Shown here: one piece after another, positions 1 to 58,223 of the stretch
How positions within the stretch are numbered: the first letter of the stretch is position 1
Layout: every line of letters starts with the position of its first letter
From: a virus
DNA: 58,223 nucleotides
Strand: one strand, 5' to 3'
Virus record (IMG/VR): IMGVR_UViG_3300042429_001477
Coordinates: 1 to 58,223 of that record
Notes under the pieces: model-generated
Database searches by the model: none
Seen by the model: only the letters and a program-made list of their open reading frames with translations
Told to the model about the DNA's origin: nothing
Program-made: the position numbers and the translations under genes

Positions 1-2
1 AT

Positions 3-111
3 AATTCTAATATTTTTTTAAAACCATTCATCTAAACTGGGGAACAGCTTAAGATAAATAACTAAAATAATTATACACAATGCCAGGTAGAGTTTTAAAT
101 TTTTTAGAATT
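3..111 (+). promoter_or_regulatory. Nested inverted repeats around late promoter and start
   Basis: AATTCTAA (3-10) pairs with TTAGAATT (104-111), and TTTAAAAC (17-24) pairs with GTTTTAAA (92-99). The two helices are in register, separated by a 6x4 internal loop. The loop holds the late promoter and the ATG at 80. The arms are AT-rich, so chance is possible. Confidence 0.4.
54..67 (+). promoter_or_regulatory. T4-type late promoter
   Basis: ATAAATAACTAAAA, 12 nt before the start at 80. The following leader (TAATTATACACA) is almost the same as that of the promoter at 51461. The leader has no Shine-Dalgarno sequence. Confidence 0.75.
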
Positions 112-670
112 TTCTGATAAATATTCTAACGCAAGCAGCGAACCGACTAGCATAGACGACTTAACAGGAGCAGCCGCAAATTTCGAAGAAGGCTTCGATG
201 ACGAAACATATGACCAACCACAAATAGGACCGAACAGACCTGTTTCTGGAAGCTATGAAGCAACTCCGTCTAAACCTGGAGAAGAAGGATCTCCTGCATT
301 CTCAGCAAGCAACACTGAAGAGATGAATGCTCCAAAAGAGGAGGAAGAAGATGAGACTGAGGAATCAGAAGAATCTGAAGAAGAAGAATCTGAAGAATCT
401 GAAGAAGTAGAGGAAGGAAATCCTGAAGCTGGTGCAAATCCTAAAAAGAAAGTTGAAGAAGGATTTTCTTTATTAAAAGGATTTTCAAAGTTTATAAATG
501 AAGAATATGAAGATCATGGTGACTATCCAAGTCTTTTTGATGAATATGCTGAGGAAGAAGAAGAAGAAGAGGAATACTACGATGAAGAAGAAGATGATGA
601 TGCTTGTCCGACATGTGGAGAAGCTCCAATCTCAAACGAGTACGGATACTCTTGTGGATGCAACATGTAA
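80..670 (+). CDS. Acidic protein with internal capsid-targeting-like motif
   Basis: Unrecognised 196-residue protein. About residues 90-115 are a low-complexity Glu/Asp/Ser run, and a second Glu/Asp/Tyr run fills about 155-180. Between them lies GFSKFINEE (near residue 135), which matches the tag found at the N-termini of many proteins in this window. The N-terminus (LNFLEF) is a weaker version. The C-terminus carries CPTC and CGC, a possible metal knuckle. It starts 12 nt after a late promoter and heads a co-directional run of small virion-type genes. A packaged core or internal protein is my inference; acidic core proteins such as T4 gp67 are a precedent in composition only. Confidence 0.7.
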   Translation: MPGRVLNFLEFSDKYSNASSEPTSIDDLTGAAANFEEGFDDETYDQPQIGPNRPVSGSYEATPSKPGEEGSPAFSASNTEEMNAPKEEEEDETEESEESEEEESEESEEVEEGNPEAGANPKKKVEEGFSLLKGFSKFINEEYEDHGDYPSLFDEYAEEEEEEEEYYDEEEDDDACPTCGEAPISNEYGYSCGCNM

Positions 671-690
671 AAAATCTTTAAGTTTTAGAA

Positions 691-1293
691 ATGGAACAGT
701 TTACCCCAATCGTCATTGCTTTCATAACTGGAGTATTAGGCCCGGTCTTGATTATACTAATTAAAAATCGACTAGATAAAATAGCTAAACCGGACATGTT
801 AACTGATGCTCTTAAGACTGGTGAACTAGTTACTGCACGTATTGATCACATAAGAGAAGATTTTAAAGCTGATCGAGTATGGATCTCTCAGTTCCATAAC
901 GGAGGGCACTTTTATCCAACTGGCAAGTCAATCGCTAAATTTAGCGTGATTTATGAAACTGTTTCTGCAAATACACAATCAATTCAAAGCAATTTTCAAA
1001 ACATTCCAGTAAATCTATTTACTAAATCAATGAATAGGTTATTAGAGGAAGATACGATTGAGATACCTGACTATAAAGATGAGACTATTCCTACATATGG
1101 CCTTAAGTATATTGCAGAAGAGTCTAATTGTAAATCTAGTTATCTTTTTTCGATAAAAACAATAGATGATAAATTTATAGGAGTCTTAGGCGTAGACTTT
1201 ACTAAAAGAAAGACTAGACTTGATCAAGAAGATATTAATCACCTAATCGTTCACTCTTCCTCTTTGGGCGGAGCCTTAATGAGCACACACTAA
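691..1293 (+). CDS. Membrane-anchored GAF-like sensor-type protein
   Basis: The 200-residue protein begins with one hydrophobic segment (about residues 5-24, rich in Ile/Val/Leu/Gly), which predicts an N-terminal membrane anchor. The rest has the look of a GAF-fold domain: an RVWISQFHNGG segment (near 72), a variable middle, then a strand-rich YLFSIKTIDDKFIGVLGVDF stretch and a final helix. GAF domains bind small ligands or mediate dimerisation, but no ligand can be named from the sequence. It lies 20 nt after the previous stop with no promoter of its own, so it is probably co-transcribed from the late promoter at 54. Function unknown. Confidence 0.6.
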   Translation: MEQFTPIVIAFITGVLGPVLIILIKNRLDKIAKPDMLTDALKTGELVTARIDHIREDFKADRVWISQFHNGGHFYPTGKSIAKFSVIYETVSANTQSIQSNFQNIPVNLFTKSMNRLLEEDTIEIPDYKDETIPTYGLKYIAEESNCKSSYLFSIKTIDDKFIGVLGVDFTKRKTRLDQEDINHLIVHSSSLGGALMSTH

Positions 1294-1296
1294 GAT

Positions 1297-1491
1297 ATGA
1301 AGAGACTCGTAGAAAACTTTAGAGAGTTTCTAGATCTAGCTAAGATCAATCAAGGACCGGATGGATGGACAATCTATGGAGCCAATCCCAAAAAGAAAAA
1401 GCGAAAGCTTAAAACTCGTCGTCCTCATCGTCTAGGTCGAATTGATCTTGAAAAGAGAGACGAGGATTTATCGGAGAATACTCCCAATTAA
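1297..1491 (+). CDS. Small basic tagged protein
   Basis: A 64-residue protein starting 3 nt after the previous stop. The N-terminus (VENFREFLDLA) fits the aromatic pattern of the capsid-targeting-like tags but lacks a clear xxE cleavage end. The middle is strongly basic (KKKKRKLKTRRPHR), as expected for a DNA-associated internal protein. It contains GANPKKK, which is also present in the protein at 80-670. Its 3' end overlaps the convergent gene 1409-1666 by 83 nt, so one of the two could be spurious. I think both are real. Confidence 0.5.
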   Translation: MKRLVENFREFLDLAKINQGPDGWTIYGANPKKKKRKLKTRRPHRLGRIDLEKRDEDLSENTPN

Positions 1492-1666
1492 GTAGAACAT
1501 CATCTAGTTCTTCATCGATAGAGATTAGAGTTTGAAAATAGGAAGAATCATCTGACCCTTTTCCAATAATAATATTTTCTCTAATCATATCTATTTTCTT
1601 AATAATAGAATCAGTTAGTTCCTTTTTTAGAGCAGCCGATGCTGCCATAACATCTTTTTCTTTCAT
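1409..1666 (-). CDS. Small acidic hypothetical protein
   Basis: An 85-residue helical, acidic protein ending in a Asp/Glu-rich tail (LDDEDDEF). It is not recognised. It is read opposite to its neighbours and overlaps the 3' end of the gene at 1297. The start is preceded by an A-rich leader (ATATAATAAACC) typical of genes in this window. It could be an early gene embedded in a late region. Confidence 0.5.
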   Translation of the reverse strand: MKEKDVMAASAALKKELTDSIIKKIDMIRENIIIGKGSDDSSYFQTLISIDEELDDVLLNWEYSPINPRLSFQDQFDLDDEDDEF

Positions 1667-1703
1667 GGTTTATTATATCTCAAAACGGTAGATAAGTTTT
1701 AGA

Positions 1704-1717
1704 ATAAATAACATTAT
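1704..1717 (+). promoter_or_regulatory. Late promoter-like element
   Basis: ATAAATAACATTAT upstream of the gene at 1736. The core is perfect, the A-tract is degenerate, and the leader is longer (18 nt) than at most other sites. Confidence 0.5.
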
Positions 1718-1735
1718 AAAATAAACCTTTGAAAT

Positions 1736-2200
1736 ATGCGAATTAAGAGACTTTATGAGGCTGATGATATTCAACAGATGCCTATGAACGGACAAGCACC
1801 AGCTGCAATGCCTCAAGCTGCACCACAAATGCCAGACATGGCTCCACCAACTCCAGTACAATCACCGGCGGAGATGATGCCAGATTTTAGCTTTGAGGAA
1901 GAGCCACATGGAAAAAAAGAAGACCCGCAAGAGGCTTTACCTCAGCCTGATGTGATGAACTTGACTATTCAAGAACTAATGGATCGTTGCCAAAGCATCA
2001 ATCCTTTGGTATGCATGGGATTGGAGCAATTTATCAACTCAAATAAGGATGCAATCATGAGCCAAACTACAGGAGATTCTCCTGAAGAGGATGTATTAGA
2101 TACTGAGACTGATCTTAACTTTTCAAAACAAATGGAACCACAAGCTCCTGAATTTTCACTAGATCAGCCGGCTGCAGAGTTAGACTTTCCACAAGAATAA
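1736..2200 (+). CDS. Pro/Met/Gln-rich virion-type protein
   Basis: A 154-residue protein with a very short tag-like start, RIKRLYEADD, where LYE followed by Ala matches the prohead-protease pattern. Residues 15-45 are low-complexity Pro/Met/Ala/Gln, and the C-terminal third is acidic. A short central helical piece (about 75-105, with two Cys) is the only part that looks folded. It follows a late promoter and its stop lies 3 nt before the next gene. No family was recognised. A core or internal head protein is plausible but unproven. Confidence 0.6.
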   Translation: MRIKRLYEADDIQQMPMNGQAPAAMPQAAPQMPDMAPPTPVQSPAEMMPDFSFEEEPHGKKEDPQEALPQPDVMNLTIQELMDRCQSINPLVCMGLEQFINSNKDAIMSQTTGDSPEEDVLDTETDLNFSKQMEPQAPEFSLDQPAAELDFPQE

Positions 2201-2203
2201 TCA

Positions 2204-2941
2204 GTGAAGATAGAATCGATTAAGATAATCGATGGTAAGAATCGATGGAGTGAGTCTAGGAAAAAGTTAGTTCATATAGTATTGGATTTAGGCAAATATG
2301 AAGAATTGCCTTCAAATAAAATACCTGGATTCTATGAAAGACTTAAGAAATACATTCCGACTCTACAGAAACATCGATGCTCAGTAGGAAGAGCTGGAGG
2401 ATTCTTTAAAAGGGTAAAAGAGGGTACATGGATGGGTCATATTATTGAACACATAGCCCTAGAACTTCAGACTCTTGCTGAAATGGAAACTGGATGGGGT
2501 AGAACAAGAGGAGTAAAAGGAAAGATTGGGATATACAATGTTGTTTTTGAATATGTGGATGCAGACTGCGGAAAGACTGCGGCAAATGAAGCGATTCGGG
2601 TGGTTAAGGAAATAATCGCTGATCGTGATCCAAAGATAGATGGAATAGTCTCAAAATTAAAAAAGATGAAGAAAAAAAGATTAGACGAAGGTTTTGGTGC
2701 TATTTCAATGGAACCAGATACGGCAAAACGAATACTTGAACCTGATACCTCACGTGCAAGCGCTATGATGTTTTATTCGGGATCATCTGGGACCGTTCCA
2801 ACTCACTGGAATAATTCTCCGTTCCTTGCGGGAAGAAGTGGGGGCAGCGCATTCGGATCTAATCCTAGAGCAGACAAAAAGACTAGAGTAATGTCATACC
2901 AAGAATTTGTGGAGGCTCATAAGAAGTTTACGAATAAATAA
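2204..2941 (+). CDS. Cyanophycin synthetase N-domain homologue, stand-alone
   Basis: A 245-residue protein. Residues 1-135 match the N-terminal domain of cyanophycin synthetase (CphA): KIESIKIIDGKNRWS at the start, PSNKIPGFYERL (36-47), EGTWMGHIIEHIALELQ (73-89) and VVFEYVDADCG (113-123). The ATP-grasp and Mur-ligase-like domains of CphA are absent. HIIEH (79-83) is an HxxEH motif, the inverted zinc motif of some metallopeptidases, and CphA N-domains have been described as having hydrolytic activity on the polymer in some species. The tail (from 140) is unrelated and ends with VMSYQEFVEAHKKF, like the packaging tags but at the C-terminus. The start is GTG, 3 nt after the previous stop. I infer a virion-associated amide or peptide hydrolase; the substrate is unknown. 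Confidence 0.8.
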   Translation: MKIESIKIIDGKNRWSESRKKLVHIVLDLGKYEELPSNKIPGFYERLKKYIPTLQKHRCSVGRAGGFFKRVKEGTWMGHIIEHIALELQTLAEMETGWGRTRGVKGKIGIYNVVFEYVDADCGKTAANEAIRVVKEIIADRDPKIDGIVSKLKKMKKKRLDEGFGAISMEPDTAKRILEPDTSRASAMMFYSGSSGTVPTHWNNSPFLAGRSGGSAFGSNPRADKKTRVMSYQEFVEAHKKFTNK

Positions 2942-2973
2942 TAAAAAAGAGAGAATTAAATGGCTTACGTAAA
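2927..2973 (+). promoter_or_regulatory. Weak inverted repeat around late promoter
   Basis: TTTACG (2927-2932) pairs with CGTAAA (2968-2973) at codons 3-5 of the next gene, with the late promoter in the loop. Six pairs only, so this is the weakest example of the arrangement. Confidence 0.3.
2934..2947 (+). promoter_or_regulatory. T4-type late promoter
   Basis: ATAAATAATAAAAA, 12 nt before the ATG at 2960. The element overlaps the stop codon of the preceding gene, whose last residues are TNK. Confidence 0.75.
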
Positions 2974-3262
2974 GAGTTTTAAGAGCTTTCAAAATGCTGA
3001 AGAAAAGGCATCCAAAGAGGTCGAAGCTGGTGCAAATCCTCAAATGATTAAGGAGGAGGACGTAATGCTGACCGACCCTACATTAAAGGACTTAAGCGCA
3101 AAGATATTACAATACAAGACTCAAATAAACCTTTGGGAAAAAGCAATCGAGGAACGTAAAAAAGTATTGGGCGATACTCTTGCCAAAAACGCAGCAGCCG
3201 CTCAAAACGCAGCTGCAAACCAGCCACAGGCACCAACTCCAACACCAGCACCCACTGCATAA
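2960..3262 (+). CDS. Small tagged coiled-coil protein
   Basis: A 100-residue protein with the N-terminus AYVKSFKSFQNAEEK, a variant of the capsid-targeting-like tag. It shares AGANP with 80-670 and 1297-1491. Residues 40-75 should form a helix or coiled coil (LSAKILQYKTQINLWEKAIEE), and the C-terminus is an Ala/Gln/Pro/Thr linker. It has its own late promoter, and the next ATG overlaps its stop. Small head-internal protein by inference. Confidence 0.6.
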   Translation: MAYVKSFKSFQNAEEKASKEVEAGANPQMIKEEDVMLTDPTLKDLSAKILQYKTQINLWEKAIEERKKVLGDTLAKNAAAAQNAAANQPQAPTPTPAPTA

Positions 3263-3705
3263 TGGAAAGAAAGATAAAAACATATCATCAATACATAAAT
3301 GAATCGACTAAAGAAGTTGTATACCCAACTAATTTTAAAGGCATGGTACAGGGCGCACTTGGTGGACTATATACTTCGATTATGGCTATAGCTAGGGAGC
3401 TAGCAAATGAGAAGGCTGCCCGAAATCCAAGCAGATATGATGGTAATGTTCAGGAAGTTGACATCACCAGAGCAATGAACATGATCTTTCATAGTGATTG
3501 GAAAAAGAAGATGAAATCACAAGCGTTGGATCAAGTAATGAAGAGTTCAATGGAAAGAGCCGGCAAGCAGGACACAGTAATAGCGAAAAAGAACCAACGA
3601 GCTATGGGTAGAATGATGGGGGACAAAGAATTTAACTTGAATGTTGATAAATCGAGCGTTAGATTTAGTGACGAAAAAGGAAATGGTACTGGTAAAAATC
3701 AATAA
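3262..3705 (+). CDS. Tagged internal protein, T4 IP-like N-terminus
   Basis: A 147-residue protein whose start, KIKTYHQYINES, is the closest match here to the T4 internal-protein signal KTYQEFIAEA. INE followed by Ser is the predicted prohead-protease cut. The mature part would be basic and Met-rich (about 95-125: KKKMKSQALDQVMKSSMERAGKQ), suiting a DNA-associated internal protein. It starts at the stop of the preceding gene, so it is translationally coupled. No enzymatic family was recognised. Confidence 0.65.
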   Translation: MERKIKTYHQYINESTKEVVYPTNFKGMVQGALGGLYTSIMAIARELANEKAARNPSRYDGNVQEVDITRAMNMIFHSDWKKKMKSQALDQVMKSSMERAGKQDTVIAKKNQRAMGRMMGDKEFNLNVDKSSVRFSDEKGNGTGKNQ

Positions 3706-3711
3706 TATAAG

Positions 3712-4446
3712 ATGACGGAACTACAGTTAATCACCGATATAAATGATGAGATCACCTTCTCGGGTGCTTTACCTTACGGTCTTCCAGAAAAGGAAATCAA
3801 ACGTATCATTGAAAACGATTCAAGATACTTTTGGGATAACTGGAGACATGCTGTTGAGAGCAGATATCTGCTTCTACCTTTAGAGCTATTTCAAAATGCT
3901 ACGTTTAAGAAGTTTAGACAAATCCAATTACCTGACTGTGTACAGTTCGTTGTCGATTTTAAGGAGGCAAAGGGAGGATCCATCTTTGGGACAATTGATA
4001 GAGACTTTGCCGAACAGAAATTTATAGGTTCGGAGCTATTTTTAACTCCCTTCATTGGGGAGAGCATCATGTATAGGACAGTAATGTTCTCGTTTCTAGA
4101 CATAACTAAAGCAATGGTTCTAGATACGATTGCGTATGATTATAATAAGAACAGTAAACTTTTAGGTGTGGTAGGTAGAACTCCTAAAACAAATGCAGTA
4201 ATTAAAGTATTTAAAAAACTGGACCAGGACAAGTTATTTGAAGACGAGATGTTTCAACGATATGTTCGTGCTCATGCAAAGGTAAGACTTGCACATATGC
4301 TCCAGTCATTTGACTACACTTTACCTGGAGGAGTCAAGGTAAATTATCAAAATATCGTTACCGTTGCTGAAAAAGAAATGGAAGACGTTAAGGCGATGAT
4401 GAAGGGCGAAAATACGCCCGATTGGTTTTATCTTACTAGACAATAA
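3712..4446 (+). CDS. Putative neck/tail structural protein
   Basis: A 244-residue protein with the even composition of a folded structural protein and no signal peptide or membrane segment. Recognisable stretches are LPEKEIKRIIEND (near 25), QLPDCVQFVVDF (near 73) and the terminal ENTPDWFYLT. It sits between a tagged internal protein and the gp25 gene, 9 nt before the latter. A neck or tail-completion role in the T4-like virion fits the context, but I cannot assign it to a numbered T4 gene. Confidence 0.5.
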   Translation: MTELQLITDINDEITFSGALPYGLPEKEIKRIIENDSRYFWDNWRHAVESRYLLLPLELFQNATFKKFRQIQLPDCVQFVVDFKEAKGGSIFGTIDRDFAEQKFIGSELFLTPFIGESIMYRTVMFSFLDITKAMVLDTIAYDYNKNSKLLGVVGRTPKTNAVIKVFKKLDQDKLFEDEMFQRYVRAHAKVRLAHMLQSFDYTLPGGVKVNYQNIVTVAEKEMEDVKAMMKGENTPDWFYLTRQ

Positions 4447-4455
4447 TTATTTAAT

Positions 4456-4833
4456 ATGGCAAGCCTTAGAGACTTTTATACCCGAACTGATGAGGATCCT
4501 AAATACTTAGGCGATCGTTTAGAGATTAGTGATGAATTAGAGTCTGCGATACAGCAAGTAAAGATGACTCTATTTACCCGAAAGGGAGAGGTTCTAGGAG
4601 AACCCGACTTTGGAATAGAATTAGATAATTATCTTTTTGAATATTCGATCGATCCTAGTCGATTGGGTAAAGATGCAACTGGTCAAATCAATAAGTATGT
4701 AGCAGAAGCACGAAAAAGAAAGATAACTGTTTCTCCTTCACTATATCCGGATGACAAGGCCAATCGTGACATTTTCGTACTTCTTATCGACATACCTGAG
4801 ACAAAGAACTCCTTTGCTCTATTCTACGACTAA
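4456..4833 (+). CDS. 25: Baseplate wedge subunit, gp25-like
   Basis: A 125-residue protein of the gp25 family, which connects the baseplate wedge to the tube/sheath in contractile tails. The family core is clear at residues 28-55: AIQQVKMTLFTRKGEVLGEP followed by DFGIELDNYLFE. The length matches T4 gp25 (132 residues). It is the last gene of the 80-4833 run and ends 4 nt inside the convergent gene 4830-5210. In T4 the neighbour of gene 25 is uvsY. Confidence 0.9.
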   Translation: MASLRDFYTRTDEDPKYLGDRLEISDELESAIQQVKMTLFTRKGEVLGEPDFGIELDNYLFEYSIDPSRLGKDATGQINKYVAEARKRKITVSPSLYPDDKANRDIFVLLIDIPETKNSFALFYD

Positions 4834-5210
4834 TCTTCCAATAAATTAATCACAGATAGGATAGATCTTATATTTCTCTGTTCGTTTGAGTGGCTCTCAA
4901 TTGAGATTCTGATAAGATCTAACTTGTGAGAATGTTCAGACTTCTCACTATATAAAGCAGATAGTGTTAAGTCATCCTTAGAATCAGTCAAGAAAGCAAT
5001 TTTCCTAGCTTCATCATTAGAATAGATCTTTTTACCATTTTCATCCAATGCTGAATTGATCTCAGATTTAATTTCAGATTCTCTCTGAACGATCTTTTCT
5101 GAGATGAGTTGGATTCCATCATTAGTAACCAAAGCCTTAAGCTGTAGGTCTGAGATTTCAACAGGAAGGACAGTTAGCCTGTTGATTAAGTCATTTAATT
5201 TTTCTTTCAT
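4830..5210 (-). CDS. Helical hypothetical protein next to gp25
   Basis: A 126-residue, almost wholly helical protein with heptad-like Leu/Ile spacing, rich in Glu, Lys and Ser. It has no recognisable catalytic motif. The size, helical character and position beside gene 25 recall T4 UvsY (137 residues), the recombination mediator, but I see no convincing residue match and do not assign it. Upstream is the element AAGTATAATAGTTA (5222-5235), which may be an early or middle promoter. Confidence 0.6.
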   Translation of the reverse strand: MKEKLNDLINRLTVLPVEISDLQLKALVTNDGIQLISEKIVQRESEIKSEINSALDENGKKIYSNDEARKIAFLTDSKDDLTLSALYSEKSEHSHKLDLIRISIESHSNEQRNIRSILSVINLLED

Positions 5211-5221
5211 AAGTATAATTT

Positions 5222-5235
5222 TTAACTATTATACT
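5222..5235 (-). promoter_or_regulatory. Candidate early/middle promoter element
   Basis: On the minus strand AAGTATAATAGTTA, 11 nt before the start at 5210. Almost the same sequence (GAGTATAATAGCTA) lies before the gene ending at 38334, and related forms lie before the genes starting at 11082 and 15336. Confidence 0.4.
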
Positions 5236-5251
5236 TAATTAAATGGTTAGA

Positions 5252-6976
5252 TTAAAGTTGACCTTCGCCAGAAGTCTCGCCTCCGTCTTTTACCTCACTA
5301 CCTCCGCCTTCAGCGGCAGCTGCAGCTGGAGCAGCGGCTGCACCTCCTCCACCTGGAGCAGCACCACCTGGAGCAGCACCACCTGGAGGTGGCGGCATCT
5401 CTTCAGACTCTTCCGCATCCGGTTTCTGATCGAACCATGCAAGGTTTGACTTGATTTCGGAATCTGTCATTTTTAATTCTTCTCTGATCAAGTATTCGGT
5501 AGAGAAATATGGAGTACCGTCGTCTTTCATGACTCCTTTTTTGGCTTGGAACGAAGCTATTCGTTTGGCTTCTATCTCGTTCTTCTTCATTTCCTCAAAC
5601 ACGTTATCGTTGTAATACTTGATCCCAATAGCGTTATTAAACTTATAGTCTTCTGCAAGTTCTGGAAAGTCTAGACACATTTGCAAATACCAAGGTTTTA
5701 CCATCATCTCTGAAAAAGCAGTTCGTAACCTATTAATAAATTTTTGATAACGAACTTCCTCCCTAGTGATACCCTCAGCGTTTAGAGTAAATGCACCCAT
5801 TCCAGATTGGCCTTCCCATCTTGAATAAGGAATCTTGGAGTCCATCTTTAATTTTTTATAGAAATAGTTTAGGAGCTCTGATCCTGAAAGGTTTGGACCT
5901 GGCGTCTGTAGGGCTTCTATTTTTACCTGCTGATTCTGATCGTTTACTGGCAGGATGTAGTTTTTATAGAATAAGATATTTGGTTTACCATCAACATTAA
6001 GCTCTCCGGAATCTCCGTTAAAGTAGATGTCTTCCTTAAACATGTTTAGGAATTCACGAACATCTTCTTGACCCTTTTGAAAACTTTTACTTCCAATCGG
6101 TACAGTTGTTGTTAATCGAATTGGAGCATTCATAACATGCCAAATAACTTTACTATGTTCGATTATTCGAAGTAGGTTAAAGGATCTGATTAGACGCTCA
6201 ACAAAACTTACTCGTTTTGTTCTAAAATGATTGGCATATGAAATATAGATTACTTGAGAGTCATTAAGAACCCTGGTTGAACCAGTCTGCTGGTCGTATT
6301 GTAACCATTGTAAAAATATCTTGCCCTTAGCATCTTTCTGTAACTGAGGAGCTATGCTGGCGGGATCCAATTCCTTAAATCCTATTATCTCTTTAGGTTT
6401 ATCTAAGTTATCATAGATGATCTCAAAAGAAAGGTGGCCTTCGACTAAGAATTGGAAAGCATACTGCCAGGCTGATATTCCTTCTCCAAAGCTCCATGCA
6501 TTATAGATACGTTCAAAGTTATCATGATACTTTTTAAGTACCTTTTCCTGAAAGTTTAGACGTTCCTCTTTGGTGTCTCCTCGATAGAGAATCTTTCCAG
6601 TAAGGTCCTTTGCATACACAAACCTTTGCTCTTCATCATATACGATCATGTCATCAACAATGGTCTCAAGAATAAACTCAATCTCACCATTTGCCGCAAC
6701 GTCTCTTAGTCTCTCTCTTTTTACCACATAGTCTAACTGAAAAAATGCAATGGCTTTAGTTCTTAATTGTGATGTAGTATCTGAGATTGCCATCGAAAAC
6801 TTAAGTAGCTCATCGTTTGCATTGAGTCTAGAAGTCCTAGACTGTAGCTGACCCTCAATAAAACCAATTGCCTGTGAGTTTCTAAGCAAAAGGTCCTCGT
6901 GTCGAGTACCAAACTTACTGAGGCTCGATAAGGTACCGTTTGTTTTTCTTCCTGATGTGTCTAAGAATCCACTCAT
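5252..6976 (-). CDS. 20: Portal vertex protein, gp20-like
   Basis: A 574-residue portal protein, forming the dodecameric DNA gate at one capsid vertex. Features of the gp20 family: VEGHLSFEIIYDN (near 180), the KIPYSRWEG segment (near 398) and ITREEVRYQKFINRLRTAFS (near 420) in the C-terminal wing. The last 45 residues are a Pro/Gly/Ala tail (PPPPGGAAPGGAAPGG and more), unlike T4 gp20. The start overlaps nothing and lies 1 nt from the next upstream gene. It is downstream of gp4 in the same operon, which may be driven by the element at 8107-8120. Confidence 0.92.
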   Translation of the reverse strand: MSGFLDTSGRKTNGTLSSLSKFGTRHEDLLLRNSQAIGFIEGQLQSRTSRLNANDELLKFSMAISDTTSQLRTKAIAFFQLDYVVKRERLRDVAANGEIEFILETIVDDMIVYDEEQRFVYAKDLTGKILYRGDTKEERLNFQEKVLKKYHDNFERIYNAWSFGEGISAWQYAFQFLVEGHLSFEIIYDNLDKPKEIIGFKELDPASIAPQLQKDAKGKIFLQWLQYDQQTGSTRVLNDSQVIYISYANHFRTKRVSFVERLIRSFNLLRIIEHSKVIWHVMNAPIRLTTTVPIGSKSFQKGQEDVREFLNMFKEDIYFNGDSGELNVDGKPNILFYKNYILPVNDQNQQVKIEALQTPGPNLSGSELLNYFYKKLKMDSKIPYSRWEGQSGMGAFTLNAEGITREEVRYQKFINRLRTAFSEMMVKPWYLQMCLDFPELAEDYKFNNAIGIKYYNDNVFEEMKKNEIEAKRIASFQAKKGVMKDDGTPYFSTEYLIREELKMTDSEIKSNLAWFDQKPDAEESEEMPPPPGGAAPGGAAPGGGGAAAAPAAAAAEGGGSEVKDGGETSGEGQL

Positions 6977-6977
6977 A

Positions 6978-7598
6978 TTATGTTAAAGTATTTGTTAAAA
7001 AGTCTTCGTAGACCTTTGTCAGATCAATTGGATCTGGATAGAGACCGTCCACTGTAAGCGTAGGGTTGACTAGCATACCAAATCGGTCCCAGTCAATCAG
7101 CTTTGCCTCTAGCACCTGATCCATATCATATTTATTTATTGCGTAATTTAGGTTGTTTACTCCAAGTATGGTGCTTAATGCAGTTGGAGTGATTAGGTAG
7201 AATCGTTGATCAATCAATCGACGCTCCTCAATAGGTCGTAAGTTTCCGTCCTTGTCAAAAAGGTTGTTTAGCCCATTGAGCTGTGAAAACTTCCAATATG
7301 CCTCAAGGATCTTTGCGCTGGCTCGAGGAGGCATGACTTTTAGATTTAAGATAAGAGCAGTCTCCTTCCAGTTATCATGAAAAAGAAGCAAACCGACTGG
7401 ATTTAGATCTAGGTAGTTCTTACCTGTTAGTGCATGGACATATTCCTCATTTAATGAGGGAACCATTACCTGTGTCTTAAAGTAATAAAACCTACCTGGA
7501 ATAACTTCGCCTCTTTTTTGAGGGATGCCGAAATCTTTAGCTACAACATTAAGAGGTAGTGTTCCGTTATTCTTAGGTATGTTATTAAAATCCTTCAC
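6978..7598 (-). CDS. Hypothetical virion-type protein between portal and gp4
   Basis: A 206-residue protein with no family that I recognise. It has a folded-protein composition with many aromatic residues (GRFYYFKTQVMVPS near 37; DNWKETALILNLKVMPP near 75) and no signal peptide, membrane span or catalytic motif. It lies 8 nt after gp4 and 1 nt before the portal gene, so a head-assembly or neck role is likely from context only. Confidence 0.6.
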   Translation of the reverse strand: MKDFNNIPKNNGTLPLNVVAKDFGIPQKRGEVIPGRFYYFKTQVMVPSLNEEYVHALTGKNYLDLNPVGLLLFHDNWKETALILNLKVMPPRASAKILEAYWKFSQLNGLNNLFDKDGNLRPIEERRLIDQRFYLITPTALSTILGVNNLNYAINKYDMDQVLEAKLIDWDRFGMLVNPTLTVDGLYPDPIDLTKVYEDFLTNTLT

Positions 7599-7606
7599 CT
7601 AATATT

Positions 7607-8107
7607 TTACACCTTATTAAAGAGAAAGTTTTCTGTAATTATACCGAATCGCATATTATTCTGTTTAGCATAGACCCTAGCTGCTCTAAACTTTGCATCA
7701 TTGATGATATATGCTTTAGCATGGCGAGCATAATTAAGAGTCGCTTTTTCAGTAAGTCTAGTTGGAGCCTCAGGTGGAGACAAGTATTTTTGAGGTTTGA
7801 CTTCAATCAACCACTTAGTGATTTCACCTTCAGGTGATTTAGTGGCCATGTAACAGTCGACCCAATAAGTAGACTCCTGCTTTAGGATTGGATTCCAATA
7901 TTTTATGGGCATGGGTTCTGACGCATACTCAACAACGGCTTCGGTGTTATCACAGTAACTTAAGAACTTAAGTTCCCAGCTCGAACGATAGATTATCTTA
8001 GTAATATCTCCACTGTATTTTTCAGGATTCATTGGAGTAAAATATCCCTGTTTGACCCTGCCTCGTTGAGGTTTAAGAAAATCATGTATATCCCGTTCTT
8101 TTGCCAT
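7607..8107 (-). CDS. 4: Head completion protein, gp4-like
   Basis: A 166-residue member of the gp4 (gp50) family, needed to finish DNA-filled T4 heads before tail attachment. The hallmark is EKYSGDITKIIYRSSWELKF then LSYCDN, followed by ASEPMPIKYWNP and WLIEVKP, an arrangement like the TnsA/restriction-endonuclease fold (E..VD..IEVKP). It is preceded by a late-type element only 6 nt from the ATG. The family core begins at about residue 23, so the first 20 residues are an extension relative to T4. Confidence 0.85.
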   Translation of the reverse strand: MAKERDIHDFLKPQRGRVKQGYFTPMNPEKYSGDITKIIYRSSWELKFLSYCDNTEAVVEYASEPMPIKYWNPILKQESTYWVDCYMATKSPEGEITKWLIEVKPQKYLSPPEAPTRLTEKATLNYARHAKAYIINDAKFRAARVYAKQNNMRFGIITENFLFNKV

Positions 8108-8120
8108 ATTGATTATTTAT
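8107..8120 (-). promoter_or_regulatory. Late promoter-like element close to gp4 start
   Basis: Minus-strand ATAAATAATCAATA. The core begins only 14 nt before the ATG at 8107, against about 24-26 nt at most other sites, so the predicted transcript would be nearly leaderless. Confidence 0.45.
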
Positions 8121-8123
8121 TCC

Positions 8124-8159
8124 AAAAAAAGACCTCACCCTTGAGTAAAAGGTGAGGTC
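8124..8159 (-). terminator. Rho-independent terminator
   Basis: Perfect 9-bp stem GACCTCACC (8131-8139) with GGTGAGGTC (8151-8159) and, on the minus strand, a run of seven T. It ends the 8186-8494 transcript just before the gp4-portal operon. Confidence 0.85.
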
Positions 8160-8185
8160 ACTAAATCCAATGGGTTAAGATTAAA

Positions 8186-8494
8186 TTACCCTAAGTATTT
8201 TTCAATAAGTCCATCTGCATCATCTGGGCCAAGTTTTCCCTTTTCAACAAGCTTAACTAGCAGTGCAGCAATTACAAGTTTTTCAGGCATGTCATCATCC
8301 ATTACCTCAATTTCTCCATTTTCAGCAGCTTCTGCAAGATCCCCATAAGCATCCTCAGCAGCCTCTTCAACGTCTTCCTCAGACCCTACTAATTCTATTA
8401 GTTCATCAAGTAAGGATTCGTCAATTTCAAATGGCATTTCTGGCTCCTCCATCTCGTTTACTCGATACTCTCTTAAATTCATGATTCTTCTCAT
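8186..8494 (-). CDS. Small acidic core-type protein
   Basis: A 102-residue, very acidic helical protein. Near the start, NLREYRVNE resembles the packaging tags; starting at the ATG at 8482 would place it at the very N-terminus. I keep 8494 because the late promoter at 8506-8519 has the usual 12-nt spacing to it. It has its own promoter and terminator and so is monocistronic. Small acidic prohead core proteins such as T4 gp67 are a possible analogue; the identity is not proven. Confidence 0.6.
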   Translation of the reverse strand: MRRIMNLREYRVNEMEEPEMPFEIDESLLDELIELVGSEEDVEEAAEDAYGDLAEAAENGEIEVMDDDMPEKLVIAALLVKLVEKGKLGPDDADGLIEKYLG

Positions 8495-8505
8495 GATTAT
8501 TAATT

Positions 8506-8519
8506 TTTTTATTATTTAT
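8506..8519 (-). promoter_or_regulatory. T4-type late promoter
   Basis: Minus-strand ATAAATAATAAAAA, directly after the stop codon of the primase gene and 11 nt before the ATG at 8494. Confidence 0.75.
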
Positions 8520-9653
8520 TTAGACGTAGAGCAAATCTAGCGGAGATTCTGAAAAGTATTGCAGAACAAACTCATTAAAGGAATCAAAGGTAAGGGATGA
8601 ATCGTGTTTTGACATAAACGAATAAAGGTCATTGACGTCTTTGATTAATCGAACATTTCGATAGTCCACATTGTATTTTTTACGAAGATCAGCCATTACC
8701 TTATTCCATAGGAACACTCGATAGCCTTTCTTAATTAGATCAATTGACTGGTTCTTACCTGCCATATCACTATCGAATAGGATTAAGGTATTTGATTTGC
8801 TTAATAGGTTTTCTAACAAGAGTTTGCTTTTAGAAATACCAGTAGTTGCAATAGAATTATTTAGGAACATTGAATCTATTTGACCTTCAGTCACTAGAAT
8901 AGGTTTTGAAAAGTCAACATTCAATACATTAAAATAATTATTGATCGAGTCAATATCAGCAATAATGTCATCTTCGACATTTCGAACAAGTCCGTTCTTT
9001 TTTAACTCAGAATAGTTTTTAATTAGATATTTTGGTCCACTGATTCCTTCTCCAATTCGACGTATTGCAAAGCCTAGGATCTTACCAGTTCGTTGGTCTA
9101 GATTAAAAAGATAGATTTTATCCTCTCTTGAATCAAAATAACTGCACCTTTGAAATGCAGGAAGAGTGTCAAGGGCTCGATTCTTTATGAATAGTCCAAG
9201 TTCAGTGTCTGGATCAATCTCACTACATGGAGTCAATGAAAATCGAAGAGCTACCTCTTCTATTTTTAAGAGATGATCGCTTGCGCTTTTATTGATTAGA
9301 AGTTCAATTAACGATCCTCTCTTCTTTTTAGAAGTTTGGGGTGTCCACTTGACTTGGGCCTTGACATCAGGTAAACCTAATGAATATTTGAGCGCAAACT
9401 TAGAGATAAACTTAGGAATATCTGATTTTACTCCACATCCATCATTATAACATTTATAGAAACCTCGATCTGGATATATGTTACCTCTCTTTTTTCTGGA
9501 ATCTGTTTTAGAATCACCACAATATGGGCAGGCAAAATTGATCTTATCGCCAGATTCATATACCTCCTGTTTAAATCGATCTTCTGGAAATCTTTTCTTT
9601 AGGACATCCTTTATAAAGCTATATATGTTATAACCCGTCAATAGATCAAGCAT
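8520..9653 (-). CDS. 61: DNA primase, gp61-like
   Basis: A 377-residue primase that would make RNA primers for lagging-strand synthesis. The N-terminal zinc-binding domain shows FACPYCGDS (near 38) and GFYKCYNDGCG (near 65). The TOPRIM catalytic domain has ILVTEGQIDSMFL (near 252) with the essential Glu, and LILFDSDMAGKNQ (near 294) with the DxD. T4 gp61 is 342 residues. Its start overlaps the end of the polymerase gene by 8 nt, so the two are coupled. The partner helicase gp41 is not in the window. Confidence 0.92.
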   Translation of the reverse strand: MLDLLTGYNIYSFIKDVLKKRFPEDRFKQEVYESGDKINFACPYCGDSKTDSRKKRGNIYPDRGFYKCYNDGCGVKSDIPKFISKFALKYSLGLPDVKAQVKWTPQTSKKKRGSLIELLINKSASDHLLKIEEVALRFSLTPCSEIDPDTELGLFIKNRALDTLPAFQRCSYFDSREDKIYLFNLDQRTGKILGFAIRRIGEGISGPKYLIKNYSELKKNGLVRNVEDDIIADIDSINNYFNVLNVDFSKPILVTEGQIDSMFLNNSIATTGISKSKLLLENLLSKSNTLILFDSDMAGKNQSIDLIKKGYRVFLWNKVMADLRKKYNVDYRNVRLIKDVNDLYSFMSKHDSSLTFDSFNEFVLQYFSESPLDLLYV

Positions 9654-11082
9654 TTTCCTCCTCTTCTAATTCAAGAACAGGGTTTGCTTTTTCCTTCTTC
9701 TTCGTCATTCTTTTCAAATACTTATCGAGTTCAGGTTTTGGAACTATTGTAGTATTTAGGCCATATCGAGTAATGACTCCCAAGTATTCCTGAAAATCTT
9801 CCTCAGCTACATCAACATCAGCATTGCCGATTACCTTCCAGAATTTTTCTGGAACTTCAATGTATTCTAGTGTTTCTTGATCCACTATGTATAGAGGGTA
9901 GATATCAGCATCAGTCAATACTTTTTTACTCTTGACGGTTACTACTTCAACTGCACGTTTTAAATTAGTATCAAGCGAGCTCATCTTCATTGCAGTAAGT
10001 AATCGATTTATTGGTTCAATTATTAGGGAAAAGAACTGTGAATCGATATCCATTAATAGAGCGATCTCGTCAGGATAGGTTCCAGGTGAGTATGCAAATA
10101 CATCATGTCCGCCTTCATTTGTTTCAGGATTACAGTAGTAAAACTTGATCTTGTCCTTTTCTCTAATCTTAGGATATTTCTCAATAAGTCCAGTCTTAAT
10201 TAGGATATGATTATAGATGGCGGCAGCTCGAGGAAAGATCGAGATTCCTTTCTTAAGTTCAAGTCTCTCTTCACTCGTGATATACTTATTATAGACTCGA
10301 ATATTGAAATTAAATGCTAATTCATCTGGATGAAGAGAACGGGCTTCATTTTTAAGAACAGTTAGTCGAGGAATAATATCTTTTTCAATATCGAGTCGCT
10401 TACCTCGATCCATAATAAAGGAGGTAAGTTCAGTTAGTTTGTCTCGAGCCCAAATCGGATAAGAACCCTTAACTGGTTCAAGACCTTTGATTATCAAGTA
10501 TCTCTTTTCTTGTGGTTCTAATTCATAATTTGGATTAGGTTCGTATGCCACTCGAATAGCATAGTTTTTCTTTTTAAGCCAAATGCCAGTCTCTGACAAG
10601 TTTTCTAATTTAAACTTAAGTCGGTTTTTAGTATTAAATACTTTTCCATATTTCTCAAAGCACATATCAAAATAATTGGAAAGTCGATGTCGGTCAATAT
10701 TGATACAGATATTTAGTGCTTCATCTTTTGAAAAATCTGCACCAATGATTGAATCTAGGGCAGAGTCAAACTGTACATAGATTGAATCAGTATCGGTGTA
10801 AATAGCAGCTTCATCCTCAATCTTATTAATAGTATACCCATCGATTCCTAATAATTTATGGAGTTCAGTGTCAAGATGCCACTTTTCTAGAAAATAGTGA
10901 TTTACTGCCTTAATTGAAAACTTGATTAGATCTTGGCCCTGTAGAGTGATTGACTGTGCGATATCTGGATTGTAGAAATAGAACCACTTATTCCCAAATG
11001 CTCCATAAATAGAGTTAATTAAGATCTTTATCGCGTTTTGCTTTAGATCAAGTTTTTTAATATGTTTTTCTTTATCTTCCAT
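9646..11082 (-). CDS. 43: Family B DNA polymerase, C-terminal half only
   Basis: A 478-residue C-terminal part of a T4 gp43-type polymerase. It opens with motif B (KILINSIYGA, residues 19-28) and then has motif C (YTDTDS, 95-100), so it holds part of the fingers and palm plus the thumb. The exonuclease domain and motif A are missing: upstream on this strand is about 115 nt without a gene and then genes on the other strand. The frame has a proper start (ATG, A-rich leader) and a possible promoter at 11084-11097. It ends in an acidic ELEEEENA. I read it as one subunit of a split polymerase whose N-terminal half is encoded outside the window. Confidence 0.9.
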   Translation of the reverse strand: MEDKEKHIKKLDLKQNAIKILINSIYGAFGNKWFYFYNPDIAQSITLQGQDLIKFSIKAVNHYFLEKWHLDTELHKLLGIDGYTINKIEDEAAIYTDTDSIYVQFDSALDSIIGADFSKDEALNICINIDRHRLSNYFDMCFEKYGKVFNTKNRLKFKLENLSETGIWLKKKNYAIRVAYEPNPNYELEPQEKRYLIIKGLEPVKGSYPIWARDKLTELTSFIMDRGKRLDIEKDIIPRLTVLKNEARSLHPDELAFNFNIRVYNKYITSEERLELKKGISIFPRAAAIYNHILIKTGLIEKYPKIREKDKIKFYYCNPETNEGGHDVFAYSPGTYPDEIALLMDIDSQFFSLIIEPINRLLTAMKMSSLDTNLKRAVEVVTVKSKKVLTDADIYPLYIVDQETLEYIEVPEKFWKVIGNADVDVAEEDFQEYLGVITRYGLNTTIVPKPELDKYLKRMTKKKEKANPVLELEEEENA

Positions 11083-11083
11083 G

Positions 11084-11097
11084 TAATGTTATACTTA
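11084..11097 (-). promoter_or_regulatory. Candidate early/middle promoter element
   Basis: Minus-strand TAAGTATAACATTA just before the polymerase fragment start. Related to the elements at 5222 and 38588. Confidence 0.3.
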
Positions 11098-11173
11098 TTA
11101 GACTCGATACAGTTTCGGAAACTAAAATACTAAACGTTTCATAAACATTAAATCTTCGAAGGGTTTCTTGGAA

Positions 11174-11187
11174 ATAAATAACAAAAA
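11174..11187 (+). promoter_or_regulatory. T4-type late promoter
   Basis: ATAAATAACAAAAA, 11 nt before the ATG at 11199. Confidence 0.75.
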
Positions 11188-11198
11188 GAAGTTTAGGT

Positions 11199-11825
11199 AT
11201 GGATGACCGTGGCCAAGATGGGACAGTTGATAAGACTTCAGAATTAAAGACGGTTCTTCCATTCATGACAGAGTTTCCTTTTGGAGATTACGACATATCA
11301 ATGGTTGAGCGAGGAGACGACCTTATAAAGCTGGGAGTCTCGCCAATTTTAGTGAAGGAGTTTGGAGATAATGGAACAATACGAAGCCTTAACTTCTACT
11401 ATATTGAAGATGGATCAGACATTTCAATTTCTCTCTATGCGGGCGACGTTGAATGGATCGCAGAAGAGGCGATTCATATCAAAAAGATGGATGATTTACG
11501 TAAGACACTAGACGATTCACTAGAGAGCGATGACCTTCTATTAAAGACAAAGACGATCAAGAAGGGCAGAAAGTTCCTAAAGTTGCTAAACTGTGATAAC
11601 GTTACTGGAATAGACTTCAACGAACTAATCATAGACTTTACTAATATTTATGAGACCGCCCTAAATTCAAAGATTAGATTGGGTTTACAAAAATTGAGCG
11701 AGGCGACACTAAGATCCACTGAGTTTTCAGAAAAACAATTTAAAGCGGTGCGAGCCTTCCTTAATTTTCAAATCCATTACATAAAGATCCTACTTGGGAT
11801 CGTGATTGCAGCTAAAATATACTAA
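11199..11825 (+). CDS. Hypothetical protein upstream of PhoH
   Basis: A 208-residue protein, unrecognised. The N-terminal half is predicted to be strands (YYIEDGSDISISLYAGDVEW near 68) and the C-terminal half helices, with a hydrophobic end (IKILLGIVIAAKIY) that could be a packed helix or a tail anchor. It follows a late promoter and lies 3 nt before phoH. No tag was seen. Confidence 0.6.
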   Translation: MDDRGQDGTVDKTSELKTVLPFMTEFPFGDYDISMVERGDDLIKLGVSPILVKEFGDNGTIRSLNFYYIEDGSDISISLYAGDVEWIAEEAIHIKKMDDLRKTLDDSLESDDLLLKTKTIKKGRKFLKLLNCDNVTGIDFNELIIDFTNIYETALNSKIRLGLQKLSEATLRSTEFSEKQFKAVRAFLNFQIHYIKILLGIVIAAKIY

Positions 11826-11828
11826 CTT

Positions 11829-12587
11829 ATGGCAAAACGAAGATTAAGCAAAGACGAATTAGAGGATATTGAAACTTGGCAACGGGAACGTGAAGCACTG
11901 ACTGCCGCCAAGATGTTCACCAATAAAATAGAGATAAAGTGCAAGTCAAAGGCTCAAAAGGATGCCCTGACCGCTATTGAGGAGCATGATATCTCAATTA
12001 TAACTGGACCTCCAGGAACAGGCAAGACTTACTTATCCTGTGCAAGAGCATTAAAGTATCTAAAAGAGGATCCTGGTACGTATAAAAAGATTATCTTAAT
12101 AAAATCAGTTAACGTACCTAAGGATGAGGAGATAGGTTACTTAAAGGGCACATTAGAGGAGAAGATGGAGATGTACATGTATCCATTCATCTCTAACTTC
12201 CATAAAGTGATTGGTAAACAGGCGACTGAAGCACTAAAAGCATATGGAAACATTGAGATACTACCTATCAAGTTTGCATTGGGTGTGACTCTAGATAACG
12301 CAGTCATCTTAATTGATGAAGCTCAACAGATAGCTAAGGATCACCTACATACACTATTGACCAGGATCGGTAGTAATTCCAAGATGGTATTCTTGGGAGA
12401 TATTAAACAAAAATCGGTAAATAAGGGACAAAAGAGTGCTCTTGAGATCTTGATTGAACATTTTGTAGAGATTGAGGAGATAGGGATTGCTCAGCTTTCC
12501 AAAGAGGATATTGTACGTCACCCAATTATTATGAAACTAGAAGAGGTGTTTGAAAAGATAGAAAATTCTGAAAAACTAAATAAATAA
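11829..12587 (+). CDS. phoH: PhoH-like ATPase
   Basis: A 252-residue PhoH-family P-loop ATPase. Walker A is TGPPGTGKTYLS (near 60), Walker B is VILIDEAQQ (near 157), and FLGDIKQK (near 185) is the typical sensor segment. PhoH-like proteins are common in myoviruses; their role is unsettled (RNA-linked ATPase or helicase activity has been proposed). It shares the late promoter at 11174 with the preceding gene. The C-terminal 25 residues are a polar helix. Its stop is embedded next to the following late promoter. Confidence 0.92.
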   Translation: MAKRRLSKDELEDIETWQREREALTAAKMFTNKIEIKCKSKAQKDALTAIEEHDISIITGPPGTGKTYLSCARALKYLKEDPGTYKKIILIKSVNVPKDEEIGYLKGTLEEKMEMYMYPFISNFHKVIGKQATEALKAYGNIEILPIKFALGVTLDNAVILIDEAQQIAKDHLHTLLTRIGSNSKMVFLGDIKQKSVNKGQKSALEILIEHFVEIEEIGIAQLSKEDIVRHPIIMKLEEVFEKIENSEKLNK

Positions 12588-12593
12588 AAATAA
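12580..12593 (+). promoter_or_regulatory. T4-type late promoter
   Basis: ATAAATAAAAATAA, overlapping the stop codon of phoH (protein end LNK) and 9 nt before the ATG at 12603. Its surroundings are repeated at 12946-12990. Confidence 0.65.
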
Positions 12594-12602
12594 AAGATTA
12601 AA

Positions 12603-12926
12603 ATGAAAAATCATGTAAAGAAATTTGGTTCATTTGTCAATGAACATTTTCACTATCCGAGCACAAAAAAACTTAGGTCTCAATTAGTAGGAGGAAAAGG
12701 GCAAAAGGCTCAATATGATGAACTTGGAGGAGGAGATCAAGTTGAGTTGGAAAGTCAGTTTGCAGAATTAAGCGGCGACCCTGAACTAGCCAAAGCATTT
12801 GTTAGAAAGCTATCTAAATATAACTCGATTGAGGATATAAAGGCAGGCTTAGAACAAATGTTGGATGTTTTAAGAAATCCTAGGACTGAAGATAATGAAC
12901 CTGATTGGGACATGCGTAACTATTAA
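12603..12926 (+). CDS. Small tagged internal protein
   Basis: A 107-residue protein with a clear N-terminal tag, NHVKKFGSFVNEH, aligned with NHIKTFGQFVNES of the next gene. VNE is the predicted protease end. The mature part is acidic and helical, with DELGGGDQVELESQFAELSG in the middle, and has no recognised domain. Promoter and tag together look duplicated with those of 12986-13279, while the downstream parts differ, which suggests a tag cassette fused to different cargos. Confidence 0.65.
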   Translation: MKNHVKKFGSFVNEHFHYPSTKKLRSQLVGGKGQKAQYDELGGGDQVELESQFAELSGDPELAKAFVRKLSKYNSIEDIKAGLEQMLDVLRNPRTEDNEPDWDMRNY

Positions 12927-12940
12927 TCTTTAACTTTTAA

Positions 12941-13000
12941 ATGATTTGAAAACTCTGAAAAAATAAATAAAAATAAACTAGTATTATGAATACAAATCAT
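12941..13000 (+). promoter_or_regulatory. Inverted repeat around late promoter and start codon
   Basis: ATGATTTG (12941-12948) is the exact reverse complement of CAAATCAT (12993-13000), which covers codons 3-5 of the next gene. The loop holds the late promoter and the ATG. Read-through RNA would fold; late RNA would lack the 5' arm. Confidence 0.5.
12963..12976 (+). promoter_or_regulatory. T4-type late promoter
   Basis: ATAAATAAAAATAA, 9 nt before the ATG at 12986. Same spacing and same upstream text (CTCTGAAAAA versus TTCTGAAAAA) as the promoter at 12580. Confidence 0.65.
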
Positions 13001-13279
13001 ATAAAAACGTTTGGTCAATTTGTGAATGAATCTACTGAAGCGGGTTGGGATCCAACTACTATTTCTTCTGTACAGGGAAAACTGGCGGTTACTAAAACTG
13101 GTAAACTGGACACAGCTACAATTCAAGCCCTTAAGGGTTATCAAGAAGGACACTCAATATCAGTAACTGGGAAGATAGATAAAGCAACTCTAGCAAGTAT
13201 GGGAATAAAAGGAAAATGGGTAGATGCAGGACATACATCGGCTGAACGAAAAGCAGGAATGAATTCAGCGATTCGATAA
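12986..13279 (+). CDS. Tagged peptidoglycan-binding-domain protein
   Basis: A 97-residue protein. Residues 1-14 are the tag (HIKTFGQFVNES, predicted cut after VNE). Residues about 25-70 match the PG_binding_1 repeat pattern: SVQGKLAVTKTGKLDTATIQ, then ALKGYQE, then SVTGKIDKATLASMGI. PG_binding_1 domains bind peptidoglycan and are usually attached to lysins; here there is no catalytic domain. A head-packaged wall-binding protein is my inference. It ends just before a bidirectional terminator. Confidence 0.75.
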   Translation: MNTNHIKTFGQFVNESTEAGWDPTTISSVQGKLAVTKTGKLDTATIQALKGYQEGHSISVTGKIDKATLASMGIKGKWVDAGHTSAERKAGMNSAIR

Positions 13280-13299
13280 AAATAAAATTTCCTAGATAT

Positions 13300-13331
13300 C
13301 AAAAAAGCGACTTACTCAGGTCGCTTTTTTG
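13300..13331. terminator. Bidirectional terminator
   Basis: Stem AAAAAAGCGAC (13301-13311) with GTCGCTTTTTT (13320-13330), flanked by A- and T-runs, so it can end both converging transcripts. It overlaps the last codons of the UvsW-like gene. Confidence 0.85.
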
Positions 13332-14886
13332 ATAAATCTACTATCTTATCTGATGTCTCAAATTTTTGTTCTCGATAGATCTCCTTTCTTACTTTTGCAT
13401 GTCGAATCGAATAGCCATCGAGCTGATCGACTAGGTCCCAAACAAGGACTTTTGTCTTTTCGGCTAATTTTCTCATCCCTCGACCTATCGCTTGACGTAG
13501 GGTGACTTCAGCTTTTATTGATTCTGCTAAGATAATGTGGTGCAGATTCTTAGAGTCGATTCCAGTAGCAAAAGTACCGAAAGATGCGACCAAGATCACA
13601 TCATCTTGTGATTCCAATATATCTTTAAATCGATCACGCTCTTTAGAGTCGACTTCGCCATCTATATAGAAGGTATTAGGGTTCCATTCCAATAATTTAG
13701 ACTGGATTGCCTTTCCATAACCATTTTTGACGTCTGAAAAGAGGATCAGTGAGTTTTTTCCAAATTTTCGAGCAAGATCGCTAATAAAATCAAGTCTCTC
13801 CTTACTATCAAAGATAATTCCCTTTTCAATGGCTAACATGTCCCTCCCAAAGTCCTTGGGGTTGTTATACATCTCTTTTCCAGTCTCCTTGAGGTGCCAG
13901 TATTTTTGAATCATTGGATCCGATTCGTCATACTTTAGTTTGACAATCTTAATCTTAATATTTGGTGAATATCCATTATCAATTAGGTGTTTTGCTGAAA
14001 GAACCATCACCAATGGGCCAACATTTTCCTGCACTTTAAAGAAATCTGAAAACTGTTCATCTAGTTTAACGGTACCCGATAAACCAAGACGATATTCCCA
14101 ATTGACGCAACATAGAAGGATCTCTCGAATGGAATTACCCTTAGACTTGTGTACCTCATCCACTTGAACTATTGAAAACTGTCGAAAGATTTCAACTGGG
14201 AGGTTTATTAGGCTCTGATAGGTTGAGATTACTATTTCAGCCGCATTGAACCTCTCTTGAGTGAATTTGTCTTTACCTCCAATCGTACATACGTTCCATT
14301 CTTTACCAGGTCGAGCATACATTTCAAACTTTTCAGCGGTCTGGCCTACTAGTGAAATATTCGGGACTATAATTAGGGACTTCTTTTCTTTAGTAATCTT
14401 TCCTCCGTCTCTTAAGAATGAATTATAGATGAAAAAGATAAGGGTCTTACCGGCAGAAGTCGCTAATTCTTGAGTACAAAACTTGTATTTAATTGCTCTA
14501 AATGCACCTTCTACTTGATAGTCCCTTGGCACGATTGGAAGGCCTCTCTCATCAATAATTCCGTCCAGTAATTTCTCTACGTATTTTAGATACTGATCGC
14601 GACTTATTTTATTATTAACGAAAGTTTCTGCACCTTCAATCTCACAATCATATCCAGACTTATCGGCAAAATTATAGATTTCCTTCCATAATCCAATGGC
14701 AATATTACCGTCCTTTGTAATAAATGAATCTAATCCGTCCCATACTCCACGATCGACTAGGACATTAAACGCTGCTTTTTTAGATTTGCGCTTAAAAAAC
14801 CTGAATAGACTAGTCTTTTCACTGTTTAAGGTGGAGTCAACTAGTTTGATAAATTTCTTGTCTTGTGATACTTTGAATTTTAGCAC
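13312..14886 (-). CDS. uvsW: UvsW-like recombination helicase
   Basis: A 524-residue superfamily 2 helicase (T4 UvsW: 503), which in T4 unwinds D-loops and R-loops and shifts replication to the recombination-dependent mode. Motifs: RDYQVEGAFRAI (Q-like), LATSAGKTLIFF (motif I), QVDEVHKSK (motif II, DEVH), LGLSGTVKL (motif III), and AIGRGMRKLAEKTK (motif VI) near residue 466. The first 90 residues match the substrate-recognition domain region of UvsW in position. It is the last gene of a three-gene minus-strand operon under the late promoter at 15887. Confidence 0.92.
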   Translation of the reverse strand: MLKFKVSQDKKFIKLVDSTLNSEKTSLFRFFKRKSKKAAFNVLVDRGVWDGLDSFITKDGNIAIGLWKEIYNFADKSGYDCEIEGAETFVNNKISRDQYLKYVEKLLDGIIDERGLPIVPRDYQVEGAFRAIKYKFCTQELATSAGKTLIFFIYNSFLRDGGKITKEKKSLIIVPNISLVGQTAEKFEMYARPGKEWNVCTIGGKDKFTQERFNAAEIVISTYQSLINLPVEIFRQFSIVQVDEVHKSKGNSIREILLCCVNWEYRLGLSGTVKLDEQFSDFFKVQENVGPLVMVLSAKHLIDNGYSPNIKIKIVKLKYDESDPMIQKYWHLKETGKEMYNNPKDFGRDMLAIEKGIIFDSKERLDFISDLARKFGKNSLILFSDVKNGYGKAIQSKLLEWNPNTFYIDGEVDSKERDRFKDILESQDDVILVASFGTFATGIDSKNLHHIILAESIKAEVTLRQAIGRGMRKLAEKTKVLVWDLVDQLDGYSIRHAKVRKEIYREQKFETSDKIVDLSKKRPE

Positions 14887-14901
14887 GAGAGTGCATTATT
14901 T

Positions 14902-15336
14902 TTATAGACCCAGTGTCTTTTCTATATCGAGTCGAGTTTTGATACCAAAGATGATATTATCGATGGTCTTGATGGATTCATTGAAAAAGGTGATCTGGTT
15001 CTCGAATATCTCTAGAGATTCTTTAGTTGCTGATGTCCTACCCTCGATTACCATGTTTTTTTCGTTGGCTTGATATCGGATCTGAAGATTCCTTGAGATA
15101 TTTTCCATCTCCAAAGAACGCTCATCCCTGTATTTTTTTCTAAGTAGAGTCACGTGTTCCAATAGAGTATGATTGTCTTCTAACAATCTTTGACGAAGGG
15201 AGAGCATGTTTACTTGTGCCTCCTTAAGAGTTTTAAGGTTGGAAAGCTTTTCAATATTTTCATAGATCTCTTTAGAGACTTCAGCACGTCTGTCCTGAAA
15301 TTTTTTAGAAATCTTGGATTTTGTCTCCTCGTTCAT
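14902..15336 (-). CDS. Coiled-coil protein, UvsY candidate
   Basis: A 144-residue, strongly helical protein with long charged helices and no catalytic motif. It lies 15 nt upstream of uvsW. In T4, uvsW neighbours uvsY, whose product (137 residues, helical) loads UvsX on gp32-coated DNA. The C-terminal FFNESIKTIDNIIFGIKTRL has the general pattern of the UvsY C-terminus, but this is weak, so UvsY is only a suggestion. A candidate promoter lies at 15350-15363. Confidence 0.6.
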   Translation of the reverse strand: MNEETKSKISKKFQDRRAEVSKEIYENIEKLSNLKTLKEAQVNMLSLRQRLLEDNHTLLEHVTLLRKKYRDERSLEMENISRNLQIRYQANEKNMVIEGRTSATKESLEIFENQITFFNESIKTIDNIIFGIKTRLDIEKTLGL

Positions 15337-15349
15337 GCTAGAATAGTTT

Positions 15350-15363
15350 TACTCTTTATACTC
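15350..15363 (-). promoter_or_regulatory. Candidate early/middle promoter element
   Basis: Minus-strand GAGTATAAAGAGTA, 13 nt before the start at 15336. Similar to GAGTATAATAGCTA at 38588-38601. Confidence 0.3.
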
Positions 15364-15379
15364 AAAAAAGAGGAAGGGT

Positions 15380-15871
15380 TTAACTCACAAAATCGATAAA
15401 CTTATAATAGGTCGAGCCTATCTTAAAGTGTTCGTCGTTTACCATTTCGTCCTTACTTATCGATGAGACTACCTCGTTTCCTGCAGGAGAAGTCGAGCCG
15501 TCCTCAAAATAGTAATCAACAAATTCTTCACCTTTTTTACCAAGAATTAGGTTCTTGATCTTATATTTTTCAAAAATTTGTGGTATCTTATCTTTAAATG
15601 ATACATCATCGTCAAGAACCATAAAGATGGATGGATAATCTATTAACTTACCATCTTGACTAATAGCAGCAGACTGTTTTACATAATCGTCCTCAAGAAG
15701 ATCAGAATCAAGAGCAGAGGTATAGGTCTCTTTGTCCTTGAATGTGATTATCACAAAGGGAATCTTTGTTTGGATCGCATCCCTAACTTGGGTCCAAGTA
15801 TGACTAGTCTCTTCAGTAGTAGACTTTATGTCCTGCTGATAGTCTTCGTATAGTTTGATATATTTAGTCAT
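15380..15871 (-). CDS. Hypothetical protein with short tag-like start
   Basis: A 163-residue protein. The N-terminus YIKLYEDYQQD resembles the LYE-type tags, though the residue after Glu is Asp. The rest looks like a small alpha/beta fold (FVIITFKDKETY near 40, PSIFMVLDDDV near 80, IKNLILGKKGEEF near 105). No family was identified. It is first in the operon with the UvsY candidate and uvsW, under a late promoter. Confidence 0.6.
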   Translation of the reverse strand: MTKYIKLYEDYQQDIKSTTEETSHTWTQVRDAIQTKIPFVIITFKDKETYTSALDSDLLEDDYVKQSAAISQDGKLIDYPSIFMVLDDDVSFKDKIPQIFEKYKIKNLILGKKGEEFVDYYFEDGSTSPAGNEVVSSISKDEMVNDEHFKIGSTYYKFIDFVS

Positions 15872-15886
15872 CCTTTAAGATAAAAC

Positions 15887-15900
15887 TTTTTATTATTTAT
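15887..15900 (-). promoter_or_regulatory. T4-type late promoter
   Basis: Minus-strand ATAAATAATAAAAA, 15 nt before the start at 15871. Confidence 0.75.
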
Positions 15901-15914
15901 CAATAAAATATAAT

Positions 15915-16502
15915 ATGAATGAAATAACTAGAATTTTAGTCTTTGACTTTGACGAGACACTATTTAGAATGCCCGGATATACTGATAGATTTTCAGTAGA
16001 GAGAATCCGACCGGAACTTAACTTTCCAGACCCTTACTCTTTTTACGATCACCCAAGCTCAATGGATCCTGAGATACACAATATCCAACTGATAGGCCCA
16101 GTGTATGAAGATTGGAAAGCTGCAAGCGAAGATCCTAATGCAAGAGTGATCTTAATAACTCATAGGACTGAGGAACTTCGACCTTGTGCCCAAAGACTAT
16201 TGGACCAGCATAAAATTAAGTTTGACGAAACTTATTTCCTAGGTAGACTGAGTGAAAAGATCACGATTCTTGATGAGGAATTAAGCTATTTGCCCAATAT
16301 CAAGGAGATCGCGATCTATGAGGATTCGCTAGAACAGTTAAGAAAGTATCAGGATTTCTTCTATGAAAAAGTAACTCGACTAAAAACCGTAAAGAGCCTA
16401 GATGATATGATAATATTAAACATGCAGTTTGTAGATAAGTCTAAAGTAATCTCACTATACGACTTTAGTTCAGGCGAATCAAGAAGAATTGAATTGATAT
16501 GA
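15915..16502 (+). CDS. HAD-family phosphatase, RNA-repair-like
   Basis: A 195-residue haloacid-dehalogenase phosphohydrolase. Motif I is LVFDFDETLF (residues 8-17, catalytic Asp pair) and motif II is VILITHRTEE (near 76). A later YEDS (near 135) supplies the acidic motif IV. The combination DFDETLF...THR resembles the Swiss-army-knife RNA-repair HAD group. With the adjacent P-loop kinase and the nearby ligase-like gene it could form an end-healing set, like the phosphatase half of T4 Pnkp. Substrate not provable from sequence. Its stop overlaps the next start (ATGA). Confidence 0.75.
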   Translation: MNEITRILVFDFDETLFRMPGYTDRFSVERIRPELNFPDPYSFYDHPSSMDPEIHNIQLIGPVYEDWKAASEDPNARVILITHRTEELRPCAQRLLDQHKIKFDETYFLGRLSEKITILDEELSYLPNIKEIAIYEDSLEQLRKYQDFFYEKVTRLKTVKSLDDMIILNMQFVDKSKVISLYDFSSGESRRIELI

Positions 16503-17095
16503 TAATAATGATAGAAGGTGCTCGGCACTCCGGTAAAACTTTTTTAATTGATAAGTTTTTTGAACAAAATACAAATCCTGATGTTCACTACTACAAGTTT
16601 CAATTTGCAAAATACATTGATGATCTTGAGATGAGGGACCAAGAAACCGGTCCAGGTGTACACTATTTTAGTATCGCGAATGTCCTAACTATTCTTGAAC
16701 TCAATAAGACTCTACTAAAGGATAAGATTCTAGTCTTTGATCGATGTATTTTTTCAGCATATGTGTGGTCGATCTATCGAGAAAGAATGGGACCATTTAG
16801 ATTATTAGAAGAGTTTAGAAGAATACTAGTTAGTGATCTCTATCAAGACGTTAAACTATTGTATGTTGAACGTGATGAAAGCATTGAAATTATAAAGAGG
16901 GAAAAGGATTACTTTGGTAATTTTGAAAATTCAAATCGTGAAAGGGAACTCTTTGAGAGGATCTTCTCTGAATTCAATCCTCGAATAACAAATTCAGCTA
17001 GAAATAACGAATTTAGTCGCACAACCAATCATTTTGATGAGGCGAGTTCTATTCAATTTAATCGAATGCTAAATGATCTAATAAATAGAGGTTGA
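16499..17095 (+). CDS. P-loop kinase, dNMP- or polynucleotide-kinase-like
   Basis: A 198-residue kinase. The P-loop is IEGARHSGKTFLIDKF (near 5-20), and LVFDRCIFSAYV (near 78) resembles the DRxxxSxxAYQ motif of thymidylate kinases. An Arg-rich lid region follows (ERMGPFRLLEEFRR). Thymidylate-type dNMP kinase is the nearest match by pattern. Polynucleotide 5'-kinase is an alternative because of the HAD neighbour, with which it overlaps by 4 nt. An internal ATG at 16508 is a possible alternative start. Confidence 0.7.
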   Translation: MIIMIEGARHSGKTFLIDKFFEQNTNPDVHYYKFQFAKYIDDLEMRDQETGPGVHYFSIANVLTILELNKTLLKDKILVFDRCIFSAYVWSIYRERMGPFRLLEEFRRILVSDLYQDVKLLYVERDESIEIIKREKDYFGNFENSNRERELFERIFSEFNPRITNSARNNEFSRTTNHFDEASSIQFNRMLNDLINRG

Positions 17096-17134
17096 TAGCC
17101 ATAATAAATAATAAAAAATATTTTAGGATGGCTA
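17096..17134 (+). promoter_or_regulatory. Inverted repeat that would mask the start codon
   Basis: TAGCCAT (17096-17102) is the exact reverse complement of ATGGCTA (17128-17134), whose first three bases are the start codon. The late promoter lies in the 25-nt loop. RNA reading through from the kinase gene would hide the ATG; RNA from the late promoter would not. Confidence 0.65.
17104..17117 (+). promoter_or_regulatory. T4-type late promoter
   Basis: ATAAATAATAAAAA, 10 nt before the ATG at 17128. The leader ATATTTTAGG resembles that at 32247 (ATATTTTGGG). Confidence 0.75.
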
Positions 17135-17685
17135 GCAAATACATACCAAGCTATTTACAATACATTAAGGAAGCAGAAGAAGCGGCTTCTCCTCTAAAAG
17201 GTTACCCAGCAGATCAGCTGATTACCCGAATCGGTGAACTAATGGAGGTGTTATCAGATCAAGTAAGATTTGGAGTACCTTCAGATAACTTAGGTAGAGC
17301 AACTACTTATCGGGATGCAAATGGTGCTATTCAAAGAATCAAGGATATTGTACACTATTATACTAGCAAAAATGAGCAGGTCAGATTCTACTGCTGGTCG
17401 TTAAGCTATGGTGGAACCTGGAAAGCAGCTAAAAATCTTAGAAAAAAGATAGAGGACGCTGGTGGATTTGGTGAAGAAATGAATAATGTCAACTTAAAAA
17501 AAGTAGTTGAGTATTTTGAGAACAACCCAGAGGATTCAGATAACCTTCGTAGTATCTCAATAAGTATTGACTCAGACAGTATCAGAAAAGCGATGGCTAC
17601 ACCAAAACCGGAAGAGAAACCGGAGGCGTCACCTGCCTCGACTGAAAAACAGGCAGAGCAAAAACCAGCTGAACCAGAAATCTAA
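17128..17685 (+). CDS. Tagged internal protein candidate
   Basis: A 185-residue protein. I use the ATG at 17128 rather than the upstream TTG at 17092 because the late promoter lies between them and the tag then falls at the N-terminus: YIPSYLQYIKEAEEAAS, with IKE followed by Ala as the predicted cut. The middle (about 30-140) is a folded, unrecognised domain (VRFYCWSLSYGGTWKAAKNL near 85). The last 35 residues are a Pro/Glu/Lys/Ala linker-like tail. Its stop is 11 nt before the ligase-fusion gene. Confidence 0.65.
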   Translation: MASKYIPSYLQYIKEAEEAASPLKGYPADQLITRIGELMEVLSDQVRFGVPSDNLGRATTYRDANGAIQRIKDIVHYYTSKNEQVRFYCWSLSYGGTWKAAKNLRKKIEDAGGFGEEMNNVNLKKVVEYFENNPEDSDNLRSISISIDSDSIRKAMATPKPEEKPEASPASTEKQAEQKPAEPEI

Positions 17686-17696
17686 AAGATAAATCC

Positions 17697-19571
17697 ATGG
17701 CAGGAATAAACAATTTAAAGGAAGTCTATGAAAAGAAGGGCGAGTCCTTCTTAAATGGACTACTTAACCAATACGTCATCATTAATGAAAAAGTAGACGG
17801 TGCGTTCTTTGGAGTAAAAAAGACCCAGGACGACACGTTCAAGTATTTCAAAAAATCGGGTGAGATCACATATGTTGACCAGGTACTAATGAAGTACTAC
17901 AATCCTGCAATAAAACACTTTCATGATCTCCCTATTGAAAAGAGACAGCGAATTCCAGCAAATTTCTTTTTTGGGTTTGAATACTTTACTAAGAGTGACA
18001 GTAGATCGAGCAAGAGAAAAGAAATGCCTAAAAATAACCTGGTTCTTTCGTATATCCATCGATTGGATGAGACTGGTAAGATCGCCGAGACCCTACAGTC
18101 TAAGGAGCAGCTTACACGATGGGCTAATTACTTGGAAGTAGAGGCACCACCAATAGTATTTGAAGGTAAACTAGACGATGAACAAAAGAGCAAGATACTA
18201 GAGTTCGTATATACTGAACAACGAGGTCTTGAAGAAAAGTTTAAGACTACTTCATTTACTAAATACATCGTTTCAGTACTTTGTCCAGATGAAAAGTCAG
18301 AGTTTTCGGACAGGGACCTAGAGACTCTTGTATTTAGGTTCTATGGAGAGGATTCCGAAAACGAGGCATTTTTAGCAAAACTAGTGGATCCTATTTTTCA
18401 ACAAAGATCACAGGATGTCCAGCCCAAGCAGTCAAACTCACAGGATTATATTTGGTTAATTGTTATTGACCTAATGAATCACTTTGAGATGTATGATATC
18501 GACGATCTTCGTAAGATGGTAGCAGATACTGATCAGTATGAACAAAAATACATAGGTCTTATCAATTGCATATTTAAGGACTTTATACAGGACTATTCTC
18601 AAAAGTATGAAGGTCTTGAATTGGACGTGCCTGAATACTTAAAGAGACCTGAATTTGAACTTGATGTAAACTTGGTGGGTGATCCAGAAGTGGTGAATAT
18701 TATTAACCTAAATGCTACTAATCTTGAGATCTATAAAGTTTTACTTAATTTTTTTAGAAAGGTAAGAAAACGTTCAAGCTCAGGATTCTTTACCCCAGAA
18801 ATGGTCTCACAGCTTAACCTAATCGTGCAAAAGATCAAGAACATTATTATGGGAGACGCCGTGTATGAGGGACTCTTTCCAAGCTTTAGCGAGTTCATAG
18901 GATCACCTAGCGATTGGATGACGTTGAGCGAGATTGAGCACGCAAAAACAATAGGTGAGACACTAGAGCCACAAAAGATAAACATTTTAATCGGAGGATT
19001 TCAACCTGTAACACTGGGTCATATCAAGGCAGCAACTGCAATGAAGGAAAAGAACGGAAATAAGACAATATTTGTAGCAATAAAGGGCGAGACACCTACT
19101 AAAAAGTCTCCGTTTTCCCTTACTACTACCAAGCTTATGCTAAACAAGGTACAGCAAGAATATCCAGAAATGATAGCAGACGTCATGATCGTCCCTAGCG
19201 GGCAGATCACCGATATTATAAGAGAACTTAGACCTAAATACGAACCCATTCTATGGGGAACGACTGATCGCCGAGTAAAGGACTATGCTCTACAGTTTGA
19301 CTATATCAAGAAGAGGGACATACCGTTAAGAATATCTAAGGATTTTAGACTTGTTGAGCTTCCTAGCTTTGTAAAGTCAGAAGAGATTATAGAGCTAATT
19401 AAGGACTCTAACTTTGAAGGCTTTAAAAAAGAGACACCTGCATCAGTATCGGCTGAGTTTTTTAACTTACAGAAAGAGATAGGACAAAGAATTAAAGTAA
19501 ACGAGGCTAGCCAGGACTCACGATTTAGTGAGCCTGATCAAAAGGATGATGATTCTGAAGAAATAGTCTAA
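17697..19571 (+). CDS. Ligase-like nucleotidyltransferase fused to adenylyl/cytidylyltransferase
   Basis: A 624-residue two-enzyme fusion. The N-terminal part looks like a covalent nucleotidyltransferase (nucleic-acid ligase fold): NEKVDGAFFGV with K32 in the KxDG motif I, FFFGFEYF (near 95) as motif III-like, and PPIVFEGK (near 152) as motif IV-like. After a helical middle, the C-terminal domain has ILIGGFQPVTLGHIKAA (near 428), the GxFxPxxxGH motif of nicotinamide-nucleotide adenylyltransferase/cytidylyltransferase enzymes. Just before that domain lies FPSFSEFIGS, similar to the packaging tags, and near the end is VNEAS. It could combine nucleic-acid repair with NAD or nucleotide chemistry; substrates are unknown. 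Probably expressed with 17128-17685. Confidence 0.75.
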   Translation: MAGINNLKEVYEKKGESFLNGLLNQYVIINEKVDGAFFGVKKTQDDTFKYFKKSGEITYVDQVLMKYYNPAIKHFHDLPIEKRQRIPANFFFGFEYFTKSDSRSSKRKEMPKNNLVLSYIHRLDETGKIAETLQSKEQLTRWANYLEVEAPPIVFEGKLDDEQKSKILEFVYTEQRGLEEKFKTTSFTKYIVSVLCPDEKSEFSDRDLETLVFRFYGEDSENEAFLAKLVDPIFQQRSQDVQPKQSNSQDYIWLIVIDLMNHFEMYDIDDLRKMVADTDQYEQKYIGLINCIFKDFIQDYSQKYEGLELDVPEYLKRPEFELDVNLVGDPEVVNIINLNATNLEIYKVLLNFFRKVRKRSSSGFFTPEMVSQLNLIVQKIKNIIMGDAVYEGLFPSFSEFIGSPSDWMTLSEIEHAKTIGETLEPQKINILIGGFQPVTLGHIKAATAMKEKNGNKTIFVAIKGETPTKKSPFSLTTTKLMLNKVQQEYPEMIADVMIVPSGQITDIIRELRPKYEPILWGTTDRRVKDYALQFDYIKKRDIPLRISKDFRLVELPSFVKSEEIIELIKDSNFEGFKKETPASVSAEFFNLQKEIGQRIKVNEASQDSRFSEPDQKDDDSEEIV

Positions 19572-19617
19572 AACTTTAGTCTACTTTGCAAATATAATAT
19601 ACAAAACTTTTCTTAAA

Positions 19618-21177
19618 ATGAAGTTTAATGAACTAGACGAATCTGATAAACTTTACATCTGTGAGACATACTACAATCGAGATCTTTCTTGGGACGAACG
19701 CATTGCTGGACTCTCTGAAAAATTTGAGTGCTCCACTAGAACGATCGCTAATTGGATCACAAAGCTTAACCTTAACGCAAAGACGGTTGAAGAATCCCCA
19801 CAGTTAAAGCTGGCACAGTCCAGAGAATACAATAAAAAGACCAAGCGATTTATCATAACTTGGGCACAAAATAACACACCAGTACACACAGACTTTTTAA
19901 ATAATATTAAGGCATATGCCGAATTTATTAATGCTGACCTACATGTGATCGCTGGTCGATACAAAAATCCAACTAGTATTTGGTCCACAAGTCAAGAATA
20001 TGAGGAGGTTTGGGCTGAGGAGGTATTAGGCTATCTTGATGCAAATCGACACGATATCCACAAGTACTTATCTATTATGTCTGACGTAAAGATACAACCG
20101 ACTGCTGTCAATCCAATGACTGGTATGGAAGGACTAAGCGGAATCAATTCTTGTGTGTTTGGTTCGCCGAAGGTACAGATGGAGATGATTCCAGTATTAG
20201 AAGGCAATGTTCCTAAGATGATGGTCACCACTGGAGCATGTACCACTAAAAACTATACTGATTCTAAATCGGGTAAAAAGGGAGAGTTTCACCACACTCT
20301 GGGTTTTGTGATCGTTGAGATCAAGAACGGAGAGATCTTTTTTATGAGACAGGTGACTGCCACTGACAAAGGAAGCTTTACGGATCTATTCTATAGAGTA
20401 GATAAGGAGGAGGTGACTAGAATCAATAAAGTCTCTGCAATAGTTTGGGGAGACCTGCACTATGGCAGCCATGATACTAGAGTGGTCAGTAAGACTCTTG
20501 ACCTAATGGAAGAACTTAATCCTGACCATGTAATACTACATGATGTTTTTGATGGAAAGTCTATTAGTCACCATGAGGAAAAGGATCCTTTCCTACAGTA
20601 TCAAAAGGAGATGGATGGTACAAATTCTCTAAAAAAGGAGATCGAGGATCTCTTGGAAGGACTTGCCGATTTTGAAGAATATAATACGGTAATCGTTAGG
20701 AGCAATCACGATGATTTTGTGGATAGGTGGTTAAAAAACACCGACTGGCGCAAGAGCGTCACTCCTAAAAACTCTTTAGAGTACATGCAATACTCATCTG
20801 CAATACTTAGCGGTGAGGCACCAAATGGTGTGATTCCATGGGTGATAAATGACAAGTATCCACACTTTATAACCCTAGGTAGAAGTGACAGCTATATAGT
20901 TAATGGATGGGAATTAGGTCAGCACGGAGACATAGGTTCAAATGGCAGTAGAGGTTCACTACAACAGTTTAGAAGACTTAATAATAAGATTGTAGTAGGC
21001 CATTACCACTCTCCAGGAAGAAAGGATGGAGCACTTGCAGTAGGAACATCAACCCAATTAAGAGTAGGTTACAACATAGGAGCTAGCGCATGGTTACAGT
21101 CTCATGTAATCATTCATGAAGATTCAAAAGCACAACACATTAACTTTATAAACGGAGAATATACTACTTTGAAATAA
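19618..21177 (+). CDS. HTH plus calcineurin-like metallophosphoesterase
   Basis: A 519-residue protein. Residues about 25-55 form a helix-turn-helix-like segment (LSEKFECSTRTIANWITKL). The C-terminal half has the metallophosphoesterase motifs in order: WGDLHYGSHD (near 280), DVFDGKSISHH (near 308), RSNHDDF (near 363), GQHGDIGSNG (near 437) and VVGHYHSPG (near 460). A DNA-binding domain joined to this nuclease/phosphatase fold recalls phage T5 A1 in layout, though I cannot show homology. It follows the ligase fusion by 46 nt, with no late promoter of its own. Confidence 0.8.
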   Translation: MKFNELDESDKLYICETYYNRDLSWDERIAGLSEKFECSTRTIANWITKLNLNAKTVEESPQLKLAQSREYNKKTKRFIITWAQNNTPVHTDFLNNIKAYAEFINADLHVIAGRYKNPTSIWSTSQEYEEVWAEEVLGYLDANRHDIHKYLSIMSDVKIQPTAVNPMTGMEGLSGINSCVFGSPKVQMEMIPVLEGNVPKMMVTTGACTTKNYTDSKSGKKGEFHHTLGFVIVEIKNGEIFFMRQVTATDKGSFTDLFYRVDKEEVTRINKVSAIVWGDLHYGSHDTRVVSKTLDLMEELNPDHVILHDVFDGKSISHHEEKDPFLQYQKEMDGTNSLKKEIEDLLEGLADFEEYNTVIVRSNHDDFVDRWLKNTDWRKSVTPKNSLEYMQYSSAILSGEAPNGVIPWVINDKYPHFITLGRSDSYIVNGWELGQHGDIGSNGSRGSLQQFRRLNNKIVVGHYHSPGRKDGALAVGTSTQLRVGYNIGASAWLQSHVIIHEDSKAQHINFINGEYTTLK

Positions 21178-21213
21178 ATAACTTAGAAATAGGTAATTTG
21201 CATGAAGTATATT
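21158..21213 (+). promoter_or_regulatory. Inverted repeat next to a start codon
   Basis: AATATACT (21158-21165) is the exact reverse complement of AGTATATT (21206-21213), directly after the ATG at 21202. A G-U and an A-U pair can extend the stem. The late promoter at 21174 is in the loop. Confidence 0.5.
21174..21187 (+). promoter_or_regulatory. Late promoter-like element
   Basis: ATAAATAACTTAGA, overlapping the stop codon of the preceding gene, 14 nt before the small ORF at 21202. Confidence 0.6.
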
Positions 21214-21321
21214 TTAAACCACATTAAGTACATACTTGAAAAGGTAACTAATACTCGTATCATATGTGATAAGTGTGGATGGAATTGGGCAATTATAATA
21301 ATGAGCAAGCCGACGCTTTAA
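21202..21321 (+). CDS. 39-residue peptide with CxxC
   Basis: A short ORF directly behind a late promoter. The protein starts KYILNHIKYILEKVTNTR, tag-like in its aromatic spacing, followed by IICDKCGWNW, half of a zinc ribbon, and stops soon after. Similar CDxCGW pieces in phage proteins usually continue to a second CxxC, so this may be a truncated remnant or a real minimal peptide. Supported mainly by the promoter and its flanking inverted repeat. Confidence 0.45.
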   Translation: MKYILNHIKYILEKVTNTRIICDKCGWNWAIIIMSKPTL

Positions 21322-21335
21322 AATAATCAATTAGC

Positions 21336-21527
21336 ATGGCCAAGAAAAACGACAGTCAGCAAAATTTTGAAGATTACCGAAAAGGTAAAGCCAAATTACA
21401 AAATGCAGTTCTTCAGCACCCAGAAGAGAGTAAAGGAGGAAAATCAGTTTATGATTTTATGAAAGGCTCAGTCAAACGAAACATGTGGGTGATTCCATAT
21501 GAGCAGTTTAAAAAGCGAGATAAATAA
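21336..21527 (+). CDS. Small hypothetical protein
   Basis: A 63-residue basic protein, unrecognised, with KSVYDFMKGSVKRNMWVIPY in the second half. The start has an A-rich leader (TCAATTAGC). Its last codons (AGATAAATAA) form part of the next late promoter. Confidence 0.55.
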   Translation: MAKKNDSQQNFEDYRKGKAKLQNAVLQHPEESKGGKSVYDFMKGSVKRNMWVIPYEQFKKRDK

Positions 21528-21533
21528 CTAAAA
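21520..21533 (+). promoter_or_regulatory. T4-type late promoter
   Basis: ATAAATAACTAAAA, overlapping the stop codon of 21336-21527 and 13 nt before the ATG at 21547. Confidence 0.75.
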
Positions 21534-21546
21534 TCTTACAGGTAAT

Positions 21547-23505
21547 ATGAGTTTTGAAGCATACCTAAGAAACTGGCTACGTCTTAATGAAGCCAAGGAC
21601 GACGACACAGCAGAAAAGAAAGAACCTAGTGATCAGCCTTCTGGAATGGATGAACTCAGTACCATCATTGAGTCTGGAATAGGCGGCGAGACTAGCGATA
21701 AGATTGCTAGGACTACTTCATTTGAATCTATTGAACAGGTATTACAAAAACTTGACATATTACTATTAGAAAAAATACAGTCTAATCCAGAACTACAGAA
21801 GATCCTAATGGCAATGGTAGTTCCTGGCAAGGTTGAGTGGTTGGGCGAATACTTGACCAAATCAAAAAAGAGCTTGAGTGCGCTATCTACTGATAAAAAG
21901 AAGGTGGACCCAAACCAAAACTTTGATGGCTATAAGAGGTTCCTGATTAGGGAGGCAGACGTAAAGAGTAGGATCTATAAGATGCACCTCATATTTAAGT
22001 ATGTGACTGAGGCACCTGACCTGGATAAAGACACAAATATCCTACTTGCACTAAAACAAATCGGGGCGCCTTTAACTGTATCGACTGAAGAGGGAGCACC
22101 GACTGTGAAGATTGGTAAGATTGGGAGAATCGACAATAAAGTAGAATCCAATGAGTTTGAAATGATCGGCTCTAACGGAGAGAATAAGATAGTGAAGAAG
22201 GAGGAACTTAAGTCCATTCTTGAAAAAAATCCTGAATTGGCTGAACGTGCAAAATCGATGGCTACCGAGTCTCACAAGAAAAAGCTGAATAAGTTATTAC
22301 AGAGAACAGAGGAAGCTATTAGAAAGGAGATTATGAACTCCCTAAATGACACTAAAAACATCATCTCAGATCTACCCAATGACGAGACTAGTAGAGAAAA
22401 GTTAGAGGTGGATTGGAAGCCTCTGATCGACGCCCTAGGTTATTCAAAGTTCTTTGCTGCACCAATCAAGGAGAAGGAGAAGGAAATCACCAAGACCGAG
22501 AGACCAAGTCTTAGAAAAAAGAACAGAATCAAGGAGAAACTAATGAATGCTCTTAACTCAGCATTGCTTCCTCCAATGACTAATGGCGAGATCTCTGAAC
22601 CTGGTGGAGATTACTATAAACTATTTAAAAAGCTAGAGGAGCAAAATGCGGCCTGGCTTGAAGCTTCCATTAAGGAGTCATTGACTGATGTTGGTCGAAT
22701 CGCACAGTTTAATACAGCAGCCAGAAATGAGGAGAGCTCGCTAGAAGAAAATCAGTTAGCCTACCTATATGCATGTAGCGCATGGATAACTAAATATGTT
22801 GAGAGCGAGGTTGACGGAGAACTATCAAAGAGGGACACGGATAATGCATTAGCAAAGATTAAGTCGATCACCCAAGCCAAAGAGCGCGAGATCAAGAACT
22901 ATTATCTCTCTAAGGACTTTAATATGAAGAACTTTAAAGGTATACAATTAAAGCCCGATCTTAGGTTACCTCTTTATCAAAAGGTTAGACTTGCAGTTAG
23001 CGAAGCAGACCGAATAGCTGAGAGCCCATTAAAGAACCTACTTAAGGGGCTAGGTCAAATCATAGTAGGACTCTTTTCAACGGTACCTGACAGAGGAAAT
23101 GCAGAACTCGCTAGAAAGAATGCTGCCCAAAATCAAGCGATATTCAATGGAATATTTAGCATCATTAAAGGAGGAGTATACGCAGTAAGCAAGCAGGCTG
23201 GGCGAGACCTTGAAAAAGGAGTGAGCAAAGTCACTAATAAGCTAAGACTAGACGCAGTAGGCTTGACACCTTATGAAAAAGGAGAAGGTCCTAAATTCTA
23301 TAAGTCAGCTGAAAAGAAGACAAATGAGGATGCTGGGATAGGTACCTCTCCAGGAACGGCGATGCAAACTCCAGGGAGCCTACCAGACAATACAATGGAT
23401 ACACTATCTCTAGCAGGGCCAGGAAGAAGAAAGAAAAAGAAAACGGGCTCTCAAATGGTAAAAAGAGTGTCAAGCTTTAAGGATTTCTTGAAAGGAGACG
23501 ATTAA
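21547..23505 (+). CDS. Large tagged virion protein
   Basis: A 652-residue protein with an N-terminal tag (FEAYLRNWLRLNEAKDDD; LNE followed by Ala fits the protease rule). At the C-terminus a basic stretch (RRKKKKTG) is followed by KRVSSFKDFLKGDD, tag-like again. The body is mostly helical and charged, with an amphipathic or hydrophobic segment near 500 (LLKGLGQIIVGLF). No enzyme motif was seen. It is a good candidate for a large internal or core protein, comparable in logic to T4 Alt, which is also packaged by a tag, but there is no ADP-ribosyltransferase signature. Confidence 0.65.
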   Translation: MSFEAYLRNWLRLNEAKDDDTAEKKEPSDQPSGMDELSTIIESGIGGETSDKIARTTSFESIEQVLQKLDILLLEKIQSNPELQKILMAMVVPGKVEWLGEYLTKSKKSLSALSTDKKKVDPNQNFDGYKRFLIREADVKSRIYKMHLIFKYVTEAPDLDKDTNILLALKQIGAPLTVSTEEGAPTVKIGKIGRIDNKVESNEFEMIGSNGENKIVKKEELKSILEKNPELAERAKSMATESHKKKLNKLLQRTEEAIRKEIMNSLNDTKNIISDLPNDETSREKLEVDWKPLIDALGYSKFFAAPIKEKEKEITKTERPSLRKKNRIKEKLMNALNSALLPPMTNGEISEPGGDYYKLFKKLEEQNAAWLEASIKESLTDVGRIAQFNTAARNEESSLEENQLAYLYACSAWITKYVESEVDGELSKRDTDNALAKIKSITQAKEREIKNYYLSKDFNMKNFKGIQLKPDLRLPLYQKVRLAVSEADRIAESPLKNLLKGLGQIIVGLFSTVPDRGNAELARKNAAQNQAIFNGIFSIIKGGVYAVSKQAGRDLEKGVSKVTNKLRLDAVGLTPYEKGEGPKFYKSAEKKTNEDAGIGTSPGTAMQTPGSLPDNTMDTLSLAGPGRRKKKKTGSQMVKRVSSFKDFLKGDD

Positions 23506-23558
23506 TCTCAGACTTAGATAAGCATAATAAATAATAAAAACTAAAATACGATGGGATT
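23504..23558 (+). promoter_or_regulatory. Weak inverted repeat covering a start codon
   Basis: AATCTCA (23504-23510) can pair with TGGGATT (23552-23558, inside the start region) with one G-U pair. The late promoter is in the loop. Low weight on its own. Confidence 0.3.
23527..23540 (+). promoter_or_regulatory. T4-type late promoter
   Basis: ATAAATAATAAAAA, 10 nt before the ATG at 23551. Probably drives the whole baseplate run to 30105. Confidence 0.75.
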
Positions 23559-25452
23559 TATTGATTTAGGACTCAATGGAGTGGCTGGAGACGGCCTTAT
23601 AAACCTTTCAAGACCTGCCGGCATTAATCAAAACACGACAGGTAGCGGAACTGATGAAAAGACAGCAAAGGTCGAAGGTGAATCTGGAAACCAGATACCC
23701 TTGATCGGTACAAGCTCTTCGTTTAACCCGTTCTATATCTTTAGATATTCAAATTTTGCAGCTGGAGCCAGTGCAAATACTACTGGTAATTATGACTTGG
23801 CAGGACACCGTTTGCTCTATGATACTGCAAGGTACCTTGGAGACTCGGCTGCAAGATTAAGAAATGCGGCTAGGGAAGAAGTTCAGGATCCAACTGCAAC
23901 TAAGATAGTTAAGTGGGCAAACGATCAAGCCGTAAAAGGAGCGAATCATAAAGGGCCACTGTATCCATATCCGTACTCTCTTTCGGATTTTTATCACTGT
24001 AAATGGTACGGTCAGATACCTAACAATCGATTACTGACTCTTAGACGATATCCTATCCCGGTTGAGGATAACTTAGCGGTAGCTGCTGAGAAGCTTCCAT
24101 TGGTACCTATTGCACAAGCTGTTACTTGGTGGGGCGAAGGGACTGGCAATACACTAGGTAAGATCTTGGCAATGACTTGGGGGTTTAACTGGACAACGTA
24201 TCCAAAAAAGGGAGAGGAGATTCAAGATGTACAGGGAAACGAAATACAGCTTGAACAAATATTCGATGTGCTTGGTATAAAAACGGAAAATGAGCCGGCT
24301 AGACAATTATTAATTACTGCATTTGCTAACCAGTCAGGAACAAATCCATATGCCTTATCTGGATTCGATAAAGTCCTACAGGAAAACATAAAAAAACAAT
24401 ATGAGGACGGTGCGTATGCTAATCGAATAAGAGGACCACTTAATGTAATAACGGAGACACAACAGAGAGATAGAGGATATACATTTTCTTCAGGTACTGG
24501 CGGTATCGTGTTAACTTTTGAATATAAGTTAAGGACTCTTGGAACTCCAAGACTTAATCCAAAGATAGTGATGTTAGACTTAATTAGTAATTTTCTAAGT
24601 TTAACATATAATAGAGCTAGCTTTTGGGGAGGAGGATATCGTTATTTTCAACAGACTGGTCCATTATTGCCTGGGTTTAATACAGACAGTATGGAGAAAG
24701 GCGATTATGCTAATGCATCTAAGGATCTACTTTCAATGTTGACTCAAATGGTAGCTGGCGGTGGATCAGATCTTAAAGATTTTATAAATAAAGCGATTTC
24801 GGCTGCGGGAAGCAGTGTCACTGATACCCAAGGTATAGAAGACATATTTAAGACTGCTGTTGAGAGTAGAGTCGGACAAAATTTACTTGCATCTAGACTG
24901 GGCGCACTTCACCAGACCCCACTAGTGATGAGGGCACTGGCTGACGGTAGAGCAGTTGGCGAGTGGCACCTAATGGTAGGAAATCCAATGGATCCAGCTG
25001 CCGTGATAGGTAACTTAATCCTAAAGAGTACCTCCATTGATTTTGGAGAAGAGTTAGGAGCAGATGACTTTCCAACTGAAGTAAAATTTACAGTCACATT
25101 GGACCACGGTAGACCTAGAGCAAAGCAAGATATCGAATCAATTTTTAATCATGGAGGAGGAGACATGTTCTTTACTGCATTAGAACCGCCAGCAAGTACT
25201 AGAAATTCATTTGGAGAATATAATAGTCAGAGGGCACTGGACACTAATGGAACATTGCCTACTGCAACAAATGGAGCAGCCGCTGCCCAGCGATCACAAT
25301 CAACTGCTACATTATCAGATAATGGAGCGACAGCTAACGCGGAAAACTTAGCAAACTATTTTAAAAAAGATGTTGAAAGAAGATACGGAGACGGATTCGC
25401 CAAGTCACCTATACTTACAGACTATTTCTTAAAACTATATACAAACGATTAA
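23551..25452 (+). CDS. Large tail/baseplate structural protein
   Basis: A 633-residue protein, first of a tight run of tail genes. The N-terminal 60 residues are Gly/Asn-rich, and the middle has many aromatics (YPYPYSLSDFYHCKWYG near 148). The C-terminal region GEWHLMVGNPMDPAAVIGNL (near 470) followed by DFPTEVKFTVTLDHGR has the feel of a tail-tube-like beta domain. No T4 number can be assigned. Position before the LysM-like, gp27-like and gp5-like genes suggests a baseplate or tube-initiator role. Confidence 0.65.
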   Translation: MGFIDLGLNGVAGDGLINLSRPAGINQNTTGSGTDEKTAKVEGESGNQIPLIGTSSSFNPFYIFRYSNFAAGASANTTGNYDLAGHRLLYDTARYLGDSAARLRNAAREEVQDPTATKIVKWANDQAVKGANHKGPLYPYPYSLSDFYHCKWYGQIPNNRLLTLRRYPIPVEDNLAVAAEKLPLVPIAQAVTWWGEGTGNTLGKILAMTWGFNWTTYPKKGEEIQDVQGNEIQLEQIFDVLGIKTENEPARQLLITAFANQSGTNPYALSGFDKVLQENIKKQYEDGAYANRIRGPLNVITETQQRDRGYTFSSGTGGIVLTFEYKLRTLGTPRLNPKIVMLDLISNFLSLTYNRASFWGGGYRYFQQTGPLLPGFNTDSMEKGDYANASKDLLSMLTQMVAGGGSDLKDFINKAISAAGSSVTDTQGIEDIFKTAVESRVGQNLLASRLGALHQTPLVMRALADGRAVGEWHLMVGNPMDPAAVIGNLILKSTSIDFGEELGADDFPTEVKFTVTLDHGRPRAKQDIESIFNHGGGDMFFTALEPPASTRNSFGEYNSQRALDTNGTLPTATNGAAAAQRSQSTATLSDNGATANAENLANYFKKDVERRYGDGFAKSPILTDYFLKLYTND

Positions 25453-25454
25453 TC

Positions 25455-26039
25455 ATGTTAACTACTAAGCTATTAAGAGTAAAAAAGTTTTTTACAAATG
25501 CATTTGGAGAGTCAGTAATAGACTTGACAAGCTCTACATTTAGTTTTGGAGAGGCAACTGGTCCAGCTGGACCAGTCGTAATTTCAGAATTTGAAAACAT
25601 GCGACCTGACCTAGTGTCTGATCGTGTTCTTGGATCACAGGAATATTGGGAAGCGTTACTTAAATTTAATGGAATATCTAATCCGTTTTCGATTGAACAA
25701 GGTGAAATAATACTTGTTCCAGGAATCAGTGAGATCTCAAAACTGATAGTCCCTCCAAAGAGTATTTTAGAAAAGGGGACTGAGCCTACTAAAAAGAACG
25801 AAGATGCGGTGATTAGACCCAAGACTGCAAAAGACCAACAAAGATTACAGTCAATTAGGAGCAAGGTGCCCGAAGTAGTACCGCCTAATGTTAACCTGAG
25901 TGGTGTAAAAAACGTTAAGGTCGTAGAAGGAAGAGTAATCTTAGGAGGAGACATGACGCAGACCAGTGCAACAAATACTAATCAAGCAGCGGCTAGAAGT
26001 AGGATACAGGATCAGTTAAAAAACGGGAATAATTTTTAA
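25455..26039 (+). CDS. LysM-like baseplate protein, gp53-like
   Basis: A 194-residue protein. RPDLVSDRVLGSQEYWEALL (near 52) followed by KFNGISNPFSIEQGEIILVPG is a LysM-like module as found in T4 gp53 and in the LysM baseplate proteins of contractile tails. The remainder is a polar, probably flexible C-terminus. It lies 2 nt after the previous gene and 2 nt before the hub gene. I favour a baseplate wedge or hub connector. Confidence 0.65.
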   Translation: MLTTKLLRVKKFFTNAFGESVIDLTSSTFSFGEATGPAGPVVISEFENMRPDLVSDRVLGSQEYWEALLKFNGISNPFSIEQGEIILVPGISEISKLIVPPKSILEKGTEPTKKNEDAVIRPKTAKDQQRLQSIRSKVPEVVPPNVNLSGVKNVKVVEGRVILGGDMTQTSATNTNQAAARSRIQDQLKNGNNF

Positions 26040-26041
26040 AG

Positions 26042-27556
26042 ATGGGATTTAATCAAGTCATAAAGACTCATATTCAGCCGTCAATTAAACTAATAACACT
26101 TGACGATTTTGACAATTCTGCTGAGAGTACAACTGGGTCGATCACTAGAAAAAACAAGGGCAGAGCAGACTTTAGTCAGCTCGCAGGTTCGATTAAACCG
26201 TTTGTTAAGTTGGCTGGACAGGTAATCACTGATATTGAGTATTTAACTATCGACGAGTCTAGCTTTATTCCAAAGCTTGATCTAACATTTACGGACCCTT
26301 CTGGAGAATTTTCAGGTAATTATTTTCCAAAAAGAAATTTGATGGTGAGTGTATTTATAAACAGTGGAAATGACAAGCTTAAACCAGTAAAATCGGACTA
26401 CTTAATCACTAAAGTAAAATCTATTCCTATTACTAACAGAGGAACAGGTATTAATATTAGTCAGGGAACAATTTACATGATTAGGGCTGAGTTGTTTGTG
26501 CCTCGACTCTACAATAATGTCTCCAAAAGCTATCCTAATATAACATCAGTAGATGCAATAAAAGCGATATGTTCTGAATTAGGACTGGGTTACGCCCAAA
26601 ACGAATTCACGCCAGCTGACTCTATGACCTGGATAAATTATAATACAAGTCCACTAAACTTCCTAAGAGAAATAACTAACTATGTGTATCAGGACGATGA
26701 GTCATTTTTTACAGGGTTTATCAGCAAGGAACTGATCTTTAACTTAATTAACGTAAATGAACAATTGATAAAAAACGAGGTAGATGACACTTTTTCAAGT
26801 AATTCTAATCCACTTTCGTTAGGCGTAACCCAAACTCAAAAAAACGATCCAGCAAATGCAGCATTTGCAGAAGAGGTAGTGGTTAATTTTTTGACTAATC
26901 TAAGAAAAAACATTAATAAACCCAATTACATATATGAAGCTAACTTAATATCTGATCAAGGTGCAGTACTTAAACAGGACGGATATAAGAAAAAGATTTA
27001 TTATTACGATCATTTTGAGCCAGTTGAAACGGATGACAATGGACAGCCAAATAAGTTTAAACAGTTCTTTGTTGCGCCAAATAATGCACCAGACCTACCC
27101 GAATCAACTATGTTGATTCCAGACGATGAGGGAATGGATGAGATCGGTAATAAAAAATGGATGAATATTAATTACGGCAACACTCACGAACACTGGAATG
27201 CAGCTCGGGTGTTTAACTCACACAACTTAAAGGAACTAGAAAAGATAAAACTTAGAGTCTTACTTAAGGGAGTAAACTTTCAGGTGATACGAGGAATGGT
27301 TATACCTGTCCTAATGACTCTTTCGCTTGGAGAAAAGATTCGTAAAGAGAGCGATCCAAATGGAGATACGCCGATCGACCTATCAAGTAATACATTTGAG
27401 GGAGAAACACTCGATTCTGAACTTACTGGCTGGTACTATGTAAAAGAGGCAAAGTACACATTTGATCCGACTGATCCTCACATATTCTATACTGAACTTA
27501 TTCTAGCTAGAAGAGAATGGGTGCCTAATAAAATAATCTTTACCGCAAATGCATAA
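26042..27556 (+). CDS. Baseplate hub protein, gp27/gpD-like
   Basis: A 504-residue protein with the layout of phage hub proteins (T4 gp27, Mu gp44, P2 gpD). An early beta segment (FIPKLDLTFTDPSGEF near 77) is followed by SVDAIKAICSELGLGY (near 178) and NTSPLNFLREITNYVYQDDE (near 202), the characteristic hub domain, then FFTGFISKELIFN. A C-terminal tube-like domain ends in YTELILARREWV. It is followed by the gp5-like OB-fold gene one gene later, which supports the call. Confidence 0.7.
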   Translation: MGFNQVIKTHIQPSIKLITLDDFDNSAESTTGSITRKNKGRADFSQLAGSIKPFVKLAGQVITDIEYLTIDESSFIPKLDLTFTDPSGEFSGNYFPKRNLMVSVFINSGNDKLKPVKSDYLITKVKSIPITNRGTGINISQGTIYMIRAELFVPRLYNNVSKSYPNITSVDAIKAICSELGLGYAQNEFTPADSMTWINYNTSPLNFLREITNYVYQDDESFFTGFISKELIFNLINVNEQLIKNEVDDTFSSNSNPLSLGVTQTQKNDPANAAFAEEVVVNFLTNLRKNINKPNYIYEANLISDQGAVLKQDGYKKKIYYYDHFEPVETDDNGQPNKFKQFFVAPNNAPDLPESTMLIPDDEGMDEIGNKKWMNINYGNTHEHWNAARVFNSHNLKELEKIKLRVLLKGVNFQVIRGMVIPVLMTLSLGEKIRKESDPNGDTPIDLSSNTFEGETLDSELTGWYYVKEAKYTFDPTDPHIFYTELILARREWVPNKIIFTANA

Positions 27557-28829
27557 TTTCTATGGAGTACGAAATAAAGTTGATAACTTTAGAAAAGGTC
27601 TATTTTTAGACCCATATGATCAGCCGACCTACTTGACCTTTGCAATAGATTTTAAGTTTGAGAGCATCCCTGAAGATGGTATAACTGGAACAAACACGAC
27701 GATTGACCCATTATGGAAAAGCCCGCTCTTTGAAAAGGGATCAGAAGAAAATTATAATAGTGCCCAAACATATTTAGGTTCGATCGGTTATAAGGACCGA
27801 GAGGAACGAATCGCAAAATTCAAGTCTATACTTGAGTACCTGACCTTTAATGCGCCATGGTATTTTCAGTCAATCTCAGGCCTGGACAAGATGTGGGAGG
27901 TAGCGACTAACATGAGCGATGCACGTAAGAGCAAATCGGCAACTATTACTATTGATACGATGGAAGCGATTGACTTAAGAATAACACAATTAGCAAATCT
28001 ATATAGATCATCAATATACGATACTGTATACATGAGAGAGCTAGTACCAGACAACTTGAGATGGTTCTGCATGGACGTGTATATAGCAGAGGCCAGAAAT
28101 ATTAGGTATAATCCAGCAGGACAATTTAGTAATGTTGCCAGTGCAATAGGCATAGACACAAGCGGAATAAATCGATTCTTGACTAATGCTGGTTCTGCTG
28201 CTAGTTCACTATTAGGCAATCGTGAGCTGGACCAGAGCAGCCCGTTAAAGCAGTTTGGTTTCGTAAAGTTTAAGTGTAGGCAGTGCGAGTTTGACTTTTC
28301 AGGCAGCTTTCCAGGAGGTCAAAAGCTTGATGTTTCGATGGAGACGACTGCTAAACCTACCGCAAATAGCTTCAAGATCAATGTCGGTTATTTTGAGGAG
28401 GAGAGTGAGTATAATGACTCTACTAAAATAACTGAAGATCCAGCGACTAGTTCAATTCGTAATCCATGGAACGCTCGAAACACGGCAGCTAATCTTCAGA
28501 CTAGAATAGAAGGAGCATCTGATTTGCCTTTTGTTGGAGGATTCGTGGATAATGCAAGACAGTATTCTCAAGACCGACTTCAAACGATTGGAGGACTTGT
28601 GAATCCCGCGCTTCGTGCTGCATTTAACTCATCCGGAATTAGGAGCATTGGGGATCTATATGCTGGTAACAATCCATTTACTGACGGCGAAGGAAAGACA
28701 ATCAGCGGCAATTTTCCAAGAAACGACAGTTCAATCGCGAGCAGGGCTCAAGCATTATTAAATAACTCAATTTACCCAGATAAGTTTCCAAATAATGATG
28801 GTGACCGAAACCTGGGCAGAATCTACTAA
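27549..28829 (+). CDS. Tail/baseplate structural protein
   Basis: A 426-residue protein overlapping the hub gene by 8 nt. It contains WFCMDVYIAEARN (near 177) and a FKCRQCEFDFSGSFPGGQ strand pair (near 238), reminiscent of tube-like beta sandwiches, and a low-complexity Asn/Arg/Gly C-terminus. No T4 counterpart is recognised. The central helical part (70-170) is well conserved in character. Role in the baseplate or tube inferred from the operon. Confidence 0.6.
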   Translation: MHNFYGVRNKVDNFRKGLFLDPYDQPTYLTFAIDFKFESIPEDGITGTNTTIDPLWKSPLFEKGSEENYNSAQTYLGSIGYKDREERIAKFKSILEYLTFNAPWYFQSISGLDKMWEVATNMSDARKSKSATITIDTMEAIDLRITQLANLYRSSIYDTVYMRELVPDNLRWFCMDVYIAEARNIRYNPAGQFSNVASAIGIDTSGINRFLTNAGSAASSLLGNRELDQSSPLKQFGFVKFKCRQCEFDFSGSFPGGQKLDVSMETTAKPTANSFKINVGYFEEESEYNDSTKITEDPATSSIRNPWNARNTAANLQTRIEGASDLPFVGGFVDNARQYSQDRLQTIGGLVNPALRAAFNSSGIRSIGDLYAGNNPFTDGEGKTISGNFPRNDSSIASRAQALLNNSIYPDKFPNNDGDRNLGRIY

Positions 28830-28840
28830 TATAATACTAT

Positions 28841-29521
28841 ATGATGTTAGACCGTAATCACGACATATCAAACAGGGACATAAACGACCTATTGGATAAG
28901 CAATTCTTAGGAGTTGTCGAGCTCATAGACGACCCTAGAAAGGAAGGTCGAGCCAGGGTTAGAGTATATAGCATCCATGACGATCTGCCCGCTGAGGATA
29001 TACCATGGGCATATCCTAAAAACAAGAGTCTGTTCTTTGGACAAGGAGGCAAGGCCGGTTCAATCTCTATACCTAAAGTAGGAAGTATTGTTGCCGTTAG
29101 ATTTGACAATGGTAATCCATACTCACCAGAATATTTTGCAATCCACGAATTAGCACAAGATATCAAGGATGAGTTGAATACTGAGTATGATGGAAGCCAT
29201 ATCATTCTATTCGATGGAGACCAGGAGTTAAAGCTGTGGTTTACCGTAGGCAAAGGGCTAACTATCTCAGTAAAGGGCGCAAGTATTAACTTAGCACCGG
29301 ATAACCTAATAACAATCAAGACTGATAATAAGGTGGTAGTTGATTCACCTAATATCGAATTAGGGTCACCAGACATTCCAAGCATATCAGAATATCTATT
29401 AAAGGGGGAGACTTTTCTTAACATGTTTAATACTCATGTACACCCATCATCTGGCACTCCACCGCTAACTCCGATACTTCCAGACAGTGGAGTAATAAGC
29501 GGAACCACAAAAACTAAATAA
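28841..29521 (+). CDS. 5: Baseplate spike protein with gp5-like OB fold
   Basis: A 226-residue protein whose N-terminal part is the OB-fold of the gp5/VgrG spike: FLGVVELIDDPRKEGRARVR, then PWAYPKNKSLFFGQGG, then IPKVGSIVAVRFDNGNPYSP. A short beta-repeat region (LTISVKGASINLAPDNLITI) follows, as in spike helices. The C-terminus has THVHPS. The lysozyme domain of T4 gp5 is absent, so wall digestion during infection must come from another protein. Sits directly after hub-type genes. Confidence 0.8.
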   Translation: MMLDRNHDISNRDINDLLDKQFLGVVELIDDPRKEGRARVRVYSIHDDLPAEDIPWAYPKNKSLFFGQGGKAGSISIPKVGSIVAVRFDNGNPYSPEYFAIHELAQDIKDELNTEYDGSHIILFDGDQELKLWFTVGKGLTISVKGASINLAPDNLITIKTDNKVVVDSPNIELGSPDIPSISEYLLKGETFLNMFNTHVHPSSGTPPLTPILPDSGVISGTTKTK

Positions 29522-29523
29522 AG

Positions 29524-30105
29524 ATGGCACTAGAAGATCAAGCAAAAGCAGTAACTAAATTAGGATCACTAGGAACAGATATTCCTGGATTAGACGCAGA
29601 TAGCGTGATTGAAAACCTGATCAAAAGGGACGAGAATCTTGGTAAATACTTAACAATGATTGATAATGCAAAAGCAGAAAAGGTATATCGCGGAATGTCT
29701 GAAGAAGAGGCAGAGGTGTCAGCTGAAGAGTCAAAGAAAAAAGTACTTGAAGAGATAAAAAAGAATCTTAAACCTGCAGTCGAGGAAGATATTATTAAGA
29801 TGAAACAGGAATACAAGACAGCAAAGGAAGCACTTGACTCGATTCCGACTGAGACTCAAGCAACTGTCGCGACTGCTGCGTTACCTGCTGCACTTCATCC
29901 AGCAGTACCAAATCCAGCATATACTCTAGGCATTGCATTACAGACAAAAAAGAATCTACTTAAGACTCTTAATATAGTCCTGTCATCTCTAACCACTGTA
30001 ATAACACTGGCTAATAAATTAAAGTTTGAGTTGCCACCAGTTGTGTTAACCCTAGTTAGCACCCTAACGATTGTGACAACAGGCCTCTCACTTATTCCAG
30101 GTTAA
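29524..30105 (+). CDS. Baseplate-run hypothetical protein with hydrophobic C-terminus
   Basis: A 193-residue protein starting 2 nt after the spike gene. The N-terminal two thirds are a charged helix region (EEEAEVSAEESKKKVLEEIKK near 65). The last 60 residues are hydrophobic (LNIVLSSLTTVITLANKL and VVLTLVSTLTIVTTGLSLIPG), which could be one or two membrane segments or a buried helix pair. No family assigned. A membrane-interacting tail component is possible. Its 3' end overlaps the convergent gene by 14 nt. Confidence 0.6.
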   Translation: MALEDQAKAVTKLGSLGTDIPGLDADSVIENLIKRDENLGKYLTMIDNAKAEKVYRGMSEEEAEVSAEESKKKVLEEIKKNLKPAVEEDIIKMKQEYKTAKEALDSIPTETQATVATAALPAALHPAVPNPAYTLGIALQTKKNLLKTLNIVLSSLTTVITLANKLKFELPPVVLTLVSTLTIVTTGLSLIPG

Positions 30106-30379
30106 TCCCATTATCAAACTTATATTTTTCCCAATCTTGCTTATTCATTAGGTCAGGAAAGCGCTCTCCTCCATTACAGGATTCTTTGACATATAGCTTG
30201 CCTGGTATATCACAGCCGCAATATACACAATATTCTAGCCTTACGCACTCGTCTTTACAAATCATTGCACGATAGGCGACCTGTTCCTTTTCGTGTTCAG
30301 GCAGAAGATACATCTTGTCCCCAAGCATCTTGAGGTTACCTTCAATGTAGTGCTTAATATTTTTTAGAGTTATTTTCAT
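30092..30379 (-). CDS. Small cysteine-rich protein
   Basis: A 95-residue protein with ICKDECVRLEYCVYCGCDIP then GKLYVKESCNGGERFPDLM: six cysteines in a metal-knuckle-like pattern. Proteins of this type are widespread in phages but have no known function to me. It overlaps the NeuB-like gene by 4 nt, so the two are translated together. Confidence 0.65.
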   Translation of the reverse strand: MKITLKNIKHYIEGNLKMLGDKMYLLPEHEKEQVAYRAMICKDECVRLEYCVYCGCDIPGKLYVKESCNGGERFPDLMNKQDWEKYKFDNGINLE

Positions 30380-31140
30380 TGTTTCATCATTTTTTTTTCG
30401 ACTTTAGTTATCTTACGTGCTTCATATCCTCCTCTAGCAGCATTAATTAATTTTATGTGATTTACTACATCGATTAGCTGATCAAAGCGCCAAGCATCCT
30501 CTAATAGGTGGGTTTCGTTGAATTCATTGATGCTAAAAGTGGACTCTAGAAAGGTTGCGCCAAGCATCGAAGCACCTAATAAGAGTATGTCCGGCGTCAT
30601 GAAGGAGTTATTCTTAAAACCTATTGAGTACTTTTTTTCAAATTCGATTGAGATAGCTTGAAGGTATTTTATGTAGTCAAGTCGAGGTTCCCCAAAAGAG
30701 TGATGGACTACCATATCTGGCTGAGATGCCTCGATCGCTCGGTCGATCTCACGTTGAGAGTTGCCGCCAGTATAGAGAACAAGATAATCTGAACAGTCCC
30801 GAGCATGTGCAAGAAGGGTAAAATCCTTTAATCGAGCTTCAGAAATTCCCAACATAAAGCCTGTACCTCCGTTTGGAAGCTTAGAATAGTATGGACGAGC
30901 TAAGTCTACATCACGAATAGAGGAGACTACTGGAAACCATGAAATTTCTCGTTCTCTACACTCTAAATCAATTTCATCGTATTCTAAAGGCGAAGTGATG
31001 CTGCTCTTAGCCGGATCGAGCGCCAAATAATTGATTATGCCAGGATTAAATGATCGGATCACATTTTTTATCCTGATCAAATTATTTGCGGTGTCCTGAT
31101 TAGTCCAATCTATTGATAAACATATTTTTGCTTTTTCCAT
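30376..31140 (-). CDS. NeuB-like TIM-barrel protein
   Basis: A 254-residue protein with a TIM-barrel-like strand pattern. Two parts recall sialic/pseudaminic acid synthases (NeuB family): GGNSQREIDRAIEA followed by VHHSF, and GFKNNSFMTPDILLLGASML followed by GATFLESTF, compared with the family's GYSDHT...ALGA..IEKHF. Key family residues are only partly kept, so activity is uncertain. If real, it would make or alter a nonulosonic acid-type sugar. It lies divergently from the dnaJ gene. Confidence 0.45.
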   Translation of the reverse strand: MEKAKICLSIDWTNQDTANNLIRIKNVIRSFNPGIINYLALDPAKSSITSPLEYDEIDLECREREISWFPVVSSIRDVDLARPYYSKLPNGGTGFMLGISEARLKDFTLLAHARDCSDYLVLYTGGNSQREIDRAIEASQPDMVVHHSFGEPRLDYIKYLQAISIEFEKKYSIGFKNNSFMTPDILLLGASMLGATFLESTFSINEFNETHLLEDAWRFDQLIDVVNHIKLINAARGGYEARKITKVEKKMMKQ

Positions 31141-31204
31141 TAGAACCTTTTCTTTTTTTCTTATACAATATAGATTAGATCTAGTTTAGAAAAAATCCCA
31201 ATTA

Positions 31205-32212
31205 ATGGATCACTATGCAAATTTAGGAGTTCCCAAGACTGCTACCCAAGAAGAGATAAAAAAAGCATATCGAAAGCTTGCAGTAAAGTATCACCCAGAC
31301 AAGACTAATGGTAACAAGGAGTCGGAAGAGCTTTTTAAAAAGATTTCAGACTCATATACTGTGCTCTCAGATGAAAGGAAGAGGGAAGAGTATGATAAAA
31401 AATCTAGAGTAAATTCTAACTGGTCTTCAGGATATGAGAGCACGGGTTTTGGATTTGACGATTTTGTGAGAAATTTTGCGGATGCCGACTTTAGAAGAAG
31501 ATCGAGTGATCGCGCAAGAAAGACACAGGGACGCACTCATCCAACTCCACCTAAAACCGAACATCTTAATATTTATGTACACGATAAAATAGATTTAAAG
31601 GACGCGATTTTAGGTAAAAAGATCGAGATAAGTTTTAGTAGAGAAAAAATAAATTATACTGGCAAGGCAGGTAACACGTTAACCTTTGATAAGATCGATG
31701 AGGAGAAAGAGATTAACATTAGTATCGACCTTAGAAAAAAATACATTGCGATTAAACGTGATACTGGAGCATACATAATATCTGCTAGGGTACCTGGTCT
31801 AGGAAATGAGGATGTAATCACACAGTTAAACATATGGGGAGAGATTGAACAGGTTCCTCTGATGGGAGACTTGCATGTGACACTGGAACTAATTATGCCT
31901 GAAAACATTAGGATCGAGGATAACTGCGTGATACAAACAGTCGATATATCTTTATCAAAATTACTCTTTAATGAGACCAAGATCAAGATAGAGACGATTG
32001 TCGACAAAAAATACGAAGTTGACTTTAATGGTCCGAAATCTGCATCTAATCTTAAGTTTTCAATACCTAATGAAGGACTGGTTGATGGCCAAGGTAAGAT
32101 CGGAGAATACCTAGTAAAATTTAACGTGACCTTGCCTCAGGTTGAAGAGTTACCAAATAAGGATTTAGTAAAATTAAAGTCGATATTATTAAATTGCGAA
32201 AATAAAACTTAA
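31205..32212 (+). CDS. DnaJ (Hsp40) co-chaperone
   Basis: A 335-residue J-domain protein. The J domain (residues 1-65) has the full HPD motif (30-32) that activates Hsp70, followed by a short Gly/Phe-rich linker (about 75-90). The C-terminal half resembles the DnaJ/CbpA substrate-binding domains ([18 protein letters not shown]). The zinc fingers of type I DnaJ are missing, so it is CbpA-like. It lies immediately upstream of the protease-scaffold and capsid genes, where T4 uses its own gp31 and gp40 assembly helpers. I infer a role in capsid protein folding. Confidence 0.88.
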
Positions 32213-32222
32213 AAAGTTTAAA

Positions 32223-32260
32223 GAAGCCCTTAATAAATAATAAAAAATATTTTGGGCTTT
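32223..32260 (+). promoter_or_regulatory. Inverted repeat that would mask the protease start
   Basis: GAAGCCC (32223-32229) pairs with GGGCTTT (32254-32260, one G-U pair), which covers the first bases of the TTG start at 32259. The late promoter lies in the loop. RNA from upstream would fold; RNA from the late promoter lacks the 5' arm. Confidence 0.6.
32233..32246 (+). promoter_or_regulatory. T4-type late promoter
   Basis: ATAAATAATAAAAA, 12 nt before the TTG at 32259. The spacing supports that start. Likely the main promoter of the protease-scaffold and capsid genes. Confidence 0.75.
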
Positions 32261-34235
32261 GTCAAATCTAAAATCAGCACAAACTAACACTAACGATTGG
32301 GTACTAATCGTTGAAAATGTAGGTGAAAAACTTCAAGTAAGGGATTCATCTACGACTGGCACAGTCCTCGAAGGAGTATGTGCGGTATTCGGTCAGATGA
32401 ATAACAATCGCCGAGTATACGAAAAAACGGAATACTTACCTCACCTTACCTATCTTCAAGAAAAGATTAATAAGCGTCAGTTAGTAGGAACGGTTGACCA
32501 CCCTCAACATTTCGAACCAAAATTAAGCGAAGCTTCACACATTATTGAAGGCTTAACATATGACGGTGGAGATAAAGTATACATTAAAGTAAGACTCCTA
32601 GAAAACACTCCACATGGTAAATTAGCGAAAGCATTACTTGACGGAGGAGTTCAGTTATCAGTTTCTTCAAGAGCAGCTGGACAGGTAAGTGAGAGTGGTT
32701 ATGTAAAATTACAGCGAATCTTTACCTATGACTTAGTAGGAGAACCTGGATTTACTGATGCAATTCTACGTAAAACAGTTAGTGAATCACTAAAGAATGA
32801 CTTTTCAATGATTACTGAGAGTTATAACTCGATGAAGGAAAACTCTTTTATTCATAAGTCTGGACTAATGGATATTTCAGAAAATTTAAACTTTGCAGAT
32901 AATTTTAAAGTCTATAAGATAAATAAATTAGAAAATGGTTCAGGAACACAGTTCCGAGGAACTTTGCAAGAACAAAAAAATAACAACACAATGGCCGAGT
33001 TTGTAACAAAAGAACAAATGGACAAATATTCAGAAGTTCTTAAAACACAATTCAATGGAATTAAAAAAGAACTTAAAAATCACAAGTCTGTTTTGGAGTC
33101 TGCTCAATCAGGTAATGGATCAACTAATTCAGAATTAGTTGGATTCGTAAATTATTTAGCAGAATCTCTAGAAGGAGTGATTAATTTCGCTGATTATCTT
33201 TCTCACAAACTAAACGAGTCAGTTAAATATACTGAGCACGTTTCTGAGACAGTTAACAACTCTATCGATTATTCTTCTTATTTAGGAGAAAAATTGAACC
33301 AGTCAGTTAACTATCAAGATTACCTTTCAACTAAGGTGAACGAGTCAATCAACTACGCAGAGTATATTAAAGAAAATGTAAACAATTCTATTAAGTACCA
33401 AAATTATTTGGCTGAAGAACTAGATAAAGGATTACAGTATGTTGAATACGTTGCTGAAGGAACTAATCGTTCTATTGAGTTCGGAGAATATCTTTCAGAA
33501 AATATTAACTTAAACAGAGATTACTCTCAATATGTTGCTGAAAAATTAGGACAGTCTATTGGATACTCTGAATATTTAGCTGAATCTCTAGGAGACGGAA
33601 ACCATGTAGGTACTCGAAATGTTTTAGGTAAAGTTTCTAAATTAAATGAATCTAATTCAATTGACAATCTAATCTCTAAGGTTGATCAAGTGATTACTGA
33701 AGTAAACGATAAGTCATCTAAAGCAGTTCTTGAGAGCAAGTATCCTTTCTTAAAGGTTATGGGAGAAGCAAACAAGAAAGTTTTCTTTAACTTACAATCA
33801 GACACTAAACAAGCTATCGTTGAAGCTCTTAACGGATCAGTTTGGTTTAACGAAAACGACATCGTTGGTATCATGGAAGCTGTTGTAAATCACAAAGAAC
33901 AAAATATTCCTACCTATATCAGATTCATGCCAGTAGAATACAAAGCTACTTGGAACGAAATGAATGAAAACGAAAAAAGTAAAGTTCACGCAAAAGCACA
34001 GCTTTATACAGTAAACACTCCATACCAAGTTAAAGCATTTTGGGATGATATTGATATGAGAGGAATCAATGAAAGAATTGAAACACAAAAATATAACACA
34101 AAAATAACGCAACAACTCAACGAGAGCCAAAGTACAGAAGGCTTAATACCTGTAAATCAGGTTGTTGAGATGCAGAGAGGTTACTCTCAAGGTTACTTAG
34201 AAACAATGTTGAGAAACGCTGGTTCTAGATTGTAA
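32259..34235 (+). CDS. 21: Prohead protease fused to scaffold
   Basis: A 658-residue fusion. Residues 35-180 are the gp21-type maturation protease: GVCAVFGQMNNNRRVY, then VGTVDHPQ with His81, then LSVSSRAAGQV with Ser136/137, in the same order as T4 gp21. The rest is a helical scaffold-like region. Residues 299-438 consist of ten 14-residue periods of the form YLxxKLNxSIxYxx. T4 encodes the protease (gp21) and scaffold (gp22) separately. The start is TTG; no ATG precedes the conserved region, and promoter spacing fits. Other proteins with (L/I/V)xE-A/S tags are its predicted substrates. Confidence 0.88.
   Translation: MSNLKSAQTNTNDWVLIVENVGEKLQVRDSSTTGTVLEGVCAVFGQMNNNRRVYEKTEYLPHLTYLQEKINKRQLVGTVDHPQHFEPKLSEASHIIEGLTYDGGDKVYIKVRLLENTPHGKLAKALLDGGVQLSVSSRAAGQVSESGYVKLQRIFTYDLVGEPGFTDAILRKTVSESLKNDFSMITESYNSMKENSFIHKSGLMDISENLNFADNFKVYKINKLENGSGTQFRGTLQEQKNNNTMAEFVTKEQMDKYSEVLKTQFNGIKKELKNHKSVLESAQSGNGSTNSELVGFVNYLAESLEGVINFADYLSHKLNESVKYTEHVSETVNNSIDYSSYLGEKLNQSVNYQDYLSTKVNESINYAEYIKENVNNSIKYQNYLAEELDKGLQYVEYVAEGTNRSIEFGEYLSENINLNRDYSQYVAEKLGQSIGYSEYLAESLGDGNHVGTRNVLGKVSKLNESNSIDNLISKVDQVITEVNDKSSKAVLESKYPFLKVMGEANKKVFFNLQSDTKQAIVEALNGSVWFNENDIVGIMEAVVNHKEQNIPTYIRFMPVEYKATWNEMNENEKSKVHAKAQLYTVNTPYQVKAFWDDIDMRGINERIETQKYNTKITQQLNESQSTEGLIPVNQVVEMQRGYSQGYLETMLRNAGSRL
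33153..33572 (+). repeat. Ten tandem 42-bp units encoding 14-residue repeats
   Basis: The translated units keep a strict 14-residue register (Tyr-Leu at positions 1-2, Asn near 7, Tyr near 12), while the DNA has diverged. Fourteen residues equal two heptads, so a long coiled coil or stacked helical rod is predicted. Confidence 0.85.
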
Positions 34236-34263
34236 CAAAAAACTAAAAAAATCATTTTAACAA

Positions 34264-35922
34264 ATGGCACGTACTAAAATTTTCAAACGTTCAAGCGACA
34301 ATCGCTTAGCGAACACATGGCAGCCGATTTTAGAAGGTTACGGTGCTGATGTTGCTAAGACTCCATGGTTAGCTGAGTATGCTCACAACCACGCGATCTT
34401 TGATAACACTACACCTATCTTCGAGCAAACGACTCCAGGTGTATTTTTCCAAACTCCAGGTTCTCTTGGTGGTTTTATGGGGAACCCATCAGCTCCAACA
34501 TCAGCAATGACTCCGTTCACTGCAGGTGCTAAGAATTCTTTCTCAGCTGATGCTAACGGTTCAGGTGATAAATTTCCATCACTTTTACCAGTTGCTATTC
34601 AAGTAGCAGCAAAAACTATTGGTTTTGACCTAGTTCCAGTTATCCCTATGGATTCTCCAGTTGGATTCCTTCCTTACTTGGATTATCTATATGCTGGCGG
34701 TAGAACTTCTACTGGTAACTTCGATCCTTATTTGGTTAAGTTAGAAGGTTTAACATCAGATAGCTTCGCTGTTGCTCTTACTCCTGGTGATGCAGTAGCT
34801 ATTGTTCCTGCTGGTGATTTCACAGCAGAGTTCGTTGGTTATTCACGTGTAGACGGTACAATAATCATCAAGATCACAGACGACGGTTCAGTTGACGGCG
34901 CTACTACTGCTGCTGCAGAGTATGTTGGTGCAGCGATTACTATCGATGGTAACGCCCTTGTTGTTGGTGCTGCATGTACTGGAGTTTCTCTAGTTTCTGC
35001 ATTAGAAAACCACATCTCTGGTTTCACTTCAGTATCTGATGCAGATTACGCAACTACTCCATTCAATGGTTCTTACCTTCCTTCTACAGGATCTGTACCT
35101 GGATCAATGAAGAGAGAAGCTGGTGAAAACTCTAAATTCCGTCAAATGGGATTAAGAATGTTCACTAAGTTTGTTGAGGCTGAGACTGACCAAGTTTCTA
35201 TCTCTGCAACTGTTGAGCAGATCCAAGACTTGAACAGAGTTTGGAACTATGACGTTATCTCTATGTTAGAGAACGTAGCGGTTAATGACTTGGCTCAATC
35301 AATCAACAAAAGATTAGTTGACCGTGTATTACAATTAGCTGATGTTCACTCTACAGAAGTTAACTTAGTTGAAGGTGGTGGTGGTGTTATTACTGACCTT
35401 GACTTGACTGCTGGTGGATTTGATAACACTTCTACATTACAAAGAAGATTAGTTACTAAAGTTCTTGAAATGGCAAACTTGATTTACCATAGAGGACGTT
35501 TCGGAGCTGGTACTTTCTTAGTAACTAATGGACGTGTTGCTTCTGCAATGGCTGATGTTGCTGGTTACTCAATCGCGCAAGTTCCAACTGATATGGGTGG
35601 AGTTGCAGGTAACCTTTACCCAGCTGGTAAAGTTTATGGAGTACAAGTTTACGTTGATCCTAACATGGCTTGGGGAGACTCAAGAATCATGATTGGTCGT
35701 AAAGGTGCTGACGAAGAGCCAGGTGTTAAATTCATGCCATATATCATGGCTGAATCTCTTCAGACTATTTCTGAAGGTACATTCTCTCCAAAAATCGGTA
35801 TGAAATCAAGATACGCGATTACTGAAGCTGGATGGCATCCTGAAACTCAGTACATTAATATTAATGTTACTGGAGCTGCTCTTGGAGTTCTTACAGGTTC
35901 AAATGTACTAGTAGGTATCTAA
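34264..35922 (+). CDS. 23: Major capsid protein, gp23-like
   Basis: A 552-residue capsid protein of the T4 gp23 family (HK97 fold). Recognisable parts: FLPYLDYLYAGGR (near 138), FRQMGLRMFTKFVEAETDQV (near 292) with the following helix, and the C-terminal PYIMAESLQTISEGTFSPKI. The N-terminus contains QPILEGYG; ILE followed by Gly (after residue 24) fits the gp21 cleavage rule, which would remove a 24-residue propeptide against 65 in T4. Its bases look smoother and more codon-biased than its neighbours, as expected for the most expressed gene. A strong terminator follows. Confidence 0.93.
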   Translation: MARTKIFKRSSDNRLANTWQPILEGYGADVAKTPWLAEYAHNHAIFDNTTPIFEQTTPGVFFQTPGSLGGFMGNPSAPTSAMTPFTAGAKNSFSADANGSGDKFPSLLPVAIQVAAKTIGFDLVPVIPMDSPVGFLPYLDYLYAGGRTSTGNFDPYLVKLEGLTSDSFAVALTPGDAVAIVPAGDFTAEFVGYSRVDGTIIIKITDDGSVDGATTAAAEYVGAAITIDGNALVVGAACTGVSLVSALENHISGFTSVSDADYATTPFNGSYLPSTGSVPGSMKREAGENSKFRQMGLRMFTKFVEAETDQVSISATVEQIQDLNRVWNYDVISMLENVAVNDLAQSINKRLVDRVLQLADVHSTEVNLVEGGGGVITDLDLTAGGFDNTSTLQRRLVTKVLEMANLIYHRGRFGAGTFLVTNGRVASAMADVAGYSIAQVPTDMGGVAGNLYPAGKVYGVQVYVDPNMAWGDSRIMIGRKGADEEPGVKFMPYIMAESLQTISEGTFSPKIGMKSRYAITEAGWHPETQYININVTGAALGVLTGSNVLVGI

Positions 35923-35945
35923 TCTTAATAGACAGATATAAATTA

Positions 35946-35973
35946 AAGAGGATTCGAAAGAGTCCTCTTTTTT
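35946..35973 (+). terminator. Rho-independent terminator after capsid gene
   Basis: Stem AAGAGGATTC / GAGTCCTCTT with a GAAA tetraloop and a following T-run (35968-35973). Confidence 0.9.
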
Positions 35974-35983
35974 GTTTATGGAG

Positions 35984-35997
35984 ATAAATAATAAAAA
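35984..35997 (+). promoter_or_regulatory. T4-type late promoter
   Basis: ATAAATAATAAAAA, 13 nt before the ATG at 36011. Because it lies inside a longer reading frame beginning at 35972, the ATG at 36011 is the better start. Confidence 0.75.
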
Positions 35998-36010
35998 ACT
36001 TATAGAAATT

Positions 36011-36379
36011 ATGACAAGTTTAATGTCAACATTCTTAGGAATACAATCTCAATTTAAAGTGTTTCATTGGCAGACACAATCTTATGCTAAACATCAAGCA
36101 TATGGTGGAATATATGATACACTTAGTGAATTATCTGACGATTTTATGGAAATATACATGGGAAAATACGGTCGAGTAGCCCTAGAGGGAGATACTGATT
36201 CTATCTTATTAGGTAATATTGGAGAAGTAAACATAGAGGAATTCCTGGACACTATTGTAGAATTCTTATTAAGTTTTAATCATAAGCTAGATGGTAACAA
36301 GGACAGTGATCTCTTAAATCTTAGAGATGAGATGCTAGCTGCAATTAATAAGCTTAAATACTTATTAACTCTAAAATAA
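36011..36379 (+). CDS. Ferritin/Dps-like helical protein
   Basis: A 122-residue protein with four helices. The first part, GIQSQFKVFHWQTQSYAKHQ then AYGGIYDTLSELSDDFMEIY, has the HW...H...D..E spacing of Dps/ferritin-like helices, as in the phage DUF5856 group. Whether it binds iron is unknown; the later helix lacks an obvious second metal cluster. It has its own late promoter directly after the capsid terminator, so it is expressed late. Confidence 0.65.
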   Translation: MTSLMSTFLGIQSQFKVFHWQTQSYAKHQAYGGIYDTLSELSDDFMEIYMGKYGRVALEGDTDSILLGNIGEVNIEEFLDTIVEFLLSFNHKLDGNKDSDLLNLRDEMLAAINKLKYLLTLK

Positions 36380-36390
36380 TTTTAAGAAAG

Positions 36391-36996
36391 ATGTCATTTA
36401 TAAATTGGGGACACGAGACACCTGAACAATTACAGGCTCGTAAAAAAATGGAAGATACTCTTCTTTTTGAACAGGCAGCATATAGTGCGGCAATGGCGGC
36501 AGCTGCCGCTGCGGGATCAAGCGCACCACTTAGTACATACATTGTGACTATCGATACTGCATGGCTATATCCAATAGCTGATATTGACTATGTTCTTGAA
36601 ACTACTGAGATTAACTTTGTACAGGAAGGAAATGATCTTATTTTTAATACACTAGGCGATCTTACTGATTTTTACGATGAGGTATTTATTAAAACATCTG
36701 AGAGTCAGCCAGTAGGGAATGTTGGATATTCACTTGGAGTAGGTACACTATTGTTAGAAAAGAGAAAATCTCTTAATTTAAAACTTAGTACTGGAGAAAA
36801 GGTTGTTACGTGGAGATTATTTGAACAATTAACAAATCAAGAGGACGTACTTAGTCCAGGAAATTCGCCAGATGGCACCATTGGATATGGTTCTATCTAC
36901 AACGATTATGATCTAAATGGAATACAAGATCCAACTAATGCAAGCCCGCCTCCTGCATATTCAGATCCACTCAGAATTATTAAGTATATTGATTAA
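36391..36996 (+). CDS. Virion-type protein with Ca-binding-like loop
   Basis: A 201-residue protein. The start MSFINWGHETPEQL is followed by an Ala-rich stretch (AAMAAAAAAGSS near 30-42), then a beta-rich region. Near the end, YNDYDLNGIQDP matches the DxDxNGxxD calcium-loop pattern of many surface proteins. It lies 11 nt downstream of the Dps-like gene and ends at a terminator. A capsid decoration or fibre-type role is possible; not assigned. Confidence 0.6.
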   Translation: MSFINWGHETPEQLQARKKMEDTLLFEQAAYSAAMAAAAAAGSSAPLSTYIVTIDTAWLYPIADIDYVLETTEINFVQEGNDLIFNTLGDLTDFYDEVFIKTSESQPVGNVGYSLGVGTLLLEKRKSLNLKLSTGEKVVTWRLFEQLTNQEDVLSPGNSPDGTIGYGSIYNDYDLNGIQDPTNASPPPAYSDPLRIIKYID

Positions 36997-37001
36997 ACAA
37001 C

Positions 37002-37029
37002 AAAAGAGGACTTATGTGTCCTCTTTTTT
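37002..37029 (+). terminator. Rho-independent terminator
   Basis: Perfect 10-bp stem AAAAGAGGAC / GTCCTCTTTT (37002-37011 and 37018-37027), loop TTATGT, then T. Ends the 36011-36996 transcript. Confidence 0.9.
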
Positions 37030-37221
37030 AGTATGGCGGGCTCTCTTAACCGAGAGAATAAACTAGTTCAAATGAAATTTGAGTTTATGATGGCATCCTT
37101 TTGAGCTCGTGAATCTTGAATTTTGAATATTCATCGCAATCAAACATCGGTTCTAGATAGTGTGTAGGGCATTGCTGCTCTTATAAACTTGCATACTCTT
37201 GCTCAGGTTAAGATCGCCCAT
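37030..37221. other. Gene-free stretch between converging genes
   Basis: About 190 nt without a credible ORF, beyond the terminator. It contains two hairpins, CTCTC-TTAACC-GAGAG (37042-37057) and a longer one around TCAAAT-GAA-ATTTGA with flanking ATAAAC/GTTTAT pairs, plus a TTCAAAT sequence. I could not fold it into a tRNA. Confidence 0.4.
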
Positions 37222-37650
37222 TTAGATCTCAGTAGTATGATTAAATTTATCTAGTTTTTCCTGTATCAATTCGATCTTGTTTTCGATCTCATCAATCTTG
37301 GCATCTTGCCATAGGATATCAAGCTCAGCATTCATCACAGTTGTGACGTTTTCGTATCTTTCTCTCCAAGTACCATTAGCAGTACTTACGGATCTTACTC
37401 TTTGTACCAGAGCTTTTAATTCAGAAAGCTCAAAAACTAGTGATCTAATTGGTTCAGAAGCAGTGTGGATTCGGGTCTTTAATTCGACTAAGTTAGCCAA
37501 TTCGTTCTCAGCTTGTAAATAGAGATCTTTAGTACTATATGGTCTCTCTGCTCCCTCTTGAACAGAGTTATAACGATGGATCTTTTCCCAAATCTTCTGG
37601 ATTCCAGCGATCTTTTTATTCTTTTCCTTTAGAGCTTGTGCGATTGTCAT
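37222..37650 (-). CDS. DIP1984-like helical protein
   Basis: A 142-residue, wholly helical protein resembling the DIP1984 (septicolysin-like) family in pattern: TIAQALKEKNKKIAGIQKIW, then YNSVQEGAERP, then LANLVELKTRIHTAS. No function is known to me. The C-terminal third is a separate coiled coil. It is the last gene of a minus-strand run and overlaps the lipoprotein gene by 35 nt. Confidence 0.6.
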   Translation of the reverse strand: MTIAQALKEKNKKIAGIQKIWEKIHRYNSVQEGAERPYSTKDLYLQAENELANLVELKTRIHTASEPIRSLVFELSELKALVQRVRSVSTANGTWRERYENVTTVMNAELDILWQDAKIDEIENKIELIQEKLDKFNHTTEI

Positions 37651-37909
37651 AATTATTATTTTTTTGTTTTTTAGTTACTCGTCGTCGATACTTCCTTAAA
37701 TCATTAACTAGAATAACTTTAGGTGCAGTACCATTATAGATAGGATCATTTTGCCAAGTAGTATAGATTAGTCTACCCATTTGATCGTTAATGATATAAA
37801 TAGTAGAACGATCAGCTGTTGCAACAACATACTCATTAGAAATAGGCTCTTGTAAAAAGCTTAAGTTAACACAGGCTGTCAGAAAAAGGATTAATATAAT
37901 TGTTTTCAT
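37616..37909 (-). CDS. Small lipoprotein
   Basis: A 97-residue protein with a short hydrophobic leader and the lipobox LTAC, Cys at residue 13. A strand-rich middle (YVVATADRSTIYIIND) and a very basic, Asn/Lys-rich tail follow. Phage-encoded lipoproteins often act in superinfection exclusion or as spanin-type lysis proteins; neither can be chosen here. Overlap with the downstream gene suggests coupled translation. Confidence 0.6.
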   Translation of the reverse strand: MKTIILILFLTACVNLSFLQEPISNEYVVATADRSTIYIINDQMGRLIYTTWQNDPIYNGTAPKVILVNDLRKYRRRVTKKQKNNNYDNRTSSKGKE

Positions 37910-37915
37910 GATTAA

Positions 37916-38146
37916 TTATACTATTACTTCAGGGTAAGGTTTCCATTCTACCTCTTCTTCGTTCCTTCTGAAGGCAAGAAGTATCTCGCCAGACTCATCT
38001 TTACCGATAGCCACAAATCCATACCCTTCACAGATATGTGGAAGATAGAAACCATTTTCAATCTTGGAGGCTATTTCTAAGATATCAAAGTCCCATCCAA
38101 ACTCAGGATCTTTGTGTTCACAATATTGTTTTGAAAACTCTGCCAT
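37916..38146 (-). CDS. Small hypothetical protein
   Basis: A 76-residue acidic protein (EFGWDFDILEIASKIENG, then GYGFVAIGKDESGEILLAFR). No family recognised. It sits in a run of short minus-strand genes, downstream of a 20-bp tandem repeat. Confidence 0.55.
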   Translation of the reverse strand: MAEFSKQYCEHKDPEFGWDFDILEIASKIENGFYLPHICEGYGFVAIGKDESGEILLAFRRNEEEVEWKPYPEVIV

Positions 38147-38170
38147 TCTATTTAGATTTAATTAATAATC

Positions 38171-38213
38171 ATTAATAGTTAGTAATAATTATTAATAGTT
38201 AGTAATAATTATT
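38171..38213. repeat. Perfect 20-bp tandem repeat, 2.15 copies
   Basis: ATTAATAGTTAGTAATAATT occurs twice head to tail (38171-38190 and 38191-38210) and continues with ATT. It lies between two small minus-strand genes and overlaps the last codon of 38209-38337. It is AT-rich; an origin, a regulatory site or a slippage product are all possible. Confidence 0.85.
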
Positions 38214-38337
38214 CTTTTGTATCAAGAAATTCCTCAAACCACAAAAAAAGAAGAATACCAGGTATAGTTAAAATAATTCCTGGAAGTATAAACAAAGCAA
38301 TTATGGATCTGCCAACCACCGTCAAGTATTTTTTCAT
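38209..38337 (-). CDS. 42-residue single-span membrane protein
   Basis: Short ORF starting within the stop of the upstream lipoprotein gene (ATGA overlap), which supports translation. The protein is KKYLTVVGRS, a hydrophobic span (about residues 11-34 with two Pro-Gly), and a charged FEEFLDTKE end. Size and layout fit a small inner-membrane peptide, e.g. immunity or lysis-related; no homology is claimed. Confidence 0.55.
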   Translation of the reverse strand: MKKYLTVVGRSIIALFILPGIILTIPGILLFLWFEEFLDTKE

Positions 38338-38576
38338 TTTATTAGTTTTACTCTTGTTACTTCACCCTTTCTATTTACTCGATACTTTATTTTAAACGTA
38401 TCTACCATTATTGTATACTGTTCATTTAGATGAAGACAATTCCACTCACAGTTATCGTGGTGATATAGGTGAACGTGTATCTCGTCTAGTTTTTTACACT
38501 TTAGATATTGTACTCTTTGATGATTCCAATTAGAACAACTAGTTAGCAATAAAAGTAATATTAATAGTCTCTTCAT
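38334..38576 (-). CDS. Small lipoprotein
   Basis: An 80-residue protein with an N-terminal hydrophobic run and the lipobox LTSC, Cys at residue 14. The mature part has three more Cys and several His (CKKLDEIHVHLYHHDNC) and a basic end. Second lipoprotein within 1 kb. The promoter-like GAGTATAATAGCTA lies upstream at 38588-38601, inside the end of the topoisomerase gene. Confidence 0.6.
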   Translation of the reverse strand: MKRLLILLLLLTSCSNWNHQRVQYLKCKKLDEIHVHLYHHDNCEWNCLHLNEQYTIMVDTFKIKYRVNRKGEVTRVKLIK

Positions 38577-38586
38577 AATATAGATC

Positions 38587-39954
38587 TTAGCTATTATACT
38601 CTTTTTGAAGTGCTTTTTTCAATTCTTGTAAATCTTCTCGATACATGTTCAGAGGCTCCTTCTTCTTAATCTCTTCAAGTTCCCTCTCTTTTTGAAACTC
38701 AGCACTTATTAAGTCTTCATATGTTTCCTTAGTAAGTGAATGAATCGGCATCCCTAATAGGTATTGATATGATCCATTTATCTCATCAAAGTTATCTGTC
38801 TCCAAGTAGAGAATTATCTCTTTTCTAGGAACATTATTGATCTTTAACTTACCCTCAATTATGGCTTTTACGAAACGTGCTCTATTTGAGAGTAGAGCGA
38901 GTTCTTGATTTAGAGTATCAATAATAAATTGCTTTCTCTTTTCATAAAAAGTGAGCCTAAATTGAACGAAATATTCAATAATCTCACTGGCTGAATTAAA
39001 GATTTTTAATTTACCGTGTTCGTCCAATACTGTAAAGTTCTCAGTCTGGCGTTCTTCCATCTTTAGGAGTCTCTTTAATCTTACTGAGTCACCTAACATC
39101 TTAAGATCTTCTCGTCTAAACTTAAGAACATAATTGATGTTAGACTTGCAGTTATTTTCGTAACTTGCAATTCTTCGGGAATCTTCAAGATCGATTAAGT
39201 GCTGGTCGAATTTTTCATAAGTAACAGAAGGAGGAAGCTCTGTAATATTCACAGTCGTGGTATTTTTTACTTCATACTTTCCACTAAATATCCATGAAAA
39301 CTTTTCGGGGTCTATTAGTTCGCAACCTCCAATAAACTCTCTGTTCCATGGAGTAGGTTCAGCATATTTTTTACCCTCTAGAGATTTTAAACAGGCATCG
39401 ATTAGGCTAATTGGATTGCGATTTAATATATTTGTTGCGAAGCCTACTGCAATCCCGCTACCGCCATTCAGGAGGACAGTTGGGATAATAGGTAAGAAAT
39501 ATTTAGGTTCGATCTCATTGCCTTCCTCGTATCGAGATTCTAATAATTCAAAATCTTTATATAGGAGTCTAAAGTTCTTATGTAACTTGGTTGCTATATA
39601 ACGAGGAGCGGCTGCTTCTGGCGAACGTAAGGATCCAAACTGACCAATATCTTCTAATACTGGCATTGAGTTCTTAAACCTTTGTGCCATGCCAATAATT
39701 GCTGAATTAAGAGAGCCGTCTCCATGGTGATAAAAAGCGTCTGCCGCCACCCGACCGGCTAATTGAAAGATCTTCATTGGTTTTTCTGAACCGTTCTTCC
39801 ATACTTTATTTGCAACAAAGATTACTTTGCGTTGAGTTGGCTTGAATCCATCGATCACTGATGGAATTGCCCGCTCTTCAACGACATATACTGCATACTC
39901 CTTATAGTCGTTATCTAAATAGTCGGTTACTGTCTTTATTTCTGGCTTTCGCAT
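38587..39954 (-). CDS. 52: Type II topoisomerase subunit, gp52-like
   Basis: A 455-residue GyrA/ParC-type subunit that breaks and rejoins DNA. AIPSVIDGFKPTQRKVIF (near 28) starts the domain, YHHGDGSLNSAIIGMAQ (near 75) is the conserved core, and AAAPRYIATKL (near 115) contains the catalytic Tyr. Length matches T4 gp52 (442). The partner gp39-like subunit is encoded upstream at 40426-42288 on the same strand, separated by two small genes. Confidence 0.93.
   Translation of the reverse strand: MRKPEIKTVTDYLDNDYKEYAVYVVEERAIPSVIDGFKPTQRKVIFVANKVWKNGSEKPMKIFQLAGRVAADAFYHHGDGSLNSAIIGMAQRFKNSMPVLEDIGQFGSLRSPEAAAPRYIATKLHKNFRLLYKDFELLESRYEEGNEIEPKYFLPIIPTVLLNGGSGIAVGFATNILNRNPISLIDACLKSLEGKKYAEPTPWNREFIGGCELIDPEKFSWIFSGKYEVKNTTTVNITELPPSVTYEKFDQHLIDLEDSRRIASYENNCKSNINYVLKFRREDLKMLGDSVRLKRLLKMEERQTENFTVLDEHGKLKIFNSASEIIEYFVQFRLTFYEKRKQFIIDTLNQELALLSNRARFVKAIIEGKLKINNVPRKEIILYLETDNFDEINGSYQYLLGMPIHSLTKETYEDLISAEFQKERELEEIKKKEPLNMYREDLQELKKALQKEYNS
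38588..38601 (-). promoter_or_regulatory. Candidate early/middle promoter element
   Basis: Minus-strand GAGTATAATAGCTA, 11 nt before the start at 38576. It differs at two positions from the element at 5222-5235, with the same distance to the start. Confidence 0.4.
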
Positions 39955-40277
39955 TTAAAATAATTGTTTTCTATAAGATACTCATAAAGACCTTCAAGAT
40001 CTTTACATATTTCCACTTGTTCACCATCATTGATCTTAGAATATGCATTCATTTCTGGATTTCCTACACCGTCTTGTAAATAGTTTTTCTCATACATAAA
40101 CCAATTAAACCAGTCTAATCCTTCAGCTGTTAAGATTTCTCCCCAAAGATACTCGATTACGACATGGTAGCCTTCAGTAAACTCTATTAAATCGACTCCC
40201 TGTTCATAGGATTTATCAATCCGTGATGAGTTTTGGACCATCTGGTCAGTGATAAATTTAAAGTGTTCAAATGTCAT
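39936..40277 (-). CDS. Hypothetical protein between topoisomerase genes
   Basis: A 113-residue acidic protein rich in aromatics (YHVVIEYLWGEI, GLDWFNWFMYEKNYLQDG, ICKDLEGLYEYLIENNYF). It has no catalytic motif I can name. It overlaps the start of the gp52-like gene by 19 nt, so co-translation is likely. Confidence 0.65.
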   Translation of the reverse strand: MTFEHFKFITDQMVQNSSRIDKSYEQGVDLIEFTEGYHVVIEYLWGEILTAEGLDWFNWFMYEKNYLQDGVGNPEMNAYSKINDGEQVEICKDLEGLYEYLIENNYFKCESQK

Positions 40278-40308
40278 AAGTTGGGATTTTCTTATCTTTT
40301 ACTTGGGC

Positions 40309-40419
40309 CTAAACTAAAGTTTTGATTGCCCATGAAATGAGACCTATTATGGATCCCATTATAATCATCCAAATAAAGACAAACTTAGGCCTTCTTTCAA
40401 ACTCGTTGTAGTATTTCAT
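40309..40419 (-). CDS. 36-residue membrane peptide
   Basis: Short ORF in the gap between the gp39-like gene and 39936-40277. The protein has a polar start (KYYNEFERRPK) and a single hydrophobic span (VFIWMIIMGSIIGLISWAI), typical of a small inner-membrane peptide. The A-rich leader CTAATAACTA fits other starts. No homology is claimed. Confidence 0.45.
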   Translation of the reverse strand: MKYYNEFERRPKFVFIWMIIMGSIIGLISWAIKTLV

Positions 40420-40425
40420 TAGTTA

Positions 40426-42288
40426 TTAGTTATTTCCAAGGATTCTGTCCTTTCGTGGTTGAGAATCCTTACCAAACCATGACTCAAGTGAGTCTCGATA
40501 GTCTTTATCGTTCTTGATTTGCACAAGATAAGGATTTTTGATTATTTCTTCGTATTCGGCGTCCTCGAGGGCTCCCAATCCCTTTTTGTATTCGATTTCC
40601 CAAGAAGAGGTCTTATTCTTCCTCAGCCAGGCATCAAACTCTTCATTTGTGTAAAAATTAAGTGAGTCTTTGCCTTTTTTAGCGACAACTAGTGGAGTCA
40701 TTACCTTGTATACCCTACCTTGGTCAAAAAGTTCGGGCCAAAAGCGATTAAAAAAGTTAATTAAGGTTGCTGCAATGTGACTACCGTCAGGATCGGCGTC
40801 AGTATAGATATAGATGCGACCGTAGCGTAGTCCTTTAGGTTCTTCGCCTAATTTTAGTCCCAGGGAGGCCATTAACTGCACGGCTTCGTCATTTTTAGCG
40901 ATTTCAGAGGGTTTCATCTCACTTACATTGATAAATTTACCCTTTAGAGGAAATGCACCAATTATTTGAGTGTCTCTAAACTTACGAACTGCTGAAACTG
41001 CTGAAAGACCTTCATATATGCCTAGGATACATACTCCGCGGTCACCTTTGCGTTGTGCATCGATCAATTTAGGTATTTTTGTCTTATCTAGGTCCTTATT
41101 TAGCTTTCTGAGCTCAGCTCTCTCTTGAGCAAGGGCTTTTTTCTCTATCCAATCTAGGACCGACTGTATTATTTCAGACTTAAAGACTAGTTTTGCTAAC
41201 TTATCTGTCACTTCGTGCTTAGTTCCGAAATCTTTGACCTCAGTGATCAGTTTTTCCTTAGTTTGTGAGCTAAAGAATGAATTTACAATAGTCGAATCGA
41301 TAAAAACGTATATGTGATTGCGGATATCGCTTGGCTTGACGTCGACTTTGTGTTTTTTCTTGATCATCTCTCTTAATTGAGCGATTAATTGATTAGTAAT
41401 GTACTCTACGTGAGTTCCGCCATCTTTAGTATGTACTGAATTGACAAAACTTACGTTTTGAAAGCCATTTTCAGACTTTGCAAAGCCTATTTTCCAATCT
41501 TTGGTCTCTTCAAAAAAGTATTCTTGAGCATAGAGCTGGATATATTCCTCAAAGCTCTTAAATTTAAGAACAAAATCCTCTTTTTTACCGTCCTTGACCT
41601 TAGTTAGCTTCAAGGTAAGCTTGTTATTACATGCAACTAGGTCCAAGCAACGTTTAAAAAGTATCTGAAAAGACTTTTCGTCAATTAATCGCATCTTAAA
41701 TCGTTCAAGGTCCGGAAAAAATGAGATTTCGGTGAATCCACGCTTGGCTGGGGTGATCTTTGCAGTAGTTCGTTTTCCCATATTGTCAGTAAAGACTTGG
41801 TCAAATCGGTTTTTACCATCACATGTGGAAATAGTGAACTTTTTGCTAAATATATTAGTTAAAGTGGAACCAACACCATTTGTTCCGGCAACAGTACGCT
41901 GTTCTGAGTCATCAAAGTTGGATCCAGCCTTTAGATTTGAGAAAATCATTTCAGGAATCCATTCTTTATGGACTGGGTGTTTTTCTACTGGAATTCCGCC
42001 GTTATCCCATACTGAGATTTCAGTAGTGTCTAAATTAATCGTCACCCTAATCTCATTCAGTTTAGGATTTCGACGATGTTCATCTACCGAATTTGAAACA
42101 ATCTCATCAAATAATTTAATAAAGCCCGGATTATAGTGAACCTCTTCAACCGTTACCTTCTCTCCATCATATAGATGTTGCTCTCCAGTATGGATAGCGA
42201 CTGATCCAATATACATTGATGGTCTGAGCAAAACATGCTCAATGTCAGTCAGTTTTTGATATTTTGTTTCTATTGATTTTTTAGCCAT
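40426..42288 (-). CDS. 39: Type II topoisomerase ATPase subunit, gp39-like
   Basis: A 620-residue GyrB-type subunit. The GHKL ATPase motifs are FDEIVSNSVDEHRR (near 60), VWDNGGIPVE (near 93) and TVAGTNGVGSTLTNIFS (near 133). The TOPRIM end has YIYTDADPDGSHIAATLINF (near 500). In T4 this function is split between gp39 and gp60; here one chain carries both. It overlaps the helicase gene at one base, implying coupled translation. Confidence 0.93.
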   Translation of the reverse strand: MAKKSIETKYQKLTDIEHVLLRPSMYIGSVAIHTGEQHLYDGEKVTVEEVHYNPGFIKLFDEIVSNSVDEHRRNPKLNEIRVTINLDTTEISVWDNGGIPVEKHPVHKEWIPEMIFSNLKAGSNFDDSEQRTVAGTNGVGSTLTNIFSKKFTISTCDGKNRFDQVFTDNMGKRTTAKITPAKRGFTEISFFPDLERFKMRLIDEKSFQILFKRCLDLVACNNKLTLKLTKVKDGKKEDFVLKFKSFEEYIQLYAQEYFFEETKDWKIGFAKSENGFQNVSFVNSVHTKDGGTHVEYITNQLIAQLREMIKKKHKVDVKPSDIRNHIYVFIDSTIVNSFFSSQTKEKLITEVKDFGTKHEVTDKLAKLVFKSEIIQSVLDWIEKKALAQERAELRKLNKDLDKTKIPKLIDAQRKGDRGVCILGIYEGLSAVSAVRKFRDTQIIGAFPLKGKFINVSEMKPSEIAKNDEAVQLMASLGLKLGEEPKGLRYGRIYIYTDADPDGSHIAATLINFFNRFWPELFDQGRVYKVMTPLVVAKKGKDSLNFYTNEEFDAWLRKNKTSSWEIEYKKGLGALEDAEYEEIIKNPYLVQIKNDKDYRDSLESWFGKDSQPRKDRILGNN

Positions 42289-43880
42289 TATTTCTTTGCT
42301 AATTTTTTTACTTTTAGTGCGTCTAAAAAGTATTTAGGCACGTTTTTATTTTCTAGGATTTGGTCAAAACACTCGTCTAATATGTAGGTCTCTGCCCAAT
42401 CGTCATCATTTCTTATTGATCTACCATATGCTTGTAAAAGGTCCACCAGGGTCTTCCAATTATACCACTCTGGTCGAGTTTCAAGTCTCTTCTTAATCTT
42501 TGTACTAACAAGATTAGGAAAAGGTACTTTTAGGATTACTTGAAAACGAGAAAGTTCGTCTTTTAGATCGACTCCATTAATCATCGATGGTGAGACTAGG
42601 ACAGTTTCTATTTTTGAAGTAAGGTGATCCTCTAGTGACTTTTCTCTAGTTATTGAATCATGGAATATTAAACGAACATCTTGAATAGAGTTTTGAATCC
42701 ACTTACTAAACTCATAATTCGCTGTGTGGATAATACCCTTATGTTCGTGGTTCTTTTCTAGGATCTTACCAATTATTGGTACTGCTCTAGCAAAAGTCTC
42801 CTTCTTATTATAATAGGACATTTTACCGAATCTTACGTAGATTACAGGTCGAGCTTCAGCTTTAAATGGACAAGGTAATGCAAGATAGGTTGACTCATGG
42901 TCCTCAACTCCCATAATAAATGAAAATAACTCTCGATCAAGTAGTGTACCTGACATTAGGATCACATGGTCATACTGGTCCCAAAATAACTCTTTAAGAT
43001 AGAGATTTCCCCAAATGGGTTCAACTAAGATTCGGGTCTTGCCATACTGGTCTAGGTCCTTTTCAAAAGTCCAATTAGTCTTGTAGTTTTCTCGATCGTT
43101 GACGAATCTGTTGTATTTACACATTGACTTATCGACGTGATCGGCTTTCTTAATTAGATCAATCTTTTTTTTCTTAGCTCGGGTTTCCTTAGCTTCCTCC
43201 AATAACTCATAGGCTTTTTGCTCAAGTAAGGGAACAAGTATATCTTTAGTCCAGTCTGAAAGTTCAGTCAAGCTTGAAATATTATCGAGGTCTCGTTCCA
43301 TCCAATCTTGCCAGACATCTAATATCTTTAAACTGCGTTCAGAATAGGTAGAGAGGATAAAATCACAAAAGGTCTCCTCAAAAGCATGAGCCTCATCAAT
43401 TATAAGAAGTTTAGAATTACGCTCAGCCATCATCTCTGGAGAATACATTGAGTATGCTGTCACTAGATGAAAATTGGCTAGACTTACTGGGCTCTTTAAA
43501 AACTTTGATTGTGCGATCTTATGAGGACAGATAGTACAACGCTTTTCATTTGCTTTATTTATGACTTGAGCATCACCGCAACCCATACCTTGAGTACGAC
43601 ACCAGTAATTGTTCTTGCCCTTAAGATTGGCTGCAAAACCAAAGTCTTTTACGTATTGATCTTGTAGGATTTTAGTATTGGTAATAATATCAGTTTTGGC
43701 CTTTTTTGAGTGTTCACCTCGATACCACTCAGCAATCATGATCGCGGCATATGATTTTCCAACTCCAGTGGGAGCATCCACCATGATAAATTTCTTTCCA
43801 TCCTTAATAGAAGACTTTACAAAGTCCAGTATTTGGACCTGTTGAGGTCTTGGTGAAAACTCAAGAGGGATATCGCTCAT
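42288..43880 (-). CDS. DinG/XPD-like helicase
   Basis: A 530-residue superfamily 2 helicase of the DinG/XPD type. Motif I is VDAPTGVGKSYAA (near 35), motif II is LIIDEAHAFEE (near 160), and AYGRSIRNDDDWAE (near 490) is motif VI. Between motifs I and II are four Cys (CRTQGMGC...KRCTICP), the pattern of the family's iron-sulfur cluster. XPD-type enzymes unwind DNA 5'-3'. It forms an operon with the topoisomerase subunit and the 60-residue gene upstream. Confidence 0.85.
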   Translation of the reverse strand: MSDIPLEFSPRPQQVQILDFVKSSIKDGKKFIMVDAPTGVGKSYAAIMIAEWYRGEHSKKAKTDIITNTKILQDQYVKDFGFAANLKGKNNYWCRTQGMGCGDAQVINKANEKRCTICPHKIAQSKFLKSPVSLANFHLVTAYSMYSPEMMAERNSKLLIIDEAHAFEETFCDFILSTYSERSLKILDVWQDWMERDLDNISSLTELSDWTKDILVPLLEQKAYELLEEAKETRAKKKKIDLIKKADHVDKSMCKYNRFVNDRENYKTNWTFEKDLDQYGKTRILVEPIWGNLYLKELFWDQYDHVILMSGTLLDRELFSFIMGVEDHESTYLALPCPFKAEARPVIYVRFGKMSYYNKKETFARAVPIIGKILEKNHEHKGIIHTANYEFSKWIQNSIQDVRLIFHDSITREKSLEDHLTSKIETVLVSPSMINGVDLKDELSRFQVILKVPFPNLVSTKIKKRLETRPEWYNWKTLVDLLQAYGRSIRNDDDWAETYILDECFDQILENKNVPKYFLDALKVKKLAKK

Positions 43881-44059
43881 GTAGTAGTTTCTAGTTTTAT
43901 TATTATCTTTTTAATGTCCTGATGAATCTCCCTTATTTCTAAGGCAAGTTCATTGTTAGAATCAGCCTTTTCCATGGAGGAGGAAACCCGTCGACAACAC
44001 TCTCTAATTATCGCAAGTTCACGTTTTGAAAGCTTGGGGCCAAGTAGTTTTCTTAACAT
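43877..44059 (-). CDS. Small basic helical protein
   Basis: A 60-residue helical protein (KLSKRELAIIRECCRRVSSS). No family. It overlaps the helicase start by 4 nt and is preceded by a late-type element that contains an exact TATAAATA. Confidence 0.55.
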   Translation of the reverse strand: MLRKLLGPKLSKRELAIIRECCRRVSSSMEKADSNNELALEIREIHQDIKKIIIKLETTT

Positions 44060-44073
44060 CTTTCGTTATTTAT
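44060..44073 (-). promoter_or_regulatory. Late promoter-like element, close to start
   Basis: Minus-strand ATAAATAACGAAAG, preceded by T to give TATAAATA. The start at 44059 is directly adjacent, so a late transcript would have almost no leader, as at 8107. Confidence 0.45.
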
Positions 44074-44092
44074 ACAATTCTATTAATAAAAC

Positions 44093-44893
44093 TCAAAATT
44101 GCTCACTGGTTTCAATTTGGATAGGATGATACCACATTCTGCGACCGTTCTTGTCGGTAAACCAGTGGCCCTTGCCATAACACTTCATCCACTCATCAAA
44201 ACCGCTAGGTTGGATATCAAATGGATTTTCCCAATCCTTTAATTGACCTCCTCCAAGAAAGTATGCCTCTCGAGGAAGCCGTTCGCATAGGTCTAGGATA
44301 GATGGGTTCATAGTGATTGCGGTACGAGCATCCACAAAAGGATCCTGTGCTGCATGGAAAACTATCTCAGCTCTAAGATAGTTGCCAATTCCGTTAAAGT
44401 ATTGCTGGTTCATGAGCACCAGGTGAATCGGCTTATTAAATTCCTTCTTGCCTAGGTTAGCGAAGATATTCTCCCTAAAAAGCCTAGATTCATGTACTGG
44501 ACACGGCCCTCTATTTTGGGACCAATCAGTAGCAACATTCCACCTAGCAAATCGACGAGTGTCAACCAAGCATAGACTATGCTGATCAACAGTATTGAAT
44601 TTCATGTGAGTATGTTTTGGTACAGCATCACGGTGACATAGCGCCCAGTGACCAGACATGCCCATCGAGCAGCTGATCTTCATAAAGACCTCACCTCCTT
44701 GAATTAGGGAGAGCATGAGCTCCTTGCCTCGAGATTCAGCAGTAATACTGAATATCTGAAGGTCAGTCGGCTGGACTATACCTAGTTTTCGATTCATGGC
44801 ACTTTCTGAAAAGGAGATTGATGTAAAATTCCTTTCTCTGCAGGCTAGATTTATGAAATCCGCCATTATTTTTATCTCTGCAAGTTCTGGCAT
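44093..44893 (-). CDS. Fpg/Nei-family DNA glycosylase, zincless
   Basis: A 266-residue base-excision repair enzyme. It starts MPELAE, giving the catalytic N-terminal Pro and Glu after Met removal. CSMGMSGHW (near 76) and QQYFNGIGNYLRAEI (near 160, helix-two-turn-helix) are family marks. The C-terminal zinc finger CxxC...CxxC is absent; instead KCYGKGHWFTDKNGRRMWYH has the form of the zincless finger of NEIL1-like and plant enzymes, ending with a likely catalytic-loop Arg. It would remove oxidised bases. Divergent from the tagged gene at 44956. Confidence 0.88.
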   Translation of the reverse strand: MPELAEIKIMADFINLACRERNFTSISFSESAMNRKLGIVQPTDLQIFSITAESRGKELMLSLIQGGEVFMKISCSMGMSGHWALCHRDAVPKHTHMKFNTVDQHSLCLVDTRRFARWNVATDWSQNRGPCPVHESRLFRENIFANLGKKEFNKPIHLVLMNQQYFNGIGNYLRAEIVFHAAQDPFVDARTAITMNPSILDLCERLPREAYFLGGGQLKDWENPFDIQPSGFDEWMKCYGKGHWFTDKNGRRMWYHPIQIETSEQF

Positions 44894-44918
44894 ATCATTA
44901 AGATACTAAAAAAAAAAT

Positions 44919-44961
44919 TGACATATTAAAATAAATAACTAAAAAAGTATCTAACATGTCA
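44919..44961 (+). promoter_or_regulatory. Inverted repeat covering a start codon
   Basis: TGACAT (44919-44924) pairs with ATGTCA (44956-44961), which includes the start codon. A second pair, AGATACT (44901-44907) with AGTATCT (44946-44952), crosses it. The late promoter lies between the arms in both. Confidence 0.45.
44931..44944 (+). promoter_or_regulatory. T4-type late promoter
   Basis: ATAAATAACTAAAA, 11 nt before the ATG at 44956. Confidence 0.75.
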
Positions 44962-46923
44962 TATTTGTTAAATTATAAAAATTGGAGAGCACTATATGAA
45001 AGCCAAACTAATATTTTTGAAGATGGAGAAGACCCATACGGAGGAGTTGGTATGATTGATGATACCAAAATCAAAGATAAAGGCACAGTTGATCCATTTG
45101 CAGACATGCCAAAAGAGGGCAAGAAAAGATTAGAGTATTTAGTAAATAAAGCAGGAGACCTAGATTCACAGGCGATAAAAAAGGCAGGAGCAGCGCCAGC
45201 AACTTCACTTCTACCCTACGATGCAATAACTGACTGGATGATTACTGCAGGTAAGCCTACTACAAGGAGCGATGGAAAAGGAGGATATAAAGATTTTTCA
45301 CCAGAATGGAAGAAAAGATTTAAAGATAGAGAGCCTTCCATGAAATTAGAAGACTGTATTCAATGTATGCAGTATTGGAATGGAATAATTGATACGACTA
45401 AAACAAAAAAAGAAACTATTGAAATAAACGGTAAACCGTATGATGTTGCAAATTATGACACTGCTCGAGTAATTAGACAATTGGATCAATTAAGTAATCT
45501 CAAAAAAGTTAAATCTTTAGTAGAAGAGGCATGGAAGGCTAAAGGCATTATATATTTTAATACTGGCTCGCCTTCAGAATATGAGTTTGAAGGAACTAAG
45601 TATTCTATTGAGAAAGACAAACAGGTAACATTTGACCCAAATTTAATCGTTGAAAAGAGTAAGATTTTACTAGAAAAAGCGAAAAAAACATTTGTAAACA
45701 CTGGAAAAACCAGAAGAAATTCAAAGACTGATATGCTTTCTCCAAACCCCAATTCAGATAATGTATGGTTTGATACAGGAGAGGGAGGAAAATATTATTC
45801 AAAGAAATCTAGAGATCAAACTGGAAGCTTTTGGCTATGGTATCAAATAATATCGGACGATGCTCAATTTCAAAAGTTATTAGCTAGATTCGATGATCCA
45901 ACTTATGTGAGGACAGTATTCACAAAAATGACGGAGCAGGATAAGATAAACATAATAAAGGGTATTTCGGACGCTGCACAGAAGAAATTTGAGAAAGGAT
46001 CAGTCGGAGCAATGGAAGGGATCTATGGCGCTACTTCCATCGTGTGGTGGCCGGTTGAAGCTAAAGAGACGATGCCAAAAACAACGGTCCTTAAACCAGC
46101 TAGTCCAGGAATTGACGTTGAATATGAAAATGAATGGGACTTTTCTTGGCCGTATGCTAAAGAAGGAGGAGTAGGAAAAGAACTTGCAATGACCTACTTT
46201 AAGAGTGATTCAGCAATAATACAAGATGGCAAGGACAAAGAGATAGACAATGCAGTCAAGCAAATCATGGCTGAAATTAAGAGCAAAAATGGTACTCTTA
46301 AATCATTAAAGTATAGAGTAGTAGCATCGACGAGTGACGAACCTTCTAAATATGCAAGCCCTAATAAAGTAGCCGCAAAATACGATATTGCAAATAATCA
46401 ACCTTTAGTTAGAGACCGTGCTAAGGTAATCGAAACTGCCCTAACTGCTGCGATCACTGCGAACGGAATTGATCCGACCCTGGTCACTAAAGACGGCGAA
46501 GACCTTACTCCTAATAATATTCTAGACGATGGAAGTGCAAAATACCAAGAGAAAAAATGGATGCGGCTTGATCATAAGGACCCTAGAGCAACGGCTGCTA
46601 CTGATGCTGAATATAAAGCACTATTCGCTAAACCTAAACATTCAGGGCTTCTATTTAATATAGTATATACAACCATTGAAAAGGAAAAGAGTGAACCTAC
46701 TCCTGAAGAAACGACCGTATCTGATTATGAGGTAGTAGGAGAATGGCTATTCGAGATCAAGTGGGCAGGCGGAGGAAGCTACAAGAAAAAGAGAAGAAGA
46801 ACTCACACTAGAAGACCGATGAGGGGAATCCCTTGGGATAAATTGTTTCCGCCTCTTCCTGCAGGTGGAGGATGGAGCGTCGAAGACTTATGTGACGCAT
46901 ATGGTAGATCAGGACCAGGATAG
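44956..46923 (+). CDS. Tagged OmpA-like protein, copy 1
   Basis: A 655-residue protein. The tag is SYLLNYKNWRALYESQ, nearly the same as in the paralogue at 47617; LYE followed by Ser is the predicted cut. From about residue 410 to 510 the pattern of an OmpA-like peptidoglycan-binding domain is visible: TYFKSDSAIIQDGKDKEI, then YRVVASTSD, then NNQPLVRDRAKVIETALTAA. The C-terminus is basic (KKKRRRTHTRRPMRG) and Gly/Pro-rich. I infer a packaged protein that contacts the cell wall. It is faced by a secreted CAP gene. Confidence 0.7.
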   Translation: MSYLLNYKNWRALYESQTNIFEDGEDPYGGVGMIDDTKIKDKGTVDPFADMPKEGKKRLEYLVNKAGDLDSQAIKKAGAAPATSLLPYDAITDWMITAGKPTTRSDGKGGYKDFSPEWKKRFKDREPSMKLEDCIQCMQYWNGIIDTTKTKKETIEINGKPYDVANYDTARVIRQLDQLSNLKKVKSLVEEAWKAKGIIYFNTGSPSEYEFEGTKYSIEKDKQVTFDPNLIVEKSKILLEKAKKTFVNTGKTRRNSKTDMLSPNPNSDNVWFDTGEGGKYYSKKSRDQTGSFWLWYQIISDDAQFQKLLARFDDPTYVRTVFTKMTEQDKINIIKGISDAAQKKFEKGSVGAMEGIYGATSIVWWPVEAKETMPKTTVLKPASPGIDVEYENEWDFSWPYAKEGGVGKELAMTYFKSDSAIIQDGKDKEIDNAVKQIMAEIKSKNGTLKSLKYRVVASTSDEPSKYASPNKVAAKYDIANNQPLVRDRAKVIETALTAAITANGIDPTLVTKDGEDLTPNNILDDGSAKYQEKKWMRLDHKDPRATAATDAEYKALFAKPKHSGLLFNIVYTTIEKEKSEPTPEETTVSDYEVVGEWLFEIKWAGGGSYKKKRRRTHTRRPMRGIPWDKLFPPLPAGGGWSVEDLCDAYGRSGPG

Positions 46924-46927
46924 AGGA

Positions 46928-47530
46928 TCACTCTATTCTGTTAGTTAATAATAAAGTGGAAGATATTCGATATCTTCCATTTTTGTTTACATAGACCTTT
47001 TGATATACTCCACAAAAGGTAGCCTCCTTCTTTAATAGCTTTGAGTTATGACCTGGAGACTCGATCCAATAATTTAGGACACACTGTGCAGCTAACTTAG
47101 GATCGACTATTTTGGATCCAATATTTTTAAGCCAAAGATCGCCAACTTTTTGTTTTGTAGGATCCTTAAATACCATTGGTCCAGCATTAAGACAGTTCTC
47201 AGCAATCATGCCGCCTGCTCCTAATTTTACGCCAAATCGTTCAACTCTTGTTTCAGGAGAGACTAGATTTTCAATAAGATGTAGTGAATCATAATTTCGC
47301 TCAAAGTGGCCTCCTTCATCGTATATAGACAGGTATTCGCAATGGTGTTCACAAGCACGAGTCGCTTTAGAGTCTAGCTTAAGTGGATTGAGCCCATTTT
47401 TTTGACGATATTCATTTATGGCATCAAGTAGAAGAGTTGAGAATTCAGCCTCAGTAGTTAAAAGGTTTTTAGGAACTTGAGAAAAAGTGATCGTAGAGAT
47501 CAATAGAAGGGTTAATGTTATTAATTTCAT
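46928..47530 (-). CDS. Secreted CAP/SCP-domain protein, copy 1
   Basis: A 200-residue protein. I start at 47530 because the longer frame adds 52 unlikely residues and the internal Met begins a clear signal peptide (MKLITLTLLLISTITFSQ). The mature part is a CAP (SCP/PR-1) domain: LLLDAINEYRQKNGLNPLKL, HCEYLSIYDEGGHFERN, AENC, then NYWIESPGHNSKLL and TFCGVY. CAP proteins are secreted; bacterial functions are poorly known. Upstream lies TTGTATTATAACTATA, also found before the second copy. Confidence 0.8.
   Translation of the reverse strand: MKLITLTLLLISTITFSQVPKNLLTTEAEFSTLLLDAINEYRQKNGLNPLKLDSKATRACEHHCEYLSIYDEGGHFERNYDSLHLIENLVSPETRVERFGVKLGAGGMIAENCLNAGPMVFKDPTKQKVGDLWLKNIGSKIVDPKLAAQCVLNYWIESPGHNSKLLKKEATFCGVYQKVYVNKNGRYRISSTLLLTNRIE
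46957..46984 (+). terminator. Rho-independent terminator
   Basis: Perfect 10-bp stem TGGAAGATAT / ATATCTTCCA with a TCG loop, followed by TTTTT. It ends the tagged OmpA-like transcript and lies inside the 3' end of the opposing CAP gene. Confidence 0.88.
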
Positions 47531-47589
47531 GGCTCTTACATTTACTGTGGATATAGTTATAATACAATAAAAAGAGTCGGTTTTAAAAG

Positions 47590-47603
47590 ATAAATAACTA
47601 AAA
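47590..47603 (+). promoter_or_regulatory. T4-type late promoter
   Basis: ATAAATAACTAAAA, 13 nt before the ATG at 47617. Confidence 0.75.
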
Positions 47604-47632
47604 AACTTATTTAAAAATGGGTGGTTATTTAT
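47590..47632 (+). promoter_or_regulatory. Late promoter complementary to codons 3-6
   Basis: ATAAATAAC (47590-47598, the promoter core itself) is the exact reverse complement of GTTATTTAT (47624-47632) within the coding start. Nine pairs with the ATG in the loop, possible only in read-through RNA. Confidence 0.5.
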
Positions 47633-49161
47633 TAAATTATAACAAGTGGAGAGCTCTATATGAGTCAGCTCAACTAAATGAGGCAATTGAGATACCTGGA
47701 TTTAATCTTAAACCGGTAGAAAAAGGAAATAAGCTAGTTTCTAGAGTTTCGTATCCATCACTTGGAATTAATCCAAAATACGATAATGAGCTAAATTCAA
47801 TCATGACTAAAACAGTCGGTAAGGAGACAATTCCTAAGTTATTTGTAGTAAATGGTAGTGAAGTTGATTCTCAGGCTGAATATCGAAAAATATTTACTGC
47901 GCTAGTTTATGGAGTGATCCAATATTTTGAAGATGATACATTAAAGGATAAGATCGATGATATTGCTCCACAACTTAAATTCACAACAACGATTTCAGGT
48001 AAAGTACAATTGTATGGTTCAAGTAGTGGAAGGATTAGTACACAAGGACAAATTGTGGAACCGAATACTGGTGGGGCAGTCTATATTTCAAACACAGCTG
48101 ACACTAAAGAGTCATCAGTAATCGGGATATGTAAATATATCAATGGATTTAATTTACAGAATTGGATGACAGGTAATTTCCTACAGATAGATCCAACGAA
48201 GATTCTTGATCAAAACAATGTAACTGATTTAACTGGAGCGATGAGAGAGGCATATGTTGAAGAACGAGGATTCTTACGATTAGTCAGTCCAGCAAGTGCA
48301 AGCATTACTGCTGGAGCAAGGGGTACTGAGACTGAAACTGTTCAAGGTGCACAGGCGCAAACTGGTAATGCAGAGATTGCATTTACTGCTGGAAAATCAG
48401 ATATTGATGATAAAGGAGTTAAAGTTGATGCAAATCACCCTAAAGTAAAAGAGATTGGTGACAAGATCATAGGGTATTTAGGAAACAATGGTGTAATTGA
48501 TTCAATGACGTTAACCTCATCTGCAAGTCCAGAATATGGATCGATCCAAAACGTTGCAGGCTGGGAAAAATCTTATCCTAAGGGGACTACTGGAACAGCT
48601 GATCCTGGTGCAGGAGCGGATGACGCTGGTAAAAACATGAAGCTTGCATACGATCGAGGAGTCGTATTTAGTAATGCGTTATACGCTTATTTAGGAGGAC
48701 ATGTAAAACAAAATGCAATTGCCGTTTCTTGGAAGATCTCAACTGATGCTCCAGGAGGAGGAAAGAATATCACTTACTCAGTTGCTACTAAAAGTGAATC
48801 TCCACAAACAATCACAAAAACGACTTACCAAGGAGCAAAAGTATCTGTCAAAAATGAAGATAACTCAATCGTAGTCTATAAGATTACGTATGATGCGTCA
48901 GCAATTGCTAAAAATAAAGATGGACTTTTCACAAAAGAACGAATTGATTATAATAAATTAAAAGTAGGTGATAAGATCATAGTATACGCTAAGGACATGA
49001 AGACTAAACTTGGAAAAGATGAAGATGAACCTGTCACAGTAAGTAAGGTTGAAGATAATAATGTTTACGTAAATTATAAAGAAAACACCGATATCTTGAT
49101 ACCTAAAGATAGATACATTAAACAAGTAGGAAAAGCTGAAAAGCAAGAAGCTGAAATCTAA
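47617..49161 (+). CDS. Tagged OmpA-like protein, copy 2
   Basis: A 514-residue paralogue of 44956-46923. The tag is GYLLNYNKWRALYESAQLNEA, with two possible cuts (LYE-S, LNE-A). Residues about 250-375 show the OmpA-like pattern: AEIAFTAGKSDIDDKG, DSMTLTSSASPEYGS, then NMKLAYDRGVVFSNALYAYL. The last 100 residues are a Lys-rich beta domain. Like copy 1, it is read towards a secreted CAP gene and has a terminator in the overlap region. Confidence 0.7.
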   Translation: MGGYLLNYNKWRALYESAQLNEAIEIPGFNLKPVEKGNKLVSRVSYPSLGINPKYDNELNSIMTKTVGKETIPKLFVVNGSEVDSQAEYRKIFTALVYGVIQYFEDDTLKDKIDDIAPQLKFTTTISGKVQLYGSSSGRISTQGQIVEPNTGGAVYISNTADTKESSVIGICKYINGFNLQNWMTGNFLQIDPTKILDQNNVTDLTGAMREAYVEERGFLRLVSPASASITAGARGTETETVQGAQAQTGNAEIAFTAGKSDIDDKGVKVDANHPKVKEIGDKIIGYLGNNGVIDSMTLTSSASPEYGSIQNVAGWEKSYPKGTTGTADPGAGADDAGKNMKLAYDRGVVFSNALYAYLGGHVKQNAIAVSWKISTDAPGGGKNITYSVATKSESPQTITKTTYQGAKVSVKNEDNSIVVYKITYDASAIAKNKDGLFTKERIDYNKLKVGDKIIVYAKDMKTKLGKDEDEPVTVSKVEDNNVYVNYKENTDILIPKDRYIKQVGKAEKQEAEI

Positions 49162-49182
49162 TCTTGACTTTAGATATTTGAT

Positions 49183-49209
49183 AAGGGAGTCTAACGACTC
49201 CCTTTTTTT
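49183..49209 (+). terminator. Rho-independent terminator
   Basis: Perfect 9-bp stem AAGGGAGTC / GACTCCCTT with loop TAAC, followed by T. It overlaps the end of the opposing CAP-like gene. Confidence 0.9.
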
Positions 49210-49742
49210 GGCATTATATATACGTACCCATTAAATGTGGTCTTGCTCTTATCTAGTGAATGAAATGTAGCATCAAACTTGATAGATTTATTTTTACGAT
49301 CAATCAATATGATCGAAACAATAGTAGCTGCTTCGTCGTTGGGTCGAGAGATAGCTGCCTCATGGGTAGAAGAGTGAATCCAACCCTGAACAGCTTTCTG
49401 TGCAAGCGCTTCAAGATCGATCTCACCGCGATCACTAATGATATTTGTAAAAAATGAACCTGACGTTTCGTATCTATATAAACACTCAGCATTGCTCCAA
49501 TAACCTAGGCTATCTGAATGTCTCTGCATGGGCCGATTAAAATTTCCATATGCTACTCTGGTACAAAACTTTCGCATCAGGGAGTCCTCAAATGCCATAA
49601 ATGGAGAGAGGCTTTGTGTGATTCTATACTCATTAATCTTTTTCCAGATCAAACTATCAAGCTTAGTAGATTCGATTCTTTCTACTTGTGAAATCGAAGA
49701 GAATGAAAGTAATGCAAAAAATATTATTGCAATTGTTTTCAT
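49191..49742 (-). CDS. Secreted CAP-like protein, copy 2
   Basis: A 183-residue protein with a signal peptide (MKTIAIIFFALLSFSSISQ). The mature part is a divergent CAP domain: LIWKKINEYRITQSLSPF, RHSDSLGYWSNAEC, VQGWIHSSTHEAAIS. The pattern INEYR...W..S..H is shared with copy 1, but many cysteines differ, so the copies are old or independently acquired. Promoter-like TTGTATTATAGCTATA lies upstream, matching the one before copy 1 at all but one base. Confidence 0.65.
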   Translation of the reverse strand: MKTIAIIFFALLSFSSISQVERIESTKLDSLIWKKINEYRITQSLSPFMAFEDSLMRKFCTRVAYGNFNRPMQRHSDSLGYWSNAECLYRYETSGSFFTNIISDRGEIDLEALAQKAVQGWIHSSTHEAAISRPNDEAATIVSIILIDRKNKSIKFDATFHSLDKSKTTFNGYVYIMPKKGSR

Positions 49743-49798
49743 GGCTTTAAATTTAATTGGTTATAGCTATAATACAAAAAATTATCGAAATAAAAAAG

Positions 49799-49812
49799 AT
49801 AAATAATAAAAA
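49799..49812 (+). promoter_or_regulatory. T4-type late promoter
   Basis: ATAAATAATAAAAA, 11 nt before the ATG at 49824. Confidence 0.75.
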
Positions 49813-49823
49813 ATTAAATTGTA

Positions 49824-50057
49824 ATGGCAAATCCAGTTATGAACTACAACCAGTTTATGTCAGCATTCAAAAAAGCTGAAGCGGGATACCGTGGAAAAGC
49901 TAATGTTGCGGCTAACGATAGATCAGGTTCTATGAAGATCAATCAAGGTTTAGTTGAAGGTCCAGTTAAAGGAAAAGGAACTCCTCAACTTGATAAGTAT
50001 ACTAAACAATACATGACTACTGCAAAGAACAAGAGTGTAGTAGGTAAGAAGAAGTAA
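49824..50057 (+). CDS. Small basic tagged protein
   Basis: A 77-residue, strongly basic protein. The N-terminus VMNYNQFMSAFKKAEAG is tag-like, and GLVEGPVKGKG contains LVE followed by Gly, a classic prohead-protease site. The C-terminus (KNKSVVGKKK) is basic. Size and charge resemble T4 internal proteins that bind packaged DNA. Function inferred. Confidence 0.6.
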   Translation: MANPVMNYNQFMSAFKKAEAGYRGKANVAANDRSGSMKINQGLVEGPVKGKGTPQLDKYTKQYMTTAKNKSVVGKKK

Positions 50058-50077
50058 TCAATAAAAATCTAGGACCA

Positions 50078-50335
50078 ATGAATAGAGCTATCATGAGATT
50101 TGAGCAATATGCTCTACTTGAAAAGAAGGGCGACCTTAAGAAGCTAGTAGGTAAGGACGAGGACGAAGAGCTTACGATAAATGATGCCAAGAAGATTGGG
50201 GTCAAGGTTGCTAACATGGAAGGAGAGGACAAGAAGAAATACGTTGGTATCATCAACTTTTTAGGGGCTTCATGTAACATCTATAACGAGCTTTGGAAGA
50301 ATTATAAACGAACGAGAGATCGTAAAAAAGACTAA
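50078..50335 (+). CDS. Small charged protein, tag-like start
   Basis: An 85-residue protein beginning NRAIMRFEQYALLEKKG, a loose tag. The rest is charged and helical (DEDEELTINDAKKIGVKVAN; KNYKRTRDRKKD at the end). Not recognised. Its stop overlaps the next start by one base (TAATG). Confidence 0.55.
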   Translation: MNRAIMRFEQYALLEKKGDLKKLVGKDEDEELTINDAKKIGVKVANMEGEDKKKYVGIINFLGASCNIYNELWKNYKRTRDRKKD

Positions 50336-51468
50336 TGGATAAAGTATTTGAAAAGGCGTATTCTGATGAGGCTAGCTCAAAGGATGGAGGTTTCATCTTT
50401 CAAGCAATCCTAAACTATGACCTGTCCTGGTCAATAGTCAATGGCGAGACTGCACTCGATCAAAAAAATATCCAAGGTTGGCTTAAGCAAGTAGATGTTT
50501 TTCCAGATATGCGGTTTGAAGAGGGCCATGCCACTCTTACCTATGTTATCTTAAGTGAAGTAAATCTACTTAAAAGAAAGTTTGAGCTTGCGAGCGAGGC
50601 AATCAAGAGATTACTTAATCCAGATTATGCTCGAGAAATGGACGGTTTACCTGCTGAAGTGACACCGGAAGAAGAGACACCAAAACCGGTCGAGACCGAC
50701 ATAACTGACGACGATTGGAACAATCTCTTACCATCTGGTCCAAATCCACCATTGGGATTACCTGAGCCACAAAAGAGAATTGGTCAAGGCCAAGTAGCTT
50801 TGCCTTCGGGCCCATCTGCTCCACTAGGTCTTCCGCCAGCAACTTCTGAATCAAGAGTAAATGAGGTTCTTTTTACTACAAAGTTGACTTCTGCTCAAAT
50901 CAAGGCGATTAATGACAAGTACTTTAGCAACACTCACTATGAGGTAAGGTTCACAGTAGATCGAATGGTCCTACGTGAGGTCTCAACCAGTGGACTTGAT
51001 ACGGGTTCTCCCAATGTGACACTTAAACTTTCTACAGGTATGGTGGACACGCTTGATGGAAAAGCAATCAATAGCTGGGACGGATTTAAGGTAAAGGTAT
51101 CGGGTAAAAACACTCTAATTAATAATGAGTCGCTGTTGATAGACAACACGACTGAACCCAAGATCTCAGAAATAATGGTATATGACCCTATTGAAAACGT
51201 GAATGAACTTATCTTTAGGACTATCCTACCTTCTTTAGTATTGGAATTTAAGGGAGACCGTGTACAAATAGATAACTATTCAAACCGCTCTTCACAAGTA
51301 TCTATACGATCTAACATTGATTTTGAAAACTTATTTAATATTGAGGAGGCACCCGCCTCTGAGATAGTAGACACAGAAGAGGGAGAGGAACCTGAAGAGG
51401 AGAATACTGAAGAAACTCAGGAACCAACTACACCCGAACAAAATATTGCTCCAAAGCAAAATAAATAA
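50335..51468 (+). CDS. Virion-type protein with Pro-rich linker
   Basis: A 377-residue protein in three parts. Residues 1-105 are a helical domain, about 105-175 a Pro/Glu linker with a duplicated LPSGPxxPLGLP, and 175-335 a beta-rich domain (NVTLKLSTGMVDTLDGKAIN). An acidic tail follows. No family recognised. It precedes the tail-tube gene, whose late promoter overlaps its stop. Possibly a tail or capsid accessory protein. Confidence 0.55.
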   Translation: MDKVFEKAYSDEASSKDGGFIFQAILNYDLSWSIVNGETALDQKNIQGWLKQVDVFPDMRFEEGHATLTYVILSEVNLLKRKFELASEAIKRLLNPDYAREMDGLPAEVTPEEETPKPVETDITDDDWNNLLPSGPNPPLGLPEPQKRIGQGQVALPSGPSAPLGLPPATSESRVNEVLFTTKLTSAQIKAINDKYFSNTHYEVRFTVDRMVLREVSTSGLDTGSPNVTLKLSTGMVDTLDGKAINSWDGFKVKVSGKNTLINNESLLIDNTTEPKISEIMVYDPIENVNELIFRTILPSLVLEFKGDRVQIDNYSNRSSQVSIRSNIDFENLFNIEEAPASEIVDTEEGEEPEEENTEETQEPTTPEQNIAPKQNK

Positions 51469-51474
51469 CTAAAA
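51461..51474 (+). promoter_or_regulatory. T4-type late promoter
   Basis: ATAAATAACTAAAA, overlapping the stop of the preceding gene (protein end QNK), 13 nt before the ATG at 51488. Confidence 0.75.
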
Positions 51475-51487
51475 TAATCGATACACA

Positions 51488-52063
51488 ATGGCAGGTTTAC
51501 CATATTGGACCAACTCAGTCGCAGCTCGAGAATACTACGAACCGATCTATAAGAATCAGTTTGAGGTGATCTTGAACCCACCGGCAGTAATCTCTGGTAG
51601 CAATGTAGCTCTTTTAGTGGAGCACGTGACCGAGATTTCAGGTCTGCCTGAAATAAATTCTAACGGGACTCTAGTTGAACAGTCTTACAAGTTCGCTAAA
51701 AGATCCTTTGCTGGAGGAATCCCAGACACTACAACTGCTGACTTAACTATTAAATTTACAGTCAACTTAAATGAAGAAAATGACGCATATGTCTATAATA
51801 TCCTTAGGGCATGGAACGATATCGTTTACAATCCTCAAACGGGTAGTCAAGGACTAAAAAGAGACTATGTAGGTTCAATGTCAGTACACGTTGCAAACAA
51901 GACTGGTGAGATCTTTAGAGAATGGAACTTTCCAGTGATCATTCCAAATGATAAACTGACTGAACTCTCTTTAAATTACACTGAAAATGGAATCTATGAC
52001 GTAACGATGAAATATAGAGCAGACTACTGGGTTGAAACTAGAGTAGGTCAGATTAACGTATAA
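51488..52063 (+). CDS. 19: Tail tube protein, gp19-like
   Basis: A 191-residue tail tube subunit (T4 gp19: 163). FEVILNPPAVISGSNVALLV (near 26), the central NPQTGSQGLKRDYVGSM loop (near 118), and the terminal NGIYDVTMKYRADYWVE are typical of the T4-type tube fold. It would form the inner tube through which DNA passes. The sheath gene (gp18), normally next to it, is not in the window. It has its own late promoter. Confidence 0.88.
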   Translation: MAGLPYWTNSVAAREYYEPIYKNQFEVILNPPAVISGSNVALLVEHVTEISGLPEINSNGTLVEQSYKFAKRSFAGGIPDTTTADLTIKFTVNLNEENDAYVYNILRAWNDIVYNPQTGSQGLKRDYVGSMSVHVANKTGEIFREWNFPVIIPNDKLTELSLNYTENGIYDVTMKYRADYWVETRVGQINV

Positions 52064-52078
52064 AAAATCGAGATAAAA

Positions 52079-52783
52079 ATGGAAATGTTTAACACACATC
52101 GTCGAGATATCCTAAATTTCGATAACTATATGGATCTTAAGAAACCAGGATTCGGAGGACCTAAATCTGCAATCGAATTACGGGATGCTCGAGGTAATAT
52201 GAATGATCGCGATCCTAAACTTAAAGGATTTAGACGAACTGTTGAGAGAGACCCTGCTTTTTCTCACCCTGTATACGACCCTACGTACAAGGCAATGACT
52301 GGCGATCTTGTTTATCGACAAGAAAAAAAGAAGCCGTTTACGTATGATGATCGAATCACTGGAATTCCAGTTGTAGAGATCGAACCAGTAGAAGAGGGAA
52401 GAGCCTATTCTTCATTTACCCGATTCATTAATGAAGAAGTAGAAGATGAGTTAGAAGACGAATTGGATGCTGAATTAGAAGATGAGTTAGAAGATGAGTT
52501 AGAAGACAATCAATATGCTGAATTAGAAAATGATTATGAAGAGAGTGACTCAGATGATTGGAACGAAGATGAATATCGTCAGGAGGCAACTGCTTTCAAT
52601 AATACTATGTCAGACCTGCGTAGCATAGAGGCTATGCTTCGAGGATTTGAAAACGGAGAAAACTTTGATGATGAAGAGGAAGACTTTGGTACAAACCCAT
52701 TAGAAGACGAGGAGAGTCCGTTTGGAGAGATACCCGACTGGGTAAAGGAGCTTCAAGCTCCAGAAGATTCTGAAGGATATTAA
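52079..52783 (+). CDS. Acidic protein with internal tag-like motif
   Basis: A 234-residue protein. The first half is polar with several DP/RD pairs. SSFTRFINEEVE (near 117) is tag-like and internal, as in the protein at 80-670. It is followed by repeats of EDEL (about 122-145, encoded by 12-bp units) and further acidic runs to the end. Starts 15 nt after the tail-tube gene and ends at a terminator. Perhaps a core protein cut at INE; not proven. Confidence 0.6.
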   Translation: MEMFNTHRRDILNFDNYMDLKKPGFGGPKSAIELRDARGNMNDRDPKLKGFRRTVERDPAFSHPVYDPTYKAMTGDLVYRQEKKKPFTYDDRITGIPVVEIEPVEEGRAYSSFTRFINEEVEDELEDELDAELEDELEDELEDNQYAELENDYEESDSDDWNEDEYRQEATAFNNTMSDLRSIEAMLRGFENGENFDDEEEDFGTNPLEDEESPFGEIPDWVKELQAPEDSEGY

Positions 52784-52786
52784 TCG

Positions 52787-52816
52787 AAAACCTCATAGCA
52801 ATATGAGGTTTTTTGT
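52787..52816 (+). terminator. Rho-independent terminator
   Basis: Perfect 11-bp stem AAAACCTCATA / TATGAGGTTTT with a GCAA tetraloop, then T. Ends the 51488-52783 transcript; the next genes converge from the right. Confidence 0.9.
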
Positions 52817-52817
52817 T

Positions 52818-53216
52818 TTATATAGTTATAGTTGAGACCAAATCAAGTGGTAATTCTAGTGGATCTGCATCATTTAAGGTGGATATTATTCCATAACTAA
52901 ATTCAAACTCAGGATACTCATTAGTGATAAAGTCGATTGTGTTTAAAACTACTGATGCAGAAAGATTGGAGTTTAGGTATATTATCCTACTGTATTTTTC
53001 GTTCTTGACATTAATTGCCTTATCTAAAAGTTTCTTAATCTCATAATTTAATAAAAAAGACTGCACCTTATTTGGAACAATAAACTTTGTACTAAACTTG
53101 TCCTTAATCAGCTTACTCACGTTTAGGATGTAATCGCTACGATCCTTTCGATTAAATGTCAGGATAAAGCTCTTATAGTCTTTAACAAAAACAATTGATA
53201 CTTTTCTCTTTTCCAT
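52818..53216 (-). CDS. Hypothetical protein
   Basis: A 132-residue Lys/Ile/Asn-rich protein with an alternating strand-helix pattern (VSIVFVKDYKSFILTF; YSRIIYLNSNLSASVVLNTI). No motif or family recognised. It lies one base after the dCMP deaminase gene, at the end of the nucleotide-metabolism run. Confidence 0.6.
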   Translation of the reverse strand: MEKRKVSIVFVKDYKSFILTFNRKDRSDYILNVSKLIKDKFSTKFIVPNKVQSFLLNYEIKKLLDKAINVKNEKYSRIIYLNSNLSASVVLNTIDFITNEYPEFEFSYGIISTLNDADPLELPLDLVSTITI

Positions 53217-53217
53217 T

Positions 53218-53637
53218 CTATATGTCTAGTTTTACAACGTCAATATTTGCAGCACGCAATATTGTGATTCCAGAAACATCTCGATATGTCTCACGATAAA
53301 TTACAAGCTTGATTCCTGCCTGGATTATTAGTTTTGAGCACTCCTTACATGGAGAATAGGTCACATAGAGTGTAGCACCTTCTGTGCTTTGAGTGGATCG
53401 AGTCACCTTCATCATTGCATTGGCCTCAGCGTGTAATACATACCAATTAGTGTCTCCGTTTGCATCTTCACAATCGTTTGGAAAACCCTTAGGCGTGCCG
53501 TTAAATCCGTCTGAAATAATGGTACCGTCCTTAACGATTAGAGCACCGACTTTTTTACGTTTACAACAAGAAAGATTGGACCATTCTGTGGCCATCTTCA
53601 AGTAGGTAATATGATATTTAAGATCCTTGTTCGTCAT
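53218..53637 (-). CDS. cd: dCMP deaminase
   Basis: A 139-residue deoxycytidylate deaminase, converting dCMP to dUMP. The zinc site is VLHAEANAM (near 68) with the catalytic Glu and SPCKECSKLI (near 95). KVGALIVKDG (near 29) and GFNGTPKGFPNDCED match the family. It is shorter than T4 Cd (193). It is expressed with the ThyA-family gene upstream, separated by a small membrane-protein gene; overlaps link all three. Confidence 0.92.
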   Translation of the reverse strand: MTNKDLKYHITYLKMATEWSNLSCCKRKKVGALIVKDGTIISDGFNGTPKGFPNDCEDANGDTNWYVLHAEANAMMKVTRSTQSTEGATLYVTYSPCKECSKLIIQAGIKLVIYRETYRDVSGITILRAANIDVVKLDI

Positions 53638-53833
53638 TCTTTTCTTTGGGTTTAACGATACTGTCCGGTGTAAGAGAATAAACTATCGTGACTATTCCTA
53701 CCCATTGTGGATAAGAGATGACTGATCTAAATACTTTATCTAGACTAGTCCATTCATATATGAAATCACAGAGCAAGGAAATTACTAGTAATTTGATGGC
53801 TGTTCCAATTATTGATACTATTGCTTTTTTCAC
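53618..53833 (-). CDS. Small two-segment membrane protein
   Basis: A 71-residue protein with hydrophobic stretches at about 3-24 (IVSIIGTAIKLLVISLLCDF) and 42-54 (WVGIVTIVYSLT), and a polar C-terminus. Not recognised. It overlaps the neighbours on both sides (20 and 4 nt), so it is translated as part of the operon. Confidence 0.6.
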   Translation of the reverse strand: MKKAIVSIIGTAIKLLVISLLCDFIYEWTSLDKVFRSVISYPQWVGIVTIVYSLTPDSIVKPKEKNDEQGS

Positions 53834-54699
53834 AGGTTTACGTTTTTAAGAATCCAATCATATAGCGGATCAGGTAAGTCAGTTGGCTCATCTTGTCCAT
53901 CAAAGAGAGATACGAAATTAGAGGTTGGTGTACCGATTATGTTAATTAGATCTAGATCGACTTTAGGAATCTCTAAGGGCTCAAACTTACGAGTAATCAT
54001 CTTCTTTGCGATCTCAAAATGACGCTCGTAGATATGAGAAGAGTTAGCGATATGCGTATATGTACCTAACTCTAATTCAGGATATCCTGCATGGTGACGA
54101 AGATGGTTCAGCATCTGCGATTGTAGGATAGCAAAGAATGCAATATCTGTAGGAAGTCCCAAGATCACATCATTGCTGCGCATGCTCACAGTAAGGTTAA
54201 GCTTATTATTTCTGATCTGAAAGATTCCATACATTGTACATACAAAATCCTTATTTCCTTGTCTCTGATGGGTAGGCAGGTTAAAGTGCAGGACAGCCTG
54301 TCGTGAATCCTTGTCTTGAGCTAATGATTCAAGTGCCCATTGATATTGAGTAAAACCGTGTTCATTCTGGTTATTAAATAGCAGATTGCCGTATGAAGAG
54401 TTTACAGTATCATCTTCATTTTTAATAGATTCCCAAAACTTTGCGTATTTTGCGATATATTCAACATCATTTCTACCCATAAAATACCATAGAAATTCTG
54501 CAGCAATATACTTGGATTGAGAAGACCTAAACTCGTTTCTATAGAGACACGAAAGAGGATCTTCAATCACCAATGCTACATCACACATTTCATTGATCCT
54601 CATGTCCCGAGGCTGAGTCACATATTCTGGACTAGTCATCAATTCATGTAAGAGTTCTTCGTATGCGGCAGCAAAGGAATTTGCTTGAATTATTACCAT
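53830..54699 (-). CDS. ThyA-family enzyme, dCMP-hydroxymethylase-like
   Basis: A 289-residue thymidylate synthase-fold enzyme. NKDFVCTMYGIFQIRNNKL has the catalytic Cys (154); SMRSNDVILGLPTDIAFFAI (172-191) and THIANSSHIYERHFE are the nucleotide-binding parts. In thymidylate synthase the residue after LPF is Asn, which recognises dUMP; here it is Asp185. T4 dCMP hydroxymethylase (gp42) has Asp at this place. This points to dCMP as substrate and so to modified cytosine, but some enzymes annotated as ThyA also carry Asp, so thymidylate synthase remains possible. Confidence 0.8.
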   Translation of the reverse strand: MVIIQANSFAAAYEELLHELMTSPEYVTQPRDMRINEMCDVALVIEDPLSCLYRNEFRSSQSKYIAAEFLWYFMGRNDVEYIAKYAKFWESIKNEDDTVNSSYGNLLFNNQNEHGFTQYQWALESLAQDKDSRQAVLHFNLPTHQRQGNKDFVCTMYGIFQIRNNKLNLTVSMRSNDVILGLPTDIAFFAILQSQMLNHLRHHAGYPELELGTYTHIANSSHIYERHFEIAKKMITRKFEPLEIPKVDLDLINIIGTPTSNFVSLFDGQDEPTDLPDPLYDWILKNVNL

Positions 54700-54792
54700 A
54701 ACTTAGTTTTTATTTTTATACATGTTACTTTTAAAAAGTTTCGATTTTTAAATAAAACTTTGCTAGCATCATACAATGTATAACTAGTTTGA
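54700..54792. other. Intergenic region with AT-rich hairpin
   Basis: Between gp46 and the ThyA-family gene on the minus strand. AAAGTTT and AAACTTT form a 7-bp inverted repeat with a 13-nt loop. It could be a weak terminator or part of the downstream leader. No late promoter. Confidence 0.35.
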
Positions 54793-56460
54793 CTAAATTT
54801 TAATTATTTCCATTTCTGAGAAATGATCCTTCTGATTTACTAATATTCGATGATCAAAAAGTTCTTCAGGTAGAGATTCATGAGAAACAACAAAGATTGT
54901 CATATTATATTTGGTTGAATACTCTTTAAGGATTGATATTGCACGATAAACATTTGTCTTATCTAAAGAACTAAAGATTTCATCAAGAAACATTACGTTC
55001 ATGGTGCTGTGCTTCATTTTAATTATTTCAATAAACGCAAGCAATACAATAAGGTTCATCTTTTTTCGCTGCCCACTGGATAAACTCTCAGGAGAGATTT
55101 GCATTCCTAAATAAGTAATATGTGGATCAAACTCATTATCGAATTCAAATGAAAACTTAAATTCTAATTTTTCAGAGATCTCAAGAATCCTAGCATTTAG
55201 GGTAGGAATAATTCGGTCAATCATATCACGTTTGATTCCATTTTCAGATAGAAGATCATCTAAACTTAGTGAAACTGATCTGGTAGAATTTAACTTATCG
55301 ATTGCGTGTGAATCCTCGCCTATTTGATCCTCTAAGCTCTTAATTATCCCAGAGATAGAAGATATTTCTTCTGATCCATCATTCTCCTGAGCAGCCTCTA
55401 GTGAGGACTCTAAAGCTTGTAATTCAGCCTTCTTATTGAAATAATTAGAATCAATATCACCCCGATCTAATAATAATGAAGTTAAGCTCTCATTGATCTC
55501 ATCAGCTAATTTTTTCTTATTAACTAGTGATTCTTTTAATTTAGTAATCTTCTCTTCGATCTTTTCTTTTATCTCGATTGAAGAATCAGATTTTAAATCA
55601 TTAAGACAGTGAGGACATCGGTTTTTAGCGTATATTGTGAGTCGGTTCGATAAGTCTCTAATCTCTGAATTTATTGTAATAACCTCCTCTTGAGCGGCTT
55701 TATTTGTCTTGGTTTGAGAATCAATTTTATCTTTAAGTTTAGTCTTTAAGACTAGAGCTGCAGATACTTCTACCTTTTTATTGGTGATATCAAGGGTAAG
55801 CTTATCAGTAAGAGCCTCCTTCTTTTTGCTCAGTCTCTCTTTTAGTGCCTCAAGTTGAGCTTCATAAGTTTCTAAATTAGATTGACTGCTTTTTAGAGTA
55901 GCTGAGTGAATATCAAGATCAGATTTATTTTCCTTCAATTCCTCCTTTACTCTACTCCGCATATCAGAAAGAATATCAATTCCAAATATTCGATCAACAA
56001 TTTTTCGTTTATCATCTTTGCTTAGATTTACAAATGATTTAAAATCATCAAATGAAAGACTAATAGTATTACAAAAAACTGAAAATGGAATACGTGAAAG
56101 TTCCTCTTCAATAAACTCATCGACTTTTCTCTTATCTGGTAGATTAAATTGAGAGCCGTTTATTTTAATATCACTAAAGTTTGGATCAATTCCTCTGTCA
56201 AGCTCAACAATCTCACCAGAGTTGGTAACAAACTTTACGTTAGTATAGGCATTTCGATTTATCCAATTTGGGATATCTTTCATTTTACGAATAGCCGAAC
56301 GTCCATATATTGAGACGGTCAGCGCTTCTTTAATTGAAGATTTACCTGCACCATTTTCTCCCTCAACTAGGATTAGTCCTGGTTTATCGTCAAACTTAAA
56401 TGTTTGTAACATATTACCATAAGATAATATGTTTCTATATGAAAATTCTATTAGTCTCAT
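54793..56460 (-). CDS. 46: Recombination exonuclease subunit, gp46 (Rad50/SbcC-like)
   Basis: A 555-residue SMC-type ATPase (T4 gp46: 560). Walker A is VEGENGAGKSSIKEAL (near 33), the Q-loop region is NTISLSFDDFKSF, the zinc hook is NRCPHCLND (near 280) between two coiled coils, the signature is ESLSSGQRKKMNL (near 460), and Walker B is MFLDEIFSSLD (near 494). With gp47 it resects DNA ends for recombination-dependent replication. Start and stop overlap by one base with gp47. Confidence 0.94.
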   Translation of the reverse strand: MRLIEFSYRNILSYGNMLQTFKFDDKPGLILVEGENGAGKSSIKEALTVSIYGRSAIRKMKDIPNWINRNAYTNVKFVTNSGEIVELDRGIDPNFSDIKINGSQFNLPDKRKVDEFIEEELSRIPFSVFCNTISLSFDDFKSFVNLSKDDKRKIVDRIFGIDILSDMRSRVKEELKENKSDLDIHSATLKSSQSNLETYEAQLEALKERLSKKKEALTDKLTLDITNKKVEVSAALVLKTKLKDKIDSQTKTNKAAQEEVITINSEIRDLSNRLTIYAKNRCPHCLNDLKSDSSIEIKEKIEEKITKLKESLVNKKKLADEINESLTSLLLDRGDIDSNYFNKKAELQALESSLEAAQENDGSEEISSISGIIKSLEDQIGEDSHAIDKLNSTRSVSLSLDDLLSENGIKRDMIDRIIPTLNARILEISEKLEFKFSFEFDNEFDPHITYLGMQISPESLSSGQRKKMNLIVLLAFIEIIKMKHSTMNVMFLDEIFSSLDKTNVYRAISILKEYSTKYNMTIFVVSHESLPEELFDHRILVNQKDHFSEMEIIKI

Positions 56461-57569
56461 TAATCGTATTGTTTGGTGTTTCTCAAAGAATCGTAGATTT
56501 CTTTAAAACGGTCTACTATTTTTTGAGACTGATGTGATGGAAGATTCATTATCTTTATTCTCTCATCAAGTAGAGTAAAGATATTATATTCATAATTTGA
56601 ATCTATTTCAATATCGCTCTTTTCTCTTAATTGATCCTTTGAATAAGAGCCTAATTCAAGACGACGATGTCCATAATCTTTTACAAGTTCAGTAAATTGA
56701 GATATTGGAAACTTTTTTGAAAATTCAGATTCTATTAAAACATCAATAAAATTATTATTGAAGAGTTCACGAATATCTTCAGGAGTCTCATTTAATAGCT
56801 CAAAGATATCAAATTTTAGATGTTTTGGAGAAAAGTGATTTGGCACAAATTTTTCTTGTACTTCTTTTCCACTAACATCTAATACGTAGAAACCTTTAGT
56901 GTTTCCTCGATCTCCTCTATCCATTTCATATGGAGTTCCAACATAGAGAACATTTCCTTTTTCTTGGCGAATATGAATATGTCCAGAATAAATTCTAGAG
57001 AATGATTGGATATCTTCCGGTTCTAGGCCATGCTCAAGCTTTTGAACTTTATTAAAGTTAAATCCTTTAAAATCAGTATGGCAAAATACGTATCTAGCTG
57101 AGATATTCTTTTGAATTTGAGCTTTAAGTTCAGGTAGATTCTCAATCCACGGTAACATTAGAAACTTATGAGAATTTATCGATAATATTTCCGGTTTTGA
57201 GTATACTTGGAAATTAGGATATATTTTATCAAATCCTTCTAGTGAATGAGTATCAGTTCGATCTTTATAGTATACGTCATGGTTACCAAGAATTACAAAG
57301 ACTCCTCTTTTAAATTTTTTAGTAAGTACTTCAGCTATCTTTAGGGATAGTTTATAGATACGTACATTAGTAGATTCCCTAACGTGATTCCAATCACCAA
57401 CTTGGACAAGTATATCTGTTTCTGGATTAAATCCTTCTTCATCAATCATTTTAATAAAATGATCAATTAGATATTGACTTTGAATTTCAGACCATTCAAC
57501 TGAATTGTTTCGTATACCTAGGTGAAGATCACCAAGTACAAATATTTTTCGAATATTGTCTAATTTCAT
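56460..57569 (-). CDS. 47: Recombination nuclease subunit, gp47 (Mre11/SbcD-like)
   Basis: A 369-residue metallophosphoesterase nuclease. Metal-binding motifs in order: VLGDLHLGIRNN (near 13), VQVGDWNHVRE (near 55), VILGNHDVYYKD (near 94), FCHTDFKGF (near 150), YSGHIHIRQ (near 193). Forms the gp46/gp47 complex. Longer than T4 gp47 (339). Overlaps the upstream 75-residue gene by 4 nt. Confidence 0.94.
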   Translation of the reverse strand: MKLDNIRKIFVLGDLHLGIRNNSVEWSEIQSQYLIDHFIKMIDEEGFNPETDILVQVGDWNHVRESTNVRIYKLSLKIAEVLTKKFKRGVFVILGNHDVYYKDRTDTHSLEGFDKIYPNFQVYSKPEILSINSHKFLMLPWIENLPELKAQIQKNISARYVFCHTDFKGFNFNKVQKLEHGLEPEDIQSFSRIYSGHIHIRQEKGNVLYVGTPYEMDRGDRGNTKGFYVLDVSGKEVQEKFVPNHFSPKHLKFDIFELLNETPEDIRELFNNNFIDVLIESEFSKKFPISQFTELVKDYGHRRLELGSYSKDQLREKSDIEIDSNYEYNIFTLLDERIKIMNLPSHQSQKIVDRFKEIYDSLRNTKQYD

Positions 57570-57793
57570 CCTTGAGTTGCTAACTGGTCAATATCTATTA
57601 CTTTTGAAATACTCGTAAGTTTTGCTAAAAACGCAGTAAGAGCAGCAGGGGTCGCAAAAGTATAAGTGGTTGGCAGGATTGAGTTAGCATCATAGAACGT
57701 TATGTCGGTTGATGAAGTCTGTTCATACCGATATACTTGCTCAAGGTTAAGATATACTGATCCACCTGTGTGAGTTAATTTTATCCAAATCAT
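57566..57793 (-). CDS. Small hypothetical protein upstream of gp47
   Basis: A 75-residue protein with a beta-like pattern (KLTHTGGSVYLNLEQVYRYE; ITFYDANSILPTTYTFATP) and a short helix (AALTAFLAKLTSI). It looks like a small single-domain protein; family not identified. Overlaps neighbours at both ends, so it belongs to the gp46/47 operon. Confidence 0.6.
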   Translation of the reverse strand: MIWIKLTHTGGSVYLNLEQVYRYEQTSSTDITFYDANSILPTTYTFATPAALTAFLAKLTSISKVIDIDQLATQG

Positions 57794-58223
57794 TAGTGTA
57801 TTCTTTTTTTATGCATTTTTCCTTCTAGGAATTGGTATTTTTTATTTAGTTCAATGATTAGTATTTCCTGAATCTCAGTTTCAAGGGAATCAAAGATCTT
57901 TTTATATTCCATTGAAGATATTGAAGAGATTGCTTCTAAAATATAGATTGGACTATAGAAAGTAATGCCCTTATTAGTAACGTCCAAGTTTTCATGAACC
58001 CTATTAAAAATCAGGTTAATGTCCTCCTTTGAAAATCTTATTTTTGCAACGGAGGAGTTTTTGTCGGTCAGCTCACTAACATACTTGCTTAATACATCGT
58101 CAGTCTTTAAAAAATCAAAGATTATATCAAGTATAAATGAAGATTCGAGCTGCTCCTCATAATCATAAAGATCCTTTAGATAATTATCGGAATAATCGGA
58201 AGATACTGATATCTTTTTTGAAA
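57793..58223 (-). CDS. Partial hypothetical protein at window edge
   Basis: The minus-strand frame ending at 57793 stays open to the end of the window (at least 142 residues), although a shorter version could begin at a TTG at 57987. The upstream part reads as acidic, folded sequence (DNYLKDLYDYEEQLESSFIL), so the real gene starts outside. The C-terminus is basic (KKYQFLEGKMHKKRIH). No family recognised. Confidence 0.6.
   Translation of the reverse strand, partial: SKKISVSSDYSDNYLKDLYDYEEQLESSFILDIIFDFLKTDDVLSKYVSELTDKNSSVAKIRFSKEDINLIFNRVHENLDVTNKGITFYSPIYILEAISSISSMEYKKIFDSLETEIQEILIIELNKKYQFLEGKMHKKRIH

Follow-up and report, generated by a model that had tools for sequence, protein, structure and literature searches.

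Motif-bearing genes of the window

The DNA analysed here (58,223 nucleotides, the window in the following) belongs, as a fragment of 58 kb, to a large uncultured T4-like phage and has a GC content of 37%. A megablast search with positions 20000-44000 against the phage collection gave no match. Eleven relatives were compared, which are mutually non-independent (G001 and G005 are close). The following genes, named by their left coordinate, carry all or part of a recurring peptide motif; a slash marks the predicted cut.

80..670, plus strand: acidic protein; NFLEF at the N-terminus (98-127), lacking E; FSKFINE internally (482-502)
1736..2200, plus strand: short-tagged protein, IKRLYE/A (1742-1759)
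2204..2941, plus strand: fusion of a cyanophycin-synthase-like N-terminal domain (HxxEH) and a probable head protein; Pfam PF18921, E 8.4e-44; LxE junction KKRLDE (2672-2689); C-terminal SYQEF (2894-2917)
2960..3262, plus strand: pair-only protein; N-terminal SFKSF (2975-3001), no LxE at the right spacing
3262..3705, plus strand: tagged protein, 147 aa; strict tag KTYHQYINE (3277-3303)
8186..8494, minus strand: tagged protein, LREYRVNE (8453-8476)
12603..12926, plus strand: tagged protein, 107 aa; strict tag KKFGSFVNE/H (12618-12644)
12986..13279, plus strand: tagged peptidoglycan-binding protein (Pfam PG_binding_1, E 4.8e-7); strict tag KTFGQFVNE/S (13004-13030)
15380..15871, minus strand: short-tagged protein, IKLYE/D (15845-15859)
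17128..17685, plus strand: tagged protein, 185 aa; strict tag PSYLQYIKE/A (17146-17172)
21547..23505, plus strand: 652-aa protein; NWLRLNE (21571-21591); C-terminal FxxF, SSFKDFL (23470-23490), no cleavage E
44956..46923, plus strand: tagged protein, 655 aa; spaced tag NYKNWRALYE/S (44971-45000)
47617..49161, plus strand: tagged protein, 514 aa, probable OmpA/MotB-like domain; spaced tag NYNKWRALYE/S (47635-47664)
49824..50057, plus strand: pair-only protein; N-terminal NYNQFMSAF (49842-49868), no E
50078..50335, plus strand: conserved protein, 85 aa; spaced tag RFEQYALLE/K (50096-50122)
52079..52783, plus strand: acidic protein; internal FTRFINE (52415-52435)

The first-pass annotation had described a single recurring motif of spaced aromatic residues, and every peptide it quoted was located, at most about 15 bases from where it had been placed. 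The motif is not uniform, however, but occurs in several forms. The strict form, aromatic-xx-aromatic-[LIVM]-x-E, is found in 3262, 12603, 12986 and 17128. In the spaced form, LxE is preceded by an insertion of one or two residues (YxxW-RA-LYE in 44956 and 47617, FxxY-A-LLE in 50078), the short form consists of [LI][YF]E alone (1736 and 15380), and the N-terminal NWLRLNE of 21547 is intermediate between these two. Full motifs lie internally in 80 and 52079. The gap before LxE thus varies from 0 to 2 residues, and strict and spaced tags together are described by a unified form, [FYW]xx[FYW]x(0-2)[LIV]xE. Predicted N-terminal cuts fall at residues 8-16. Some listed proteins have no E: the N-termini of 80, 2960, 49824 and 52079 and the C-termini of 2204 and 21547 carry the aromatic pair without a cleavage site and can no longer be counted as cleavable tags. 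The weakest member of the original list, 1297, is unsupported; it has neither E nor late element and was not predicted by the gene caller.

Most forms are conserved. Homologs of 3262 in 7/11 relatives are all strict-tagged, and in IMG/VR the aromatic pair and [LIV]xE (0-1 extra residue) are kept in 33/33 loci, some of them near-identical. The 17128 family has a strict tag in all 12 IMG/VR loci with an N-terminus (YLQYIKE, YSQFVNE, FSRYLVE, YFQYVNE), and its homologs in G007 and G009 show spaced forms. Homologs of 50078 occur in 10/11 relatives, nine of them with some form of tag. The 1736 tag has the same form in G005, reads RRLLE in G006 and is missing from the G002 protein as called. For 15380, [IL][KR]L[FY]E is present in 6/8 homologs, the remaining two, as called, starting later, and the 8186 tag is supported because its G005 homolog reads FREYKLNE. 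Among the relatives, 12603 has a homolog only in G001 (same species). A pattern scan of IMG/VR for relatives of 44956 and 47617 found only the same-species contig; YSQW-LNE aligns at the tag position of 47617 in its G003 relative. The internal strict motif is kept in 5/7 members of the 80 family (window counted) and in 10/11 relatives for 52079. All 8 members of the 21547 family (window and G001 counted) end in FxxF[LIM], one of them with an E at the right spacing.

Enrichment at N-termini

Within the first 30 residues, the strict motif occurs in 5/67 window proteins (4 without the topoisomerase listed below), against 0.95 expected from internal windows and 0.26 from 200 N-terminal shuffles (maximum 2). 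The unified motif occurs within the first 26 residues of 8/67 proteins (7 without the topoisomerase) against 1.3 expected; 1000 composition-preserving shuffles gave a mean of 0.7 and a maximum of 4. It is enriched in the window and in 11/11 relatives (z 4.7-15.7), and six control phages had no comparable excess. The motif search with shuffled controls that had been proposed as a check therefore revealed a real, non-random enrichment. A logo built on the strict tags of ten relatives (84 different sequences, G005 excluded) reads [ILV]K[ST][FY]SQ[FYW][ILV]NE/[SNA], with K at -8 in 50/84.

A bare [LIV]xE[AS] is too weak a definition of the tag (10/67 against 5.7 expected; the top of 200 shuffles was also 10), which argues that the aromatic pair carries the signal. 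A redundant second [LIV]xE behind the tag is not enriched (13/94 against 17.5 expected). We also discarded the UvsX-type N-terminus FNKFNDLLEK as a false positive, and FKDFIKE of the 17697 ligase/cytidylyltransferase family, which lies mid-protein and is missing in several members including that of the window. The topoisomerase match was rejected as well:

38587..39954, minus strand: topoisomerase-type protein (function named from reading); strict-motif match YAVYVVE (39877-39897)

It belongs to a conserved mid-domain enzyme region, YAxYV[VI]E, matched in 8 homologs among the relatives. The tag proposal had been said to fail if the motif were equally common in replication proteins. In twelve replication-type families, their functions named from reading, 7/117 homologs contain the motif, all in this topoisomerase region, and the families are otherwise tagless.

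Protease, putative scaffold and capsid protein

32259..34235, plus strand: gp21-type prohead protease fused to a scaffold-like region; phrog_207, E 3.9e-34
33144..33599, plus strand: scaffold-like repeats, roughly eleven units of 14 residues each with the consensus [IV]xYxxY[LIV]xExLNxS
34264..35922, plus strand: gp23-type major capsid protein; phrog_138, E 5.4e-35

That this phage encodes a gp21-type protease is confirmed by the phrog_207 match and by Foldseek, in which T4 gp21 (5jbl) was the best fold match (E 1e-10, target TM 0.76-0.78). H81, S136 and S137 are invariant in 26 sequences and are presumably catalytic. The window copy of the scaffold contains 8 strict motifs, and 5-10 are present in 68/68 homologs of at least 600 aa; of the 460 spacings no longer than 60 aa, 458 are divisible by 14. 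The repeats were modelled, with low confidence, as a long helix. The idea that tags are copies of the repeats was weakened: at its threshold, the full tag matrix picks out no scaffold repeat and no more than three internal positions in any genome, leaving the four anchors as all that tag and repeat have in common. In the capsid protein, TPWLAE (34360-34377) is a possible cleavage site, judged by sequence.

A TAAATAA element upstream of tagged genes

In the window, TAAATAA precedes 12/17 listed genes but only 6/52 others. It lies at -22 (12986), -23 (17128), -24 (44956, 49824), -25 (80, 2960, 32259), -26 (21547, 47617), -28 (15380) and -31 (1736), at both -26 and -22 in 12603, and 36 and 40 bases upstream of the start of 8186 at 8482; 52079 has none of its own and sits behind 51488, which has one. 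Overall, 88/159 tagged genes have the element against 283/1711 others (p 1e-25), and among genes of the relatives without an upstream same-strand neighbour, 50/58 tagged against 145/759 others. An artefact of overlapping stop codons was excluded, as the association holds for stop-free elements (73/144 against 243/1671). The element occurs in 3/117 genes of the twelve replication-type families and 39/116 of eleven virion-type families, nearly all from three families. It precedes the genes of sheath (10/11), scaffold (11/11) and tail tube (11/11). The capsid protein gene has it in 0/11. As it precedes only some virion genes, TAAATAA is no more than a putative late promoter.

Breadth of the tagged set

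Tagged proteins of the relatives include a lysozyme (T4-lysozyme homolog) and CHAP, VanY, peptidoglycan-binding and NUDIX proteins, and homologous CHAP proteins bear either WKRLYE or FKGFLNE. In a Pfam scan at most 23 of 112 tagged proteins matched any family, leaving at least 89 without a Pfam clue to function. The tagged set exceeds those of T4, RB49 and S-PM2, in line with the original claim of a repertoire beyond that of T4, and suggests a packaged protein cargo far larger than T4's.

The same claim had named envelope-type domains and an HxxEH domain as cargo. The first gained weak but consistent structural support: the best Foldseek matches of 47617 are MotB/OmpA (best E 4.7e-3, prob 0.99, low-confidence model), making an OmpA/MotB-like domain probable on the basis of the model, and 44956 shows weak profile similarity to this region (hhalign E 2.7e-4, probability 41). 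Sequence searches with 44956 and 47617 for a solved structure found none. The second did not hold, since the HxxEH domain of 2204 lies N-terminal to LxE at a gene-fusion junction and so is not cargo tagged in the ordinary way. In L335-L338 the part behind the junction is encoded on its own, and its product begins MRLKRLVE/G.

Comparison with known systems

In T4, the strict motif is found in IPII, in IPIII and at 59-65 of gp23 (FGSFLTE/A), which is cut after E65. The capsid-targeting sequences of the two internal proteins resemble the tags in being N-terminal, about 10-20 residues long, built on four anchors with K at -8 and associated with a gp21-type protease. They differ in cargo, as the tagged set of the window's lineage includes peptidoglycan-acting and NUDIX proteins, and in form, as this lineage also has spaced, short, internal and C-terminal versions and anchor-bearing scaffold repeats. 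They differ in number, too: the 176-kb same-species contig has 19/196 unified-motif proteins (false positives removed), whereas T4 has IPII, IPIII and one probable chance match among 232. According to PMC9026906, IPIII genetics assigns targeting mainly to residues 4 and 7 and processing to residues 8 and 10. These are the positions at which the strict tag has its four anchors. Aromatics occupy positions 4 and 7 in the strict tags of 3262, 12603, 12986 and 17128 and the spaced tags of 44956, 47617 and 50078; 1736 and 15380, with their short tags, lack them. The aliphatic-x-Glu processing site is present in strict and spaced tags.

The ejection proteins of phiKZ and SPN3US are likewise described as a large packaged set cut by a head protease after glutamate. 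Most SPN3US N-terminal propeptides are reported to have 111-254 residues, whereas the predicted cuts in the window leave no such long (mostly >100) propeptides. In P1 DarB, N-terminal residues are reported to send the protein into the head. The Sphingomonas phage PAU has many small proteins with short LYE-type N-termini, MK[TSG][LI]xxL[YF]E, several of them adjoining its gp21-type gene, but these form a dialect of their own that lacks the aromatic pair and shows no unified-motif excess (1/261). Open-licence literature, at the level of titles and abstract beginnings, held nothing on tags of this lineage, on the MKTLxxLYE N-termini of PAU or on a scaffold of 14-residue repeats, and the available part of PMC2993671 no passage on internal proteins.

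Interpretation

The tags are most probably T4-type capsid-targeting sequences on an enlarged cargo, docked on the scaffold and cut by the gp21-type protease. At the level of sequence, this reading draws on the motif, its N-terminal placement and conservation, the protease gene, the late-type element and the absence from replication-type families; from these we infer docking, cleavage and packaging. While the head is being assembled, two aromatics three apart would attach the protein to the prohead scaffold, and the protease would then cut at [LIV]xE, leaving the mature protein free inside the head. Pair-only copies, including C-terminal ones, would dock and remain uncut. Variable members may leave the head together with the DNA on ejection, and those whose domains bind or cut peptidoglycan may have the cell wall or periplasm as their site of action. 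A member that most relatives conserve could be part of the prohead core; for proteins such as 50078 and 52079, conserved in 10-11/11 relatives, this is more likely than delivered cargo.

A more specific model, which we regard as possible but doubtful, takes the tag as a one-unit scaffold mimic. As most scaffold repeats have the pair and LxE, a tagged protein would join the core like a loose repeat, one protease would dice the scaffold and free the cargo by an identical cut, C-terminal FxxF without E would serve non-cleaved docking, and the tag dialects of phages would match their own scaffolds.

It is unlikely, though the strongest competing explanation, that the motif only marks where the gp21-type protease cuts structural proteins of the head and core, with little or no delivered cargo. 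The motif does occur at the gp23 site, in acidic core-like proteins and in most scaffold repeats, and several tagged families are kept in 7-10 of 11 relatives. However, the 205 tagged proteins, a list that retains some chance hits and includes 6 UvsX-type false positives, 20 PAU and 20 LR756500 proteins, fall into 125 clusters with 77 singletons; NUDIX, CHAP, VanY and T4-lysozyme homologs resemble variable cargo rather than building blocks; and T4 genetics separates targeting from processing residues. Paralogous spread of a short N-terminal module with another role (membrane, ribosome or tail association) would explain tagged paralogs in arrays such as those of LR756500, but seems very improbable given identical anchors in proteins without detectable mutual similarity and in internal, C-terminal and scaffold positions. 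Chance or AT-rich composition at gene starts can practically be dismissed: despite 37% GC and frequent K, F, N and I at these N-termini, shuffled N-termini and internal windows do not reach the observed rates, other T4-like genomes lack a comparable excess, and the TAAATAA association is independent.

Phage proteins that enter the host with the DNA are usually found only by proteomics of cultured phages. Targeting sequences read as above, combined with an independent promoter-like signal, indicate which proteins of uncultured large phages are probably packaged, and would extend the concept of T4 internal proteins to enzymes of the cell wall and to NUDIX hydrolases. They also suggest a testable explanation for recognition of the scaffold by the T4 tag, and the tag might be used to load proteins into the heads of large phages.

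Recurrence of the N-terminal motif

The peptides quoted in the first-pass annotation are all present in the sequence, and the motif they define is real. Its strict form, [FYW]xx[FYW][LIVM]xE within the first 30 residues, occurs in 5 of the 67 window proteins of at least 60 residues, compared with 0.95 expected from internal windows and 0.26 in the shuffled controls that the annotation had called for; one of the five lies in a conserved topoisomerase-type region and was rejected as a tag. Homolog alignments show tags of the WRALYE type to be the same tag with two additional residues. YNKWRALYE of window protein 47617 (proteins are named by start coordinate) stands opposite YSQW-LNE of a relative on contig G003, and two CHAP proteins that align from residue 1 over about 215 residues at 42% identity have WKRLYE (G006) and FKGFLNE (G004). 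A unified motif, the strict one allowing 0-2 extra residues within the first 26 residues, is found in 8 of the 67 window proteins, or 7 once the topoisomerase is excluded, where 1.3 are expected.

Genes of 11 related contigs were called with a simple codon-usage caller, and the unified motif was counted in proteins of at least 60 residues. It exceeded shuffles in 11/11 contigs (z 4.7 to 15.7). Topoisomerase and UvsX matches were removed as false positives, which lowers the count from 21/196 to 19 on G001, the same-species contig, from 24/257 to 23 on G003 and from 5/92 to 4 on G011, the lowest. Control phages gave 3/232 (T4), 1/261 (PAU), 5/266 (pT24, z 1.9), 2/144 (MaF61), 2/378 (Lak-A1), 2/219 (RB49) and 1/143 (S-PM2). 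The T4 matches are IPII, IPIII and one probable chance match; gp61.1 (54 residues, under the length limit) also fits. In the megaphage LR756500 the count was 20/500 vs 5.4 from internal windows and 6.2 from shuffles (maximum 16). T4-type tag-like starts are found in two small control-phage proteins:

T4 18966-19130, gene 61.1, small hypothetical protein, MKTFKEFIKED
RB49 11412-11588, small protein, MIGFKQFVEEN

PAU (JQ362498) uses a separate tag dialect, unlike the window lineage: a short form is present at 22/261 N-termini vs 2.8 expected, and 18 of these 22, on small proteins, begin MK[TSG] and have L[YF]E close to the start. The PAU genes (e.g., those at 100248-101696 and 110719-113735) are partly clustered near its gp21-type gene. 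LR756500 shows a third dialect in gene arrays:

LR756500 253382-257720 and others (piece coordinates, counted from record base 60001), arrays beginning MK[YF]I..Y..FL.E

Conservation of individual tags

In protein 3262 the aromatic pair and [LIV]xE are kept at 33/33 IMG/VR loci, some of them near-identical. For 17128, all 12 loci that include the N-terminus carry a strict tag, and the homologs in G007 and G009 carry spaced forms. The internal motif of 52079 is kept in 10/11 relatives, and the C-terminal FxxF[LIM] of 21547 in 8/8 family members (window counted), with E in one. At four loci related to 2204 (L335-L338) the downstream part stands alone and starts MRLKRLVE/GFGA; in the window a cyanophycin-synthase-like domain is fused ahead and the junction reads KKRLDE/GFGA. 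At two further loci, L333 and L334, such an N-terminal domain precedes other partners, with the junction SIRRIL[NR]E.

Head genes, protease and scaffold repeats

The 58,223-base record is assigned to a large T4-like phage. Its capsid and protease/scaffold proteins are identical to those on the 176-kb contig G001, and related capsid genes occur on contigs up to 271 kb. Among named phage-collection records, the nearest capsid proteins are those of uncultured megaphages (e.g., LR756500, Lak phages), followed by MaF61, pT24, MA9V and PAU, all below 60% identity.

32259-34235, head maturation protease, phrog_207 match
34264-35922, major head protein, phrog_138 match

The gp21-type protease claimed earlier is thus encoded: T4 gp21 (5jbl) is the top solved-structure match of the modelled domain (E 1e-10).

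The protease is followed by a run of about eleven 14-residue units (33144-33599; e.g., INYAEYIKENVNNS, IKYQNYLAEELDKG), eight of which hold the strict motif. A homolog of at least 600 residues exists at 68 of 78 matching loci; 68/68 hold 5-10 strict motifs, and of 460 spacings no longer than 60 residues, 458 are multiples of 14. The region is predicted, at low confidence, to form a long helix. A tag matrix failed to recover these repeats, so tag and repeat share only the four anchors (two aromatics, the aliphatic and E). Inspection by eye revealed degenerate 14-residue units at the equivalent place in LR756500 and none in the inspected counterparts of pT24, PAU, Lak-A1 and T4.

According to a review on assembly of the T4 head (PMC9026906), targeting by the 10-residue IPIII signal depends mainly on residues 4 and 7 and processing on residues 8 and 10. 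At these positions T4 MKTYQEFIAE has Y, F, I and E, which correspond to the four anchors of the window tags. T4 gp23 matches the strict motif at residues 59-65 (FGSFLTE/A) and is cut after E65, so that in gp23, too, a protease substrate bears the full motif.

An upstream element associated with tagged genes

TAAATAA, which resembles the T4 late promoter TATAAATA, was scored in the 60 bases preceding each start codon and mostly lies about 25 bases upstream. It precedes 12 of the 17 genes listed in the first-pass annotation vs 6/52 others (p 7.7e-6), with 2204 scored negative at both possible starts and 1297 negative. Across the 11 relatives it precedes 88/159 tagged genes vs 283/1711 others, the latter including UvsX-type matches and three tagged genes spanning fetched pieces. 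Where no same-strand gene ends just upstream, the figures are 50/58 vs 145/759; where one does, 38/101 vs 138/952. By family, sheath (10/11), scaffold (11/11) and tail tube (11/11) genes carry it, but eleven virion-type families together reach only 39/116 and the capsid gene 0/11, as expected only if TAAATAA heads operons. Twelve replication-type families gave 3/117; the functions of several families were named by sequence reading. This association is a line of evidence separate from the motif. If TAAATAA is a late promoter, the expression of the tagged genes resembles that of virion genes.

Tagged proteins as probable cargo

The tagged set of 205 proteins from 13 genomes (the 11 relatives, LR756500 and PAU; three skipped, some false positives included) forms 125 clusters, 77 of them singletons. 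A Pfam scan of 112 yielded four PG_binding_1, three NUDIX, two phage lysozyme, two CHAP, one VanY, one MoxR/AAA-type, one borderline HAD and single weak matches to other families; at least 89 of the 112 had no Pfam match. The tagged G003 proteins include a homolog of T4 lysozyme e, with 27% identity at E 1e-11 and a match to Pfam Phage_lysozyme. The N-terminal domain of an untagged G005 protein, PG-binding-like by reading, recurs in tagged proteins from G002 and G009 (E 8e-11 and 2e-18). Window protein 12986 contains a PG-binding domain, and 47617, to which 44956 is weakly similar, probably contains an OmpA/MotB-like domain, judging from a model of low confidence (pLDDT 44.7 on average, with ten-residue means of 44-84 across residues ~250-390; best Foldseek E 4.7e-3, prob 0.99).

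Other window proteins were observed alongside:

46928-47530 and 49191-49742, minus strand, signal-peptide-like starts by reading, next to the tagged pair 44956/47617; the former matches phrog_16914 (sporulation protein)
17697-19571, fusion of an RNA-ligase-like domain (under the Pfam cut-off) with a cytidylyltransferase-like one; 11/11 relatives have homologs
691-1293, hydrophobic N-terminus and GAF-like domain slightly under the Pfam cut-off
36391-36996, with G001 3348 and 14327 and G005 107990 and 119425, another shared N-terminus, [MA]FINWGxExPEQ-like, ahead of differing C-terminal parts

Taken together, sequence pattern, conservation, the upstream-element association and the protease gene are best explained by capsid targeting of the T4 type that handles an enlarged and variable cargo. 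Tagged proteins would dock, have their tags cut and be packaged, and the cargo would then be ejected. The kind of system is already known from T4; within the literature searched, apparently new features are how large the tagged set is in the window lineage, the inclusion of cell-wall cargo, the C-terminal form lacking E, and the presence of the tag anchors in the scaffold repeats.
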